DNA of 64,000 nt. Source: Alteromonas pelagimontana (GTDB lineage: Bacteria > Pseudomonadota > Gammaproteobacteria > Enterobacterales > Alteromonadaceae). Positions within the stretch are counted from its first letter, which is position 1; the number at the start of each line of letters is the position of its first letter. The stretch is from the NCBI RefSeq assembly GCF_002499975.2, contig NZ_CP052766.1, positions 2,046,001 through 2,110,000 of the forward strand. The letters run 5' to 3'. Of this stretch, positions 1-64,000 are shown one piece after another. The notes beneath the pieces were generated by a model. The model searched no databases. It was given only the letters and a program-made list of their open reading frames with translations, and was not told where the DNA came from. A program made the position numbers and the translations under genes.

Positions 1-158
1 CCGATAGCGGTTTTGAATACGTCAGGGAAGATATTGGTGTCGAGATCCCAGCTTTGCCCTTTAAGTGACAGGTACTTATAACCTAGACGCATTAAATGAA
101 GAATTGCAGGGATTTTTACTCGGCTATCTTCATTGAATTTTTTGGTATTGAAGGCCAT
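1..158 (-). CDS. hsdR: Type I restriction enzyme R subunit (HsdR), N-terminal fragment
   Basis: This is the first 52 codons of a minus-strand gene that runs off the left edge. It starts at the ATG at 158, behind an AAGGA ribosome site. The translation opens MAFNTKKFNEDSRVKIPAIL and continues through HLMRLGYKYLSL to a TNIFPDVFK motif. From memory, this opening is characteristic of one group of type I restriction motor/endonuclease subunits. The helicase and nuclease domains lie outside the window. A small regulator gene ends 19 bp upstream in the same direction and is probably co-transcribed. No hsdM or hsdS is visible here. Confidence 0.7.
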   Translation of the reverse strand, partial: MAFNTKKFNEDSRVKIPAILHLMRLGYKYLSLKGQSWDLDTNIFPDVFKTAI

Positions 159-177
159 AACATTCCTTGTAATCGTT

Positions 178-381
178 TTAATTTGGAACCTGCTCAAGCA
201 AATCGCTCAACGGGCAGTTAAATAACTCACACAGCTTATCAAGCGCTTCCAAGTCCACCTTAAGCGCGGTTTCTTTGTACAGTAGCGTGACGGTGGTACG
301 GCTTAGGCCGGTTTCTCGCATCACGTCGCTAATGCGCATTTTTCTCTCACCCATTAATCGGGCTAGGTGGCAGCGGATCAT
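178..381 (-). CDS. Small XRE/Cro-type HTH regulator upstream of hsdR
   Basis: A 67-residue single-domain DNA-binding protein of the Cro/C1 (HTH_26) type. The helix-turn-helix lies around residues 15-40 (RISDVMRETGLSRTTVTLLY). The C-terminal half (LDKLCELFNCPLSDLLEQ) is the usual end of these regulators. It starts at the ATG at 381 with MIRCHLARLMGERKM, a common opening for the family. It ends 19 bp before hsdR, so it is likely an autoregulator of that operon. There is no effector domain, so a free-standing control protein is the best call. Confidence 0.8.
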   Translation of the reverse strand: MIRCHLARLMGERKMRISDVMRETGLSRTTVTLLYKETALKVDLEALDKLCELFNCPLSDLLEQVPN

Positions 382-459
382 GCTCTCTCCACGGTGTTTT
401 CTTAACCATAAACTTGGGGATTTTTCACTGTTGCTTACCCTACCACGATTATGATTATT

Positions 460-474
460 CTCAACTTATTTGAG
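460..474. promoter_or_regulatory. Palindromic operator candidate upstream of the XRE gene
   Basis: CTCAA-N5-TTGAG is a perfect 5-bp inverted repeat in the AT-rich leader of the regulator gene, about 80 bp before its start. Size and location fit an autorepressor site for the adjacent XRE protein. The link to that protein is inferred from position only. The rest of 382-653 shows no gene. Confidence 0.35.
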
Positions 475-653
475 TTAAAACCAAATAATTGAGCCCATTT
501 GTTATTCGTTCGGTGCTGGTTGTTGGTGTGCTAGCGGTTCACGGGAATGCCTCTGGCGGTATTGTCCGCGTTAGACTTTGAACCTTGCTAAGTACCTATG
601 TTGACTGGCGGTTCACTGCAAGGCGACAAGCCCACACAAGATTAATCGCCTCG

Positions 654-2396
654 TTAGTCATCCAAAATACTGCTTTTCACGCAGTACATACGTGGGCGGG
701 TGTTGTCGGGCAGGCTGACTTTTCGCTGTGGTCGGTTGCCATCGGGGACTAGGTAGCCTGCGGCCATCAGCGCTTTGGCGGCGCGATCTGGGCTTAGGCC
801 TTCGGTGGCTTCACGCCAGCCAGTTGGATAAAACAGGTAGAGGGTTTGTGGGCCAGAAGTATCAAGCCAACCCGCGCGTTGGCGTACTTGGCTGCTGTAA
901 CCGGTTTGTTTGGGCGTAAAACGGCTTTCACCATGTTGTTCAATAAAACTGCGTACCTGACGAATGGCTTGTTGGTCTTCATTGGCGGCCACACCACCGC
1001 GAGCGAGTATCCATTGGTTTAGCTGGCTTAAACAGGCGGCTTCGACACTTTGGGTTGGCCAATCGAGTACTTTGGCTTGAATGGCTAACAGGCCTGCGCT
1101 GGCCAGTAAAGCAAACTTTTCGGCTACCCGGCGCACTTGGCCGTCAGCCTCAGTGGGTAAGCTGGCTAAAAAACGTTGGCGTACGTTTTGGAAAACGGGT
1201 CGCACCTGCGCGCTGTGCTGCGTTAAATACCGCAACCAGTCCAAGGCCAAGCAGCCGTAGTGTTGGCGACTTTGTTGTTTTAGGTGATCGGCTAAATTGG
1301 CGGCGTTCATGCCATGGCTCTGGTTAAACACGCCCATTTGCGCTCCGGCATCGGCACTGAGATCAATCACGCGCACTTGCTGCCCTGCTTTTACACGCTT
1401 GCCAATACTGGCAAGGTGGCTTTCGAGCGTGACTTCGCCAGTGGATAAAAACACCAAGCGCCAACGGGCGGGTAAGCGCATTTCACCGTATTTGCCTGCA
1501 CGAGTTTTACCCTGACCATTGGCAAGCATATAAGCGACATCGCCCGCCTCTTTGGGGTCAACTTCGCCCATTTCATCGAGCGCCAACAAGGCATCGTTAT
1601 GCGCTAACGCTGTTCCTTCTAAACCGTTAGCCGTGGCACGCCAACTATGGCGCAGCTGATTAGGCTCGCCCCACACCGATAACGCCGGATACAGTGCTGC
1701 GGTTTTACCGGTACTGCTGGCACCGTAGAGGTGTAAACCAAAACCATCCACCCCGCACAAGTGCAACAAAGGTGCGGCCAGTGCAGAGCAGACACCAACA
1801 ATTAATAGCGGGTTATCCAGACAATAACGGCCAACGTGCTGCCGCCAACTGTCGCTACTGCCTTGTTGAATAAAGCCTTCTATCGGGTGCATGGTTTGCA
1901 GCACCATGCGCGGGTTGTTGCTGTGTTCGCTAGGGTAAAAGGTGAGGCGCGGATGCACATAAGCGTGGTGATGCCAGCCAATGCAGTTCACGCTAATGGC
2001 CTTTTGCGTGGCCAGTTCACCCATTTGTTGAATAAACAGGGAGAGCAACTGCCTCGCTTTGACACTGTTACTAAGCCGCATTCCTCGGCTGAGTAGAATT
2101 CGGCGGTACTCGCTCCCATCTCCGGCCAATAGTTCTGCGGGCATAGCCCAGTAGCGATGGCGATTGTCATCGTCTAACCAGTGCAATAAATAGCCGTAGT
2201 TGTCCCCTTGCGGATCGCGGGTGCGGGCGGCCACTTGCAACCAAGAGCAGATTTTAACAGGGCTATCTTGCCCTGCTGGTTGCATCACCAGCCAGTTTTG
2301 CGCGTTATAGGCAAAACCAGCCGGTAATGTTGGTGCGTTGCTATGCATTTCACTGGCAGGTAACGGGGTTGATGCTGATGGTTTATCCACGGCCAT
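654..2396 (-). CDS. DUF927-family ATPase of an integrated element
   Basis: A 580-residue protein with a DUF927-type P-loop core. Walker A is GASSTGKT (about residues 225-232) and the Walker B-like segment is ALLALDEMGE (about 270-279), followed by the glycine-rich GQGKTRAGKYGEMR region. DUF927 proteins resemble helicase/primase-associated ATPases found on prophages, satellites and genomic islands. The ATG at 2396 is preferred to an upstream TTG at 2423. It overlaps the AlpA-like gene by 14 nt, which suggests translational coupling. About 200 N-terminal residues show no motif I recognise. No integrase or primase is visible nearby, so the element is partial or extends left. Confidence 0.75.
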   Translation of the reverse strand: MAVDKPSASTPLPASEMHSNAPTLPAGFAYNAQNWLVMQPAGQDSPVKICSWLQVAARTRDPQGDNYGYLLHWLDDDNRHRYWAMPAELLAGDGSEYRRILLSRGMRLSNSVKARQLLSLFIQQMGELATQKAISVNCIGWHHHAYVHPRLTFYPSEHSNNPRMVLQTMHPIEGFIQQGSSDSWRQHVGRYCLDNPLLIVGVCSALAAPLLHLCGVDGFGLHLYGASSTGKTAALYPALSVWGEPNQLRHSWRATANGLEGTALAHNDALLALDEMGEVDPKEAGDVAYMLANGQGKTRAGKYGEMRLPARWRLVFLSTGEVTLESHLASIGKRVKAGQQVRVIDLSADAGAQMGVFNQSHGMNAANLADHLKQQSRQHYGCLALDWLRYLTQHSAQVRPVFQNVRQRFLASLPTEADGQVRRVAEKFALLASAGLLAIQAKVLDWPTQSVEAACLSQLNQWILARGGVAANEDQQAIRQVRSFIEQHGESRFTPKQTGYSSQVRQRAGWLDTSGPQTLYLFYPTGWREATEGLSPDRAAKALMAAGYLVPDGNRPQRKVSLPDNTRPRMYCVKSSILDD

Positions 2397-2625
2397 AAGC
2401 AGCACCAATACGGCGGGTTTCAATCCACTGGTCGATATCGCTTTCTAACCAGCCCACTGCACGCGCGCCAATCCGGATGGATCGCGGAAATTCACCGTTG
2501 GCCATCAGGGCATAAATGGTGCTGCGGCCAAAGCCTGTTTTGGCCTTTACCTCGGGCAAGCGCAAAATCCGCTGCTGACGCGCTGGGTGTACTGAGTTTG
2601 AGGGGGATTGTGTGGTTGGGTTCAT
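2383..2625 (-). CDS. AlpA-family excisionase/transcriptional regulator
   Basis: An 80-residue MerR-like winged-helix protein of the AlpA family. The signature is ILRLPEVKAKTGFGRSTIYA, followed by GEFPRSIRIGARAVGW and ESDIDQWIETR. AlpA proteins control prophage and genomic-island integrase genes and can act as excisionase-like factors. The gene starts at the ATG at 2625 and runs into the DUF927 gene with a short overlap, the standard pairing on small integrated elements. Its normal target, a tyrosine recombinase gene, is not within the window. Confidence 0.85.
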   Translation of the reverse strand: MNPTTQSPSNSVHPARQQRILRLPEVKAKTGFGRSTIYALMANGEFPRSIRIGARAVGWLESDIDQWIETRRIGAAYGRG

Positions 2626-2955
2626 TGTTTACTTCCTCACTGATCTGTTAAGTTCAGTTAGGAGTTTGACAGTACTAAACGGACGCAGTAGGCAGATAAA
2701 TGCCCAGATCGTGCAGCTTTCTGAGGGTACAGGTAGCTAGTTGCCCCAGTTTGTAGATAGTGCCCCAAATAATAATTGTTCTGTGGGCAGGGTTGGTGCG
2801 TGGCTAAGTGGCGTGAACTAAGGCTTTGCCCAAACTGCCCCAAAAGCCCAAGGGATGAGCGAAGTGTTAAAACACATGGAGTATGAGGCAAAGCATAAAG
2901 TGAAACTAAAACTTCTTTATCTGCTGAAAAATGAAAATATAGTTTCACTGACTCA
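2626..2955. other. Intergenic stretch between the AlpA gene and hipA
   Basis: These 330 bp hold no convincing gene. A GTG-started frame of 96 codons exists on the minus strand (2658-2948), but its translation is low-complexity, rich in Ser/Leu/Tyr and resembles nothing I know. The segment repeats short TGCCCC/GGGGCA motifs and probably holds the promoter of the AlpA-DUF927 pair. Confidence 0.5.
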
Positions 2956-4206
2956 TTAAACGTTAAACGCTGATTGTTTCATGGCTTGCTCCGCTCGGCT
3001 GATCCCTAGCCGCTTAGCAACGGTTTGCCATTGCTTAACCGCCATTAATACTTCATCGTAAATTTGCGTGGCTTGGGTTTGCGAAAGTCTGAAGAAGTCT
3101 TTCACATCAAAGGTTAGCTGGTAGTCTAAAGCGTTGTCTGCATCGGTAATGTTCAGATGCAGACCATGCTTACCCACTATCGGGTTTAAATCATAAGCGG
3201 GTGATAACTTCCAGCCATTCTTTGTTAATAAAAACCCATGGTTACGCAGGTGATCATCCGTGTTGGACACCGCAATATTAAACACGATACGTCGCCATAA
3301 CTGCGCTAAATCAGCTTCGGTTTGTGCACCAGAATTGGAAATAAATTCAGCAATTTCTAAATAGCTGGCACCTTGAGATTGTTCACCATCATAGTATTGC
3401 AGTTGAGTCATGGCCGATGAAAAATGCAGCCGCTGATCGCCGTCGCGGTCAAACCGTTTTGTTAAAAAGGTATGATGCCCAGAGGAAAACTGCCTAATCT
3501 CACTTGGAAACATGTCAACACCTGCCGCCAAAGCCAATTCATAACAGACCATCTCCCACGCCCCCACATCAAAGGTATCATTTAAGTTGGGAAACTTGGC
3601 AATCCACAAGTGGCCTTGTTCATCTGCCACACAAGCCTTGGGTCTTGCACCACCTAATGATGAGCCTGGAGAAATCAGCATTTTCAACCAGCGATAATAC
3701 TCGTCACTGTCGATGTTATCGTCTTTTTCAATCTGCATGGCTGCGTGCTCTAGCTCTCGCAGAGAAGCCATTGGCGGCGCAGCAAATTCAGAATTGTCGT
3801 CCAAAAAAGCATTCGAGCCTGCTCGCTTAAATCGAATACCGCCCATCCGGTAAGAGTCGTGCACGCCCAACAGGTAATCCAATTCGTTTAATCGACTTGT
3901 TGCTCGAATGCCTTTGCGCGCTTCAATGGCTGCACGCCGCTGCATTAAAATACGCCCCCATCTATCAGGCGATGAATCAAGAAATGCACGAAAGTTTTTA
4001 TCGGCTTCATCGTTGTAAAGTTCACCGGTGTGAAGCGTCAGGATTGGATCAATTTGCAAGCGATAGGCTGAGGTTAAAAACGCTTTATCGTAGGCAAAAC
4101 TAAACACGCCACCTCGGCTTGAATCGCTGTAAGAAAGCAGCCCTATTAGCAAAGGCGCTTCAATTGGCTTCCAGTCGGCATAAACTTCGACGATTTCACG
4201 GCTCAT
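2956..4206 (-). CDS. hipA: HipA-family Ser/Thr kinase toxin (first copy)
   Basis: A 416-residue HipA-type protein kinase. The N-terminal couple_hipA-like part covers about residues 1-125. The glycine-rich loop GSSLGGARPK is at 181-190, the catalytic loop NTDDHLRNH at 315-323, and the metal-binding YDLNP at 338-342. All key motifs are intact, so it should be active. Characterised HipA toxins phosphorylate aminoacyl-tRNA synthetases and induce growth arrest; the target here is unknown. Its start overlaps the end of the upstream antitoxin gene by 4 nt (ATGA), the classic toxin-antitoxin arrangement. Confidence 0.9.
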   Translation of the reverse strand: MSREIVEVYADWKPIEAPLLIGLLSYSDSSRGGVFSFAYDKAFLTSAYRLQIDPILTLHTGELYNDEADKNFRAFLDSSPDRWGRILMQRRAAIEARKGIRATSRLNELDYLLGVHDSYRMGGIRFKRAGSNAFLDDNSEFAAPPMASLRELEHAAMQIEKDDNIDSDEYYRWLKMLISPGSSLGGARPKACVADEQGHLWIAKFPNLNDTFDVGAWEMVCYELALAAGVDMFPSEIRQFSSGHHTFLTKRFDRDGDQRLHFSSAMTQLQYYDGEQSQGASYLEIAEFISNSGAQTEADLAQLWRRIVFNIAVSNTDDHLRNHGFLLTKNGWKLSPAYDLNPIVGKHGLHLNITDADNALDYQLTFDVKDFFRLSQTQATQIYDEVLMAVKQWQTVAKRLGISRAEQAMKQSAFNV

Positions 4207-4508
4207 CGTGAACCTTCCAGCAATTTTATATTTTGCAGCTTAATACCCACTTCATCATGGGCGGCCATTTCTGCAAAGTTGCTTTCCATGCCAAGGACGG
4301 CCATCACTTTTAAGTAGGTGCCTATAGCAACGCCCGGATCACCGGCAAAGACTTTATTCACGGTTTTATGATCAAAACCAGTACGTTCACACAGTAGCTT
4401 TTTGGTAAAACCACGTCGTTTCATCGCCAACAGCAAGTCTTCACCAAACTGCGCCAGGATTTTGCGCTGCTTTGGAAACAATACATTGTGTAAGTCACGC
4501 TTAGCCAT
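4203..4508 (-). CDS. hipB: HipB-like antitoxin, XRE family (first copy)
   Basis: A 101-residue DNA-binding antitoxin with a helix-turn-helix around RRGFTKKLLCERTGFDHKTV. The ATG at 4508 (MAKRDLHN) is chosen over an upstream TTG at 4520. It precedes and overlaps hipA. A perfect 12-bp inverted repeat and further copies of the half-site lie just upstream, as expected for an autorepressor that binds its own promoter with the toxin as co-repressor. Assignment as HipB rests on context plus the HTH; the fold outside the HTH is not diagnostic. Confidence 0.8.
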   Translation of the reverse strand: MAKRDLHNVLFPKQRKILAQFGEDLLLAMKRRGFTKKLLCERTGFDHKTVNKVFAGDPGVAIGTYLKVMAVLGMESNFAEMAAHDEVGIKLQNIKLLEGSR

Positions 4509-4522
4509 ACCACCAACCAAAG

Positions 4523-4565
4523 GGACTATATTCCCACTATTTAACCGTTAATAGGAATATAGTCC
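4523..4565. promoter_or_regulatory. Operator candidate of the first hipBA pair
   Basis: GGACTATATTCC (4523-4534) and GGAATATAGTCC (4554-4565) form a perfect 12-bp inverted repeat with a 19-bp spacer, starting 15 bp upstream of the hipB ATG. The 11-mer ATATTCCCACT inside the left arm (4528-4538) recurs exactly at 4609-4619, and a weaker copy (ATATCCCAC) lies at 4641-4649. This is multi-site operator architecture expected for cooperative HipB/HipA repression. Protein binding is inferred. Confidence 0.6.
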
Positions 4566-4717
4566 AACTTTGAATCCCAAGCAACTCCAGCAAGTTAAAT
4601 GCCGGACGATATTCCCACTTTACTCAATATAATTGGATTTATATCCCACCTTTAGGTTTAGCTTGCGCGTTGGCCAAGGCGATGATGTGAATCCCTGAAT
4701 GCCAAAGACCATCAAAT

Positions 4718-4773
4718 TACACTTTTATGCGCATAAAAATGTAAAAATCCTCACTTTTCTGCGCATAAAAGTG
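4718..4773. promoter_or_regulatory. Twin palindromes upstream of the DUF4143 ATPase gene
   Basis: Two near-identical palindromes lie in tandem. The core TTTTATGCGCATAAAA is perfect at 4723-4738, and near-perfect dyad symmetry extends over 4718-4743. The second lies at 4752-4773, with CACTTTT and AAAAGTG arms around TGCGCA and one mismatch. Centres are about 32 bp apart, three helical turns. They end about 48 bp before the ATPase start and are probably the binding sites of a dimeric repressor. No regulator gene is paired with this ATPase. Confidence 0.6.
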
Positions 4774-4820
4774 TAGGCTGAGTTATACTACAGGCAGTTA
4801 ACAGTCTTAATTGGCGGGAA

Positions 4821-6140
4821 ATGACAATGCAGCGCAACTTACTAAACGCCCTAATAGCATGGAAAAATCAACCGGTGCGCAAGCCATTATTGATCGATGG
4901 TGCAAGACAAACAGGTAAAACCTATCTGCTACAAGAGTTATTTGGGAACACCTTTGCCAACATCCTTCGTATCGACTTCCTTGAAAACCCTGCCTACAAA
5001 GAAGCGTTCGATGGCTCTCTGTCACCTGACGAGCTAGTAATGAACATTGAGTTGTTAACCAACCAAGCGTTCAACCCAGAAACCGATCTGCTGATATTAG
5101 ATGAAATTGGCGAATGTGAACGTGCCGTTACCTCACTAAAGTACTTTGCTGAAAAAGCACCGTCCTATTTTGTCGCTGCCAGCGGCTCGAATATTGGTTT
5201 GCTCAACACCTTCCCTGTGGGCAAGGTAGAACAATACAATTTACGACCACTGACCTTCCAAGAATTTATTTACGCATCCAACGAGCAAGCGCTGATCAAA
5301 GCGTTTGATAGTCAAGCAAGCACACCGGCAGTACACACCAAATTGATGGACAAACTCACTGACTACTTTTTTACTGGTGGTATGCCGGAAGCCGTTTCTG
5401 CTTGGTATCAGTATAAGGATTCAAGCATTCTAGAGCGTGTTGAAAAAGTCACAAAAATTCATGCCGATTTAGTGGAAGGTTATCGCCGCGATTTTGGTAA
5501 GTACGCGGGCAACGTCGACGCCACACTGATTGAATCGGTATTTAATAGCATTCCAGCCCAGCTATCACTTGTCAGCGATGAGTCGGTTAAACGCTTTAAA
5601 TTTAAGCATGTGCATGAGCGTAAATCTCGTTTTAGCGATTTTGAAACCGCGATCCATTGGCTTAACTGCTGCCGCTTAGCTTTGCCAAACTACCCTATTG
5701 AAGGATTGCCGAAATCTCCGTTAGCGGCCTATAAAAAAGAAAATATGGTGAAACTGTTTCTGTTTGATGTGGGCCTGCTTAATCATATGCTCGGCAGCAG
5801 TTATAAAGAAATTAAGCAACAAAACTATGAATACAAAGGTTATGTGGCTGAAAACTTTGTGCAACAAGAGCTCACTGCCATTGGCGTTGACCCAAGCTAT
5901 TCATGGAATGACGCCCGCGCCGAAATCGAATTTATTTTGGCGACCGATGAAGGCGATATCGTCCCTGTGGAGGTCAAAAGTGGTAAACGTACAAGAGCAA
6001 AATCGTTGGCATCCTACGTTGAAAAATGTACTCCAAGTAAAACCTTTAAGTTAACAGGTACACAAGGCTCATCCGCATTAGAGCAAACCAATATCGTGAT
6101 GCCTTTGTATTTCACGCAGTATTTACCACAGAGATGGTAA
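4821..6140 (+). CDS. AAA ATPase with DUF4143 C-terminal domain
   Basis: A 439-residue protein of the AAA_14-DUF4143 family. The N-terminal P-loop domain carries Walker A GARQTGKT (27-34) and Walker B LLILDEIGE (90-98), then a sensor-like AASGSNIGLL. The C-terminal DUF4143 part ends in a PD-(D/E)XK-like core (AEIEFIL near 368, PVEVKSG near 382-388), suggesting a nuclease-related fold. The family is widespread, usually found as single genes, and its function is unclear; defence or mobile-element roles are proposed. It is the only plus-strand gene in the first 11 kb and has its own twin-palindrome promoter region. Confidence 0.85.
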   Translation: MTMQRNLLNALIAWKNQPVRKPLLIDGARQTGKTYLLQELFGNTFANILRIDFLENPAYKEAFDGSLSPDELVMNIELLTNQAFNPETDLLILDEIGECERAVTSLKYFAEKAPSYFVAASGSNIGLLNTFPVGKVEQYNLRPLTFQEFIYASNEQALIKAFDSQASTPAVHTKLMDKLTDYFFTGGMPEAVSAWYQYKDSSILERVEKVTKIHADLVEGYRRDFGKYAGNVDATLIESVFNSIPAQLSLVSDESVKRFKFKHVHERKSRFSDFETAIHWLNCCRLALPNYPIEGLPKSPLAAYKKENMVKLFLFDVGLLNHMLGSSYKEIKQQNYEYKGYVAENFVQQELTAIGVDPSYSWNDARAEIEFILATDEGDIVPVEVKSGKRTRAKSLASYVEKCTPSKTFKLTGTQGSSALEQTNIVMPLYFTQYLPQRW

Positions 6141-6283
6141 AAGCGCGTTGCTTAGACCCCGAGGTCTACACAAAGTGACTTCATAGGTAACAATTTGTAG
6201 ACCTTTGGTGGGCTTACAACCTTTCAACCAACCCTCAATCGGTTTTTTGCTAACGTCATTTGGCCAGCCTATCGCCTCATCGT

Positions 6284-7402
6284 TTAAAGCAAATCACTCA
6301 AGCGATTTAACAGTGCTTTACGGCTATTATTCGCCACAACAAAGCGCTTAAAGCGTTGTTCAAACGCCGCTTCATCAGCTTTGAACTGATAGGCCTCAAA
6401 CAGCTGATGCAGATAGCGTGATGCCGCATCGTAACCACTGGCGCAAGTTCGATCCGCTTGCTCTTGTGATTGCTGCCAGTAGTGCTCACGTTGATTGTAG
6501 ATATCCGTCAACGCTTTTTCTTTTTCCGCTTTTTCGATAGCTAATTTTTTTGCGAGTGCTGCGGCTTGCTCTTGCTGTAATTGACTTTGCGCTTGCTCAA
6601 TGAAAGGAGAAATGACGGCGGAGGTTAACCAGTATTGATAGATCTCGTCTGTGTTGACAGGTTCTTTTCGCGTCAGCGCTAAGGCTTGGTGACGGGTTAG
6701 CTGGCCTTGCTCAAACAACGTGCGTAATAGCGTGTCTTTCTCTGCTTGCGAGAGATTATGGATCCACGCATCAAGCGTAAGCTGAGTTTGTTTGGCTTGG
6801 TGACTGGGTTGTTCGCTCAGCACCATGGCGAGCGCCTTAACCAATGCTAAGGGAATATCATACAGCGCAGCAAACGCCTGCTCCTCTTCACTGAGGTGCT
6901 CAAAATCGAATTGAATTAACGGCACTCGCTCAACGCCATCATTAAAATCAAACGCTTTGAGCCACATAAAGTACACAAGGCGCCAATCCCCTTGCATTAA
7001 CCCGCCGCGTAAAGCGGCTAAATGCTGGAAAAAGTCGTCAGCATGCTCATCGTCAAAATACTCATCATACTCCTCAAGGGAAAAAATCAGCAACTGCCAC
7101 TCATCGTTTTCGTGAACATGAAGTCCATCACTTGAAAAGCCAAGTAACGCATCTGGAAGCGTTCCTGCTGGTAGCTTGATGTATACATCGATTGAGCCCC
7201 AATCGGCATAGTAAAAACCGATATCAAAGTATTTTAACATCAGCTCAAAAGGCTCGGCCTTTAGATCACTGTAGGTGTAATACACCTGAAAGGCCGTAGC
7301 GCTGATCTCGGCACGGCTTGAAATGGCTCTGAGTGCTTGACGTGCTTTAGCATCTAAATACCCATCCAGACGCTCAAATTTATAGTATTGATATTCGCTC
7401 AC
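6284..7402 (-). CDS. Uncharacterised protein, last gene of the second HipBA operon
   Basis: A 372-residue protein of unknown function. Its opening (MSEYQYYKFERLDGYLDAKA, then ALRAISSRAEIS) resembles a widespread family of hypothetical proteins starting MSEYQYYEF, which I recognise only as conserved. The middle is acidic (EEYDEYFDDEHADDFF). A charged Gln/Ala/Lys-rich helix, probably coiled coil, covers about residues 268-320. It starts 10 bp after the SEC-C gene, so it is probably translated from the same mRNA as that gene and hipBA. No catalytic motif is visible. Confidence 0.75.
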   Translation of the reverse strand: MSEYQYYKFERLDGYLDAKARQALRAISSRAEISATAFQVYYTYSDLKAEPFELMLKYFDIGFYYADWGSIDVYIKLPAGTLPDALLGFSSDGLHVHENDEWQLLIFSLEEYDEYFDDEHADDFFQHLAALRGGLMQGDWRLVYFMWLKAFDFNDGVERVPLIQFDFEHLSEEEQAFAALYDIPLALVKALAMVLSEQPSHQAKQTQLTLDAWIHNLSQAEKDTLLRTLFEQGQLTRHQALALTRKEPVNTDEIYQYWLTSAVISPFIEQAQSQLQQEQAAALAKKLAIEKAEKEKALTDIYNQREHYWQQSQEQADRTCASGYDAASRYLHQLFEAYQFKADEAAFEQRFKRFVVANNSRKALLNRLSDLL

Positions 7403-7412
7403 GGTGACCTTG

Positions 7413-8417
7413 CTATTTATTTATTGTGAATTGAAAAGTTTGTTTTAACAAAGGCTGTACCTGAATCACTCTGGCGACTTGTTCAGCGTTTATATAACGT
7501 CTTGGGTCAATCGTTACAAATCCCCAAAACTGCAAAAATCGCTCAATAAATCGTGATTCGATGAGCATACTTAAGTTTCTTTCTGGCGAGAAGTAATCAT
7601 CCGTAGGGAATACCAGCAATAGATCAGGGAAAGCTGTCATCACCTCTTTCACAAGCTGCTCCACACTGTTGTGGCTTTGAATACGCCACAGCATAAACAA
7701 CCAAAAAGTGCGCAAGTCGACATCGTATTCGAAACTGTCCAAATAACCCCAGTTATATTTGCTGATGGCGGCCTCTAACATAGGTTTGAAAAAGGCCTGT
7801 ATGCCTAGCGCTTGATACTGCTTTTGCGCTGATTTTTTTACATGGTAGCGGCCACTGCGCCGATAAATAATACCGCTAATTTCGGCAAGCACTCGGGTGT
7901 AGTGCAAGGCATTAAATTTGTCTTCGTTGCTGCCCGAAAACTCGCTGATGCTTATACTACGTTCGAATTGAGCAACGGCAAACTCAGGCAATAACTCACT
8001 GGCCTGTATAACCAACTTAGCCGGTAAGTTGCCTTTACTCGTGGCTTTGAAGGAGCCTTCTTGCGCCATGGCCTCATCAAGAATGAGGGCTAGATAACGC
8101 ATTATTGGGCTGGCAGAAAGAGAGTCGGGAGTGCAAATTGTCACCCACTTTAATTCATCAAAAGGCGCATAAAGCCAATTGGCCATTTGCGTTGGCGTTA
8201 CGCCACAAAAATCGGGATGAGGTTGATGATTGCGTTCTTGCACTTTGTGCTGCAAAGCGGCATTGAGTTCATCAAGACTCAAATTTGGGTTCATTGCCAG
8301 CATGGTTTCAACATCATCGAAGACTTGGGCATGTTGCTTGGAAACGCTGCTCATACAACAACGTTTAAATTTTTTACCACTGCCACAATGGCAAGGATCG
8401 TTTCGGCCGAGCTTCAT
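7413..8417 (-). CDS. SEC-C zinc-motif protein, copy 1
   Basis: A 334-residue protein with an N-terminal SEC-C motif (residues 5-21: RNDPCHCGSGKKFKRCC), the zinc ribbon first described at the C-terminus of SecA. The remaining 300 residues are mostly alpha-helical in character, with no recognised catalytic motif. It lies 18 bp downstream of the second hipA and 10 bp upstream of an uncharacterised gene. A close paralogue with near-collinear sequence lies at 10547-11554, so the two arose by duplication or by separate capture of one family. Function unknown; zinc-dependent binding of protein or RNA is a guess. Confidence 0.8.
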   Translation of the reverse strand: MKLGRNDPCHCGSGKKFKRCCMSSVSKQHAQVFDDVETMLAMNPNLSLDELNAALQHKVQERNHQPHPDFCGVTPTQMANWLYAPFDELKWVTICTPDSLSASPIMRYLALILDEAMAQEGSFKATSKGNLPAKLVIQASELLPEFAVAQFERSISISEFSGSNEDKFNALHYTRVLAEISGIIYRRSGRYHVKKSAQKQYQALGIQAFFKPMLEAAISKYNWGYLDSFEYDVDLRTFWLFMLWRIQSHNSVEQLVKEVMTAFPDLLLVFPTDDYFSPERNLSMLIESRFIERFLQFWGFVTIDPRRYINAEQVARVIQVQPLLKQTFQFTINK

Positions 8418-8435
8418 TACTGTCCCTTCTTATTG

Positions 8436-9785
8436 TTATAGAAAAAGCGCTGCATTTTCTTGTTTACGCTGCTCCAATGTCTTAGCAATCACGGACATTG
8501 TTGTTTTACTGATCCCTTGTTGCTTGGCAAGATACGTAAATTGGCTGATGGCTTCTGCGACTTCTTCAATAACTTGCTTTGCATCATTCCAATTCGCAAA
8601 GCCAGCACTAGTAGCAAGTTTTTGCATCACCTTAAGCGATGGCGCTTTGCCATAACCGCCGAAAGCAGTGGCGTGTTCGTTGAATGGATGCGGGCTGTAG
8701 GTAACATCGTAAAAAGGTGCAGGGTTCCATTGACCGTCATCCGCTTGCAAAAACGCCCAGTTTTTACTGTGGTCGTCTTGATTAGACGACAGCAGGTTAA
8801 AAACGGCACGGCGAAATTGCAGCTGCCCAGCTGCGGGGGATTTACACAACTGACGGCTGGCTTTGATCAAGTCAATATAATCTAAACTTGGCGTTCGAAA
8901 GTCTGCATCCAGCAGCCCGCAAGCGCTGTGCATATGTAGGCGACCTGAACTGCGATTACCGCTTAAACGGGCCTGCTCCGTGACATAATCAAAACGCTTA
9001 AGCGCCAACCAGGCAGACGCACCGCTTGTAGTTGGTGCTTCAATGAGTTGCCAGACTGGTGGTTGGCACTTGGCAAGCTCGGCCATTTGCAAATAAACCG
9101 CTTCACACAACCCTTCTTCATGCCCGAGCGCGAGATTTTTCGAGGTAAACTTAATCAGCCAAGCCTCATCTCCAGGCTGAGCAAAGGTTCGACAATGCTG
9201 AGTTTCCCCTGCAGGCATATAAATCTGCGCCTTGGGCCTTGCTCCACCCGAACTACCACCGGCGACTAATGCGGCCAACACCTGTTGCGTATGCCCATCT
9301 AACTCATCGTGATTATCATCCATATAATCTGACATTGAAGCATCGAACAGCGTTTGTGCTTCTAAGCCCAAGGTTGCTAAATCAATGTCCGCGTATGTCG
9401 TGGCTGAAAACTCAGACACCGGAGAAAAAGACAGCGCTCCCATGCCTTTATCACCGACAAAGGCCAGTCTATCCATCGCCGTTAATTGATTAGGTAGGAT
9501 GCCCTTTTGCCGGAAAATACGATCTTGTAACAACATGCCCCAGCCATCGGGCAAACAATCTCCAAATACGCCATGTACACCTTGGTGCGGCGCTTTAGGT
9601 GCGGCTTGAACTAGCGTATTCGCTTGCAAGGTAAACGGTGATAAATTGCCAAACTGCTGCAAATAGTCGTCAGTATACTGAAAAAAAACGCCTTGCCGAT
9701 TCTGCGCCAAGACTCCAACAGATATCTGCTCACCTGAGCTTAGCGTACGAGTAACATTAAGCTTCTGAATCGGTTTAAAACTCAT
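8436..9785 (-). CDS. hipA: HipA-family kinase toxin (second copy)
   Basis: A 449-residue HipA-like kinase clearly different from the copy at 2956-4206. Motifs are GGSSGGARPK (176-185), NQDDHSKN (335-342) and FYDVTYSP (358-365), so glycine loop, catalytic Asp and metal-binding Asp are all present. It overlaps the upstream HTH gene by 11 nt and is followed after 18 bp by the SEC-C gene. The toxin therefore sits inside a longer operon than a simple two-gene toxin-antitoxin pair. Its target cannot be told from sequence. Confidence 0.88.
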   Translation of the reverse strand: MSFKPIQKLNVTRTLSSGEQISVGVLAQNRQGVFFQYTDDYLQQFGNLSPFTLQANTLVQAAPKAPHQGVHGVFGDCLPDGWGMLLQDRIFRQKGILPNQLTAMDRLAFVGDKGMGALSFSPVSEFSATTYADIDLATLGLEAQTLFDASMSDYMDDNHDELDGHTQQVLAALVAGGSSGGARPKAQIYMPAGETQHCRTFAQPGDEAWLIKFTSKNLALGHEEGLCEAVYLQMAELAKCQPPVWQLIEAPTTSGASAWLALKRFDYVTEQARLSGNRSSGRLHMHSACGLLDADFRTPSLDYIDLIKASRQLCKSPAAGQLQFRRAVFNLLSSNQDDHSKNWAFLQADDGQWNPAPFYDVTYSPHPFNEHATAFGGYGKAPSLKVMQKLATSAGFANWNDAKQVIEEVAEAISQFTYLAKQQGISKTTMSVIAKTLEQRKQENAALFL

Positions 9786-10065
9786 CTTTTAGCACCTCAT
9801 CAATACTCGTGGGTATAGCAGCGCGTTCTTTGCTAAGTTGCGTGAGCTGATAAAGCCTATCTAGCGAATCAAGTGTCTGCCATAGCAACAGCAATTGACG
9901 AAATGAAATTTGCCCGGTCAGCTCAAATTTCTTAATGGTGGCCGCAGGTACGCAGCTTCGCTCAGCCAATGCAGCGCGCGACAGCTTTGCCTGCTTGCGT
10001 AACTCACGTAAATAAGCCGCATAAGCTTGGCTTACATCGGTATCATCAAGTAAGGTAACATTCAT
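9775..10065 (-). CDS. hipB: HipB-like XRE antitoxin (second copy)
   Basis: A 96-residue HTH protein with DNA-binding helices around KQAKLSRAALAERSCVPAATI, followed by a hydrophobic helical tail. An upstream in-frame ATG at 10098 would add 11 codons. That ATG lies at the edge of a palindromic operator candidate (10080-10097), so the start at 10065 (MNVTLLDD) is preferred. It overlaps hipA and heads the operon hipB-hipA-SEC-C-hypothetical. Autoregulation through the two upstream palindromes is likely. Confidence 0.78.
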   Translation of the reverse strand: MNVTLLDDTDVSQAYAAYLRELRKQAKLSRAALAERSCVPAATIKKFELTGQISFRQLLLLWQTLDSLDRLYQLTQLSKERAAIPTSIDEVLKDEF

Positions 10066-10079
10066 CCGCAAAGACCAAG

Positions 10080-10138
10080 TGGATACAGTTATATCCATTA
10101 TAGCGAAATAAAACAGAACTTGGATACTATAATATCCA
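10080..10138. promoter_or_regulatory. Two operator candidates of the second hipBA operon
   Basis: TGGATA-N6-TATCCA occurs twice, at 10080-10097 and 10121-10138, with identical half-sites and spacing. The centres are 41 bp apart, about four helical turns. E. coli HipB is known to bind TATCC-N8-GGATA; here the same 5-bp words appear in the opposite arrangement. The sites flank an AT-rich stretch suited to a promoter. Binding by the adjacent HipB is inferred. Confidence 0.65.
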
Positions 10139-10546
10139 TCAGTGCGTAGAGTGTTGAAAAAATTACTCGATAAAGCCTTTCAAAACTGCTATTTTTAAGT
10201 ACTAACAGCAGCATAAAAACGGCACTGTTTTTCCATTGCTAACCACTAAGATTTAGTAAAAGCCAGAGGCAAGTGGTGGGCAGTTTGGTGGGCAAACAGG
10301 CATTTTTGAGCGGTTTCTTTTCGATAATTCACTGAGTTTGTTAGGGTCTAGGCCTCTACTCAATGAGCAGATCCAGAATATTGAGTAAACCTCACTAATG
10401 CTCACAATAATTCATAACCAACTGAAAAACCTCGCTTTATAGCGGGTTTTTTTAGTTCCGTACCTTTGATTCTGTTTTATTCAAATGGTGAACAGCAGCT
10501 GCCATTCCTGGGTTTGGTGAACATAAAGTTCACTTTTTCCTGGTAA
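10139..10546. other. Non-coding stretch between the second hipB and SEC-C copy 2
   Basis: About 400 bp with no gene-like frame. It contains a terminator-like hairpin near 10428-10453, a small inverted repeat TACTCAAT/ATTGAGTA (10357-10364 and 10380-10387), and two TGGTGGGCA copies around 10270-10290. It may be a junction left by insertion between the hip operon and the pigment cluster, but no direct repeats mark its ends. Confidence 0.4.
10428..10453 (-). terminator. Terminator downstream of SEC-C copy 2
   Basis: A hairpin with CGCT/AGCG core arms and TTAT loop, extended by a G-U and a G-C pair, is flanked by A/T runs on both sides. It could terminate in either direction. The minus-strand transcript through the ketoreductase and SEC-C copy 2 ends 90 bp upstream, so that is its likely client. 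Confidence 0.5.
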
Positions 10547-11554
10547 TTACTTGATAGTAATGTGAAACGTTTTCGTGAATAAAGGCTGGATCTGAACGTT
10601 GCGTGGCTTGCGCTCTTGTGCAAAGAATATTCTTGGGTCCATCGTGACAAATCCCCAAAATTGTAAGAATCGTCCGATAAATCGCGTCTCAATTAACGTA
10701 TTCAGATTTTTCTCAGGTGAAACGTAATCCTCCGTAGAGAACGCCAGTAACAAATCAGGAAAAGCCGTAATTACCTCATCAGTAAGTCTATCCACGCTGG
10801 AATGGCATTGTAAGCGCCACACCATAAACAACCAGAAAGTACGCACATCCACATCTTGCTCAAAACTGTCTAAGTACCCCCAGTTATATTTGCTCACTGC
10901 GGCTTCAAGCATAGGTTTGAAAAAGACATTAATGCCGAGGGCTTGGTACTGCTTGTGGGCAGCTTTTTTGACGCGAAATTGACCACTACGACGGTAAATA
11001 ATTCCGGCAATTTCAGCGAGCACACGGGTGTAGTGCAAGGCGTTGAACTTGTCTTCATTACTGCCTGCAAACTCGCTGATGCTAATATTCCCTGAGAACT
11101 GAGATACTGCAAACTCAGGCAATAATTCACTTGCCTGCTTGACTAATTTGGCCGGTAAGTTGCCTTTGCTGGTGGCTTTAAATGTTCCCTCGTTTTGCAT
11201 GGCTTCATCAAGAATGAGCGCTAAATAGCGCATAACCGGACTAGACGAAAGATCATCTGGCGTGCTCACCGTCACCCACTGCAGGTCATGAAAAGGCGCA
11301 TAAAGCCAATTGGCCATTTGCGTGGGTGATAAACCACAAAACTCCCGATTTGGGCGGTTATTACGCTCCTGCATTCTGTGTTGTAGCGCGGTATTAAGCT
11401 CATCGAGCGTCAGATCAGGGTTCATGCCAATCATAGCCTCAACTTCATCAAACACTTCAGCATGCTGCTTTGCTGCGGTGCTTATACAACAGCGCTTGTA
11501 TTTTTTCCCGCTACCACAAGGGCAAGGGTCATTTCGTCCAGGTTTCATGGTCAT
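10547..11554 (-). CDS. SEC-C zinc-motif protein, copy 2
   Basis: A 335-residue paralogue of the protein at 7413-8417. It has the same N-terminal SEC-C ribbon (RNDPCPCGSGKKYKRCC) and near-collinear identity along its length, for example shared QMANWLYAPF, MRYLALILDEAM and KFNALHYTRVLAEI. Start is the ATG at 11554 or 11548. It begins 19 bp after the ketoreductase of the pigment cluster, in the same direction, so it may be transcribed with that operon although it belongs by descent to the accessory region. Function unknown. Confidence 0.8.
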   Translation of the reverse strand: MTMKPGRNDPCPCGSGKKYKRCCISTAAKQHAEVFDEVEAMIGMNPDLTLDELNTALQHRMQERNNRPNREFCGLSPTQMANWLYAPFHDLQWVTVSTPDDLSSSPVMRYLALILDEAMQNEGTFKATSKGNLPAKLVKQASELLPEFAVSQFSGNISISEFAGSNEDKFNALHYTRVLAEIAGIIYRRSGQFRVKKAAHKQYQALGINVFFKPMLEAAVSKYNWGYLDSFEQDVDVRTFWLFMVWRLQCHSSVDRLTDEVITAFPDLLLAFSTEDYVSPEKNLNTLIETRFIGRFLQFWGFVTMDPRIFFAQERKPRNVQIQPLFTKTFHITIK

Positions 11555-11573
11555 GTCTCAGTTTATTAGCCAG

Positions 11574-12305
11574 TCAATACATGCCGCCGTTTACGCTAAT
11601 CACTTGCCGCGTGATGTATTTTGCTTCATCTGAGACTAAAAAACCGATGGTATTTGCCACATCATCGACGTGGCCGAAGCTGCCCAGAGGTATCATTTTC
11701 TTTGCCTCATCTGCGACTGCGCCTTCTATCATCCCGGTTTCTATGACCCCCGGTGCTACACAATTTACCGTAATCTTGCGCTTGCCGAGTTCTATTGCCA
11801 ATGCCTTGGTTGCGCCAATAATGCCTGCCTTCGATGCACTGTAATTAGTCTGCCCGCGATTGCCCATAAGGCCTGACACGGATGACAAGGTCACAATCCG
11901 ACCGCCCTTCCGCAGCCGGATCATGGGCATAACAGTGGGGTGCAATACATTGTAAAACCCATCAAGATTGGTATGGACAACGCCGTCCCATTCGTCACCT
12001 GTCATTGCCGGGAATGCAGTATCTTTTGTTACGCCAGCATTACATACCACGCCATAAAAAGCGCCGTAGCTTTCGATATAAGATTCAATCGCACCACGGG
12101 TGCCTTCTCTGTCACTTATATCGAATTGTAATGCGCTGGCTTCGCCGCCAGTATTATTAATATTTTCTACCACTTCTGTGGCTGCGTCTTTTCCGCTTCG
12201 ATAGTGAACCGCAACAGCAAAGCCCTGGCTGGCTAGTTTATACGCGGTGGCTTTACCGATCCCACTGCTGGCTCCCGTAACTAAGACTCTTTTTTTATCC
12301 GGCAT
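11574..12305 (-). CDS. 3-oxoacyl-ACP reductase (FabG/ApeQ-like) of the aryl polyene cluster
   Basis: A 243-residue short-chain dehydrogenase. The nucleotide-binding motif TGASSGIG is at residues 10-17, CNAG at 88-91, and the catalytic YSASK at 155-159 with Ser near 142-144. It reduces the beta-keto group on ACP-bound polyene intermediates with NADPH, the ApeQ role in aryl polyene synthesis. The ATG at 12305 (MPDKKRVLV) is chosen. A longer frame back to 12398 would add a hydrophobic stretch belonging to the overlapping exporter gene. The start overlaps the exporter end by 11 nt. Confidence 0.9.
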   Translation of the reverse strand: MPDKKRVLVTGASSGIGKATAYKLASQGFAVAVHYRSGKDAATEVVENINNTGGEASALQFDISDREGTRGAIESYIESYGAFYGVVCNAGVTKDTAFPAMTGDEWDGVVHTNLDGFYNVLHPTVMPMIRLRKGGRIVTLSSVSGLMGNRGQTNYSASKAGIIGATKALAIELGKRKITVNCVAPGVIETGMIEGAVADEAKKMIPLGSFGHVDDVANTIGFLVSDEAKYITRQVISVNGGMY

Positions 12306-14607
12306 GTGGTCTTTCCTTCCTTTCCTGCGAGTGATGATTGAACAGACTGATTGCAGCAATAAAATTAATAGTATTACCGATAAGAATAGTGCTACCAAAC
12401 GCCTGCACTATTGGCATTGAACTAAACGCTAACAGCCCGAATGACAACAAACTGGTAACCGCAGACAATAAGATTGCCTGTTGCGTTGTGGCACGCTGGT
12501 TCGCCATTTCTTTGGCAAAAATGATGTAATCCATTCCCAGCCCGAGCACCAGAAATAACGCCATAATGTGAAATACTGTGATTGACTGACCTGCTAGTGA
12601 TATGGTGGCCAGCGTGATTACACTGGCTACCATGGGTATAAGCAACAAAGATAGTGTGGCAATTTTGCGGTAATACAGCATTAGCACCACCGCAATAAAC
12701 ACATAAGCCAGCACCAGTAATTTAGACCCGGTTACCCGCTGCGCTTTGAGCGACTCGGTTGCTTTAGCCAAGGTGTTTACGTACTGAAGCTGTGCCACCC
12801 GCCCGCTAACTTCTTCAATTTTTGCTAAATCGTTATTTTTTTTAATTAACGCGAAGCTATAGATTTGCCCGTTTTGCTCTATCCATAACGGAGGTAAAGA
12901 TGGGAGCGCGGCCAGCAGGTCCGGGACCTCCAATGTGTTACCCTGAGCTTCGCGATACGCAGCTTTGCTCTTTGCGACCGCCGATATATCTAAGCCTAAG
13001 CGCGAAGAAAAAATGTCAACGGCACCGCCATCTTTGTACAGCTTTTCTTGCAGCCGGTAGTTATCGCGCTGCTGCGAAGGTGAGGGCAGCCAGTCAAGAA
13101 TACTGAAAATTGCCTGGCTTTCTTCACCTAATTCATCATATAACGATATGAAAGTATTAATCACAGCCTCACGACTTTCACCCTGTACCAGCAAATAGCG
13201 ACCAGGCTCGTACATCTGAGCCAATGAAGCAACCTCGCTTTCCTGCGTCAACAAAGATGGCGAGACATGGAAAAACCGTCTGGGATCGTCGTTTACGGCG
13301 GTATTCCCCATAACCAGAAATACCGCCCCCGCGCCAGCCAACGCCAGTCCACCCGCAATCAGCCAACGAGGCTGACGTGCAAACACAGCCTGGCAACCAT
13401 ATATCACCTGGCGCAGCATTGCCTGTCGAGCTTCAATAGGGCGTTTGGTAACCAGCGGCCCGAGTACCATTACGCTCAGCCAGGCCATGAACAAACCGGA
13501 ACAGGAGAACAAGGCGACTTTTTTTAAAATGAGCAGGTCAGCTAAGCCCAGCGCACCATAACCAATCAATGATGTCAGTACACTCAGCACCATCGCCCTG
13601 ACCAAAGTACGGTTGTGCGTGCCCGCTGAATTGCCTCGCTGATGCGCGAGAAAGTGATAAAAATAGTGCAGTGAATAATCCACGACTATTCCGATAAGGC
13701 TGGCACCAAAAACAATGGTAAGTATGTGGACTGAGCCAAACATCAGGATGCTGGTCAGCACGCCAAAACTTACGCCAATGGCAATCGAGCTTAACGAAAG
13801 CAGTAGTGGTAACAGCGAGCGAAATACTAATAACATGAGCACCAGCACACCCAAAATGGAGCCTACGGCGATAAGCTGAATATCACTTTTCGCTGACTGC
13901 GCTGAGTCTACCGCAAAGAAAAACATACCCGAGTGTAATACTTTGACGTCGTACTGCTCGCTGATACTGGACTCAATAGCCCGGATAGCCTGATAAAGGG
14001 ATTCCTGCCGGGCCATATTTTCAGAGTATTGGTTGAAGAAAACTGAGAATGACGCAACAGTGTACTCCGCTTTTTCATTACCATTACCCTCGATATCTAA
14101 TGTTGCCGCCTGAGAAAGCACGTATTCAGAAAACCAGCCCATCGGATCTTCATCAAAAGGGATGACTCTGACGCCGTTGCCAAGCTGGTATAACTTGCGC
14201 TGCGCATCACCTGCGAGCTGATCGCTGCTTTGCTCACTGAGCGCCTGTCGCTGGGACTCAGATAACAAGTTAAAGCGATAGGGGGCAAGGGCATTGAGGT
14301 AGTTTTTTTGAATTTCATCGTCAGCAATGACTGACAGGGAAGGCAGTTGATTAAATTTTACCTGCATCGCCGCGCCGGCCCGGGACACGGCTGAATCGTC
14401 CTCACCTTTAATCACCACAACGAAGCGCTGGCTCACATCCTGATTAAGGGTGTCCAGCGCCCGCTTCATTCCGGGGTTATCGATTTTTTCAGGATTGAGG
14501 TCGTTAAGACTGGTTTCGATAAGAATATGCTGCGAGCCAAATACGAAAAATACAGCGGTCATCACAAATGTAATTACAAAGATGAGCCTGGCAAGCAGCG
14601 GCATCAT
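12295..14607 (-). CDS. MMPL/RND-family exporter of the aryl polyene cluster
   Basis: A 770-residue inner-membrane protein of the MMPL/RND superfamily. It has an N-terminal membrane helix, a periplasmic domain (about 30-240), a membrane block (about 240-390), a second periplasmic domain (about 430-635) and a C-terminal membrane block (about 640-755). The conserved GIVVDYSLHYF and GLGMDYIIF segments mark the two halves. Aryl polyene and xanthomonadin clusters carry such an exporter next to a LolA-like protein, and together they are thought to move the lipidated pigment to the outer membrane. It starts 6 bp after the LolA-like gene. Confidence 0.88.
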   Translation of the reverse strand: MMPLLARLIFVITFVMTAVFFVFGSQHILIETSLNDLNPEKIDNPGMKRALDTLNQDVSQRFVVVIKGEDDSAVSRAGAAMQVKFNQLPSLSVIADDEIQKNYLNALAPYRFNLLSESQRQALSEQSSDQLAGDAQRKLYQLGNGVRVIPFDEDPMGWFSEYVLSQAATLDIEGNGNEKAEYTVASFSVFFNQYSENMARQESLYQAIRAIESSISEQYDVKVLHSGMFFFAVDSAQSAKSDIQLIAVGSILGVLVLMLLVFRSLLPLLLSLSSIAIGVSFGVLTSILMFGSVHILTIVFGASLIGIVVDYSLHYFYHFLAHQRGNSAGTHNRTLVRAMVLSVLTSLIGYGALGLADLLILKKVALFSCSGLFMAWLSVMVLGPLVTKRPIEARQAMLRQVIYGCQAVFARQPRWLIAGGLALAGAGAVFLVMGNTAVNDDPRRFFHVSPSLLTQESEVASLAQMYEPGRYLLVQGESREAVINTFISLYDELGEESQAIFSILDWLPSPSQQRDNYRLQEKLYKDGGAVDIFSSRLGLDISAVAKSKAAYREAQGNTLEVPDLLAALPSLPPLWIEQNGQIYSFALIKKNNDLAKIEEVSGRVAQLQYVNTLAKATESLKAQRVTGSKLLVLAYVFIAVVLMLYYRKIATLSLLLIPMVASVITLATISLAGQSITVFHIMALFLVLGLGMDYIIFAKEMANQRATTQQAILLSAVTSLLSFGLLAFSSMPIVQAFGSTILIGNTINFIAAISLFNHHSQERKERPHAG

Positions 14608-14613
14608 AGATTA

Positions 14614-15309
14614 CTACAGTCTGTCAGCGCGTGAGGGTGATCTGAGGATCTGACACCATTGCCGGTTATCAGCATATAATTGTTCACACTGCTCAAAGGC
14701 GCGTCGTTTGCCTTCGATGTTATAAGCCTCGATATTATTGATATTTACATCAGTAACCTGTCCCGTGGCATCCAGTACACTGACCATAAGCGACACACCT
14801 GCCTTTGCATCCTCTGCCTTTTTAAAACGGATGCTCTGAAGCCCTTTTTTCATAAACTCACTTTCTGGTTTCAGCTCAACTGATTCGTTATCTTGCGTCT
14901 GAGAAATGGCAAATTCCTCAACAAAATAGTCAGTGTCTGCCTGCAAAACCCTGACAAACACATGGGACATAATATATCGGGTCACACCCGTGAGTGGGCT
15001 CAGGGAGCCATTCTCTTCCACACGATAATTATTGGCGCTGTTGACGTATAAAATAGTTTCTTCGAATGGCGAACGGGTGTGCCAGATAAGCCCTAAATTA
15101 CAGGAATAGAAAAAGTCGCCATCTGATTTAAGCGGAACAGGAAGGCCCTCAACATTTTTTTGCTGAGTAAAGTGCCCAGAAAAGTGACATTGTTCGGGAA
15201 AAATATCGTTAAGCAAGGACTCTTCATCAGTTACACTTTCGCTGGCAGATAAGCACTGGCTTATTATTACAAGCATAAGCGCAGCGAGCCGTTTCCCTTG
15301 TTTAATCAT
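14614..15309 (-). CDS. LolA-like periplasmic carrier of the aryl polyene cluster
   Basis: A 231-residue exported protein with a signal peptide (about 1-23, RLAALMLVIISQCLSASES) followed by a LolA-like beta-sandwich. Recognisable stretches are FSGHFTQQKNVEG near 42 and the LGLIWHTRSPFEETILYV segment. Housekeeping LolA shuttles lipoproteins from the inner to the outer membrane. The copy in pigment clusters presumably carries the hydrophobic aryl polyene lipid handed over by the MMPL exporter. Its start overlaps the thioesterase gene by 8 nt. Confidence 0.82.
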   Translation of the reverse strand: MIKQGKRLAALMLVIISQCLSASESVTDEESLLNDIFPEQCHFSGHFTQQKNVEGLPVPLKSDGDFFYSCNLGLIWHTRSPFEETILYVNSANNYRVEENGSLSPLTGVTRYIMSHVFVRVLQADTDYFVEEFAISQTQDNESVELKPESEFMKKGLQSIRFKKAEDAKAGVSLMVSVLDATGQVTDVNINNIEAYNIEGKRRAFEQCEQLYADNRQWCQILRSPSRADRL

Positions 15310-15721
15310 CTTTTTTCATCCACGCGTTGACCGCATCTACCACAAACGCAGGCATTTCATATTGGGTGATCCGCTCTGCCATAGCAACGGCAAACTGTGT
15401 GGATTTTGCTTTGGTGCAAATGTCACCGCTTTGCTGGTCTCTGATTACATAGTTAATCTTAAGACGGTTCTTCCATTCCACCAGATAAGATTCAATGATA
15501 ATTTTTTGTTCAAATACTAATGGCTTTACGTACTTGACCTGCAAATCAACAATGGGAAAAAAGAAGCCATGCTCTTCCATAACGCCATACGGGCAACCAA
15601 TATCGTTAAGCAATGCACAGCGCGACATCTCCAGGTATTTCGGGTAATTACCATGCCACACCACCCGATATGAATCGACGTCGAAAAAGGGAATATTGTA
15701 GTTCAGCGCAACGCGTTTCAT
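15302..15721 (-). CDS. Hotdog-fold acyl thioesterase (ApeK-like)
   Basis: A 139-residue single hotdog domain of the 4-hydroxybenzoyl-CoA thioesterase type. The active-site segment is FFDVDSYRVVWHGNYPKYLE (residues 12-31), which carries the family's central Asp-x-x-x-x-Val-x-His-x-x-Tyr pattern in slightly altered form. It probably hydrolyses or edits polyene-ACP thioesters; a dehydratase-like role is possible because the fold is shared. It overlaps the ACP gene upstream by 4 nt and the LolA-like gene downstream by 8 nt. Confidence 0.82.
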   Translation of the reverse strand: MKRVALNYNIPFFDVDSYRVVWHGNYPKYLEMSRCALLNDIGCPYGVMEEHGFFFPIVDLQVKYVKPLVFEQKIIIESYLVEWKNRLKINYVIRDQQSGDICTKAKSTQFAVAMAERITQYEMPAFVVDAVNAWMKKDD

Positions 15722-15981
15722 TGCGTGTTACGCTTCACTGAAAAGTTTGCAGATACATCCACTACGTCCTGAACCGTTTTGACCTTATTAAACTGAGGCG
15801 GTGTAATTTCTACCTTGGTGGTCTTTTTAAGGTCAGTTAACAAATCCACAGCATCTATGCTGTCGATATCCAAGTCTTCATAAAGTCGGGCTTCTGGAAC
15901 GATATCGGGCTCATCAAGTTCAAAAAGTTCCGCTACGACTCCGCAGTTTTGCGCGAGTATATTCTCTTTCTCTGCATTCAT
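15718..15981 (-). CDS. Acyl carrier protein, second ACP of the cluster
   Basis: An 87-residue acyl carrier protein. The attachment motif is DIDSIDAVDLL, with Ser41 as the phosphopantetheine site. It is acidic and helical throughout and starts at the ATG at 15981. It heads the second minus-strand run (ACP, thioesterase, LolA-like, MMPL, ketoreductase). Aryl polyene systems use two ACPs, one for the aryl starter and one for chain extension. Which role this one plays cannot be read from sequence; its nearness to the chorismatase hints at starter loading. Confidence 0.88.
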   Translation of the reverse strand: MNAEKENILAQNCGVVAELFELDEPDIVPEARLYEDLDIDSIDAVDLLTDLKKTTKVEITPPQFNKVKTVQDVVDVSANFSVKRNTQ

Positions 15982-16120
15982 ATTTTTTCCGCTACATCTT
16001 TTGAGCCAGGCAATGTCGGGGGTACCGATAATTCTTCTTCAAGCCCCTAAATTTGCCCTAGTGTGGTAAAAATTAGAGTAACGCACTAACGACCTCTGAT
16101 TACAAACATCATTTTGCATC

Positions 16121-17059
16121 TTATTGACAGAAACACTCTATTTCTACCAGTAGATCTCTTCGACATATATCCGCAATTGTATAAACGGCGTCTACATGGG
16201 GGTACCGCTGATTTATCCAGCTTCTGGTTCTTGAAACATGTTCAGCATGGCGTATATACACTTTAAACGTCGATAGTGTCAGCTTGTCTGGATTAGCATG
16301 GTTAAGTAAATGCTCGATATTGTTCATCGTTACTTCCAGTTGTCGCTCCAGATCCCCTGCTTCAACCGTTTGATGTCCAATGATACTCGCCGTACCGGAA
16401 ATGAATAAGTAGCCTTGCTGTTGCAGCCTTAGAGTTGTCGCTCTGGCAAAGGAGGGGCTGCTGATACCGTACTGGCGAGGGTATTCATACGCATTTATCT
16501 GTTTATTATTATTGAAGTGCTGTGGTTTGGCGCTACTGGCAAACACATAGAATACCGCCCCTTCGTTATGATGACCTAACGCTGACGCTGAAGGAAAAGC
16601 AGCTGGGGGTATGCCAGCCGTTTGAAACGCCTTTAACCGGCCGGTACAAAACTTCTTATACACTTCCTTATCACCGTCTCCCGCATTGATTCCGGGCAGA
16701 TAATTCCAGAAGCGGAATGGATAGGGGTATCCTTGCTCGTTCAAGACGTAAAGTAATGACTCATAAGCCTGCTGCGTTTTAAGTTCGATCTGCTGGCAGT
16801 CGTCTTTACTTAACCAGTGGGCAATACAAATAATATCGGCAGATTTAGACCAGTAACTCTGCCCGGTTTGCCCGCGCGTAACGTCCCCCTTTAATGACCA
16901 TACCTCGTTCATTTTGCTGCCGCTCGCCTCTACTATGCCCGACGGAATGAGTCCTGCTCCAAAAGGCTCGCACCGATTAACCAATGGAATAATCGCCAAG
17001 GTATCATTTTTTGAAAGTAATTCAGTGGCTGATGAGGTAGTAAAACTGTGGCTTAACAT
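16121..17059 (-). CDS. Chorismatase (XanB2/Hyg5-type) making hydroxybenzoate
   Basis: A 312-residue protein of the chorismatase family (XanB2, Hyg5, FkbO; YjgF-related fold). Visible family landmarks are RFWNYLPGIN (116-125), FCTGRLKAF (137-145), FPSASALG (155-162), SPSFARAT (201-208) and FISGTASIIGHQTVEAGD (219-236), the last in the active-site region. XanB2 converts chorismate to 3- and 4-hydroxybenzoate, the aryl starter of xanthomonadin. Here it should feed the divergent AMP-ligase. The ATG at 17059 (MLSHSF) is chosen; the 49 extra codons upstream are non-homologous. The exact product, 3-hydroxy-, 4-hydroxy- or 3,4-dihydroxy-, is not predictable by eye. Confidence 0.8.
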   Translation of the reverse strand: MLSHSFTTSSATELLSKNDTLAIIPLVNRCEPFGAGLIPSGIVEASGSKMNEVWSLKGDVTRGQTGQSYWSKSADIICIAHWLSKDDCQQIELKTQQAYESLLYVLNEQGYPYPFRFWNYLPGINAGDGDKEVYKKFCTGRLKAFQTAGIPPAAFPSASALGHHNEGAVFYVFASSAKPQHFNNNKQINAYEYPRQYGISSPSFARATTLRLQQQGYLFISGTASIIGHQTVEAGDLERQLEVTMNNIEHLLNHANPDKLTLSTFKVYIRHAEHVSRTRSWINQRYPHVDAVYTIADICRRDLLVEIECFCQ

Positions 17060-17322
17060 GAGCAGAATAGATCTTATAATTATTATATAAAGAAAGACGA
17101 GTACCGATACTTTCGGTATTCCCGGTTTATTACAGCTTCTTTCACAAAATAGTTTTCGGCTTGTAAAAGAGAAGGTGTCGGGCTGACAACCCAGCACACC
17201 ACGCAAAATTAGTGTTTAATCTGCCAGTAGTTTAAACTAGCACCCATTGAAAATGAAGCGGAACCGCATGCAAGGCACCAGGCTCGCTGTCATTTGTAAC
17301 ACCTCACAGATAGTGTAGTCTC

Positions 17323-18684
17323 ATGATCAATACGTTTCCTTTAGTCACACGCCGGCCTGATGAGGCAATTGCTTTTTTAACCAAGCCAGTTGCTGGGCTT
17401 TCTGCCGGTAAAATATGTACATGCACTTTTCTCTCCCATGTTGAACGCGTTGCATCGTCTCTTGAAAAGGGCGAGTACGCGATAAACCTGTGTGAAAACC
17501 GCTATCTGTTTCTTGTCAGCTTTTGCGCCGCTATCTTACGAAGCCAAACGAATTTATTGCCTCCGAACAAGAACCTTGCCACTCAGGAACAACTGCTACA
17601 AGAGTACAGCAACTGTTACATTATTCATGATGGCTGCGACACAGCAACCTCGGCAAAAAGTGTTAACCTGTTAACGTCAAATTTCGATCCGGCAAAAGAG
17701 GTTGATTTTGATATACCGGACATTGCCGATGATCATCTTGCGTGTATAAGTTTTACCTCAGGTTCAACCGGCCGTTCCAAACCGAATCTGAAATATTGGA
17801 AAACCTTACATCGCAGTACTGCCATCAATTATGAGTTTATGATCCCGCCCACTGACGACACGGTATATCAACTGGCGACAATGCCGGCTCAACATATGTG
17901 GGGCCTGGAAACTTCTGCGCTGATGCCGCTGTTTAAGAATGTGTGTATGAGTGATGCTAAACCGCTTTTCCCTCAGGATATTGTCGACACCCTTGGTGCT
18001 TTACCTGAGCCTCGCTGCCTGGTATCTACTCCGGTTCACCTGCGGGCGCTGTCTGCTACTACTGAGGTCCCAATCCCGTGTCATGTTGTACTTTGTGCCA
18101 CATCTCCGCTCACCAGTGAGCTGGCTTGTGAAATTGAACAACAATTTATTGCTCCGCTGCACGAAGTGTATGGCTGCAGTGAAGCTGGCTCAATGGCGGT
18201 GCGAAGAACGGCTACAGAAAAGCATTGGCGAAGGTTTGATGGAATTCATTTTCACATTGAAGGCACAACCACCACAGTTACCGCAGATCACCTGCCGTCG
18301 TCGACTGTGTTACAGGATTTCATTAAGCGAATAGATGATAACCATTTTACGCTGGCGGGTAGGGCCACGGATTTAATAAAAATTGCTGGCAAGCGAGGCT
18401 CATTGTTTGAAATAAATCAGACACTACTGCGGTTTGAGGGACTAAAGGACGGCATCGTTATCTTTCCTGAATCCAACAGCACCATCCCGCGTTTGTGTGC
18501 GATTGTTGCCCTTAAACCAGGTGTACAAAAGTCCTCCCTCATTCACTATCTAAAAGTCCATCTTGACAGTGCTTTTGTCCCCAGGCCTGTCTATGTGGTG
18601 GATTCTCTCCCACGGGAAAGTAACGGTAAGTTACTTAAAATAAAAATTGACGATCTATATGCTTCGCTTAAGCGCAAGCGATAG
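17323..18684 (+). CDS. AMP-dependent acyl/aryl ligase (ApeH/XanA2-like)
   Basis: A 453-residue ANL-superfamily adenylating enzyme. The phosphate-binding loop SFTSGSTGRSKP is at 143-154, the adenylate motif VYGCSEAGS follows mid-protein, the hinge GRATDLIKIAGKRG precedes the small domain, and the C-terminal catalytic lysine lies in ESNGKLLKI. It should activate the aryl acid with ATP and load it onto an ACP (or CoA). It is the only biosynthetic enzyme on the plus strand in the cluster body, divergent from the chorismatase across 263 bp and converging on the broken KS gene. That layout suggests starter synthesis and loading form a regulatory pair. Confidence 0.87.
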   Translation: MINTFPLVTRRPDEAIAFLTKPVAGLSAGKICTCTFLSHVERVASSLEKGEYAINLCENRYLFLVSFCAAILRSQTNLLPPNKNLATQEQLLQEYSNCYIIHDGCDTATSAKSVNLLTSNFDPAKEVDFDIPDIADDHLACISFTSGSTGRSKPNLKYWKTLHRSTAINYEFMIPPTDDTVYQLATMPAQHMWGLETSALMPLFKNVCMSDAKPLFPQDIVDTLGALPEPRCLVSTPVHLRALSATTEVPIPCHVVLCATSPLTSELACEIEQQFIAPLHEVYGCSEAGSMAVRRTATEKHWRRFDGIHFHIEGTTTTVTADHLPSSTVLQDFIKRIDDNHFTLAGRATDLIKIAGKRGSLFEINQTLLRFEGLKDGIVIFPESNSTIPRLCAIVALKPGVQKSSLIHYLKVHLDSAFVPRPVYVVDSLPRESNGKLLKIKIDDLYASLKRKR

Positions 18685-18703
18685 TAATTAAACCAGCTTA
18701 AAA

Positions 18704-18969
18704 CTACTGATATTCGGTGGACAGTACACCCATCCAGGCTACTCTGCCCATGCTGCGTTTTTTCTTTTTCGTGTAATAGACTGGCAGTTCAAAATGATGG
18801 ATGGGGAAGCAAAATAAGTTCCAGGGCCTTCGTACTTTTGCCAGTCCTGCATAAAGCGAACGGCAGATTCCTTCGAGAGATTTGCTTTAACCTGTGCCCA
18901 GTCATCGCCTAGCCATGAAACCACACCGGCACCGGTAATAACGACACGTCTATATTCAGTACTGCTCAA
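18704..18969 (-). pseudogene. Truncated and frameshifted beta-ketoacyl-ACP synthase (FabF/ApeR-like)
   Basis: The remnant starts normally (MSSTEYRRVVITGAGVVSWL), overlapping the dehydratase gene by 4 nt, and matches FabF-type N-termini to about residue 52. One base is missing in a C-run (plus-strand G-run 18803-18806). Restoring it gives PIHHFELPVYYTKKKKRSMG and RVAWMGVLSTEYQ, the expected KS continuation, which then stops at 18704. About 320 residues including the catalytic Cys-His-His are absent; the convergent AMP-ligase gene lies there instead. In aryl polyene operons this position holds the second KS (ApeR), so this is a decayed copy. Confidence 0.85.
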
Positions 18970-19430
18970 AATGCGTCCCTTGAAGAAATCGGGCGACGAA
19001 AAACAGACAAACTAGCGGTGGCCAGACGTCGGTTATCTTTTGCGTTTTCAGCGTAATTTTCGATGATGCAATCAAACGTTGCAAGCTCATTGCCTACCAG
19101 TGCTTTCTCAACACAGCTCACCTTAAGTATGCCGTCAGGAAAATAGTCGCATTCGGCGTTATAAGACCGTGTGCCCAGTAAAAATCCCAGGTGAGCCCCG
19201 ACAAGGCCTTGTTGCCGTTGGTAACCGGCTATCAATGCGGCCGTTTGACCCATGTATTCCAGCCCTATCCAAGCCGGTACGCCTTTTCCCTCGTAAAACG
19301 GCGACTCCACGTCCACGGTTACCAGTGAAGAGGATGAAGACGCATTGACCTCGATTATTTTATTAATCAAGAGCATCGGCGGGCGGTGGGGGATCAGATC
19401 ATATAAACGGTTGTCATAACGGGCCTGCAT
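18966..19430 (-). CDS. 3-hydroxyacyl-ACP dehydratase (ApeP-like)
   Basis: A 154-residue hotdog-fold dehydratase. The opening DLIPHRPPMLLINKI and the later GVPAWIGLEYMGQTAALIAG are the signatures of the FabZ-related ApeP group; the first contains the usual active-site His. It removes water from 3-hydroxyacyl-ACP to build the conjugated polyene, in published systems as a partner of the second dehydratase (ApeI). It lies 5 bp after the acyltransferase gene and overlaps the start of the broken KS by 4 nt. Confidence 0.88.
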   Translation of the reverse strand: MQARYDNRLYDLIPHRPPMLLINKIIEVNASSSSSLVTVDVESPFYEGKGVPAWIGLEYMGQTAALIAGYQRQQGLVGAHLGFLLGTRSYNAECDYFPDGILKVSCVEKALVGNELATFDCIIENYAENAKDNRRLATASLSVFRRPISSRDAF

Positions 19431-19435
19431 TTACT

Positions 19436-20443
19436 TTACTCTTTGTTCGCGTGTTTCATTTGTTCTTCACTACAATGGGCAAGGGGACGCCAGAAATCGT
19501 AAAAATTAAACCACTGAAAGGGCGCTCTCAGGCAGTGTTCCTCCAGCTTATCCGCAAACTGCTGGGCATACTTTTTAATATCGGCCTGACGGGTGCTTCG
19601 GGCTATCTCTAACTTGTCGCACACTTGGGTTACGTCAAACACTACTTTATTGTTCGCCGGCTGGTGCCGGTAAGCAAACATGAAGTTAACCGGGCAGGCT
19701 AGTGCTTTTGCCAGCATATACGGTCCAATAGGCAAGGGTGCATTCTCTCCCAGAAAGTCTACATCAACGGTGCGCTCGAGTCCGCTTAGCGGAATACGAT
19801 CGCCGGCAATAAACACCCATTCACCAGAATCGACCTTTGCTTTTAGCATCATGATGGTGGTCACATCAAATTCATCTACCTGAAATACATTCAAACGTGA
19901 CGCATCATTCTGTTTCTGCATCATTTTGACAAAATTGCCGGCGTGTTTATCGTAGATAAGTATATTAATCGTTTTACTTCTGTAGCGGTGCATAAATCCG
20001 CGACAAAACTCCAGGTTGCCAAAATGAGAGCCAATGATGAGCTGCCCCCGCTCGTCCGCCAAAAGTTTCTCGACTCGCTCTTCAGAGGTGAGAACAAAGT
20101 CACTTTCTTTAATCGGCACCCGCCAGCCAAGGAGCTTATCCAGAATAACCTCAGCGAAGCTTTTAAAATGCAACAGGACATGGATATTATTCGGTTTGCT
20201 TCGCCAGCTCTGCGGGCTTTTACGGTAATGGGCCCGCAAAAACTGCAGGGATGCGCTGCGCTGCTCAGGCCGGCTGATAACGAAATACAATGCTACCGGA
20301 TACATCATTAACGAGAAAATCCACCGGCCAAATACCCGATAAATAACAAACACTAACTGCATACCGGTTAAGGTGCCCGCCTCTTGGATCCGAGACCAAT
20401 GGCGGGAGGACGTATCATGCGCTTCGGCTTTACTTGTTGTCAT
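19436..20443 (-). CDS. Lysophospholipid-type acyltransferase of the aryl polyene cluster
   Basis: A 335-residue membrane-associated acyltransferase of the LpxL/HtrB-like family. It has an N-terminal hydrophobic segment (about 38-58), the catalytic GSHFGNLEFCR with the H-x4-E pattern near 137-147, and a downstream GDRIPL substrate-binding motif. In aryl polyene clusters this enzyme is proposed to attach the pigment acyl chain to a glycerolipid or glycolipid anchor. It follows the glycosyltransferase gene after 3 bp, so the two probably build the lipid anchor together. Confidence 0.85.
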   Translation of the reverse strand: MTTSKAEAHDTSSRHWSRIQEAGTLTGMQLVFVIYRVFGRWIFSLMMYPVALYFVISRPEQRSASLQFLRAHYRKSPQSWRSKPNNIHVLLHFKSFAEVILDKLLGWRVPIKESDFVLTSEERVEKLLADERGQLIIGSHFGNLEFCRGFMHRYRSKTINILIYDKHAGNFVKMMQKQNDASRLNVFQVDEFDVTTIMMLKAKVDSGEWVFIAGDRIPLSGLERTVDVDFLGENAPLPIGPYMLAKALACPVNFMFAYRHQPANNKVVFDVTQVCDKLEIARSTRQADIKKYAQQFADKLEEHCLRAPFQWFNFYDFWRPLAHCSEEQMKHANKE

Positions 20444-20446
20444 TAG

Positions 20447-21190
20447 TTAACCAAACCATGATTTTACACGCATGAACAATATGCGCGGAAGCCGCACTAT
20501 CATGCCACACATTAGCCGCACGTGAAGCCTGGACTGTGTCAGGTTGTCTCGTAAATAATGATAATGAGACACCGTATCCTGATGGTAAATCACTTTAGTG
20601 GGAATAAAGTGTACATCGATATCCGCCCACGTGGCTTTAACCAGCAACTCCGGGTCGAAGTCCATTCTTGGCCCCAGATAATAGTTATCAAAAACACGTT
20701 CAATTTCTTTGACAGGATACAATCGGAAGCCGCAAAGCCCGTCTTTTATCTTAAACGACAAGGTTTCCAGGGCCGTCCAAAAATCAGAAACCCTGCGTCC
20801 ATATTTACGTACTGTAGGCACGGTTTCGTCAAAGTAAGGCTGACCAGAAATAAACGAGGATGGGTGATCCTTGCTGTAAGCAATAAACTTTTCAACGTCT
20901 TCAATATCATGCTGTCCATCAGCATCTAACTGTATAACATGGCTAAAACCCATTGCGCTCGCGTGATAGCAACCGGTGATGACGGAAGCGCCTTTGCCCC
21001 GATTCGTCTGATGACGCACCAGATGAAAATCAGGAAGAGAGGTAAGCATTTGTTTGATCTTTTCAAAACCCGTTTCGCCGCTTCCATCATCAACCACAAT
21101 GCAAGGCAGATTCAGCCGCACCAGCTTAGGAAGGAATTTTTCGAACAACACTTCATGTTTATAGTGAGGAATAATAAGGCAGTATTTCAT
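20447..21190 (-). CDS. Family 2 glycosyltransferase of the aryl polyene cluster
   Basis: A 247-residue GT-A fold glycosyltransferase. Motifs are CLIIPHYKH at the start, VVDDGSGETG near 33, NRGKGASV near 63, and DADGQHD near 89 for nucleotide-sugar/metal binding. It is likely cytoplasmic or peripheral at the inner membrane, with a hydrophobic C-terminus. It presumably adds a sugar to the lipid anchor or the polyene. It overlaps the ApeI-like gene by 4 nt upstream and precedes the acyltransferase by 3 bp. Confidence 0.87.
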   Translation of the reverse strand: MKYCLIIPHYKHEVLFEKFLPKLVRLNLPCIVVDDGSGETGFEKIKQMLTSLPDFHLVRHQTNRGKGASVITGCYHASAMGFSHVIQLDADGQHDIEDVEKFIAYSKDHPSSFISGQPYFDETVPTVRKYGRRVSDFWTALETLSFKIKDGLCGFRLYPVKEIERVFDNYYLGPRMDFDPELLVKATWADIDVHFIPTKVIYHQDTVSHYHYLRDNLTQSRLHVRLMCGMIVRLPRILFMRVKSWFG

Positions 21191-21573
21191 GATGGAATAA
21201 ACTTAAAGCTACCCATTGAGAAAGATTCACTGTCATTGAAAAAGTGAAATTTGAGGATGCCTTTTTCTGCACTGTAGATTAATTCGAGTATCATACTGGT
21301 ACCAGGCAAAACCATAGTTTTAAATTTGATATTAGTTAACTGCCTGGACGCAGAATTTTTGACAAAGAGGGCTCTGCCTATTTTTCCTGCCCAATCAACT
21401 TGTACTACGCCGGGCAGTACCGGTTGTTCGGGAAAATGGCCTTCGAACCACGCCAAACTTTCCGGCACATGCAGCGTAATTTGCGCATTGGTATCAGACG
21501 CTTCAACGGCGATTATTGCAGGCCGCTCGAGTTCCTTGAAAAGAGTTTTGAGATTTTCCACGCTGTTATTCAT
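21187..21573 (-). CDS. Hotdog dehydratase (ApeI-like)
   Basis: A 128-residue FabA/FabZ-like hotdog protein. The active-site segment WFEGHFPEQPVLPGVVQVDW (about 43-62) carries the GHFPxxPVxPGV signature and catalytic His. It is expected to work with the ApeP-like dehydratase to form trans double bonds during chain extension. It overlaps its neighbours by 8 nt and 4 nt, within one continuous translational unit. Confidence 0.88.
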   Translation of the reverse strand: MNNSVENLKTLFKELERPAIIAVEASDTNAQITLHVPESLAWFEGHFPEQPVLPGVVQVDWAGKIGRALFVKNSASRQLTNIKFKTMVLPGTSMILELIYSAEKGILKFHFFNDSESFSMGSFKFIPS

Positions 21574-22156
21574 CGACGATACTATGTCTCTTTTTGTAAT
21601 AGCCGCGATAGCTCAATTCCATTAAGGCGAAACCTGCCAGCAGCAGATAGGAAATAATGCCGTTATATAAAGCCCATGTCGACAAACTGGCAAACAAAGC
21701 TGTGTAGGCAGCAACAGCGCCATTTCCAAGTAACAATACGCCCCACACCATACTTAGAGCGCGTAGGTAATCCCGCGCCTGTTCTGGCACAGTGCTGCCA
21801 CTGGCGCGTGCAAACTTTTCGATCAGGGTTTGTTGATCTTTAAGAGACAGGAGAAACATCAGTCCCATTCCCGCATTCATCATAACCGGATAGAATTTCA
21901 ACAGCACCACACTGTCAAACAATATTATGGCCACACAAAATGTTCCGGCGAATGCTGTTGCGATCGAGTCGGTACGGCTTTTTATCTTCCCAACAAAGAC
22001 CAGGCGCAATGCCAAAACACTCAATAAAATGATGGCAAACCATTGTGGGCGCACAGATTCAAGGTTGAGATAGACAATGGCAGGATAGGCAATTGTGAAG
22101 CCAACTAGTAGCAAAGTGATAACACCTGTATGCCTGGCTTGGCTGAAATTATTCAT
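21566..22156 (-). CDS. COG4648-type membrane protein of the aryl polyene cluster
   Basis: A 196-residue integral membrane protein with about six hydrophobic segments, including GVITLLLVGFTIAYPAIVYL at the N-terminus. It belongs by context and character to the conserved membrane proteins (COG4648) found in aryl polyene operons, whose function is unknown. The ATG at 22156 forms a TGATG overlap with the flavoprotein stop codon. An ATG five codons upstream is possible but would overlap more. Confidence 0.75.
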   Translation of the reverse strand: MNNFSQARHTGVITLLLVGFTIAYPAIVYLNLESVRPQWFAIILLSVLALRLVFVGKIKSRTDSIATAFAGTFCVAIILFDSVVLLKFYPVMMNAGMGLMFLLSLKDQQTLIEKFARASGSTVPEQARDYLRALSMVWGVLLLGNGAVAAYTALFASLSTWALYNGIISYLLLAGFALMELSYRGYYKKRHSIVDE

Positions 22157-23727
22157 CAGGCCAGCACGCATAACCGATAATCCCCGAGTATTTCACGCTC
22201 TGCGTCTTCAATATTCATTGATGGGTTATCACTGAGCATGTCTTCAAAGTAAGGGACGACTTTTCTCATCAACTCAGTATTTAACGCCAGCGCTTGTTCA
22301 ACTTCAATATCAGTCTCTTTAAGCACCTCATTTAACTGTCTCAGGCACGGCACCAGAAACTGGTTCATAAATACACCTTTGGCCGGTAACACTAAACGCT
22401 TCTGCGCGCGCTGGCTTAGCAGCATCTGCATCTTTTTATTGAGTTTTTGCGACACTAACAGGTTTGGCATAATTTTACGCATCATCTGAATGTTGCCGAT
22501 TGTGTCGGTAAAGAACAGGAGTGCGAGCACGCCCCAGTAGTAGATGTAGTCCCATACCAACTTAACAGACATCATTTTTCGATCGCCAAATCCGCCATAC
22601 TGATTTGTATACAGCGACAAGGTATTTTCAAAAAAAGCGTCGTTAAATTTATGAAACAGCGCGCTGTCAAAACGTATATCCTGACCTTGCATATCCCGTT
22701 CAATCAGATGGGTAATAAAGGTGTTGTTTAACGCGATGAAGTCGCTGCCGGGTGAATAAAAGGGGTCGGAAAACGCTCCGGCTTCACCAGTCATCGCCCA
22801 GCCCTGATCGGAAAACATCTGTGTGCAGCCGTAGGAGTAATCCCGCATGATTTTAAAATCGAGCAATTCGGCGCCTTCAATAGCCTTAGCGCACAAAGGG
22901 TGCTGTTCATAAAGCCATGCCATTGTATCTTCAAATGATGTAATTTTACTCTCAGCGAGAGCCTGATCATCCATAACGATGCCGAAACTGGTGGCGCCAG
23001 AGGAAAGCGGAATTATCCACACCCAATAACCCGGCCCCATTAGATGATTAGTACTTAACCAACGCTTACCTGGCACGCAGATACGTTCCTGCCAGGCCTT
23101 ATTGTCAGACCATTCATCTATGATCACGCGGCGGTTTATTCTAAAGAAAACCGCGTTTCCTTTGTGGCCGGTATCCGTACTCAGACCTAACTGGTTCCTG
23201 AGAAGGGCCTGACGTCCGGCGGCATCAATCACCCACCTGCTGGTACAGGTTTGCAGCTTTCCATCTTTGCGGTATTCAACCTGATGCTGCTTATTACCCA
23301 GCGCAATATTTTCAGGCACAGCACCATCAAGGATAACAATGCCTCTTGCGGCTAGCAGCTGAAACAGGTGGTTTTCCAGGGTACCACGCTCTATTTGATA
23401 GGCGGGAATACCAAATAATTCACTTACGCCCAGTTCATCGTAGTCACTGTAATCACTTTCAACGTGGCCAAAAAACAGCCGCAAGCCGTGTTTGCGCAAA
23501 TGCTTTTGCTTAAAATGCTCTTTAAGCCCCAGCACATCAGTAAAATAATGCGCTGCGATTTCAACGGTGGATTCGCCTACTTTTACCGTGGTGTCCGGTA
23601 CCGGAAAGGTGTTTTTCTCTATGATAACAATGCCCAGCTCGGGATTGCGGTTATGTAGCTGAAGCGCCAGACTCATGCCGGCCAGCCCGCCGCCGGCTAT
23701 GATGACATCGGTATTTGCGTGTTTCAT
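22156..23727 (-). CDS. FAD-dependent oxidoreductase, tryptophan-halogenase-like
   Basis: A 523-residue flavoprotein. The FAD-binding motif AGGGLAGMS is at residues 11-19, KVGESTVE at 49-56, WVWIIP at 235-240, and GEAGAFSDPFYSPGSDFIAL follows around residue 315. WxWxIP is the motif used to recognise flavin-dependent halogenases, and a lysine at residue 79 (LRKHG) lies where the catalytic Lys is expected. Related genes occur in xanthomonadin and aryl polyene clusters; xanthomonadins are brominated. Halogenation, hydroxylation or other oxidation of the aryl head are all possible. It overlaps both neighbours by 1-4 nt. Confidence 0.8.
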   Translation of the reverse strand: MKHANTDVIIAGGGLAGMSLALQLHNRNPELGIVIIEKNTFPVPDTTVKVGESTVEIAAHYFTDVLGLKEHFKQKHLRKHGLRLFFGHVESDYSDYDELGVSELFGIPAYQIERGTLENHLFQLLAARGIVILDGAVPENIALGNKQHQVEYRKDGKLQTCTSRWVIDAAGRQALLRNQLGLSTDTGHKGNAVFFRINRRVIIDEWSDNKAWQERICVPGKRWLSTNHLMGPGYWVWIIPLSSGATSFGIVMDDQALAESKITSFEDTMAWLYEQHPLCAKAIEGAELLDFKIMRDYSYGCTQMFSDQGWAMTGEAGAFSDPFYSPGSDFIALNNTFITHLIERDMQGQDIRFDSALFHKFNDAFFENTLSLYTNQYGGFGDRKMMSVKLVWDYIYYWGVLALLFFTDTIGNIQMMRKIMPNLLVSQKLNKKMQMLLSQRAQKRLVLPAKGVFMNQFLVPCLRQLNEVLKETDIEVEQALALNTELMRKVVPYFEDMLSDNPSMNIEDAEREILGDYRLCVLA

Positions 23728-24551
23728 ACCCTGCCCTGCGAACGCTGAAATGTAACCGATGTACCTTTACTCAATGGCATCTTCACCACGTCTTCGCACG
23801 CGAATGACTGAGTCAGAAGCGGGGCTAAGCTCAATATTTTCGCAGTGGGATTATTAGCATACAGCGCGGCGATATATTCGTTACTGCTTTGCAATTGAGG
23901 CCACGGCGCTCGCTCGTTATAAGTCACATTTGCGCGTATTAAGGTGCCGTCAATATCGGCTGATGCGGGGTATAGAATGAGAGAAAAAGCAAAAGGTTCA
24001 CGGTTCGCCAGAATCGGCTGCAGTACATCAGCCACCGGTGCATCGTAAAAAGTCACCAGTAACGGGACATTTTCTGACTCGCACTGAATCATCGCTTCTA
24101 GCAGGGTAAGTGATACAGATTCTTCATAGCCGGCAACTGAATTCGCTGCACTCATGGTTTTTGTGCTGATGGTCCAGTATCCGGCTGGCGCATTGTGCAC
24201 CGAGTTATGGAACTTGGTCGGCGATAGTTCTTTGTGCTCAGAGGCGAGGGTTTTACACATATAATCGGTAAGATCTGTGTCACCCAAACCGGAGACAAAC
24301 ACGCAGGTAAGCGATTCTGGAGGCACATTGGCCGCCTGCGTTGCCTGCCATGAACTTTCTACCGCAAGTCTTACCGGAAGTGGTGCCCGGCGACGCTCGT
24401 TTGCGGGGATAACAGCAGGCTTTGGGCCTACGTTTTTTGTTTGCCCTACATCGCTGCCCTGCATTAACTGTTGTAATTCGTCCCAGTTAGCAAAGTAGCT
24501 GCCCCAGGCTCCGACACTCACAATTTTACATGCTAATTCTTTGGCCTGCAT
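23724..24551 (-). CDS. Beta-ketoacyl synthase-like partner (chain-length-factor type, ApeC-like)
   Basis: A 275-residue protein matching the N-terminal ketoacyl-synthase-like family (Ketoacyl-synt_2). It contains VFVSGLGDTDLTDYM and KFHNSVHNAPAGYW but lacks the TACSSS nucleophile, so it cannot condense alone. In characterised systems ApeC forms an inactive-subunit heterodimer with the KS ApeO and shapes product length. The ATG at 24551 lies 1 nt after the KS stop; the longer frame from 24602 would read inside the KS gene. Confidence 0.82.
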   Translation of the reverse strand: MQAKELACKIVSVGAWGSYFANWDELQQLMQGSDVGQTKNVGPKPAVIPANERRRAPLPVRLAVESSWQATQAANVPPESLTCVFVSGLGDTDLTDYMCKTLASEHKELSPTKFHNSVHNAPAGYWTISTKTMSAANSVAGYEESVSLTLLEAMIQCESENVPLLVTFYDAPVADVLQPILANREPFAFSLILYPASADIDGTLIRANVTYNERAPWPQLQSSNEYIAALYANNPTAKILSLAPLLTQSFACEDVVKMPLSKGTSVTFQRSQGRV

Positions 24552-24552
24552 A

Positions 24553-25731
24553 TCACCCAACCCTGCTAAACAATAACGTACAGTTGTTACCGCCAAAACC
24601 AAATGAATTCGTCATTACGTGCTGGCAAACTCTTTGCTGATCTGTCGCCTGAATAGAAAAATCGAGCGCCTGGTCTAGCGTCTCAAGATTCATAGAGCCT
24701 GGGATCGTATTGGTTTTCAAAGTGTCCATTGCAATTATTGCTTCAGTGATCCCGGCAGCGCCCAGCGTATGCCCCATCCAGGCTTTGGTTGATGAGCATA
24801 AGGTGGTTCTGGGAAACAGTTCCGACACCAGCCGCCCCTCAATAAGATCATTCGCCCGGCTGGACGTACCGTGTAAATTGATATAATCAATGGCGTCAGG
24901 TGGCAATTGCGCCCGTTGTAGTGCCTGCGTCATTGACATTTTTGCACCCAGGCCATCAGGGTGAGGGTGTGACATATGATGCGCGTCTGAACTTTCGCCA
25001 TAACCTGTTAACCGGATCCCACTGCTATTGGTATTTTCCGTGCCCCGTTGAAGAATGGCAAAGCCTGACGCTTCTCCTAAGTTGATGCCATCTCTGTGTT
25101 GATCAAAGGGTTTACAAGGGTTCTCAGATAGCAACTGCAATGAATTAAAACCGTGCAGTACGCTCAGGCAAAGGGTATCAACGCCGCCAACAAGCACCGC
25201 ATCGACAATTCCAAATTCAAGCCAGCGCGCACCGGTGGCGAACACTTTAGCCGAGGAAGAACACGCTGTGTTAATGGTTAGCGACGGCCCCGTGAGCCCG
25301 GTGTAATGAGCAACAAAAAGACTGGGTGCATGTGGATTATGAACTAAAGGCTGTCTGAATTTTGGCTTCAGTTCGCCGTTCGTATCCAGATCCGTATAGG
25401 CAGTTTCCGTTCTGTCGATACTGGAAGTGCTTGATCCCATCACAATACCGATACGGGCTGAACCATACTTTTTCGTTAAGTTAGCAAGGGTTTGTTTGAT
25501 TGCCCCCTGCTCCAGACCCAACGCAGCGAGGGCGTTGTTGCGGCTTTGCCACTGCTGTAAATCATCTATGGCATCAACCTGCTCAACGCGGCCTATCCAG
25601 GTATTTAATGCTGAATCTGGCAAGTCATTTTTGATCAAACCGCTTTTATGCTGCCTGAGAGACACGCGTAGTGCCGCAAGGTTAATGCCGGCCGCAGAGC
25701 AGGATTCGTAGTCGATAATATCTATGTTCAT
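24553..25731 (-). CDS. Beta-ketoacyl-ACP synthase (ApeO-like)
   Basis: A 392-residue condensing enzyme with an intact catalytic triad: Cys157 in NTACSSS, His287 in NLHGTSS and His321 in MGHTLGAAG. It extends the aryl starter by decarboxylative condensation with malonyl-ACP. It is translated just before its non-catalytic partner and starts at the ATG at 25731. With the second KS gene broken, this is the only complete KS in the window and presumably carries the whole extension, perhaps helped by FabF from fatty acid synthesis. Confidence 0.9.
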   Translation of the reverse strand: MNIDIIDYESCSAAGINLAALRVSLRQHKSGLIKNDLPDSALNTWIGRVEQVDAIDDLQQWQSRNNALAALGLEQGAIKQTLANLTKKYGSARIGIVMGSSTSSIDRTETAYTDLDTNGELKPKFRQPLVHNPHAPSLFVAHYTGLTGPSLTINTACSSSAKVFATGARWLEFGIVDAVLVGGVDTLCLSVLHGFNSLQLLSENPCKPFDQHRDGINLGEASGFAILQRGTENTNSSGIRLTGYGESSDAHHMSHPHPDGLGAKMSMTQALQRAQLPPDAIDYINLHGTSSRANDLIEGRLVSELFPRTTLCSSTKAWMGHTLGAAGITEAIIAMDTLKTNTIPGSMNLETLDQALDFSIQATDQQRVCQHVMTNSFGFGGNNCTLLFSRVG

Positions 25732-25974
25732 GAATTAGCAGGTACTCGGTTCTGGCTTAACAACCACACAACAATAAAATAGAGCCTGGTCGAAAAATTC
25801 ACATATATTGCAGGAATTATATTGAAACCCTCGCCAGGACGATAATGAGAAGCTACCGATACTGCTGCAAGGTTGCAAGTGTTGAATCTGCCAGTTTACC
25901 CGCGCACAGACGTAACCAAGTATGACATTCTTTTGGTATTTCAAACGCCTGGAAGAAGCTTTGCTAAAACAGTT

Positions 25975-26238
25975 CTATTTATTTTTTTCCACGAACGCGG
26001 TCAGGCTTCGTAAGGTTGCAAACGCTTCGCGAGTTCCTTCATCTTCCGCTTTGATTTGTACGCCGTATTCTTTCGATATCGCAAGAGATATCTCCAGTGC
26101 ATCAATTGAATCAAGGCCAAGACCATCACCAAACAGTTGCTCTTCCGGATTAATATCTTCAGCTTCCATGTCTTCAAGATTTAACGCATCAACCAATAGC
26201 TGAGCCATTTTATTTTCAGATTCGGTTTGTCTAGACAT
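25975..26238 (-). CDS. Acyl carrier protein, first ACP of the cluster
   Basis: An 87-residue acyl carrier protein with the attachment motif GLDSIDALEI and Ser44 as phosphopantetheine site. The GDGLGLDSIDALE context is typical of the ApeE-type ACPs. It stands divergent from the phosphopantetheinyl transferase gene across 177 bp. The KS gene begins 243 bp downstream. The gap between them has no gene-like frame, and other clusters usually have more tightly packed genes here. Confidence 0.88.
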   Translation of the reverse strand: MSRQTESENKMAQLLVDALNLEDMEAEDINPEEQLFGDGLGLDSIDALEISLAISKEYGVQIKAEDEGTREAFATLRSLTAFVEKNK

Positions 26239-26415
26239 AGTTAATGTAATCCTTGCAATATGACTGCTTCTATAAAGCTCGTCAGTTTAAACTAATAGAA
26301 CGCTAAAAACTATTTATGCGTTTAAACCTATCCTCATCGATTTATGAGCGCATAGCATCGCGGGGTGGTATAAATGTCGTTTACATTTTATTAAGCTGTT
26401 TTAGCAGCATCTATA

Positions 26416-27231
26416 ATGCTAAAGGTCACTGTGATTTCCCCTTCACCCTCGACACCTATCGCCATTCCTCGTGACGAAATACATGTCTGGCTCGTAGATA
26501 TTTTGAAGATGCAGCGAGCCGATATTTTGGGCGAGTGCTCGGCTATGCTGAGCAAAGACGAGAATGACAGACTGAAATCTTTTCGCTCGCAAAGCAGAAA
26601 GCAGCAGTTTCTCGTTTCGCGAGCAGCATTGCGTTCTGTTGTTAGCTGCTATTCACCTGAAGAATCCGCGAAGTCGCTTCGCTTTACAACCAATGCGCAT
26701 GGAAAGCCTGAACTTGTAGTCAATCCGCTAGCTCTGCAGTTTAACCTGTCGCACTCCCGTGACAAGGTAGTAATAGGGGTAGCAAAGCGGCGCGCTATCG
26801 GTGTTGATGTAGAATTCGTTGACCGTAACCGCAATACAAAAAGAATTGCTGATCACTATTTCCACCCCAACGAATGGAGCAGCGAACTTTTGCAAAAAGA
26901 CGTGGAAGCAGGCAATGATAGCGCATTGCGTTTTTTTACATTATGGACGCTGAAAGAAGCCTTAATTAAAGCTGAAGGGAAAGGGCTGGCCATTGCGTTG
27001 AATACGTTTTGGTTTTCTCTGGATAACACTCTGCAGCCGACACTGGTAAGGGCTAAACATACGCTTGCCGAAAGAGCGTGGTCCTTCTCACGCCGGGTTG
27101 TCGATGAAGATTACTGTGTGGCAATTGCATATGAGAACAATCAAGAGCATGTGCCCACCACCCTTATCATGAAACGCTTTGTTCACGAATTCTGTTTAAC
27201 CGGTGGCGTTAGGTTTAAAAAGGGGCGTTGA
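26416..27231 (+). CDS. 4'-phosphopantetheinyl transferase, Sfp type
   Basis: A 271-residue Sfp-type transferase that converts apo-ACPs to holo-ACPs using CoA. Motifs are FNLSHSRD (P1-like), IGVDVEFVD (Mg/CoA binding) and FTLWTLKEALIKAEGKGL (the W/F-xx-KEA-xxK signature). It is divergent from ACP1, so a shared promoter region at 26239-26415 may tie activation of the carriers to expression of the pigment operon. ATG at 26416. The last 30 residues (after EHVPTT) look non-homologous and may vary between strains. Confidence 0.9.
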   Translation: MLKVTVISPSPSTPIAIPRDEIHVWLVDILKMQRADILGECSAMLSKDENDRLKSFRSQSRKQQFLVSRAALRSVVSCYSPEESAKSLRFTTNAHGKPELVVNPLALQFNLSHSRDKVVIGVAKRRAIGVDVEFVDRNRNTKRIADHYFHPNEWSSELLQKDVEAGNDSALRFFTLWTLKEALIKAEGKGLAIALNTFWFSLDNTLQPTLVRAKHTLAERAWSFSRRVVDEDYCVAIAYENNQEHVPTTLIMKRFVHEFCLTGGVRFKKGR

Positions 27232-27413
27232 TGAGGCTGGTAAAATTACTGTTCCGTTCTACGTGTATATCACCTCATCTGCAGCGAATTTTGAAAGACA
27301 AGAATTCTCACCTAGAAGGTTATTACAGCGCCTCAATCTACAAACTATGCCTCAAGAAATCCTGGGAGCGATGTTTTTTAGTTCACACAGCCAGTTTTGA
27401 GCTTGTTTAAGAG

Positions 27414-27878
27414 GTGCCTGGTAAATCGCCAGTTATTTTTCTTTTTTCGTTATCTGTGTTGCCAACACAGGCTGATGAAAATATCAAGGTTGAGGCAATA
27501 TTCAACCCGCTACATCAAGCTGTGAGGCTCGATGGAATCATTATGCCGATGCATGCTAGCCGGATGCGACTTTCTTTGGCTCAGAGGTAGCGAAAGCTAG
27601 ACCAAAAAGTTTATACACTACGCCAAGCTTGCTTTTGATATCAGAGTTAGACATACCTAAGCCATAGTCGTCATGGATGTTTTTTTCTCCCAAATGAGGA
27701 TGTAGTCTGGTTTGATGAATTTTTTGGGGAACGCGTGCTGGGGCAAACCCGCGGCACAGGTGTACGGACTAAAAGTAATGATAAATGGAAGGTGTCGCAG
27801 TATCATCTTGCCATTCCAATTCCCAATGATATTGTTGGAGATGTTGTTGATCAGGTTAAGCAATATCAGCTACATTAA
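27414..27878 (+). pseudogene. Frameshifted NTF2/SnoaL-like exported protein
   Basis: Pieces of one exported NTF2-like protein lie in different frames. Near 27435-27540 a signal peptide (VIFLFSLSVLPTQA) is followed by DENIKVEAIFNPLHQAVRLDG. Near 27565 PDATFFGSEVAKA appears in another frame. From about 27680 to the TAA at 27876 comes a clear C-terminal half, including DVVWFDEFFGE, GQTRGTGVR, KWKVSQYHLAIPIPND and IVGDVVDQV. At least two frameshifts and some loss in the middle separate them. The opening GTG at 27414 is a guess. Family assignment rests on the WFDE...GTG...KWKxxQYxL pattern. Confidence 0.72.
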
Positions 27879-27889
27879 CAGGAGCTACA

Positions 27890-28864
27890 ATGCCTTGTAA
27901 TCAGCGTTGGGTAATTTTACTTGTACTCATGTCTTTCGCCGCGTCAAGCGCGCAGCCTGCTCCCCCGGCAGTAGCCGATGATCTTCCTGAACATCAGCTA
28001 TTAGTTATAGGAGATGTTCATGGTTCCGCTATGCCGATGGAATTACTCCTACGGCTGATAGAAGACGAAGCGAATGCTCGTAAATATGATGACATTGTGG
28101 TGGAATTTGGTAATCAGAAATATCAGTCATTGGCAGATGATTACCTTCTACATGGCAAAAGTATAGACCTTGCGACACTGCGTCCAATTTGGCGGGACAC
28201 GCTTTATTTTATGGCTTGGCAGTATGCACAGTACGAAAACCTCTTTTTAAGACTGCGTGAGTTAAATCAGCAACGGCAACACAAAATACGCATGGTGCTA
28301 GCGGAACCGGAGTTTGAGTGGAAAGGGTTAACGAAAGCGCAGTGGGAAGATCTCACCGAAACCCGCGAAAAAGGTTATGCTGAGATAATTGAGCAGGAAG
28401 TGCTGGCACAGGAACATACCGCCATTTTAATGTTTGGTGCGTTTCATACTGTAAAGCAAGATATTACTATTGCTGGCTATGACAAACCTTTTACCTCTCT
28501 CGTCGCCAACCTTATTCATCGGTCAGAAGTGGATGCTGTAGTCCTTTGGCCTCATCTTGCTCCCACTGCCTTGCCGGAAGATGTCATCGGCAATGGCTTT
28601 ATCAACCTAAAAAATTCATTGCTTGGCGAGGTTCCCTTGCGGCAATTAACCTCGCGCCTTGTCTCCGCTGAAACTCTCGAACAGCTTGCCGACTATTATG
28701 TATATAGCGGCCCCGAAGATAATGCTGCGAAAATTGCTCCAGCAGCCAATGCCGATAGCGCTTGGCATGATGAAGTGTGGCGTCGCAGTAAAATACTTGG
28801 TGGTCGGGTGGAACAACAGGCTAAAATCTGGCTAGACGGTTTAGGTTATCAAGGGCGCCGTTAA
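27890..28864 (+). CDS. Exported protein, ChaN/erythromycin-esterase-like
   Basis: A 324-residue protein with a signal peptide (about 1-29, WVILLVLMSFAASSAQPAPP). The mature part opens with LLVIGDVHGSAMPMELLLRL. This G-D/E-x-H-G-x2-x-x-P pattern near the N-terminus, with IVVEFGN about 35 residues on, resembles the ChaN/TIKI/erythromycin-esterase superfamily, which uses a paired Glu-His site. Later, ILMFGAFHT could supply the second His. The family assignment is tentative and no substrate can be named. It begins 11 bp after the NTF2-like pseudogene and may once have been co-expressed with it. Confidence 0.6.
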   Translation: MPCNQRWVILLVLMSFAASSAQPAPPAVADDLPEHQLLVIGDVHGSAMPMELLLRLIEDEANARKYDDIVVEFGNQKYQSLADDYLLHGKSIDLATLRPIWRDTLYFMAWQYAQYENLFLRLRELNQQRQHKIRMVLAEPEFEWKGLTKAQWEDLTETREKGYAEIIEQEVLAQEHTAILMFGAFHTVKQDITIAGYDKPFTSLVANLIHRSEVDAVVLWPHLAPTALPEDVIGNGFINLKNSLLGEVPLRQLTSRLVSAETLEQLADYYVYSGPEDNAAKIAPAANADSAWHDEVWRRSKILGGRVEQQAKIWLDGLGYQGRR

Positions 28865-28874
28865 TAGCGCCCTT
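28851..28874. terminator. Hairpin between convergent genes
   Basis: AAGGGCGC (28851-28858) and GCGCCCTT (28867-28874) make a perfect 8-bp stem with an 8-nt loop at the end of the exported-protein gene, between it and the convergent OmpA-family gene. No strong U-run follows on either strand, so termination is plausible but may be inefficient. Confidence 0.45.
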
Positions 28875-28886
28875 AGCATTACTTAA

Positions 28887-29528
28887 TTAGGTATTCTGGC
28901 CGGTCAAAGGCTGAATTTTTAACTCTACCCGGCGATTCGTCTGACGATTTTCCGCCGATGTATTTGCCACTTTAGGCTGATACTCACCCAGTCCAACAGT
29001 AGTAACCCGCTGAGGGTTAACATTTGAAGTCACAAGCAGGTTTTTTACTGCTTGGGCCCGGCGTTCTGAAAGCGCTTGATTATATTGCTCCGACCCAGTG
29101 TCATCGGTATGACCTTCAATTAACAGTACCGTTTTTTCGTAGTTATTCAGCACCTTGGCCACATCATTAAGAACAGGATTAAAATTGGGGCTAATTGAGG
29201 CGCTGTTAGTGGCAAAAGTAATATCTCCTGGCATGATTAATCGCAAACTATCACCTTCCCGAACTACCTGTACACCGGTATCCGCAAGCTCATCACGAAA
29301 TTCTTTTTCTTGTCTATCCATATAATTACCGATGGCACCACCTGCTATTGCGCCCACTACAGCGCCCCAGGCGTATCGGCTTTTATCGTTGTCGCCAGTC
29401 GCTTTACCTAACAAGGCGCCAACTACTGCTCCAATGCCTGCACCTTTTTGCGTATTATTTGGGCTAGTGGCGCAGCCTCCTGCTACCAAAGCCACGGTAA
29501 GTAAACTAGCCGTAAGGGTTTTTCTCAT
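28887..29528 (-). CDS. OmpA-family lipoprotein (YiaD-like)
   Basis: A 213-residue outer-membrane lipoprotein. The signal peptide ends in a lipobox (LVAGGC, Cys19). A glycine-zipper segment follows (GAGIGAVVGALLGKATG and WGAVVGAIAGGAIGNYMD, about 30-70). The C-terminal OmpA peptidoglycan-binding domain (about 95-205) contains IEGHTDDTGSEQYN and LSERRAQAVKNLL. It probably tethers the outer membrane to the cell wall. It is monocistronic, with 224 bp of upstream non-coding DNA. Confidence 0.92.
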   Translation of the reverse strand: MRKTLTASLLTVALVAGGCATSPNNTQKGAGIGAVVGALLGKATGDNDKSRYAWGAVVGAIAGGAIGNYMDRQEKEFRDELADTGVQVVREGDSLRLIMPGDITFATNSASISPNFNPVLNDVAKVLNNYEKTVLLIEGHTDDTGSEQYNQALSERRAQAVKNLLVTSNVNPQRVTTVGLGEYQPKVANTSAENRQTNRRVELKIQPLTGQNT

Positions 29529-29752
29529 AACATCCTCTTTAACAATTTTCTAAAAGACAATAAGGAACTCAGCAAGTCCCGTTCCATAATAATTTTAGTA
29601 ATAGCATAGACTATTAAAACTGAATGCACGCTAAACAAGATACTCTGCAGGTTAAACAACTGCGGTGAAAAACCGATTTCATTGCGGCGAGTTATTTTTA
29701 GCTAAGGGAGAAAAGTCGCGTTCTTAATAGCAGACATAACGCAACAGGGCAT

Positions 29753-30949
29753 TTATGTCGCTATTATTTTCTCGAAATAGGCGTTGAAGTTTATTTTATA
29801 ATCCTTTGCCAAGACCGCTCTTTCGATTTTCAGCTCTGTACCGCTACTGAGATCGAAATCTTTCGGTTCAAGAAAATGGCCACCTCTTAATGAATAAAAA
29901 GCTTTAACCACAGGAGCAAGTGGACTTTGTGTTTGCTGAACTACCATAGCAATTCGGTCATTACTGAGCTTAACCAAACTTCCTACCGGATAAATTCCCA
30001 TACACTTAATAAACAGTTGAACTAATTCTTTATCCAGCTTATCAGGCGTTTCTCCCAATAGAATCTGAAGCGCCTTTTGGCTCGACATTCCGGCTTTGTA
30101 ACAGCGATCAGCTGTTAGTGCATCATAAACATCGGCTATTGCCAGCATACGTCCTGCACGACTTATCTGTTCTCCTCTGGATCCATTGGGATACCCGTAG
30201 CCATCAAGACGTTCATGGTGCTCACTTACGGTGCGGATTAAATGAGGAGCAATATTCATCTCTTCGAGCACAGTGACGCCAAAATACACGTGATCTTTCA
30301 TGACGTTCATTTCCATATTGGTCAGACGTCCGGGCTTATGCAGAATTTCATCTGGAATACGGATTTTTCCCATATCATGTAGAAAACCTGCGTAAGCCAA
30401 ATCTTCCACCTCTTTTGCGCTCATGCCGATAAATTTACCAAAATTTGCCAACAGTATCGCTACGTTAAGAGAATGCTCCAGCAGATAATCATCCTTTTCC
30501 CGTATCTTTGTCAGACAAAGTAAGGCATCGGGATTGCGGTGGATAGAAGAAACAAGGCTCTGGGAAAATTCTCGGGGAATTTTGTCATCGAAGGGCAAGC
30601 CATTCTGTACCGCCTCAAGCAGACGCTTCTGAATTCTCTTGCCTTTTTTGTGGATATTTTCTGCACGCACTAATTCTTTAGAAAACGATACGGTCTCTTC
30701 TTGTTCTAAAATAGCGACATCCACAGGAGCCGTTTCAGCAACTATTTCGGCGGGCTGTTCAGGCGTGAATTGTTTATCTAAATCAATTGTAAGGCGTTTC
30801 ACGCCTCGTTTTCTTAATGTATCGACAACTTCAAGACGCGTAACCCGGCCCTGACTTTTTATTTTTATTGCTCCAGACTGTTCGATTATTTCGTTTACAT
30901 ACATGCCTGGAACAAGTTCATCTATTTTTATCGTTTTTAATGAGCTCAT
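29753..30949 (-). CDS. HD-GYP cyclic-di-GMP phosphodiesterase with DUF3391
   Basis: A 398-residue signalling enzyme. An N-terminal DUF3391 domain (MSSLKTIKIDELVPGMYVNE onward, about 1-130) precedes an HD-GYP domain. The metal-binding HD is in GFLHDMGKIRIP and the signature in HHERLDGYGYPNG, so it should hydrolyse c-di-GMP. The ATG at 30949 is chosen. A longer frame to 31060 adds hydrophobic residues and overlaps the alkyltransferase-like gene. No membrane or receiver domain, so a cytosolic enzyme is expected. Confidence 0.9.
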   Translation of the reverse strand: MSSLKTIKIDELVPGMYVNEIIEQSGAIKIKSQGRVTRLEVVDTLRKRGVKRLTIDLDKQFTPEQPAEIVAETAPVDVAILEQEETVSFSKELVRAENIHKKGKRIQKRLLEAVQNGLPFDDKIPREFSQSLVSSIHRNPDALLCLTKIREKDDYLLEHSLNVAILLANFGKFIGMSAKEVEDLAYAGFLHDMGKIRIPDEILHKPGRLTNMEMNVMKDHVYFGVTVLEEMNIAPHLIRTVSEHHERLDGYGYPNGSRGEQISRAGRMLAIADVYDALTADRCYKAGMSSQKALQILLGETPDKLDKELVQLFIKCMGIYPVGSLVKLSNDRIAMVVQQTQSPLAPVVKAFYSLRGGHFLEPKDFDLSSGTELKIERAVLAKDYKINFNAYFEKIIAT

Positions 30950-31014
30950 ATACGGATAAAGAACAAGCCATATCAAGATGTTAGTTATCTTAACAGCAAA
31001 AATTGCACAAGTAA

Positions 31015-31356
31015 TTAAAAACGCAGATCGTGCAAAAGTGCATGAAGCTCCGGCGTCCAACCAAACTGTTTAAGCGAAACGCGGTTATTTCTTACGTCAA
31101 CACCTTCTTCCAGTAGCCTGCTGCGCTGCTCCTTGGCAAATTCAGAACCCGGTGGAAACGCGATTTTACCGTCTGAACGCAAAACTCGATACCAAGGCAA
31201 AGGTTGGGTGCCTTCTACTTGTAAGCATTTTCCGACCAATCTGGCTCTCCCAGGTAAGCCCGCCAGGTCGGCAATCTGACCATAGCTGGCGACGCAACCA
31301 GATGGAATTAACTGAACTGTAGCTCGAATCTGCTTTTTTGCCTTCTCGTTTACCAT
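31015..31356 (-). CDS. Alkyltransferase-like DNA repair protein (Atl)
   Basis: A 113-residue protein of the O6-alkylguanine-DNA alkyltransferase C-terminal fold. The active site reads LPWYRVLRSDG instead of PCHRV: the alkyl-accepting cysteine is replaced by tryptophan. That is the hallmark of Atl proteins, which bind alkylated bases and pass them to nucleotide excision repair. The DNA-binding helix SGCVASYGQIADLAGLPGRA is intact. It precedes the HD-GYP gene by 65 bp on the same strand. Confidence 0.9.
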   Translation of the reverse strand: MVNEKAKKQIRATVQLIPSGCVASYGQIADLAGLPGRARLVGKCLQVEGTQPLPWYRVLRSDGKIAFPPGSEFAKEQRSRLLEEGVDVRNNRVSLKQFGWTPELHALLHDLRF

Positions 31357-31431
31357 CTTCCAATCTCATGTGGGCTTGCGCAGGCGTATAGAGCTACTAT
31401 TGCCGACATATTTGAGCATGCCATCCGTTGA

Positions 31432-32409
31432 TCAGCCGATAAGATGTTCCAACAGGGAAAGCGTTACCCATGAACTGGGAACTAGTATTATTACCAACGC
31501 TACCCTAAAACACTGCTGAACGTTGAGCGGCCACTTTGACAGCGTTTCTACTTCTTCCTTTTTGTTCTGCAAGCGACGGAGGTTTTCAATATACAGATTC
31601 GCCTGTGTCTCTTCTTTTACTTCGGTTTTATAAATAGTTGCGACTTCCGAATCCAGGCTGTTGATAATGTGCGATTTATTGGTAGCAATTAGCTGATAGA
31701 CTCTAAAGGCTGGAAAAAATAGATAAAGCACCAGCGAGAAAGTAAAAATTACGAGAATAATTACATCAATAGCGGGTACATCTTTGTTAAGCCAGAACAC
31801 CGGAATAATAGCCAAAGCCACAGTAGCGTAAAATATATTTTCAACGCCAAGGTCCGATACCCGTTTCAACGCCTTCAGCGAGCTAACGCTGTCGGTTTCG
31901 ATATGTATGCAATATTTAATGACGTATTGAGTTGAACTGGTAATTTGGAAAAGGAAAAGCCAGAAAAAAAACCAGAAAGGAACAGCAAGAATATTCAGCA
32001 CCAATATTTCGGAGGAGAACGTTACCGCCAGCAAATCCTCTGTCAACAGATAGATAGCTGTTAAAAACACAGCAATAGTAAACGCGGCTATTTTTTGGTT
32101 TCTCCACCGCTTAGCCAGTTTGAGACGATGATAGGAAAAATGGCTGAGTGCATTTTGGTCGAGCAGGTAGCTCATCAATGTGCTCGCAACTTTTTGGTGC
32201 AAGAGACGAATGGCCCACCAGAAGTAGCCCGTTAGGAGAGGCATGCCTACGGCTGCATTAAAGTCTCGCTGTGCTCCTGGCTCATCGACTCCGGAGAGAT
32301 TGAGCAGGCCGGTAAAATAGCTCAGACACAGACTCAATGCGATATAACCAGCCGGATACAGCCACAAAGGCGATGAGGGTGAAGAAGGATAATTAATGCT
32401 ATTTTTCAT
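31432..32409 (-). CDS. Multi-pass membrane protein of unknown function
   Basis: A 325-residue inner-membrane protein. Hydrophobic segments lie near residues 17-36, 108-125 (IAAFTIAVFLTAIYLL), 134-155, 190-207, 213-232 and at the C-terminus (VALVIILVPSSWVTLSLL). A charged stretch (about 240-300, KTEVKEETQANLYIEN and LQNKKEEVETLSKW) is probably a cytoplasmic helix. I recognise no family. It appears to be a single gene; neighbours on both sides are unrelated. Confidence 0.7.
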   Translation of the reverse strand: MKNSINYPSSPSSPLWLYPAGYIALSLCLSYFTGLLNLSGVDEPGAQRDFNAAVGMPLLTGYFWWAIRLLHQKVASTLMSYLLDQNALSHFSYHRLKLAKRWRNQKIAAFTIAVFLTAIYLLTEDLLAVTFSSEILVLNILAVPFWFFFWLFLFQITSSTQYVIKYCIHIETDSVSSLKALKRVSDLGVENIFYATVALAIIPVFWLNKDVPAIDVIILVIFTFSLVLYLFFPAFRVYQLIATNKSHIINSLDSEVATIYKTEVKEETQANLYIENLRRLQNKKEEVETLSKWPLNVQQCFRVALVIILVPSSWVTLSLLEHLIG

Positions 32410-32642
32410 TAGGCCTTTACTGCGTAAAAACGGTGAAAGTCCCCGACTGGCACTTTTTTCCTTTACTTCATTTTAATCTGCTTCAGAAGGAGGGTATGGG
32501 CTATGGCATCCCTTTATTACGGGTGTAGTGTACTGCCACTCAGCACGCAAGCCAACCAGTAGCGCCAATAAATTAGGTTAAGTGGCGATAAAATTTATTT
32601 CCCATTGTCGCCACATTCCTGGTTTTTCCTCTACAATGGTAG

Positions 32643-32996
32643 TTACTGATCAGACCAAACTGCGAACTCGCTGCCACCCGGCTCGGTAAAATGGAAACGT
32701 TTACCGCCAGGAAATTCAAAAATCGGCTTAATAATTTTGCCATCTGCCTGTTCTATCTGTTGTTTAACTTCTTCCAGATTCCGGCAGTAGAATATGACCA
32801 ATGCCCCACCCGTCGCCGTTAAAGAAACTTTATCATTAAGGTAAAATCCGCCTTGCATAGCAGTAGAGTTAAAAGCCGTATATTCCTCTCCGTAATCGGT
32901 AAAATGCCAACCAAAAACCTTGCCAAAAAAGCGTCTTGTCGCAGCAAGATCTTTACTCGGAAGCTCCAGATAATCTATAAGTCTATCTTCATGCAT
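32643..32996 (-). CDS. VOC-superfamily (glyoxalase-like) protein
   Basis: A 117-residue vicinal-oxygen-chelate fold protein. It has the paired beta-alpha-beta modules LIDYLELPSKDLAATRRFFG at the N-terminus and FHFTEPGGSEFAVW at the C-terminus. Family members include glyoxalases, dioxygenases and resistance proteins. The substrate cannot be inferred. It is 5 bp downstream of the GFA-family gene, so the two are probably co-transcribed. The 233 bp beyond its stop (32410-32642) hold no gene. Confidence 0.85.
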   Translation of the reverse strand: MHEDRLIDYLELPSKDLAATRRFFGKVFGWHFTDYGEEYTAFNSTAMQGGFYLNDKVSLTATGGALVIFYCRNLEEVKQQIEQADGKIIKPIFEFPGGKRFHFTEPGGSEFAVWSDQ

Positions 32997-33001
32997 ACTG
33001 T

Positions 33002-33418
33002 TTATTCCTGGCCTTTATTAAAAAGAGCGACGAGTTGTTCACCAGTCAGCATTTTTGTTTCATTCGCAAAACGATAATAATTCGGCTTTTCGTCAATAAA
33101 TATTTGGCTGGTCATGGTGGCTTGTAAATCAGGAAAAATGCCGGCGGGTATGTGATAGCTGTTGTCTTGAAGATAGCAGTAGAATAAATGAGTACCGCAC
33201 TGTTTGCAAAATCCTCTTTCAGCCCATTCAGAGGAGCGATAGCGGCCTACCTTGCTTTCATCGGAAAACTTTACCGCTGTACCGCACTCAACCGCCAGAA
33301 ACGGACCTCCGCCCCAGGTTCGGCACATTGTACAATGACAAACTCCTAAGCTTTCTTTAATGGCTTCCACTTCAACGCTGATGGCACCGCAAAGACATCT
33401 GCCGTGTTCTCGACTCAT
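33002..33418 (-). CDS. GFA-family zinc protein (glutathione-dependent formaldehyde-activating-like)
   Basis: A 138-residue GFA/CENP-V fold protein. Zinc ligands are visible in GRCLCGAI, GVCHCTMCRTWGGGPF and ERGFCKQCGTHLFY. Members bind zinc through these cysteines; a role in formaldehyde metabolism is established for only a few. The ATG at 33418 (MSREHGRCLC) is chosen. A longer in-frame reading to 33754 would run back across the ATP synthase terminator and into atpC, and its sequence is not family-like. Confidence 0.87.
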   Translation of the reverse strand: MSREHGRCLCGAISVEVEAIKESLGVCHCTMCRTWGGGPFLAVECGTAVKFSDESKVGRYRSSEWAERGFCKQCGTHLFYCYLQDNSYHIPAGIFPDLQATMTSQIFIDEKPNYYRFANETKMLTGEQLVALFNKGQE

Positions 33419-33487
33419 ATTTTTCGCTCCAGAATAAAAAGTTTTTACAGTATAGACGGTGTCAGAATATGAGTGATTTTTAGGCAT

Positions 33488-33511
33488 AAAAAAACCCGAA
33501 CAACGTCGGGC
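33488..33511 (-). terminator. Rho-independent terminator of the ATP synthase operon
   Basis: On the minus strand, CCCGA-CGTTGT-TCGGG is followed by a run of seven T, starting about 23 bp after the atpC stop. This marks the end of the atpIBEFHAGDC transcript and separates it from the GFA-family gene. Confidence 0.85.
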
Positions 33512-33533
33512 TTTTAACAAATACTGTGAATAA

Positions 33534-33950
33534 TTACTTGCGTCGTTTCTGAATAAGTCGTAACTGCGCGATTGCTTCTGCCAGCTCTTGAGCAGCTTCA
33601 GCGTAATTAAAGTCAGCGCCTGGATTGGCGATGTGCTGTTCTGCACGACGTTTAGCTTCTTGTGCTGCCTGCTCATCCAAGTCTTCAGCTCGAACCGCAG
33701 AATCAGCCAGTACAGTGACGTTGCCAGGTTGTACTTCAAGTACTCCACCGGCAACGTAAATCATTTCTTCTTCACCGTGCTGCTTAACCAAACGCACCAT
33801 ACCAGGTTTAATTGCAGTGATGAGTGGCGCGTGACCAGGATGAATACCCAGTTCACCTTCGCTGCCCGTCACCTGTATTGTTTCTACGCGACCAGAAAAG
33901 ATTTGCTCTTCTGCGCTTACCACATCCAGATGAACTGTCATAGCTGCCAT
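33534..33950 (-). CDS. atpC: ATP synthase F1 epsilon subunit
   Basis: A 138-residue epsilon subunit, with the N-terminal beta-sandwich ([37 protein letters not shown]) and a C-terminal helical hairpin (about 88-138). It is part of the central rotor stalk and inhibits ATP hydrolysis through its C-terminal helices. It is the last gene of the operon, 60 bp after atpD, followed by the terminator. Confidence 0.98.
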
Positions 33951-34010
33951 TTAACCCTCCAATAGGAAGCGAATTAAACATGGCTGGAGAAACATACCAG
34001 CCCGCTTGAG

Positions 34011-35408
<1,398 letters not shown>

Positions 35409-35429
35409 TTATCTCTTCTAAACCTTTGC

Positions 35430-36290
35430 CTACACCGCTGCGGCGCCGCTAACAATCTCACTGATTTCCTGTGTGATTGCTGCTTGACGGGCTTTGTTGT
35501 ATATCAGTTGCAGTTCGTCTATTAAATCTCCGGCATTATCAGTTGCCGCTTTCATCGCGACCATACGTGCCGCCTGCTCTGACGCAGCATTCTCTACTAC
35601 GCCCTGATACACTTGGGATTCAATATAACGAACCATTAGTGATTCCAAAATGGCTTTTGGATCGGGTTCGTAAATGTAATCCCAGCGATGCTTATATTCG
35701 TCATCTTCAGACTTTGGCAAAGGCAATAATTGATTTATCACAGGCACTTGCGACATGGTGTTGACGAAGTCATTGAAAACCAGATAAACCCGATCCAGCT
35801 TGCCTTCATCGTACGCTCTCAACATAACACGTACTACACCAACCACATCACTTACCTTAGGCGCGTCACCTAATCCTGATTCAGCCGCTAACAGCCTGCC
35901 ACCGAACCGATTGAAGAACGCACATGCCTTTGATCCTAACGCTGCGAAATCCACCTCTACACCTTGTTCACGCCATTTTCTGGCGTGTTGAGTGACAAGT
36001 TTAAATTCGTTGGAATTTAATCCTCCGCATAAACCTCGGTCAGTGGAAATAACAATGAAGCCGACCCGCTTTACCTCACGCTCCTCTAGATAAGGATGGC
36101 GGTACTCCAGGTTGCCGTTAGCAATGTGACCAATCACTTTAAGCATATTTTGTGCATATGGACGACCAGAGGCCATACGTTCCTGCGCCTTCTTCATCTT
36201 AGACGCGGCAACCATTTCCATCGCACTGGTAATTTTTTGAGTATTTTTGATACTCCCAATCTTACCTTTTATCTCTTTTCCGCTGGCCAT
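35430..36290 (-). CDS. atpG: ATP synthase F1 gamma subunit
   Basis: A 286-residue gamma subunit that forms the rotating central shaft. The N-terminal helix ([20 protein letters not shown]) and C-terminal helix ([35 protein letters not shown]) are the conserved coiled-coil pair, and [11 protein letters not shown] marks the Rossmann-like middle. Gene position and length are standard. Confidence 0.98.
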
Positions 36291-36351
36291 GACTATTTCT
36301 CCGATTACTCAACGTTTATGCTGGCTGAAAAACCCCAACCAGCACCATTGG

Positions 36352-37893
36352 TTACCAAGTTTGTGTCGCTTTGAAATTTGTTAAAGCGTCATTCAACTGA
36401 GACTCAATGTCGTCGTTGTAGTTACCTGTTGCATTAATAGTCTTGACCAGTTCAGCATGTTCACTGTGCATGTAAGAATGCAATGCTGCTTCAAAGTCCA
36501 GAATCTTGTTCAATTCTACGTCTTTCAAGAAACCTTTTTCTACCGCGAACAGGGACACGCCCATATCTGCAATGGACAATGGCGTATATTGCTTCTGCTT
36601 CATCAGCTCAGTTACACGCTGGCCGTGTTCTAGCTGTGCACGTGTAGCATCATCAAGGTCTGAGGCAAACTGCGAGAATGCCGCCAACTCACGATACTGT
36701 GCCAGAGCAAGACGAATACCACCACCGAGCTTTTTAACGATCTTAGTTTGTGCTGCACCACCTACACGGGATACAGACACACCAGCGTTAACAGCAGGAC
36801 GGATGCCCGAGTTAAACAAGTCAGTTTCTAAGAAGATCTGACCATCAGTAATTGAGATTACGTTAGTAGGTACGAATGCAGAAACGTCACCAGCCTGCGT
36901 CTCAATGAGAGGCAAGGCGGTTAACGAACCGGTGCGGCCTTTCACTTCACCATTGGTGAAACGCTCTACATATTTTTCATTTACACGTGCGGCACGTTCA
37001 AGCAAACGTGAATGTAGATAAAACACGTCACCAGGATAGGCTTCACGGCCCGGCGGGCGTCGTAGCAGTAGCGAAATTTGACGATAAGCAACTGCTTGCT
37101 TAGACAAGTCATCGTATACAATAAGTGCGTCTTCACCGCGATCGCGGAAGAACTCACCCATAGTACAACCAGAATACGGTGCTAAATATTGCAACGCTGC
37201 AGATTCGGATGCAGAAGCAGCAACAACAATGGTATGAGCCATTGCGCCGTGCTCTTCCAACTTCCGTACTACGTTAGCAATGGTCGAAGCTTTCTGACCA
37301 ACTGCAACATAAATACATTTAATGCCGGAATCTTTCTGGTTGATGATGGCATCAACTGCCATGGCTGTTTTACCAGTCTGACGGTCGCCGATAATCAACT
37401 CACGCTGACCACGACCTACTGGAATCATCGCATCGACAGACTTATAACCAGTCTGTACAGGTTGATCAACCGATTGACGATCGATAACGCCCGGCGCAAT
37501 CTTTTCTACCGGTTCGAAACCTTCAGCATCAATGGCACCTTTACCGTCAATTGGCTCACCCAGCGTGTTAACTACACGGCCAAGGAGCGCACGACCTACT
37601 GGCACCTCTAAAATACGGCCAGTAGACTGTACTTTGGTACCTTCTTGAAGATCCGCGTAAGGACCCATGACTACTGCACCAACAGAGTCACGCTCGAGGT
37701 TCAATGCAATCGCATAGCGACCGCCAGGAAGCTCAATCATTTCACCTTGCATTACATCGGCTAAGCCGTGAATGCGGATAATACCATCGGTTACTGCGAC
37801 GATGGTGCCTTCATTGCGTGCTTCACTGGTAACATTAAACTGTTCAATTCTTTTTTTGATCAGTTCTGCAATTTCAGTGGAATTAAGTTGCAT
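36352..37893 (-). CDS. atpA: ATP synthase F1 alpha subunit
   Basis: A 513-residue alpha subunit with P-loop GDRQTGKT (about 169-176) and conserved [20 protein letters not shown]. It forms the non-catalytic nucleotide sites in F1. The ATG at 37893 ([12 protein letters not shown]) is preferred to an ATG two codons upstream because it matches the E. coli start and gives better spacing from the GGGG ribosome site. It is 13 bp after atpH. Confidence 0.98.
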
Positions 37894-37906
37894 GCTCATA
37901 TCCCCG

Positions 37907-38440
37907 TTATGCTTGCAACGCGTCTGCGAGACGGTTCAATTTCGATTTCACGGAACCATCAATAACTGTATCACCGGCTTTCACTATAAATCCGGCAATC
38001 AGGGCAGGGTCCACGTTACAATTAAGCTTCACTTTACGTGCCAAACGTTTCTCTAACGTTGCGCTGAGTTCTGATTTCTGAGCATCAGTCAGAGCAATAG
38101 CGGAAGTCACGTCAACATCGACTTGCTTCTCGTACTCTGCTTTGAACGCATCAAACATTTCAGAAATATCTGGCAGCACCGCTAAACGTTTATTTTCAGC
38201 CAATACCTTAACCAGGTTTTGACCATGTTGGTCGAGTTGCTCACCACACACGTTGATAAAAATGTCCGCCAGCGTGTCTGGGGCAACAGCACCAGTAAGA
38301 TACTGGTGCATTTCTTTGTTGCTCGACACTGCTCCGGCAAAATTCAACATATCTTGCCATTGGGCAATAGCGTTATGCTCGACTGCAAAATCGAAAGCAG
38401 CTTTAGCATAGGGACGAGCAACAGTTGTCAATTCAGACAT
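37907..38440 (-). CDS. atpH: ATP synthase F1 delta subunit
   Basis: A 177-residue delta subunit that joins the peripheral stalk (b subunits) to the top of F1. The opening [20 protein letters not shown] and the C-terminal [20 protein letters not shown] are family signatures. It is 15 bp downstream of atpF. Confidence 0.97.
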
Positions 38441-38455
38441 GGCTCATCACCTCCG

Positions 38456-38926
38456 TTAAAGTTCTGCGACAAGTTTTTCAACAATGTCGTTTTGTGAATT
38501 TGCATCGATTTCGCGTTGTAGAATCTGCTGTGCGCCAGCTACTGCAAGAGCAGCAACCTGCTTGCGCAGTTCCTCTTTGGCACGATTGCGCTCAGCTTCT
38601 ATTTCGGCGTAACCTTGAGCGATAATTTTTTCGCGTTCGGCCTGACCACGTTGCGTCTCTTCATCAACAAGTTGATTAGCACGCTTCTTGGCTTGCTCGA
38701 TAATCTCAGTTGCTTTCGCCTTCGCTTCTTTTAACTGCTCAGTGGCTTTCTCCTGAGCAAGTTCCAGGTCTTTCTCTGCACGTACAGAAGCTTCAAGCCC
38801 ATCGGCAATTTTCTTCTGACGATCTTCGATCGCATTCAGCAGCGGCGGCCATACATATTTCATGCAGAACCACACAAAGACCATAAACGCGATTAACTGA
38901 CCTATTAGAGTGGCGTTAATATTCAC
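38456..38926 (-). CDS. atpF: ATP synthase Fo b subunit
   Basis: A 156-residue b subunit. One N-terminal membrane helix ([20 protein letters not shown]) is followed by a long charged coiled coil (about 35-140) that forms the peripheral stator stalk. Length equals E. coli AtpF. It lies 48 bp after atpE. Confidence 0.97.
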
Positions 38927-38974
38927 AACCGCTCCTCCTCATAAATGTTCGCTAATAAGATGGATTTAATAAAA

Positions 38975-39214
<240 letters not shown>

Positions 39215-39305
39215 TTAAATATTAAAAGTTAAAGCAAAATTAAAAACTGTTTCAATTGCAGCCCGAGCGCTTACAGGCACGCCAGGCTGCACCTGTCTTT
39301 CTTTG

Positions 39306-40169
<864 letters not shown>

Positions 40170-40260
40170 TCAACCCAAATTTTAAAGTGTAAAAACTTTT
40201 TCATGTTCCGCTGTGGTCTTGGTACTACTGCTAGCCCTGACCTGACTTACTTGTTTTATA

Positions 40261-40665
40261 TTATTGTCGACGGAACAACGCCACCCAATAGGTGACGGTT
40301 GTAACGGCGTAAGCGAGAAAAACCGCTATAGGGTCTGCATGCATTCCCTTAAAGGCCACTACAAATAAGATGACTGTCATTGCCAGTTTAACTTTTGCTC
40401 CCTGGCTAAAGCTTCGCGCAACGAGCTCGTTTTTAGAGGCTCCAGCATAACGAAACGCGAACACTGCGAATAACGCGTTGGGCAAGATGCTTATTAGCGC
40501 ACCGATGCCTGTAGAAACAGCAATACTAGATGAGATGAACCACGACGAGAAAAGTACCAGCAAGACCGCAATACCGAGCTGATAAATAGTGCCTTTTTTG
40601 GCTAACCGCTTGCCGTTGGCAGCCAGGTCTCTTTTCACAATCACTCTCAGGTTGTTCAAGCCCAC
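40261..40665 (-). CDS. atpI: ATP synthase accessory protein I
   Basis: A 134-residue membrane protein with four hydrophobic segments and the AtpI/UncI pattern GIGALISILPNALFAVFAFR, which helps assemble the c-ring. It is the first gene of the operon, 95 bp before atpB. The 176 bp between it and parB probably hold the operon promoter. Confidence 0.92.
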   Translation of the reverse strand: MGLNNLRVIVKRDLAANGKRLAKKGTIYQLGIAVLLVLFSSWFISSSIAVSTGIGALISILPNALFAVFAFRYAGASKNELVARSFSQGAKVKLAMTVILFVVAFKGMHADPIAVFLAYAVTTVTYWVALFRRQ

Positions 40666-40841
40666 TTAAAAAGCGTCAGAAGTATACTGTTTTACCGATA
40701 ATTTTCAACAGTACATCGTATATTGGAAGCTATTTAAGCGCTTTTCTGCCGGAATATCAGGTTGCCTGAGCATTCTATACGAAATAACAATCTCAAACCT
40801 AACAATTAATTAACAAATCACGGGTTTTTTCTTGCCGCTTG

Positions 40842-41717
40842 CTACTTGATTCTGGACAAGATTCCGTCCAACTGGTCTAAATCATTAAAACTTATCACTA
40901 ACTTACCTTTACCACGAAGATTGTGATCAATAGACACCTGCGCCCCTAAGTTTTCCGAAAGGCTTGTTACCAGATTCTGAACATCTGGATCAATTTTCTT
41001 TTCGGTTTTGGGCTTTTCCGGTTCAAGAAATTTTCGAATGAGCTTTTCCGTATCGCGAACAGTGAGCCCTTTGCCCGACACTACCTGAGCAGCCTCAGAT
41101 TGCATGTCACCGTCCAGCGCCAATAGCGCCCGTGCATGACCCATTTCAATATCGCCATGTTCTAACAGCAGCTTTACGTCTTCATTTAGGTTATTCAGCC
41201 GTAAAAGATTTGTGACAGTAGTACGAGATTTTCCAACCGCAGCAGCGGTTTCCGCATGCGTGAGTTCAAACTCTTTCATCAAACGGTCGAGCGCCTGAGC
41301 TTCTTCCATGGCATTGAGATCTTCGCGCTGAATGTTTTCAATCAGTGCAATAGCTACCGCGGCTTCATCAGGGACATTTTTGATAAGACACGGCACCACA
41401 TCAAGCTGTGCTAACTGTGCAGCGCGCCAGCGCCGTTCCCCGGCAATGATTTCGTACTCGTTTTCCCCCACTGTACGCACAACAATAGGTTGAATTATGC
41501 CTTGCGATCGTATCGAAGACGCTAATTCCTCCAGCGCTTCTGGAGACATATCTTTACGCGGCTGGTATTTGCCAGGCTTCAAATATTCGATAGGCAGTTT
41601 ATTAAGTTCGCTTTGCTCAGCGGCACTGGCGTTTTGTTCTTGCTGACGGGATGAAGACTGACTAGTCGCTAACAGCGCATCTAAGCCACGTCCTAGTCCT
41701 CTTTTTTTCGCTGACAT
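40842..41717 (-). CDS. parB: Chromosome-partitioning protein ParB
   Basis: A 291-residue ParB. The N-terminus (SAKKRGLGRGLDALLA) is typical, GERRWRAAQLA carries the CTP-binding/parS-clamp motif near 93-103, the HTH (ELTHAETAAAVGKSRTTVTN) lies near 151-170, and the C-terminal dimer domain ends the protein. It loads at parS and slides on DNA; two parS-like sites occur in recF in this window. It follows parA after 51 bp. Confidence 0.97.
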   Translation of the reverse strand: MSAKKRGLGRGLDALLATSQSSSRQQEQNASAAEQSELNKLPIEYLKPGKYQPRKDMSPEALEELASSIRSQGIIQPIVVRTVGENEYEIIAGERRWRAAQLAQLDVVPCLIKNVPDEAAVAIALIENIQREDLNAMEEAQALDRLMKEFELTHAETAAAVGKSRTTVTNLLRLNNLNEDVKLLLEHGDIEMGHARALLALDGDMQSEAAQVVSGKGLTVRDTEKLIRKFLEPEKPKTEKKIDPDVQNLVTSLSENLGAQVSIDHNLRGKGKLVISFNDLDQLDGILSRIK

Positions 41718-41768
41718 AGTTTCCTCAAAGACTTACACCGAATGTCTGGCGAAGATACCAGAATATTA

Positions 41769-42563
41769 TTAACTTGCTTTCGCCGGAGTTTGCTGGGGCT
41801 TATCCCGCCTTCTTAAAATTTCACCAGCCAATGATAAATAAGCTTTTGCGCCGGTTGAAGACTTATCGTAATACATCGCAGGCGTACCAAAGCTAGGTGC
41901 CTCAGCAAGACGCACATTACGCGGAATAACCGTGCGATAGACCTGCTCGCCAAAGTGGCGTTTCAACTGTTCGGATACATCATTGGCAAGGCGATTGCGT
42001 GGATCATACATGGTTCGCAACACACCTTCTATCTTCAGTTGCGGATTGACCACCGAAGCCAGCTTTTGAATAGTGTCCATCAGGGCGGTCAAACCCTCCA
42101 GCGCATAGTATTCACATTGCATCGGCACCAAAACGGAATCTGCAGCCGCGAGAGCATTAACGGTGAGCTGATTAAGTGAAGGCGGACAATCAATGAAAAT
42201 AAAGTCGTAATAGTCCATAACCGGCTTTAATGCGTTGCGCAGACGTACTTCCCGCGCAAACATTTCCATTAATTTAATTTCCGCAGCAGTCACATCACCA
42301 TTGGCCGCTACCAAATCATACTTACCTGCAGTCTCACGAATAATCACATCTTCGGCAGGCTTCTCTTCAATCAATAACTCATAACATGTGGCTTCAGCGT
42401 CATATTTATCAACGCCACTGCCCATCGTTGCATTCCCCTGAGGATCCAGGTCAATCAACAATACCTTTCTTTTGGTTGCTGCCATTGACGCGGCCACATT
42501 GACTGCTGTTGTGGTCTTACCCACGCCACCTTTTTGATTCGCAATCGCGATAACCTTAGCCAC
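41769..42563 (-). CDS. parA: Chromosome-partitioning ATPase ParA/Soj
   Basis: A 264-residue ParA with the deviant Walker A NQKGGVGKTTTAVN at the N-terminus, IDLDPQGNATMG (Walker A'), and FIFIDCPPSLNQLT (Walker B). The GTG at 42563 is chosen because it gives the usual opening (V/M)AKVIAIANQKGG, leaving 11 bp after rsmG. An upstream ATG at 42629 would extend into rsmG. It moves ParB-parS complexes along the nucleoid. Confidence 0.96.
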   Translation of the reverse strand: MAKVIAIANQKGGVGKTTTAVNVAASMAATKRKVLLIDLDPQGNATMGSGVDKYDAEATCYELLIEEKPAEDVIIRETAGKYDLVAANGDVTAAEIKLMEMFAREVRLRNALKPVMDYYDFIFIDCPPSLNQLTVNALAAADSVLVPMQCEYYALEGLTALMDTIQKLASVVNPQLKIEGVLRTMYDPRNRLANDVSEQLKRHFGEQVYRTVIPRNVRLAEAPSFGTPAMYYDKSSTGAKAYLSLAGEILRRRDKPQQTPAKAS

Positions 42564-42574
42564 AATGAATCCCG

Positions 42575-43219
42575 TTACACTTTTCGTATAGTCACTAAAT
42601 GACGCTCTCCGATAAGATCCGGCACGCAAAGAGCGGTCACCGAATCGACTTGAAAGTGATAGCTAACTTGCGTAATCTCGTCCTGCGGATACTGTCCTTT
42701 CAGCGCCAGAAATTCCCCCGATGAATCTACCAGATGCGCGCACCAGTGCAACATATCTTTTAGGGAAGCAAAAGCACGGCTTATCACTACGTCGTACAGA
42801 GGATCAGGTTGATGGTCTTCAACCCGACTATGGATGGGGGTGACATTGTCGACACCGAGTTCATGGGCGCACTGCTTCATAAATCTTACCCGTTTGCCCA
42901 GACTGTCCAGTAAGGTGAATTCGGTATGGGGAAGTACAATGGCCAGAGGAAAGCCTGGCAGTCCCGGTCCAGTTCCTACATCGATTACACGGTTGGCGAT
43001 GATGAACGGCTTTACCGTAAGAGAATCCAGGATATGCTTTACCATCATTTGCTCAGGATCTCTCACCGACGTCAAATTATAGGCTTTATTCCATTTGTGC
43101 AAACGTTCTACATAGCCAACTAATTTCAGTTGCTGTTCTTCACTGACAGCGAAACCTAATTTATCGAGACCAACGCTAAGAATATCAGCTAATTTTGCCG
43201 AGTTTATTGTCCTGCTCAC
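42575..43219 (-). CDS. rsmG: 16S rRNA (guanine-527-N7)-methyltransferase
   Basis: A 214-residue SAM-dependent methyltransferase (GidB) that makes m7G527 in 16S rRNA. The SAM motif is [17 protein letters not shown] (about 97-113) and [11 protein letters not shown] near 49 is typical. It overlaps the mnmG end by 4 nt and is followed by parA, the standard gammaproteobacterial order. Confidence 0.97.
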
Positions 43220-45117
43220 GCGCTGATACGCTCCTGTTTTCGCAGCATGCCGTGCTTTTTCAAATACACCAGCAAAAGAGAAATTGCAGCTGGCGTGATA
43301 CCGGAAATACGCGCAGCCTTACCCACAGTTTCTGGGCGCGCTTCGCTAAGCTTTGCTACAACTTCATTAGACAATCCGGAAATTTGACTGTAATTAAAAT
43401 CCATGGGTAACAGTGTATTTTCGTGGCGCTGAGTTTTTGCGATTTCTTCCAATTGCCGCGTAATGTAACCCGCGTACTTAATTTGAATCTCAACCTGTTC
43501 TGCAGCAATAGGATCCGTTAAACCTGGGCCAAGGCTATCTATCGCCATTAAGGCGCTGTAGGTCATCTCAGGGCGCCGGATCAGTTCTTCCAAAGTATGC
43601 TCCCGGTTTACCGGATTTTTCAGCATAGGGTTCAGTTCAGGCACAGCGACATGATCAGGATGCACCCAGTGGCTGCGTAAACGTTGCTGTTCACGTTCCA
43701 CTGCTTCCAACTTGGCATTGAAAGCGGCCCAGCGATCGTCATCTACCAATCCGATTTCCCTGCCCACGGCCGTCAAACGGATGTCAGCATTATCTTCACG
43801 CAGCAATAGCCGATACTCGGCACGGCTGGTAAACATGCGATAGGGCTCTTTGGTCCCCATCGTCGCCAGATCGTCAATCAATACTCCCATGTAAGCCTGA
43901 TCCCGGCGCAGCAAGAAAGGATCTTTTTGTTGCACCCGTAAGGCTGCATTTGCGCCCGCAATCAAACCTTGCGCTCCGGCTTCTTCATAGCCGGTGGTGC
44001 CATTGATCTGACCAGCAAAATACAGACCTTCAATAAACTTGGTTTCCAGCGTTTGCTTCAGATCTCTCGGATCAAAGAAGTCATATTCGATCGCGTAACC
44101 TGGACGCACGATATGAGCATTTTCAAATCCGCGAATGGATCGAACAAGATCCACCTGCACATCAAAGGGCAAACTTGTAGAGATACCGTTTGGATAAACC
44201 TCGATACTGTTTAATCCTTCAGGTTCCACAAAGATCTGGTGAGAAGATTTATCAGCAAAACGATTAATTTTATCTTCAATACTGGGGCAATAGCGAGGCC
44301 CGATCCCTTCGATCACGCCGGTATACATGGGGGACCGATCTAAGCCTGAGCGAATGATGTCGTGCGTTCTCTCATTGGTATGAGTGATGTAACAAGAAAT
44401 TTGCTGTGGATGCATCTCTCTGCTGCCCATAAAAGAGAATACCGGGGTCGGGGCGTCGCCCGGTTGCGGCTGCATCACACTATAGTCCAGCGTTCTGGCA
44501 TCTAATCGGGCAGGAGTGCCGGTTTTCAGTCGATCAACTCGAAACGGTAAAGCGCGCAAACGTTCGGCTAAAGCAATGGAAGGCGGATCGCCAGCACGAC
44601 CCCCGCGATAATTCTCCAGGCCAATATGGATCGTACCGCCAAGGAAGGTGCCTACTGTCAATACCACAGACTTTGCTTTAAATTTTAGTCCCATCTGTGT
44701 AACTACACCGGCAATGCGATTGTTTTCAATAATTACATCATCGCAGCTTTGCTGAAACAGCGTTAGGTTGGGCTGGTTTTCCACGATTTTGCGAATGGCT
44801 TGACGATACAAGGTGCGATCCGCTTGTGCTCTTGTAGCACGAACAGCCGGGCCTTTACTCGAATTTAATGTACGAAATTGGATCCCGCCCTGATCGATGG
44901 CCAGAGCCATTGCACCGCCTAATGCGTCAATTTCTTTTACCAGATGGCCTTTACCGATCCCACCAATAGCGGGATTACAGGACATCTGCCCGATGGTCTC
45001 AATATTGTGAGTTAGCAAAAGCGTATTGGCACCCATGCGTGCAGCTGCCAAAGCTGCTTCTGTGCCAGCATGACCACCACCTACAACGATGACATCAAAC
45101 GGTTGCTGATAAAACAT
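43216..45117 (-). CDS. mnmG: tRNA uridine-5-carboxymethylaminomethyl modification enzyme
   Basis: A 633-residue FAD protein (GidA) that, with MnmE, installs the cmnm5 group at the wobble uridine of certain tRNAs. The FAD motif is [12 protein letters not shown] near the start; further signatures are [20 protein letters not shown] and [17 protein letters not shown]. The ATG at 45117 ([12 protein letters not shown]) is preferred to one 11 codons upstream. It is transcribed away from oriC, the conserved arrangement. Confidence 0.98.
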
Positions 45118-45247
45118 GTTTAACCTCACAAAAACCAAAGCGTTCAGCAATTTTGAAGTTGCTGAAAAAAGGGCGCGTATTTTAGCTGAGTTATTGCCTA
45201 AAGAAAATGGTTAAATTTTCTGCAAATTATTTGCAAATGGGCAAAAG

Positions 45248-45690
45248 GATCGTCGCTATTTATTATAGGATCTTATTAGATCTTCTTATTTTTATTACTA
45301 TTAGGATCGCAGCGATCTGTTGATAAGCCATAAAAAATCTTCCAGATCATGCAATTGTAAGATCAATAACCCTTGTACAGATGGGATCATAACACTCTCC
45401 TGATCCTGTGTATAAGCGGGGTAGTTATCCACATATGGCAAAACCAAAAAAGTTGTGCTGATCATGATCAGAGGTTATGCACAGTGGATCTTAGGATCTT
45501 ATTCACACCCCTGATTAAGGTGTGATCGCATTGGGGATAACCTGTCGATGAGATCGTGCTAAAGATCAAAGTATGCCCGCTTTTGGCGGGCTTGATCAGG
45601 ATCTTGGTTGTGGATGAGATCTTTTCCACATTGATCATAACTTCACACATAAATATTTTCGATCCCACGCTATTATTGATGATCATTTGA
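45248..45690. other. oriC: Chromosomal replication origin oriC
   Basis: About 440 bp next to mnmG with about 22 GATC sites (around two would be expected by chance), consistent with Dam/SeqA control. AT-rich 13-mer-like repeats are at the mnmG side (GATCTTATTAG at 45269, GATCTTCTTATTTTT at 45279, GATCTGTTGATAA at 45314). DnaA boxes are TTATCCACA 45425-45433, TGTGTATAA 45407-45415, TTATGCACA 45475-45483, TTATTCACA 45499-45507, TGTGGATGA 45609-45617 and TTTTCCACA 45622-45630. A GCCCGC/GCGGGC hairpin lies at 45575-45591. Layout is E. coli-like. Confidence 0.93.
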
Positions 45691-46123
45691 GAAATTTTTT
45701 ACCTTTTTTATTACTACCTATCAAAAATAGTACAGAATTTTACCACCTGTGTTGCTGGCGACTTGATCATTTTAAAAGTTAAATACTAATTTAGCGGTAA
45801 TAGAAACGTCAGAACGAGGAATTGATCATCTTTTTAAAGGTCGTGTAACTGGATTCGCAAAGCGGTTGCCACTTTTTCCATGATCTATGGGCACTAATTC
45901 GTTTTACTGAACTGATCTTATAGAAGAAAGGAGGGAAATGTGGCTAATTTATACTGATCTGCCTGATGTTTAGGCTGCCGTTATCACTGCCAAAAGACTT
46001 GATAAAATCGCGCTGGAAGCGGTAAAGTTCGACATTAAGCTGATGGAATCAGGCCGTTACTGCTGTTGAGCATAAGCAGCAAATCAATGAAGGGATCGGT
46101 AGAAATTTTCTGGCAAGGTTAAA
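45691..46123. other. Non-coding flank of oriC with a broken short frame
   Basis: No intact gene. A strong ribosome site (AAGGAGGGAA) precedes ATG at 45938, but the frame (MWLIYTDLPDV) stops at 45971. Past that stop it stays open for 29 more codons (AAVITAKRLDKIALEAVKFD, then IKLMESGRYCC). It may be a decayed small gene. GATC is less frequent here than in the oriC core. Confidence 0.4.
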
Positions 46124-46157
46124 AAACGCACTTTTGTGATATGAAAATAGTGCGTTT
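46124..46157 (-). terminator. Terminator of the mnmE-dnaC transcript
   Basis: On the minus strand, arms AAACGCACT and AGTGCGTTT with an A/T-rich middle form a long hairpin ending in a T-run, just after the dnaC-like stop. It would keep transcription from entering oriC. Confidence 0.75.
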
Positions 46158-46163
46158 AGCATT

Positions 46164-46985
46164 CTATCTTACTTGATTAGGCTGGTAACGTGGCGTGACA
46201 TCTGACGCTTCCGCTTCATCTGCTGCCAATCCTGAGCGTCTGCTAGGCCCTGAGAAACGTACCTTGTACGTATCGTATTCTTTCAGCGATTCGAAGCAAT
46301 ATCTGCCCAGAGCATGTTCAAGCTCTGCTAAATTGTGATTAGTGATAAGGATGCAGTTTTTCTTGTTCACCAATCGTTGTCTGAGCAGGTTTCCTAACCA
46401 GCTTTGAGTGTTTTTCTTAAGCACCGATTCATTCACACAGACTTCATCGAGAATGAGCAAATCTACATCGAGAAGCTCCTGATGGGCGGCGCGAAATTTT
46501 TGGCCTATGTTATCCTGTGCACTAAAATCATAAGAAAAATAGCGTAGCTCCAACATGGTGGAGAGTTGCCGGTACAATACGGTAATTTCGTATTGATCAA
46601 TCAACTGGTGGGCAATGGCACCTGCTATGTGCGATTTACCGCGGCCATAATCACCATAAAACAGCATCATGTGAGATCCTTCATCCCGCCAGGCTTTATC
46701 TTCGTGAGCGGCAATGAAAGATTGGGCGATACTTACAGCTTCAATGACATCATCGCTGTCTTCGACCAAATTTGCGAACGTCCACTTAGGGTTCAGATCT
46801 GACCGACCGTGAAGATCGTTAATTCGCTGTTTCTTACTATTTTGCTGAAGTTGCTGGATCTCAGCATTCGCCTGTTGCTCATACTGCTTACGCAGGGTTT
46901 GATAATCGACGTAAGCGTCATCTGCAGGAGCAGCTTTTCCCATAGCTTTGGCCAAATTGTTTATACGATCTTTAATAGAATCCAT
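46164..46985 (-). CDS. dnaC: DnaC-like helicase loader ATPase
   Basis: A 273-residue AAA+ helicase loader. Walker A GDYGRGKS is at 111-118 and Walker B LLILDEV near 176-182, with LITNHNLAEL as sensor I. The N-terminal 70 residues are charged and helical, as in the DnaB-binding part of DnaC. It starts 2 bp after the dnaT-like gene and is the gene nearest oriC on this side. Similarity to DnaC is clear in motifs; a DnaI-type or phage-type loader is the alternative. Confidence 0.85.
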   Translation of the reverse strand: MDSIKDRINNLAKAMGKAAPADDAYVDYQTLRKQYEQQANAEIQQLQQNSKKQRINDLHGRSDLNPKWTFANLVEDSDDVIEAVSIAQSFIAAHEDKAWRDEGSHMMLFYGDYGRGKSHIAGAIAHQLIDQYEITVLYRQLSTMLELRYFSYDFSAQDNIGQKFRAAHQELLDVDLLILDEVCVNESVLKKNTQSWLGNLLRQRLVNKKNCILITNHNLAELEHALGRYCFESLKEYDTYKVRFSGPSRRSGLAADEAEASDVTPRYQPNQVR

Positions 46986-46987
46986 AG

Positions 46988-47647
46988 CTATGACTTTTTC
47001 GTTGAGGAATATTTTTCTACTAATCTGCGGGCATTATCATCCGCTTCAATACCTGGCGCAACCGAGACTTTCTGCGTTCCGACTTTTTTTACCGGTGTCA
47101 TACCCATTGCTGTGCGTTTGTATTTAATGGCGTAAGCAAATTTCTGCGTCCACTGAAAGTGGCTGAAGACAGAAGACGGGCGACCTAGCCAGTAGGCGAT
47201 GAATTCACCTATATCTTCTTCTTCGTACGTTTTATCGATAATACCCAGCAGGCTAGCCATTTCTTCAAATAACGCATTGTCGGGCCGCCAGCGCGTTGTC
47301 ATTTCCTGATGCTGGCGATGCAGATGAGAAAAATTGTTCTGCTGATCAGTGCAGAGCGGCAACAGCAAGGTTTGCGCGTTTAAAGACTGGTCGAGTGTAT
47401 GCGCGTCGGGTAGTGCAATGAGCCCCGCATGTTCTAGCTGGCGAAGCAGGCTGTTGATCTGGCGCCCGCGGGAATAGGGTTTAGCGTCTTGATCGGCATT
47501 CAACAGAGCGAGTAGGTGCTTATAATTTAACGGTTCTGTTGTCGCTGAGGTGGTGTTGGCGGTAGGGCGCAGACCAAGACAATAGAGTACCCGGGCATCG
47601 TTGGAAATCCCGCTGCAAAGCGCATGATATTCTGCCTGGGTAAACAC
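46988..47647 (-). CDS. dnaT: DnaT-like primosomal protein
   Basis: A 219-residue protein with a DnaT-type C-terminal domain: WRPDNALFEEMASLLGIIDK, then IGEFIAYWLGRPSSVFSHFQWTQKF (split here by a few residues), the W/R-P-rich segment that binds DnaB/DnaC and ssDNA. The N-terminal half resembles a small winged-helix (YKHLLALLNA, QINSLLRQLEHAGLIAL). It precedes the dnaC-like gene directly, matching the E. coli dnaTC pair. It follows mioC by 5 bp. Confidence 0.82.
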   Translation of the reverse strand: MFTQAEYHALCSGISNDARVLYCLGLRPTANTTSATTEPLNYKHLLALLNADQDAKPYSRGRQINSLLRQLEHAGLIALPDAHTLDQSLNAQTLLLPLCTDQQNNFSHLHRQHQEMTTRWRPDNALFEEMASLLGIIDKTYEEEDIGEFIAYWLGRPSSVFSHFQWTQKFAYAIKYKRTAMGMTPVKKVGTQKVSVAPGIEADDNARRLVEKYSSTKKS

Positions 47648-47652
47648 GGTGA

Positions 47653-48090
47653 CTACGCCTTATTTAACTGCGCTTCAAACCATTCAATTGCGGCATCTTC
47701 CGGAATAGGGTGATTGAGTACATCAATAAAAAATGGCTCTGCAAGTAGAGTAGCGCCTTTTTCGGTAATCAGCGTACTCATATTTTTTGCTGCAAAACAA
47801 AATGTATCGTAACTGCTATCGCCCAGGCCAATGATATAGGCGTTCACACCGGATAAATCAACTGCGGCAACTTCTTTCGTAAAGGGTTGAATGTTGTCAG
47901 GAAAATCGCCGGCGCCATGGGTGGATGTGCAAACTATCCAGGTACTTCCTGAAGAGATTTCTCCGTACTGGGGAGTAAGCTGAATTTCTGCCTCGTGGCC
48001 GGCGCTTTTAATGACTTCTGCCAGTGCGTCTGCCACATACTCGGCGGCTCCAAGCACTGATCCAACCAATATGGTGTAGTGTGATGACAT
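47653..48090 (-). CDS. mioC: Flavodoxin-like protein MioC
   Basis: A 145-residue flavodoxin-fold FMN protein. FMN contacts are visible in ILVGSVLGAAEYVAD, CTSTHGAGDFPDN and IIGLGDSSYDTFCFA. MioC is an electron carrier first linked to biotin synthesis and is encoded beside oriC in enterics. The ATG at 48090 lies 2 bp after the mnmE stop. Here dnaT and dnaC separate it from the origin. Confidence 0.93.
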   Translation of the reverse strand: MSSHYTILVGSVLGAAEYVADALAEVIKSAGHEAEIQLTPQYGEISSGSTWIVCTSTHGAGDFPDNIQPFTKEVAAVDLSGVNAYIIGLGDSSYDTFCFAAKNMSTLITEKGATLLAEPFFIDVLNHPIPEDAAIEWFEAQLNKA

Positions 48091-48092
48091 GA

Positions 48093-49478
48093 TTACTTCC
48101 CGATGCAAAACGAAGAAAAGATTCTACCGAGCAAATCATCCGAGGTAAATTCACCTGTAATTTCACTCAGTGCTTGATGCGCCAAGCGAAGTTCTTCTGC
48201 AAGTAGTTCTCCTGCCAGGCTGTCATGCAATTGCTGTTGCCCGGCTATAATATGCTGATCCGCTTTAGCCAGAGCGTCAAGATGGCGGCGGCGAGCGATA
48301 AACTGGCCTTCACTGGTAGTATCCAGCCCCATTGTCTGCGCCAGATGTTCACGTAACAGAGCTATACCATCACCCGTTTCTGCAGATAATCCAACGACAT
48401 CAATATTACCATGAGCGGTGGCGACTACCTGTTGGCCAATTACTTCGCTCGACAAATCTGCTTTATTACGCACCACGGTAGTAGGAATACCCACCGGCAA
48501 ACGGTGCATAAAATCCGGCCAGATTTGATAGGGGTCGATGGCAGTTGTTTCTGTGCTATCAACGACAAAAAGTACTCGGTCTGCCTCGCTAATTGCTTGC
48601 CAGGCTCGCGCAATTCCGATTTGTTCCACCTTGTCAGGACTATCACGTAATCCTGCGGTATCAATGATGTGAAGTGGCATGCCGTTTATGTGGATATGCT
48701 CTTTTAGCACGTCTCGGGTGGTGCCGGCAATTTCCGTAACGATAGCGCTGTCTCGACCTGCTAATGCGTTAAGCAAACTTGATTTACCTGCATTGGGGCG
48801 GCCTGCAATAACGACTTGCATGCCTTCGCGCAAAAGCGCCCCTTGTTTGGCTTGGCGATGAATATGAGTAAGCGTTTCAATGATTGCATGTAAGTCACCC
48901 GCAACCTTTCCATCCGATAAAAAATCAATCTCTTCGTCCGGAAAATCAATAGCCGCTTCTACGTACATTCGAAGATGAATTATTTGTTCAGATAACGCCT
49001 GAATCTGAGCCGAGAACTCCCCTTGCAACGACCGTAGTGCACTTCTTGCTGCCTGTTTGGAACTGGCATCAATTAAGTCAGCAATGGCTTCTGCTTGCGC
49101 TAAATCAAGCTTATCATTCAGGAATGCCTGTTCACTAAACTCTCCGGGGCGCGCAAGACGCACGCCTTCTACCGCCAGTACAGCATCAATAAGCATATCC
49201 ATAACCACTTGACCACCATGGCCTTGCAGCTCAAGTACATCTTCGCCGGTAAAAGAATGGGGATTGTTGAAAAAGAGGGCAATTCCCTGATCAATGATTT
49301 GGTGATTAGCATCAAAAAAGGGCAGATAAGTTGCCATGCGCGGCTTAAGATCCGCTTTTACCACTGCATCTGCTACCGCTTTTGCCTGGGGCCCAGATAC
49401 TCTGACGATACCCACACCGCCACGACCAGGGGCTGTGGCTTGGGCAACGATAGTTTCAGTGGCAGGAAATAGCGTCAT
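48093..49478 (-). CDS. mnmE: tRNA modification GTPase MnmE
   Basis: A 461-residue MnmE (TrmE). It has an N-terminal tetrahydrofolate-binding domain, a helical domain, and an inserted G domain with [12 protein letters not shown] (G1), IAGTTRD (G2), DTAGLRD (G3) and NKAD (G4). The C-terminus ends in the catalytic CIGK. It partners MnmG in wobble-uridine modification; the two genes flank oriC, about 3 kb apart. Confidence 0.98.
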
Positions 49479-49480
49479 AA

Positions 49481-49963
49481 CTAATCGCGGAAATTATTAA
49501 ACTGAAAAGGCTGACCCAAATCAGTGCTTTTTACCAAAGCCATAGCTTCCTGAAGATCGTCACGCTTTTTACCTGTTACGCGAAGCTGTTCGCCTTGAAT
49601 AGACGTCTGCACTTTAATTTTGGCGTCTTTTATGAGTTTTACTATTTTTTTAGCGGTAGGCTGCTCTATGCCTTCTTTGAAGGCAATAGTTTGACGACAC
49701 TGCTTACCGCGTTGATCCATCGCCTGGACATCCATCGACGAGGTATCTACATTGCGTTTAGAGCAAGCAGTGCGAAATAACGATTCCATTTGTTGGAGTT
49801 GGAATTCGGCTTCTGCAATCATTAAAACCGTTTTGTCTTTATATTCAAAGCTAGCTTCCACACCACGAAAATCAAAACGTGTAGTCAGTTCACGGCTAGC
49901 ATTTTCAGTAGCATTGCGAACTTCTTCCATGTTGATTTCAGAAACAATATCAAAAGATGGCAT
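49481..49963 (-). CDS. yajQ: YajQ-family nucleotide-binding protein
   Basis: A 160-residue protein with two ferredoxin-like domains and the YajQ opening [17 protein letters not shown], followed by LTTRFDFRG. Family members bind c-di-GMP or nucleic acids. Its position directly after yidC and 2 bp before mnmE is unusual compared with E. coli, where yajQ lies far from oriC. Length is standard. Confidence 0.95.
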
Positions 49964-50020
49964 GAGACGTTCCTCTTGTTGACTAAACAGCCCGCATTAG
50001 CGGGCTGGAAGATGATGAAA

Positions 50021-51697
50021 TTAGCGGGTTTGAAGGCCTCTCTTTTCCATCGAGGCGTAAATAATCTTCGCTTGGATTAACGTAATAACGTTACTGACTA
50101 ACCAGTACAGCACTAAACCGGCAGGGAACCAAAGGAAGAATACACTCATCATGACTGGCATGAACTGCATAATTTTCTGCTGCATGGGATCGGTTACCGT
50201 GGTCGGTTGTAACTTCTGTAATAACCACATACTGGCACCCGTGAGCACAGGCAACACGAAGAACGGGTCTTTAACAGACAAGTCCGTGATCCAGAGGAAA
50301 AACTCGGCATGACGCAATTCCACACTTTCCAGTAGTACCCAGTACAGCGCGAGGAAAATAGGCATCTGCAGAATCAATGGCAGACATCCGCCCATCGGGT
50401 TAACTTTCTCTTTCTTATATAGCTCCATCATGGCCTGAGACATTTTTTGTCTGTCATCACCGTGACGATCTTTCAGCTGCTGCATTTTGGGCGCCAGATT
50501 ACGTAAGCGCGCCATTGATTCGTACTGCTTTTTCGTGAGTGGGTACATTGCCCCTTTCACAACAACAGTAATCAGTATAATGGCTACTCCCCAGTTACCC
50601 ACTAGGCTATGAATGAATTTTAACAGCGCAAATAAAGGCTGAGATATCCACCACAGAATCCCGTAATCTACGGTGAGATCTAGCCCTCGGGCTAGCTGTG
50701 CCAGTTTATCCTGATCCTTCGGACCCATATATAATTCACTGGATATTGTGGCGCTATCACCGCTGGCTACGCTAATTGGCGTACCGGTAAACCCGATAAT
50801 AGCGAACTGATTTTTAAGGGTCCGGCTATAGATAGTGTTAGTTTGATCTTGAGGAGGGATCCATGCAGAGACAAAGTAATGCTCCAGCATTCCCACCCAA
50901 CCACCTTTAGTGGCTAAACGAAGATTCTTATCTTCAATATCACCAAACGTATACTTTTCGTAGTTATCGTCTTCGGTTGAATATGCCGCTCCGCGATATG
51001 TAGGCATAAACATATTACCGCTGCTGTTTTCTTGCTCTAAAACCTGTTTAAGCTGAGCATACTGTTGAAAATTGGCCGATTGGCTACTGCCATTATTAAT
51101 AGTATAAGTTACTTCAACATCATGACTGTCGCGGGTAAAGGTAAAGGTTTTGGTGATCGCAATCCCCGCATCATTGCGCCAGGTAAGAGGCACTTTTAGC
51201 GTGTCACCTGCCAATACAAATTCAGACTGCGCGGCATCGTACCGGGGTCGACCAGAAGCGCTTTGATCCGGGCCGTCTTTTCCAATCAGGCCGCTTTGCG
51301 CTTGATATAGTCCATTTTGCGTTCGCAGTAAGCTGTAAGCTTCTTTAGCGCCTTGCTTAACTGGAAAATCAACTAAATTAGCAGAGATAACATCTCCGCC
51401 TACCAAATCAATGAGTACATCCAGCGTATCGGTTTTTACGCGAATTGTGCGGTCTTGTTTAACGGCCGGAGTTGCTTCAGAATTTTGAGCAATAGGGACA
51501 TCTTCATTACCAGCGGGAATATCGCTATTATTTGCGTTGCTGCCAGATGAAGGCACGCCTTCGGAGACAGGATCTACCCTTTGTTCGTTGGTGACAGGTG
51601 TCACTGGCTTTGGACCGTAATCCGCTTGCCATTGCTGCCATAACAAAAAGCTGACCAAAGCAAGGCCAATAATCAGAAAACTACGTTGCGATTCCAT
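50021..51697 (-). CDS. yidC: Membrane protein insertase YidC
   Basis: A 558-residue insertase. The N-terminal anchor (IGLALVSFLLWQQW) is followed by a large periplasmic domain (about 30-345) and the conserved 60KD_IMP core with GAMYPLTKKQYESMA, PMGGCLPLILQMPIF and VMMSVFFLWFPAGLVLYWLV. The ATG at 51697 (MESQRSF) is used; an upstream ATG would overlap yidD. It inserts inner-membrane proteins with or without Sec. Confidence 0.97.
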   Translation of the reverse strand: MESQRSFLIIGLALVSFLLWQQWQADYGPKPVTPVTNEQRVDPVSEGVPSSGSNANNSDIPAGNEDVPIAQNSEATPAVKQDRTIRVKTDTLDVLIDLVGGDVISANLVDFPVKQGAKEAYSLLRTQNGLYQAQSGLIGKDGPDQSASGRPRYDAAQSEFVLAGDTLKVPLTWRNDAGIAITKTFTFTRDSHDVEVTYTINNGSSQSANFQQYAQLKQVLEQENSSGNMFMPTYRGAAYSTEDDNYEKYTFGDIEDKNLRLATKGGWVGMLEHYFVSAWIPPQDQTNTIYSRTLKNQFAIIGFTGTPISVASGDSATISSELYMGPKDQDKLAQLARGLDLTVDYGILWWISQPLFALLKFIHSLVGNWGVAIILITVVVKGAMYPLTKKQYESMARLRNLAPKMQQLKDRHGDDRQKMSQAMMELYKKEKVNPMGGCLPLILQMPIFLALYWVLLESVELRHAEFFLWITDLSVKDPFFVLPVLTGASMWLLQKLQPTTVTDPMQQKIMQFMPVMMSVFFLWFPAGLVLYWLVSNVITLIQAKIIYASMEKRGLQTR

Positions 51698-51707
51698 AGA
51701 GGTCTCT

Positions 51708-51977
51708 TTATTTTGAGTGTTTGTTATCGTGTTGTTCCGGTACCGGGTCATAACCACCCGGATGGAAGGGTTGACATTTTAGTATGCGTTTAATAGATAA
51801 CCAACCGCCAATTGCCAATCCATGCGTTTTAAGTGCTTCAATTGCGTAATGAGAGCACGATGGATGAAAGCGGCACCGCTGTCCTAACATCGGAGAAATT
51901 ACCCATTGGTAAAATTTGATGAGAAGAAGGGGGAGGGCGATAATGATTAGACGCAACGCTTGGCCAACTTTTTCCAT
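51708..51977 (-). CDS. yidD: Membrane insertion efficiency factor YidD
   Basis: An 89-residue YidD with the signature [22 protein letters not shown] and AIEALKTHG, then [19 protein letters not shown]. It assists YidC-dependent insertion at the inner membrane. Its start overlaps the rnpA end by 31 nt, as in many gammaproteobacteria. Confidence 0.95.
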
Positions 51978-52300
51978 AGTTTATCCAACGTGGCATAAAC
52001 CTCTTCATTAGAAAGCTTATCGGCTCCTGATTTTCCAATCACAATGATATCAACATGAGGTAAACCCGTTACCTTATGACGAAAGCTTTCGCGAATAAGG
52101 CGTTTAATTCTATTACGTTCGTGAGCTTTGCGAATACGCTTTTTAGCTAACGTAATGCCTAAACGCGGAGATTCAAGTTGATTTTTTCTTGCTAGAATTG
52201 TAAATGAGGGAGATACAGCAGGGGTTGCGTCGTCAAACACATAAGTAAAGTGGGAGGGAGTTAACAGTCGTAACTCCCTTGAAAATTTATTTTCACCCAC
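51947..52300 (-). CDS. rnpA: RNase P protein component
   Basis: A 117-residue basic protein with the RNR motif ([20 protein letters not shown], about 56-75) and opening [14 protein letters not shown]. It binds the catalytic RNA to process tRNA 5' ends. It is 15 bp after rpmH, the universal pairing. Confidence 0.97.
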
Positions 52301-52315
52301 TTTGGGATAACACCA

Positions 52316-53060
<745 letters not shown>

Positions 53061-54545
53061 ATGTCTTTATGGAATCTGTGCCTTGATAGGTTGCGCCAGG
53101 AATTGCCCACTCAACAATTCAGTATGTGGATAAGACCGCTTACGTCGAGTGAAGAGGAAAGTATAATTACCTTATTCGCACCTAACAGATTTATTCTTGA
53201 TTGGGTAAGAGATAAATATCGCGATAAAATCACTGAATTATTCGCTGAGTTCTGCGGTCCGGAAGATGCGCCACAATTGCGGCTTGAGGTCGTTTCTCGT
53301 CAGCCTGTTACTGCGGCTAATGTCGCTGCCTCCAGACAAACCACAGCCACACCTTCGCTAGATAACTTTGCTCAAAATAATCATTCTATTCAAACGGCTA
53401 ATGATCAGCGTAGTGAGTCGAGCAGTCCAACGTATGGCAGAAATGTAAACGCTGCTGCCTCTCGAGTAACTCCGCCGCAACCCACTACGCCTAATGTCGT
53501 TCCTATACCTGAAGGAATGAAGCACAAGAGTAATATTAACCCGAATTATCAGTTCGATAACTTTGTCGAAGGTAAGTCAAATCAACTTGCACGAGCAGCA
53601 GCTACCCAAGTTGCGAATAATCCGGGCGGTTCGTACAATCCTTTATTTATTTACGGTGGTACAGGTTTAGGTAAAACCCATTTGCTGCACGCTGTGGGAA
53701 ATGGTATCTGTGCTAATCGTGTGGATGCAAAGATTGTGTATATGCACTCTGAGCGATTTGTTCAGGATATGGTGAAGGCGCTTCAAAACAATGCGATAGA
53801 AGATTTTAAACGCTTTTATCGATCAGTTGATGCTTTACTGATAGACGATATTCAATTTTTTGCCAATAAAGAGCGTTCCCAGGAAGAGTTTTTTCATACT
53901 TTTAATGCGTTGTTGGAAGGAAACCAGCAAATCATATTAACTTCCGATCGCTATCCTAAAGAAATTGATGGTGTGGAAGACCGTTTAAAATCTCGTTTCG
54001 GCTGGGGCCTTACAATCGCCATTGAACCGCCAGAATTGGAAACGCGGGTTGCAATTTTAATGCGTAAAGCTGCAGAAAACCGTATGCAGCTTCCTAATGA
54101 AGTTGCTTTTTTTATTGCGAAAAGATTAAGGTCGAACGTAAGAGAATTAGAAGGGGCATTGAACCGAGTTATTGCCAATGCAAATTTTACCGGTAGGCCG
54201 ATTACCATTGATTTCGTAAGAGAAGCATTACGGGATTTACTGGCGTTACAAGAAAAACTGGTTACTGTAGATAATATTCAAAAAACGGTAGCAGATTATT
54301 ATAAGATTAAAGTGTCCGACATTCTGTCTAAGCGCCGCAGTCGCAGTGTAGCTAGGCCACGTCAGGTGGCAATGGCTCTGGCTAAAGAACTCACTAATCA
54401 TAGCTTACCTGAACTCGGTAATGCCTTTGGTGGAAGAGATCACACTACGGTTTTACATGCATGTAGAAAAATAGAGCAGCTTAGAGAAGAAAGTCATGAT
54501 ATAAAAGAAGACTATAAAAACCTTATCCGCACCCTGTCTTCTTAA
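53061..54545 (+). CDS. dnaA: Chromosomal replication initiator DnaA
   Basis: A 494-residue initiator. It has N-terminal domain I ([20 protein letters not shown]), a low-complexity linker (about 90-155), AAA+ domain with [13 protein letters not shown] and LLIDDIQF, and C-terminal HTH with the DNA-binding signature [16 protein letters not shown]. The ATG at 53061 is preferred; the reading from 53043 begins with TTG. It opens the operon dnaA-dnaN-recF-gyrB, about 7.4 kb from oriC. Confidence 0.98.
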
Positions 54546-54574
54546 TTTGACGAATGAGGCGAGAAAAGAGATCG

Positions 54575-55678
54575 ATGAAATTTACCATCAGCCGAGAAAA
54601 ATTTTTACAACCTTTGCAACTCGTTTCAGGCGCTGTCGAACGCCGTCATACATTGCCTATTTTATCGAATGTTCTGATTAAAGTCAGTGAGGGTACACTC
54701 TCTTTGACGGGGACAGATTTAGAAGTAGAGCTAATTGCCAGTACCCAATTGGATGGTGACTTTGCTGAGGGCGAAATTACAGTGCCGGCAAAAAAGCTGG
54801 TCGATATTTGTAAGGGAATTTCAGAAGGTACTGCCATCAATTTTTCTCTCGATGGAAATAAAGCGCTCATACGCGCTGGCAGAGGACGTTACTCGCTATC
54901 TACTCTGTCAGCAAATGAATATCCTAATCTTGAAGATTGGGAGGGTGAGGTGGAGTTTGAGGTTTCCTGCTCCGACATGAAACGGCTGATCGAAAGTACT
55001 CACTTCTCAATGGCCCAGCAGGATGTTCGTTATTATTTGAACGGTATGTCCCTGGAAACAGAAGAAAATATAGTGCGTACTGTAGCCACTGACGGGCACC
55101 GCCTGGCGTTGTGTCGTTTGCCCTATAATGATGCCTCTTTACCGGCTCGCCAGGTTATCATTCCTCGCAAAGGTGTTTTAGAAATCTCGCGCTTGATAGG
55201 CGAAGATGAAGCGCTTCTCAAAATTCAGATAGGTGCGAATCATCTGCGTTTGTATTCCAACGAGTTTATCTTTACCAGTAAATTGGTTGATGGTCGCTTT
55301 CCCGATTATCGCCGTGTTCTTCCCAGAGACGGTGATAAGATAATTATTGCTAACAAGGCTGTACTTAAAGAAGCGTTTAGCCGGGCTGCCATTTTATCTA
55401 ATGAGAAGTTCCGCGGTGTAAGGTTAAACCTCTCTTCTGGCGAATTGAAGATAACGGCGAATAACCCTGAGCAGGAAGAGGCCGAAGAAATCGTTGATAT
55501 TCAATATGAGGGCGACGACCTGGAAATCGGTTTTAACGTAGCGTACCTCATCGACGTATTGAATGCCTTAGCGAGAGAAGAAGTAAAAATTACGCTATCG
55601 GATTCAAATTCTAGTGCGCTTATTGAAGATGCACAAGATGATGCAGCTGTGTATGTTATTATGCCGATGCGCTTATAG
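54575..55678 (+). CDS. dnaN: DNA polymerase III beta clamp
   Basis: A 367-residue sliding clamp of three similar domains. It begins MKFTISREKFLQPLQLVSGA and ends in the usual VYVIMPMRL. The ATG at 54575 matches the family start; the seven upstream codons (from 54554) are not conserved. It is 29 bp after dnaA. Confidence 0.98.
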   Translation: MKFTISREKFLQPLQLVSGAVERRHTLPILSNVLIKVSEGTLSLTGTDLEVELIASTQLDGDFAEGEITVPAKKLVDICKGISEGTAINFSLDGNKALIRAGRGRYSLSTLSANEYPNLEDWEGEVEFEVSCSDMKRLIESTHFSMAQQDVRYYLNGMSLETEENIVRTVATDGHRLALCRLPYNDASLPARQVIIPRKGVLEISRLIGEDEALLKIQIGANHLRLYSNEFIFTSKLVDGRFPDYRRVLPRDGDKIIIANKAVLKEAFSRAAILSNEKFRGVRLNLSSGELKITANNPEQEEAEEIVDIQYEGDDLEIGFNVAYLIDVLNALAREEVKITLSDSNSSALIEDAQDDAAVYVIMPMRL

Positions 55679-55752
55679 TCCCTGTTCCTTTTAAACAATG
55701 TTAGGCCGAATGACTTACAGGCTGACATTAGAACAATTTTGAGCCTCTTCAT

Positions 55753-59267
<3,515 letters not shown>

Positions 59268-59330
59268 GTAAGCGTCGAAGTATTTAGGCTTTAGATTGAT
59301 TAAGCCGAAATACTGCAGCGTAATCCAAAA

Positions 59331-59358
59331 AAAGGCGGCTTTTAAAGTCGCCTTTTTT
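59331..59358 (+). terminator. Terminator after gyrB
   Basis: AAAGGCGGCT and AGTCGCCTTT form a 10-bp stem (one G-U pair) with loop TTTAA and a T-run, 63 bp after the gyrB stop. The remaining bases to 59570 contain no gene. Confidence 0.9.
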
Positions 59359-59570
59359 TGTCAGCTAACGTAAGGGGAAACCGTAGTTACCTGCATGATG
59401 CTTACTTTTGAGTTGATCACACATCAAGGCGAGTTAGCATAAGGTAACCGCGAGGAAAGGGAATTTATGCCATACTGCTGAATGTTTTCCCTACGGCAAT
59501 TTAATTTATGCAGAAGCTATATTGGACTGCTGTTATTTGCCTTCACGTGCTAAAGAAAGCGTAGCTAGCT

Positions 59571-60740
59571 TCACAACGTTGCGGAAAAGGTAAACGAGGT
59601 TGAGTTGGCATCAGAGTGAGCTTCCAATTTGCCGTTGTGAGCCTTAGCTATTTCTGATGCGATAAATAATCCTAAACCAAGCCCCTTTTTAGGGTTCTTG
59701 GAAGGTTCGCGCCAGAAGGGTTCAAAGAGGCGTGAGAGCGTAGCGGCAGCAATAGCTTTGCCTTCATTGGCAACTTTAACTGTTAATTGCCCGTTGAAAT
59801 AGTTTGCTGAGACAGCAATAGGCTTTTGCGTGTCGCCGTGCACTAAAGCATTAATCAGCAGGTTCGACAGCAATTGGCCGATTCGTGCAGGATCACATTT
59901 AATCGTTCCCTGTATGTCAATGTCTGTCGTAAGGAAGGGCGGCTGATATAAATTAACCAACTCAGCAATACTATGATGTAGAACACTGGCTAAGTCATCA
60001 CTTTCGATAAGGTTCAACGGTATGCCGCTGCCCATCTTACTATGGGTAAAATCCATTACGTCAGTGATAAGCCTAGAGATGCGTTGGACACTTCGATTCA
60101 TCCGTATAAGTATTGGATCTGCCTTGGGTAGCTGCATATCCGATAATACATCCAAACCCATGGAAATAGAGGAAAGTGGTGTCCGTAAGTCGTGCCCAAG
60201 CACACCTATGTATTGTTCTCTTAACTTTGCCATGTCCTGCTCATCCTGAAGAGCAGCTTCAGCCTCTGAGAGACGTTTTTCTGTTTTTAATTGCCGGGAA
60301 ATAAGTTCGGCAAACAGCGACAGCGTATTGTAGAGTTCGGGCGTCTTTAACTCGGCGGGCATTGGATCAAGCCCGCATAATGTTCCGAAAAACTCGCCGT
60401 CTGGGCCGTAGATGGGAAAAGAAAAATAGCTTTTAAACCCATAAGTTTTTGGCGTGTGATGTTTGCAAAATGTCTTATCCTGATTCACATTTTCTATCAC
60501 TATTGGCTGATTAAGAGAGCGAACCTCATCACAAAGCGTAGTTTGCACTTCCAGCTCATCGCCGGGGTGTAAGTTAAAATTAACTTTGTCGAGCACTGCG
60601 CAGGCTGTCCAGGAAGATGCTGTCACTTTTGCCACACAGACAAACCTCAAACCTGTCGCCTCAGCAATCATTTGCATGATGGTGGGAACAGCGTCAAGAG
60701 ATTGAACTGAGCGAATGGCTGACTGAATTGAAAGGGTCAT
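59571..60740 (-). CDS. GAF-domain sensor histidine kinase
   Basis: A 389-residue soluble histidine kinase. A GAF sensor domain (about 15-155) is followed by a HisKA domain with the phospho-acceptor in IGVLGHDLRTPLSS (about 178-191) and a HATPase_c domain with NLLINALVHG (N box) and KGLGLGLFIASEIAKAHNGK (G boxes). No membrane helix, and no response regulator is adjacent, so its partner is elsewhere. The signal sensed by the GAF domain is unknown. The 284 bp upstream hold nothing recognisable. Confidence 0.9.
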   Translation of the reverse strand: MTLSIQSAIRSVQSLDAVPTIMQMIAEATGLRFVCVAKVTASSWTACAVLDKVNFNLHPGDELEVQTTLCDEVRSLNQPIVIENVNQDKTFCKHHTPKTYGFKSYFSFPIYGPDGEFFGTLCGLDPMPAELKTPELYNTLSLFAELISRQLKTEKRLSEAEAALQDEQDMAKLREQYIGVLGHDLRTPLSSISMGLDVLSDMQLPKADPILIRMNRSVQRISRLITDVMDFTHSKMGSGIPLNLIESDDLASVLHHSIAELVNLYQPPFLTTDIDIQGTIKCDPARIGQLLSNLLINALVHGDTQKPIAVSANYFNGQLTVKVANEGKAIAAATLSRLFEPFWREPSKNPKKGLGLGLFIASEIAKAHNGKLEAHSDANSTSFTFSATL

Positions 60741-61024
60741 TGGGTAAAGCCTGATCTACATATTTAAGTAATATAAAAAAACACTCCGATTATATGCAAC
60801 GAGTCCCTACTAATCGAAGGCAAGCTTGATTTATTTTTACACAAGCGAAAGCCGCTTCCTAAAAACCTTCAACTATTTTAGCTAACAGCGAAAGTGACAA
60901 AACGTGCGGCATGAAAAAATATTCGTTGAAAACAGAGCAGAAAAGGCAATTTTAGGAAATAACTCTTTCTGCTGTTTTAAATCAATCTATTGACAGGAAT
61001 CTTGAAGGACCCGCAAGATACCAG

Positions 61025-61474
61025 TTAGTCCAGCCTTGTTACCAGTAAACGCACCTCGCCCGCATCTGCCGGCGAAAATGCAAACCGATAGGTTCCGGTT
61101 GATTGTGGGGTAAACTGTAAATTTTCTGATTCAGCACCGCAATCCAGATAAGCCGCTGTTGCTAATAAAGCCATTTGACCTTTGTACTCAGCACCGCATG
61201 TTTGGTCTGGCGTCCAATAGGCATCAGAAAGACGAAAATCATATGGCTGACCGTCAGCGATCAGTTCCACATCGACAAACCACCCGCCTTTACCTCTTGT
61301 CAGCTTGTAGGGATCGTTTGCCTCCCACCAGTTGAAGACTCCTCTTAAATATAGGTTTTCAAACTGAATAGCCGGAGGCTCCGTTATACCCGGAATAGAA
61401 ACCGTACCTCGGCTACTACATGCTGAAAGAAATACCAGGGCGGACAAGAGAAAAAGAGTTCTTAACGTAAACAC
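61025..61474 (-). CDS. Small lipoprotein with early-set-like fold
   Basis: A 149-residue lipoprotein whose signal peptide ends at LSACSS (Cys19). The mature part reads LYLRGVFNWWEANDPYKL and YDFRLSDAYW, resembling the carbohydrate-binding/early-set domain found at the start of pullulanase-like proteins. No catalytic domain is present. A role in binding glycans or in the envelope is a guess. It follows glyS but is separated by a terminator. Confidence 0.7.
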   Translation of the reverse strand: MFTLRTLFLLSALVFLSACSSRGTVSIPGITEPPAIQFENLYLRGVFNWWEANDPYKLTRGKGGWFVDVELIADGQPYDFRLSDAYWTPDQTCGAEYKGQMALLATAAYLDCGAESENLQFTPQSTGTYRFAFSPADAGEVRLLVTRLD

Positions 61475-61483
61475 AATATTTCC

Positions 61484-61514
61484 AAATAAAAATGCCCAAC
61501 GAGAAGCTGGGCAT
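61484..61514 (-). terminator. Terminator after glyS
   Basis: On the minus strand, ATGCCCA and TGGGCAT form a 7-bp stem with a 9-nt loop, followed by TTTTATTT, 22 bp after the glyS stop. Confidence 0.85.
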
Positions 61515-61535
61515 AGGGTTAAAGTTTCCTAATGG

Positions 61536-63608
61536 CTATGCCTTGGCTAACTGTGAAATATCCGCAGTTGTTAAAAAAAGTTGCCTCAATAAACTCAATA
61601 ACGCAAGACGGTTATTTCGCACTTTAATATCATCGTCCATAACCATTACATTATCGAAAAATGCATCTACCACTTCTCGTAACGTCGAAAGTGAAGAAAG
61701 TACCGAGGTATAATCCTTGACTGCTATTGAAGCTTCTACTTGCGCTTTAACTTCCATAAGCGCGTCGTACAACGCTCGTTCCTCGCCGTCTGTCACAAGG
61801 GAGGGATCAATATCGGATTCGCCCTCAACACCCTGTTTAGCAAGAATATTGGCGACTCGTTTGTTCGCAGCCGCAAGCGCTTCAGCAGCATCTAGCTTCT
61901 TAAATGCGGCAACAGCGTCAATCCGAGCTGCATAGTCAGCAGGGGCAGTCGGACGCCTAGCAGCTACAGCCTGTATAACATCAATGCTCACATTCTGATC
62001 TTGCAACAATGCAACAAATCGCCCCAGCACAAACTCTATGACCTGCTCTCGGCACTCAGAGTTCGACAATTTTTCGCCGTATATCTCAACAGCCTTATTA
62101 ACTAATACTGCTAAATCCAGCGGCAGATCTTTTTCTACAATAACCCTAAGCGTACCAATGGCTGCGCGACGCAGAGCAAAGGGATCTTTATCGCCTTTAG
62201 GTAATTGTCCGATACCGAAAATACCTACCAAGGTATCTAACTTATCGGCCAATGAAACCGCTGCACTCACAGACGTAGACGGTAACTCGTCGCCCGCAAA
62301 GCGTGGCATATACTGTTCATACAGTGCCTGTGCGACATCACCAGACTCTCCATCATGCAGCGCATAGTATTTACCCATTACGCCCTGGACGTCGGGAAAC
62401 TCCATGACCATGTTAGTCATGAGATCCGTTTTTGCCAGCAATCCTGCTCTTGCTGCATCCTTTTCGTTGGCGTTAATTTCGCTGGCAATAAATTCTGCCA
62501 TCGCTGAAATGCGATCCGATTTGTCTTTTAATGTGCCGAGTTGTTTTTGGAAAAGCACGGAATTCAGGCTGTCGAGCCTGCTTTCAAGAGAGGACTTCTT
62601 ATCAGTATTAAAGAAAAATTCCGCATCAGCCAGACGTGGGCGTATGACTCGCTCGTTGCCACCGATTACCTGAGCAGGATCATGGCTGTCGATATTACTA
62701 ACAAATAGAAATGTGTTTGCTAAATTGCCTTCATTGTCTAAAAGCGGCACGTATTTCTGATCGTCTTTCATGGTGTAAATAAGCGCCTCTTTCGGCACAT
62801 TTAAGAAAGCTTTATCAAAAGAGGCTGTCATGACAACCGGCCATTCAACAAGAGAGGATATTTCTTCCAGCAACGCCGTACTGTAATCGGGCTTTAGAGA
62901 AAGTGCTGACGCCGTATTTTCAAGCGCATTGCGGATAGCTTCCACACGCTCATTGAAATCTGCTACAACGAACTGCGCTTTAAGTGCCTGCGCGTAATTA
63001 TCAGCATGATCCAGCTCGAAACTGCCGTTGCCATGGAACCGATGGCCGAGCACCGTTCTGCCGCTGGTTAACCCTAAAGCTGACAGGGGAACAACTTCTG
63101 CACCATACAGCACGCATAGCGTGTGAACCGGACGAATAAACTGAGTTGTATAATTTCCCCAGCGCATAGGCTTTGGAATAGGCAATTTTCCAAGCGCCTG
63201 ATTCACCATACCTTCCAGCAACGCGGCAACAGATTGTCCCGGCACATTGGCATTATAAAGCAGCCATTCACCTTTATCTGTTACCAGTCGTTCAGCGTCC
63301 TCAACTTCAATGCCATTGCCTTTGGCCCAGCCTATCGCTGCACGAGTCGGCGCACCGTCAGCATCAAAAGCAGCACTGACCGCTGGCCCGCGCTTTTCAA
63401 CGACTTTGTCTTGTTGATTGGCTTCCAGAGCCGTGACATATACCGCTAATCTGCGAGGCGCGGCAAACCAGGCGACGGATTTAAAGCCAAGCTCAGCGTT
63501 CTCCAGTGCTAGTTGAAAATTAGCCGCAAAACTTTCTCCCAGCTGTTTAAGGGACTTTGGAGGAAGCTCTTCTGTGCCTAGTTCAATGAGTAGATTTTCA
63601 GTACGCAC
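61536..63608 (-). CDS. glyS: Glycyl-tRNA synthetase beta subunit
   Basis: A 690-residue beta subunit of the bacterial tetrameric (alpha2beta2) glycyl-tRNA synthetase. The opening [20 protein letters not shown] and the HD-like domain region ([20 protein letters not shown]) are typical, with a C-terminal anticodon-binding domain. It lies 2 bp after glyQ. Length matches E. coli (689). Confidence 0.98.
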
Positions 63609-63610
63609 CC

Positions 63611-64000
63611 TTACTGCTCCTTATTACATAGCGGAAAGCCGAGATCTTCACGAGCCTTGTAGTAACTTTCTGCACAGGCCTTGGATAATGCCCGCACTCG
63701 CAAGATATAACGCTGACGCTCAGTAACAGATATGGCGTGGCGAGCATCCAGCAAATTAAATGCGTGGGAAGCTTTCATAACTTGTTCGTAGGCCGGCAAA
63801 GGTAAATTTTTCTCAATAAGCAGTTGACTGGCTTGTTCACATTCATCAAATGTGCGAAAGAGAGCTTCTACATTGGCGTATTCAAAGTTATAAGCGGATT
63901 GTTCAACTTCGTTTTGGTGAAAAACATCACCGTAAGTCACTTTACCTCGTGGCCCGTCTGTCCATATCAGGTCGTAGATACTGTTCACCCCTTGGATATA
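63611..64000 (-). CDS. glyQ: Glycyl-tRNA synthetase alpha subunit, C-terminal part
   Basis: The last 129 codons of glyQ, cut by the right window edge. The frame is open through to 64000 ([13 protein letters not shown]). Signatures are [38 protein letters not shown] and the terminal GFPLCNKEQ. The alpha subunit holds the class II aminoacylation site, which lies largely outside the window. Confidence 0.97.

Follow-up and report, generated by a model that had tools for sequence, protein, structure and literature searches.

We analyzed a 64,000-nt stretch of contig NZ_CP052766.1 of Alteromonas pelagimontana (the window) and found at positions 11574–27231 a set of pigment genes that we assign, with fairly high confidence, to an aryl polyene (APE) type II polyketide synthase cluster primed by a chorismatase, in the manner of xanthomonadin and arcuflavin, which is common to part of the genus Alteromonas and has been trimmed in A. 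pelagimontana. The backbone is of the E. coli APE type, and the starter pair and a flavoenzyme resemble those of published xanthomonadin and arcuflavin clusters (PMC3949708, PMC3691225). Chorismatase-primed APE pathways as a type are already known and widespread; what is new is the trimmed copy, from which ApeR and ApeD have been lost.

Gene content and layout of the cluster

The family scan covered 20 ORFs between 10547 and 28864, out of 49 listed for 8000–31000, and ORFs and families lay where an earlier note on this DNA had placed them. Profile and identity comparison with E. coli ApeA–R bore out that note's claim of APE synthesis enzymes: gene by gene, twelve genes matched ApeC, ApeE–I, ApeK–M and ApeO–Q one to one, and two more corresponded to the two halves of ApeJ. 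The upper (−) strand run (26238–18966) begins with the first acyl carrier protein (ACP), the ApeE orthologue (25975–26238; PF00550, 43.6% identity), followed by the ApeO-type ketosynthase (KS; 24553–25731; 43.8% to ApeO), which keeps its Cys-His-His motifs and has as best PDB match 6qsp_A, from the ApeO-ApeC complex (next, 7f28_B), and by a half-size ApeC-type chain length factor (23724–24602; PF13723), for which the matches to 7f28_A, 6qsp_B and ApeC (25 bits) were weak. Downstream of the flavoenzyme (22156–23727) lie the ApeG-like membrane protein (21566–22171; 94 bits in the profile comparison), the ApeI dehydratase (21187–21573; PF22818, 6qsr_A, 35%), a family 2 glycosyltransferase (GT; 20447–21190; PF00535) equivalent to ApeJ residues 8–246 (N-terminal half, 248 bits), an LpxL-like acyltransferase (LPLAT; 19436–20443; PF03279) equivalent to residues 246–550 (C-terminal half, 212 bits) and the ApeP dehydratase (18966–19430; PF22817, 31%). 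The lower (−) strand run (15981–11574) holds the second ACP, the ApeF orthologue with its Ser kept (15718–15981; PF00550, 51%), the 4HBT thioesterase ApeK (15302–15721; PF13279, 44%), the LolA-like carrier ApeL (14614–15309; PF03548 below cutoff, 29 bits), the MMPL/RND exporter ApeM (12295–14607; PF03176, 180 bits) and the FabG2-type ketoreductase ApeQ (11574–12305; TIGR01831 above cutoff, 58.8%). Chance is not at issue, given that 14 genes of the cluster have E. coli Ape proteins or ApeJ halves as counterparts and that 13 other Alteromonas loci repeat the order.

Amid the two runs, in agreement with the earlier note in both coordinates and families, sit the chorismatase (16121–17059, (−) strand; PF21168, E = 6.8e-30, TIGR04444 below its cutoff) and a divergent ApeH-like/ArcT-like AMP-ligase (17323–18684, (+) strand; PF00501, 93 bits in profile against ApeH), while a 4′-phosphopantetheinyl transferase (PPTase) of the Sfp/HetI type (26416–27231, (+) strand; PF01648) adjoins the cluster, which thus has its own PPTase as claimed. 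The annotated TTG starts probably lie too far upstream for both the chorismatase (17206), where the ATG at 17059 is the start used by a relative's protein (locus L034), and the ketoreductase (12398), which likely starts at the ATG at 12305. Relative to the E. coli CFT073 cluster, the window adds the chorismatase, the halogenase-like flavoenzyme and the PPTase, but lacks ApeD, retains ApeR only as a remnant and has no match to ApeN, the methyltransferase ApeB or ApeA.

The chorismatase occurred in 15 of 59 Alteromonas genomes, including A. pelagimontana, and gene order was identical in 14 complete loci (the window and 13 others, among them those of A. aquimaris and A. indica), with a PPTase detected next to the cluster in 12 of the 13. 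The layout is therefore not unique to A. pelagimontana, and what had been described as a one-off hybrid of APE and xanthomonadin architectures is the standard form in this Alteromonas species group. The cluster had also been placed beside the replication origin; with dnaA (53043–54545; PF00308) 25.8 kb from the PPTase end, it is nearby, not adjacent. This position is not conserved: the distance to dnaA is ~26–29 kb in genomes G000, G012 and G015 and ~320 kb in G014, and in G016, G018 and G032 dnaA is on a different contig. The wider sample comprised 369 genomes drawn evenly from the class, own genome included, of which 72 had a match, some weak (E up to 7.5e-4), and long stretches were examined in 18 of the 72; four loci (L034, L039, L223 and L038) were counted twice across counts, also as L108, L109, L110 and L111.

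Starter supply and the halogenase-like flavoenzyme

The starter is likely 3-hydroxybenzoate (3-HBA), because the chorismatase keeps the catalytic Glu305 and Cys298 (the latter, like the retained Gly221, a mark of 3-HBA-forming types; residues numbered as in the 311-residue query, which lacks the first Met) and because changes private to the window are proportionally fewest in chorismatase and ligase (2 of 22 single-taxon changes in the former and 2 of 36 in the latter, where shares of 0.28 and 0.30 were expected). The earlier prediction of a hydroxybenzoate made directly from chorismate, which chorismatase residues incompatible with activity would have undermined, is supported by the retained Glu, Cys and one Gly and by a separate UbiC encoded in the same genome, whose presence means that the chorismatase should be unneeded for ubiquinone; the preference for 3-HBA over 4-HBA is one we infer from the residues. 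Two of the three residues of Hyg5-type (CH-II) chorismatases (Gly-164, Gly-231 and Cys-318 in Nat-hyg5 numbers; PMC7170507) are kept, the first being Ala159, as mapped by hand under an assumed constant offset between Nat-hyg5 and Hyg5; Ala also occupies this position in four Xanthomonadaceae homologues. In a 34-sequence tree, a marine clade (support 99) joined (79) a separate clade (84) of Xanthomonadaceae, Oleiagrimonas, betaproteobacteria, Methylococcus and Nitrospira, and the window enzyme did not fall inside the Xanthomonas (XanB2) clade proper. We count the tree placement, like the residues, in favor of a chorismatase-primed cluster, and the Ala159 substitution and an identity to Xanthomonas homologues of only 32% against it.

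The AMP-ligase is predicted to load the starter onto an ACP. Among 80 named chorismatase loci (the best 80 of 568 confirmed, many on short contigs, so that counts are lower bounds), 28 had a ligase match, and the ligase lay ≤2.5 kb from the chorismatase in 26 of these and on the opposite strand in 24. We consider it quite improbable that the same pathway, like E. coli APE, starts instead from 4-HBA, supplied by the chorismatase or by UbiC: XanB2 and ArcB are reported to produce both 3-HBA and 4-HBA (PMC3949708), UbiC is encoded in the genome and 4-HBA is the predicted starter of E. coli APE (PMC8253772), but if 4-HBA from UbiC were enough there would be no need for a dedicated chorismatase, and chorismatase loss in Lysobacter enzymogenes reportedly cut pigment by ~90%, which 3-HBA feeding restored (PMC3691225).

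The flavoenzyme (22156–23727, (−) strand; PF04820) carries GxGxxG, Lys, WxWxIP and FxxPxxSxG motifs that are conserved in an alignment of all 14 Alteromonas loci. We take the FxxPxxSxG site to be the position of the tryptophan-halogenase Glu. The other three are the halogenase marks used in PMC5945002, and they suggest that the head group may be halogenated; halogenase genes are reported in the xanthomonadin (PMC3949708) and arcuflavin (PMC3691225) clusters, and the Lysobacter cluster is described as having none (PMC3691225). These motifs were missed by the earlier note, and the protein had no significant profile match among E. coli ApeA–R. There is a substantial chance, one we do not favor, that the enzyme is instead a monooxygenase or a desaturase whose substrate is the polyene or aryl group. 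That reading fits the mixed source names of its homologues (halogenase, oxidoreductase, dehydrogenase), the weak homologues (25–28% identity) lying a few kb from an ApeP gene in genomes G011, G042 and G051, all without a chorismatase, the lack of the Glu (role described in PMC5945002) at the FxxPxxSxG site and profile matches in only 33 of the 80 named chorismatase loci (9 above 400 bits; again lower bounds from the best 80 of 568); the presence of GxGxxG, Lys and WxWxIP in 14 of 14 loci and the reported halogenase genes argue against it.

The window shares with xanthomonadin (Xanthomonas) and arcuflavin (Azoarcus BH72) a chorismatase, an AMP-ligase and genes for KS, GT, acyltransferase, LolA and an exporter (PMC3949708, PMC3691225), and its halogenase-like gene is a candidate counterpart of their halogenase gene. 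It differs from the Xanthomonas cluster, compared by description only, in its ~32% identical chorismatase from a separate clade, and from arcuflavin, whose genes are reported to be split between two unlinked loci and to include a methyltransferase as well as dialkylresorcinol genes. The 20 ORFs scanned gave no match to an ammonia lyase or methyltransferase family, as the earlier note had stated, and the missing methyltransferase is a further difference from both.

Loss of ApeR and ApeD and possible signs of decay

At 18686–18969 on the (−) strand, BLAST and HMMER pieces revealed the remnant of the FabB/F-type ketosynthase ApeR, comprising the first ~90–100 of ~415 codons, frameshifted, with the remainder deleted; BLAST pieces stop at 18713, and HMMER pieces, with two internal stops, at 18686. 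The ketosynthase that relatives have and the window lacks best matched 7f27 and 4ewg, described as A. baumannii ApeR and an ApeR homologue, respectively (PMC8358021), and a relative's ApeR was 59.5% identical to that of E. coli. A mere single-base assembly error does not account for the break, since ~315–325 further codons are also missing; 2 to 29 bp separate the ligase stop (18684) from the last ApeR-matching stretch. The remnant (18969 to about 18700) had gone unreported in the earlier note. The second loss left a 139-bp scar (15982–16120, (−) strand) where a PlsC-type acyltransferase (PF01553), ApeD (263 aa in L034 and 290 in L038; relatives' protein 39% to E. coli ApeD), is encoded in each of the other 13 complete loci, and no ApeD remnant was found in this gap. 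Close copies elsewhere in the genome were rejected for both proteins: outside the cluster, the closest KS matches reached 39% and 37% and are probably FabF/FabB-type housekeeping enzymes, and the best acyltransferase matches reached 27%.

ApeR is intact in 12 of the 14 complete loci (12 of the 13 others) and ApeD in 13 of 14, whereas the window has neither. The other locus without ApeR is that of A. indica, in which ApeF is dead (phosphopantetheine Ser lost) and the other genes are intact; on a 14-taxon tree (gapped columns dropped; L225 and L112 excluded, their clusters being partly outside the examined stretch), the two ApeR losses were separate. ApeF is accelerated in the window, and we considered whether the loss of ApeR and the decay of ApeF go together; two cases, however, are not significant alone, the thioesterase is equally accelerated, and PMC8358021 presumes a need for ApeF in malonyl delivery.

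We consider it unlikely that the cluster is decaying and the pigment no longer made, with the loss of ApeR and ApeD as the onset of pseudogenization. Besides these two losses, this reading draws on the window's tip, the longest in the tree (0.266; next, 0.218), and on the single-taxon changes (L038 excluded, gapped columns dropped), of which the window, also a lone branch, has the most (110 of 401). Its share was high in ApeK (10 of 16, p = 0.0023) and ApeF (9 of 14, p = 0.003), values that are borderline after 16 tests and compatible with early decay, with a weaker excess in GT, DHP and MEM201. On the other side, the remaining genes are open and keep the motifs checked in KS, ACPs, chorismatase and flavoenzyme, chorismatase and ligase appear constrained, and 14 of 16 pigment proteins are little farther from outgroups than those of A. 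aquimaris (ratio 0.66–1.08, compared with 0.62–0.98 for four housekeeping genes; ApeF 1.72, GT 1.32). A. indica, moreover, is a second lineage without ApeR whose remaining genes, ApeF excepted, are intact.

Predicted pathway and implications

As judged from the genes present, the product is probably a yellow membrane pigment starting from 3-HBA. The chorismatase would convert chorismate to 3-HBA and pyruvate, and the ligase would adenylate 3-HBA and load it onto an ACP, probably the ApeE-like one, ApeE being the presumed starter carrier and ApeF presumably needed for malonyl delivery (PMC8358021). By orthology, ApeO-ApeC would extend the starter with malonyl units, ApeQ would reduce and ApeI/ApeP dehydrate each unit, and ApeK, the GT/LPLAT pair and the LolA-like and MMPL proteins would serve pigment release, attachment and export; the flavoenzyme, going by its motifs, may halogenate the ring. 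Without ApeR, all condensations would fall to the ApeO-ApeC pair, and without ApeD, lipid attachment would be incomplete or achieved by other means.

The pathway probably works in A. pelagimontana, since E. coli without apeR, apeD or apeF is reported to make APE products still, ΔapeR retaining APE lipid and ΔapeD and ΔapeF partial pigment (PMC8253772); perhaps flux is lower or anchoring altered. Because E. coli ΔapeR keeps its APE lipid, we do not count ApeR as defining for APE clusters. The roles of the two ketosynthases are called unclear in PMC8358021, which reports that ApeO-ApeC alone yields fully elongated polyene and that ApeR raises throughput; PMC8253772 also reports attachment-impaired intermediates in ΔapeR and cites in vitro experiments that found ApeR necessary for initiation, and if that requirement holds, the pathway would be silent or slow here. 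Tentatively, and with more doubt than confidence, we propose that ApeR and ApeF form a dispensable accelerator module removed more than once in nature, and that a chorismatase-primed pigment, possibly brominated, is still made both by A. pelagimontana (apeR and apeD lost), there without the usual lipid anchor, and by A. indica (apeR and apeF lost), in each case with little or nothing beyond ApeO-ApeC and ApeE.

In vitro and mutant data on the two ketosynthases pull different ways, and natural experiments are offered by two Alteromonas lineages with independent ApeR loss, of which one also lacks ApeD and the other has a dead ApeF, and which can be set against close relatives that have all these genes. 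They also give chorismatase-primed, possibly halogenated APEs a marine setting, whereas the characterized cases considered here, Xanthomonas, Lysobacter and Azoarcus, are plant-associated or soil bacteria.

Gene content, layout and surroundings of the cluster

The cluster occupies window positions 11574–27231 in a genome consisting of one contig of 4.31 Mb. Pfam and NCBIfam searches, followed by direct comparison with the ape genes of E. coli CFT073, assigned nearly all of its genes. Specifically, ACP1 corresponds to ApeE, KS to ApeO, CLF to ApeC, the membrane protein to ApeG, DH to ApeI, the second DH to ApeP, GT and LPLAT to the two halves of ApeJ, ACP2 to ApeF, the thioesterase to ApeK, the LolA-like protein to ApeL, MMPL to ApeM and KR to ApeQ, and the ligase is ApeH-like. 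In contrast to CFT073, the window adds a chorismatase, a halogenase-like flavoenzyme and a PPTase, which have no counterpart in that comparison; ApeA, ApeB (methyltransferase) and ApeN were without counterpart among the cluster families compared.

Of 59 Alteromonas genomes, the window's own among them, 15 carried the chorismatase, and the whole cluster recurred with the same gene order in 14 loci (the window, L034–L039 and L218–L224). An even draw of 369 Gammaproteobacteria genomes, own included, gave a chorismatase match in 72, with KS, CLF, KR or MMPL genes nearby in 13 of 18 loci taken from them. Among the best 80 of 568 confirmed named chorismatase loci, at least 53 had KS, CLF, KR or MMPL within the flanks covered and at least 28 had an ApeH-like ligase, which lay on the strand opposite to the chorismatase in 24 of the 28 and no more than 2.5 kb away in 26. 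In A. sediminis (L112), L089, L090 and others, ligase–ACP1 diverges from chorismatase–PlsC–ACP2–TE–LolA–MMPL–KR, and a convergent ApeR–ApeP–LPLAT run follows the KR. To the earlier note, the layout looked like a hybrid of aryl polyene (APE) and xanthomonadin architectures; its recurrence in 14 Alteromonas loci and in relatives with a divergent ligase and chorismatase indicates instead an established cluster form, the two runs of which are rearranged in the window. An antiSMASH "aryl polyene" cluster is already in print for an Alteromonas strain (PMC6588371, the available text of which gives no particulars of its starter), and we found no report of chorismatase-primed clusters in Alteromonas among the matches listed for the open-licence literature (titles and abstract beginnings).

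The 523-aa flavoenzyme was found at 71–78% identity in the six chorismatase-bearing genomes of 35 same-genus genomes compared, and at that identity in none of the chorismatase-less ones. It is halogenase-like by motifs: GxGxxG, Lys, WxWxIP and FxxPxxSxG occur in 14 of 14 loci, and we take the last to be a fourth mark of flavin-dependent halogenases. The first three are described as such marks in the text available from PMC5945002. A halogenase gene is reported for the Xanthomonas and Azoarcus clusters (PMC3949708, PMC3691225), whereas the Lysobacter cluster is without one in the portion of PMC3691225 available.

An accessory-gene region flanks the cluster, with two HipA-type genes (at 2956–4206 and within 8436–10098), one having a HipB-like HTH partner (9775–10098), adjoined by two SEC-C motif proteins (7413–8417 and 10547–11554). 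Window positions 53043–59267 carry dnaA, dnaN, an ORF at the recF position (55753–56838, putative) and gyrB in series, and cumulative GC skew has its minimum near 50–52 kb and climbs over 52–60 kb; the gene row and the skew minimum are consistent with a replication origin inside the window, though contig numbering starts elsewhere. Between mnmG (43216–45150) and mnmE (48093–49478) lies a protein of 273 aa (46164–46985) that matches DnaA-ATPase/IstB weakly. The OmpA/Gly-zipper gene at window 28887–29528 has a relative in L089 (G410), where it lies near the PPTase even though that genome belongs to a different family.

The chorismatase and its starter

The window chorismatase could be aligned to Hyg5-type and FkbO structures. 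As in 5ag3, its stretch D-I-C-R-x-D-L-L-V-E contains a Cys at the site occupied by Ala in FkbO, and its SGTAS corresponds to SATAG in FkbO. It keeps the catalytic Glu (numbered 334 in Hyg5; PMC7170507), which was invariant across 21 aligned proteins (numbers mapped by hand). Ala159 was the single departure from the Hyg5 marks in the available part of PMC7170507, and the same Ala occurs in four Xanthomonadaceae homologues. A phylogeny built from 34 sequences placed the window protein in a mainly marine gammaproteobacterial clade with support of 99. A second clade (84), containing Xanthomonadaceae, Oleiagrimonas, betaproteobacteria, Methylococcus and Nitrospira, joins it with support of 79, and the actinobacterial and Caballeronia sequences fall outside both.

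According to the text available from PMC3949708, XanB2 and ArcB form both 3- and 4-hydroxybenzoate, and ArcT activates 3-hydroxybenzoate in vitro. UbiC is also encoded in the window's genome. Taken together with the chorismatase residues and tree, these data point to 3-hydroxybenzoate as the likeliest starter.

Loss of ApeR and ApeD

In 12 of 14 loci, the ApeP-like gene is separated from the ligase by an intact ketosynthase. It has 415 aa in L034, and this type shares 59.5% identity with E. coli ApeR, with best structure matches to 7f27 and 4ewg, which are ApeR proteins (4ewg an ApeR homologue; PMC8358021, in part). In the window, only the first 90–100 codons remain, spread over two frames: HMMER recovered pieces at 18969–18760 and 18811–18686, with two stops inside the second, and the BLAST pieces end at 18713. 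The ligase stop (18684) stands immediately beyond the end of this remnant. A PlsC-type acyltransferase (172 bits to ApeD) lies between the chorismatase and ACP2 in 13 of 14 loci; no ApeD remnant was found in the corresponding 139 bp of the window, and a search of its genome revealed no close copy of either gene. Natural loss of ApeR was likewise not reported in the titles and abstract beginnings of open-licence literature among the matches listed.

A. indica (L038) also lacks ApeR and retains ApeD. Its ACP2 frame (13484–13750) is open with the DSx serine absent, and the product would be an ACP unable to carry phosphopantetheine. A tree of 14 concatenated proteins placed the window with L034 and L036 (support 100), and L038 with L220 (98) and then L218 (98). 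Since all four of these relatives carry ApeR, the two losses are best read as independent. In L119, from a Cellvibrionaceae bacterium MAG, the halogenase-like and PlsC frames are each broken into two, which may reflect assembly errors or another eroding copy.

Constraint, possible decay and dispensability for colour

Early decay of the cluster may be an alternative to selective retention of particular steps. On the concatenated tree the window's tip, at 0.266, exceeds all others (≤0.218), and the window holds 110 of 401 single-taxon changes among 13 taxa. For 14 of 16 pigment proteins, its distance to outgroups is not much above that of A. aquimaris (ratio 0.66–1.08; 0.62–0.98 for four housekeeping genes), the exceptions being ACP2 (1.72) and GT (1.32). 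By protein, the window accounted for an elevated share of the changes in ACP2 (9 of 14, p 0.003) and in the thioesterase (10 of 16, p 0.0023), both borderline given 16 tests, for a mild excess in GT, DHP and MEM201 (p 0.02–0.03), and for a small share of those in the chorismatase (2 of 22) or the ligase (2 of 36). This unevenness would fit a starter step still under selection while ACP2, the thioesterase and the attachment side change.

Published experiments bear on such losses. In the available text of PMC8358021, A. baumannii ApeO–ApeC alone yields fully elongated polyene and ApeR raises throughput; ApeO–ApeC has a far higher affinity for holo-ACP1 (ApeE) than for ACP2 (ApeF). The assays included ACP2 as the presumed malonyl-group donor (PMC8358021), which argues against ApeF being dispensable unless its role passes to ApeE or a different ACP. 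In vitro work cited in PMC8253772 has ApeR required for initiation, which runs counter to a dispensable ApeR. The E. coli ΔapeR mutant retains APE lipid, with some attachment-impaired intermediates, and ΔapeF and ΔapeD retain partial pigment, the pigment acids of ΔapeD being poorly attached (PMC8253772, in the part available). Judged by these phenotypes, the genes lost or killed in the two Alteromonas species are among those dispensable for colour in E. coli.
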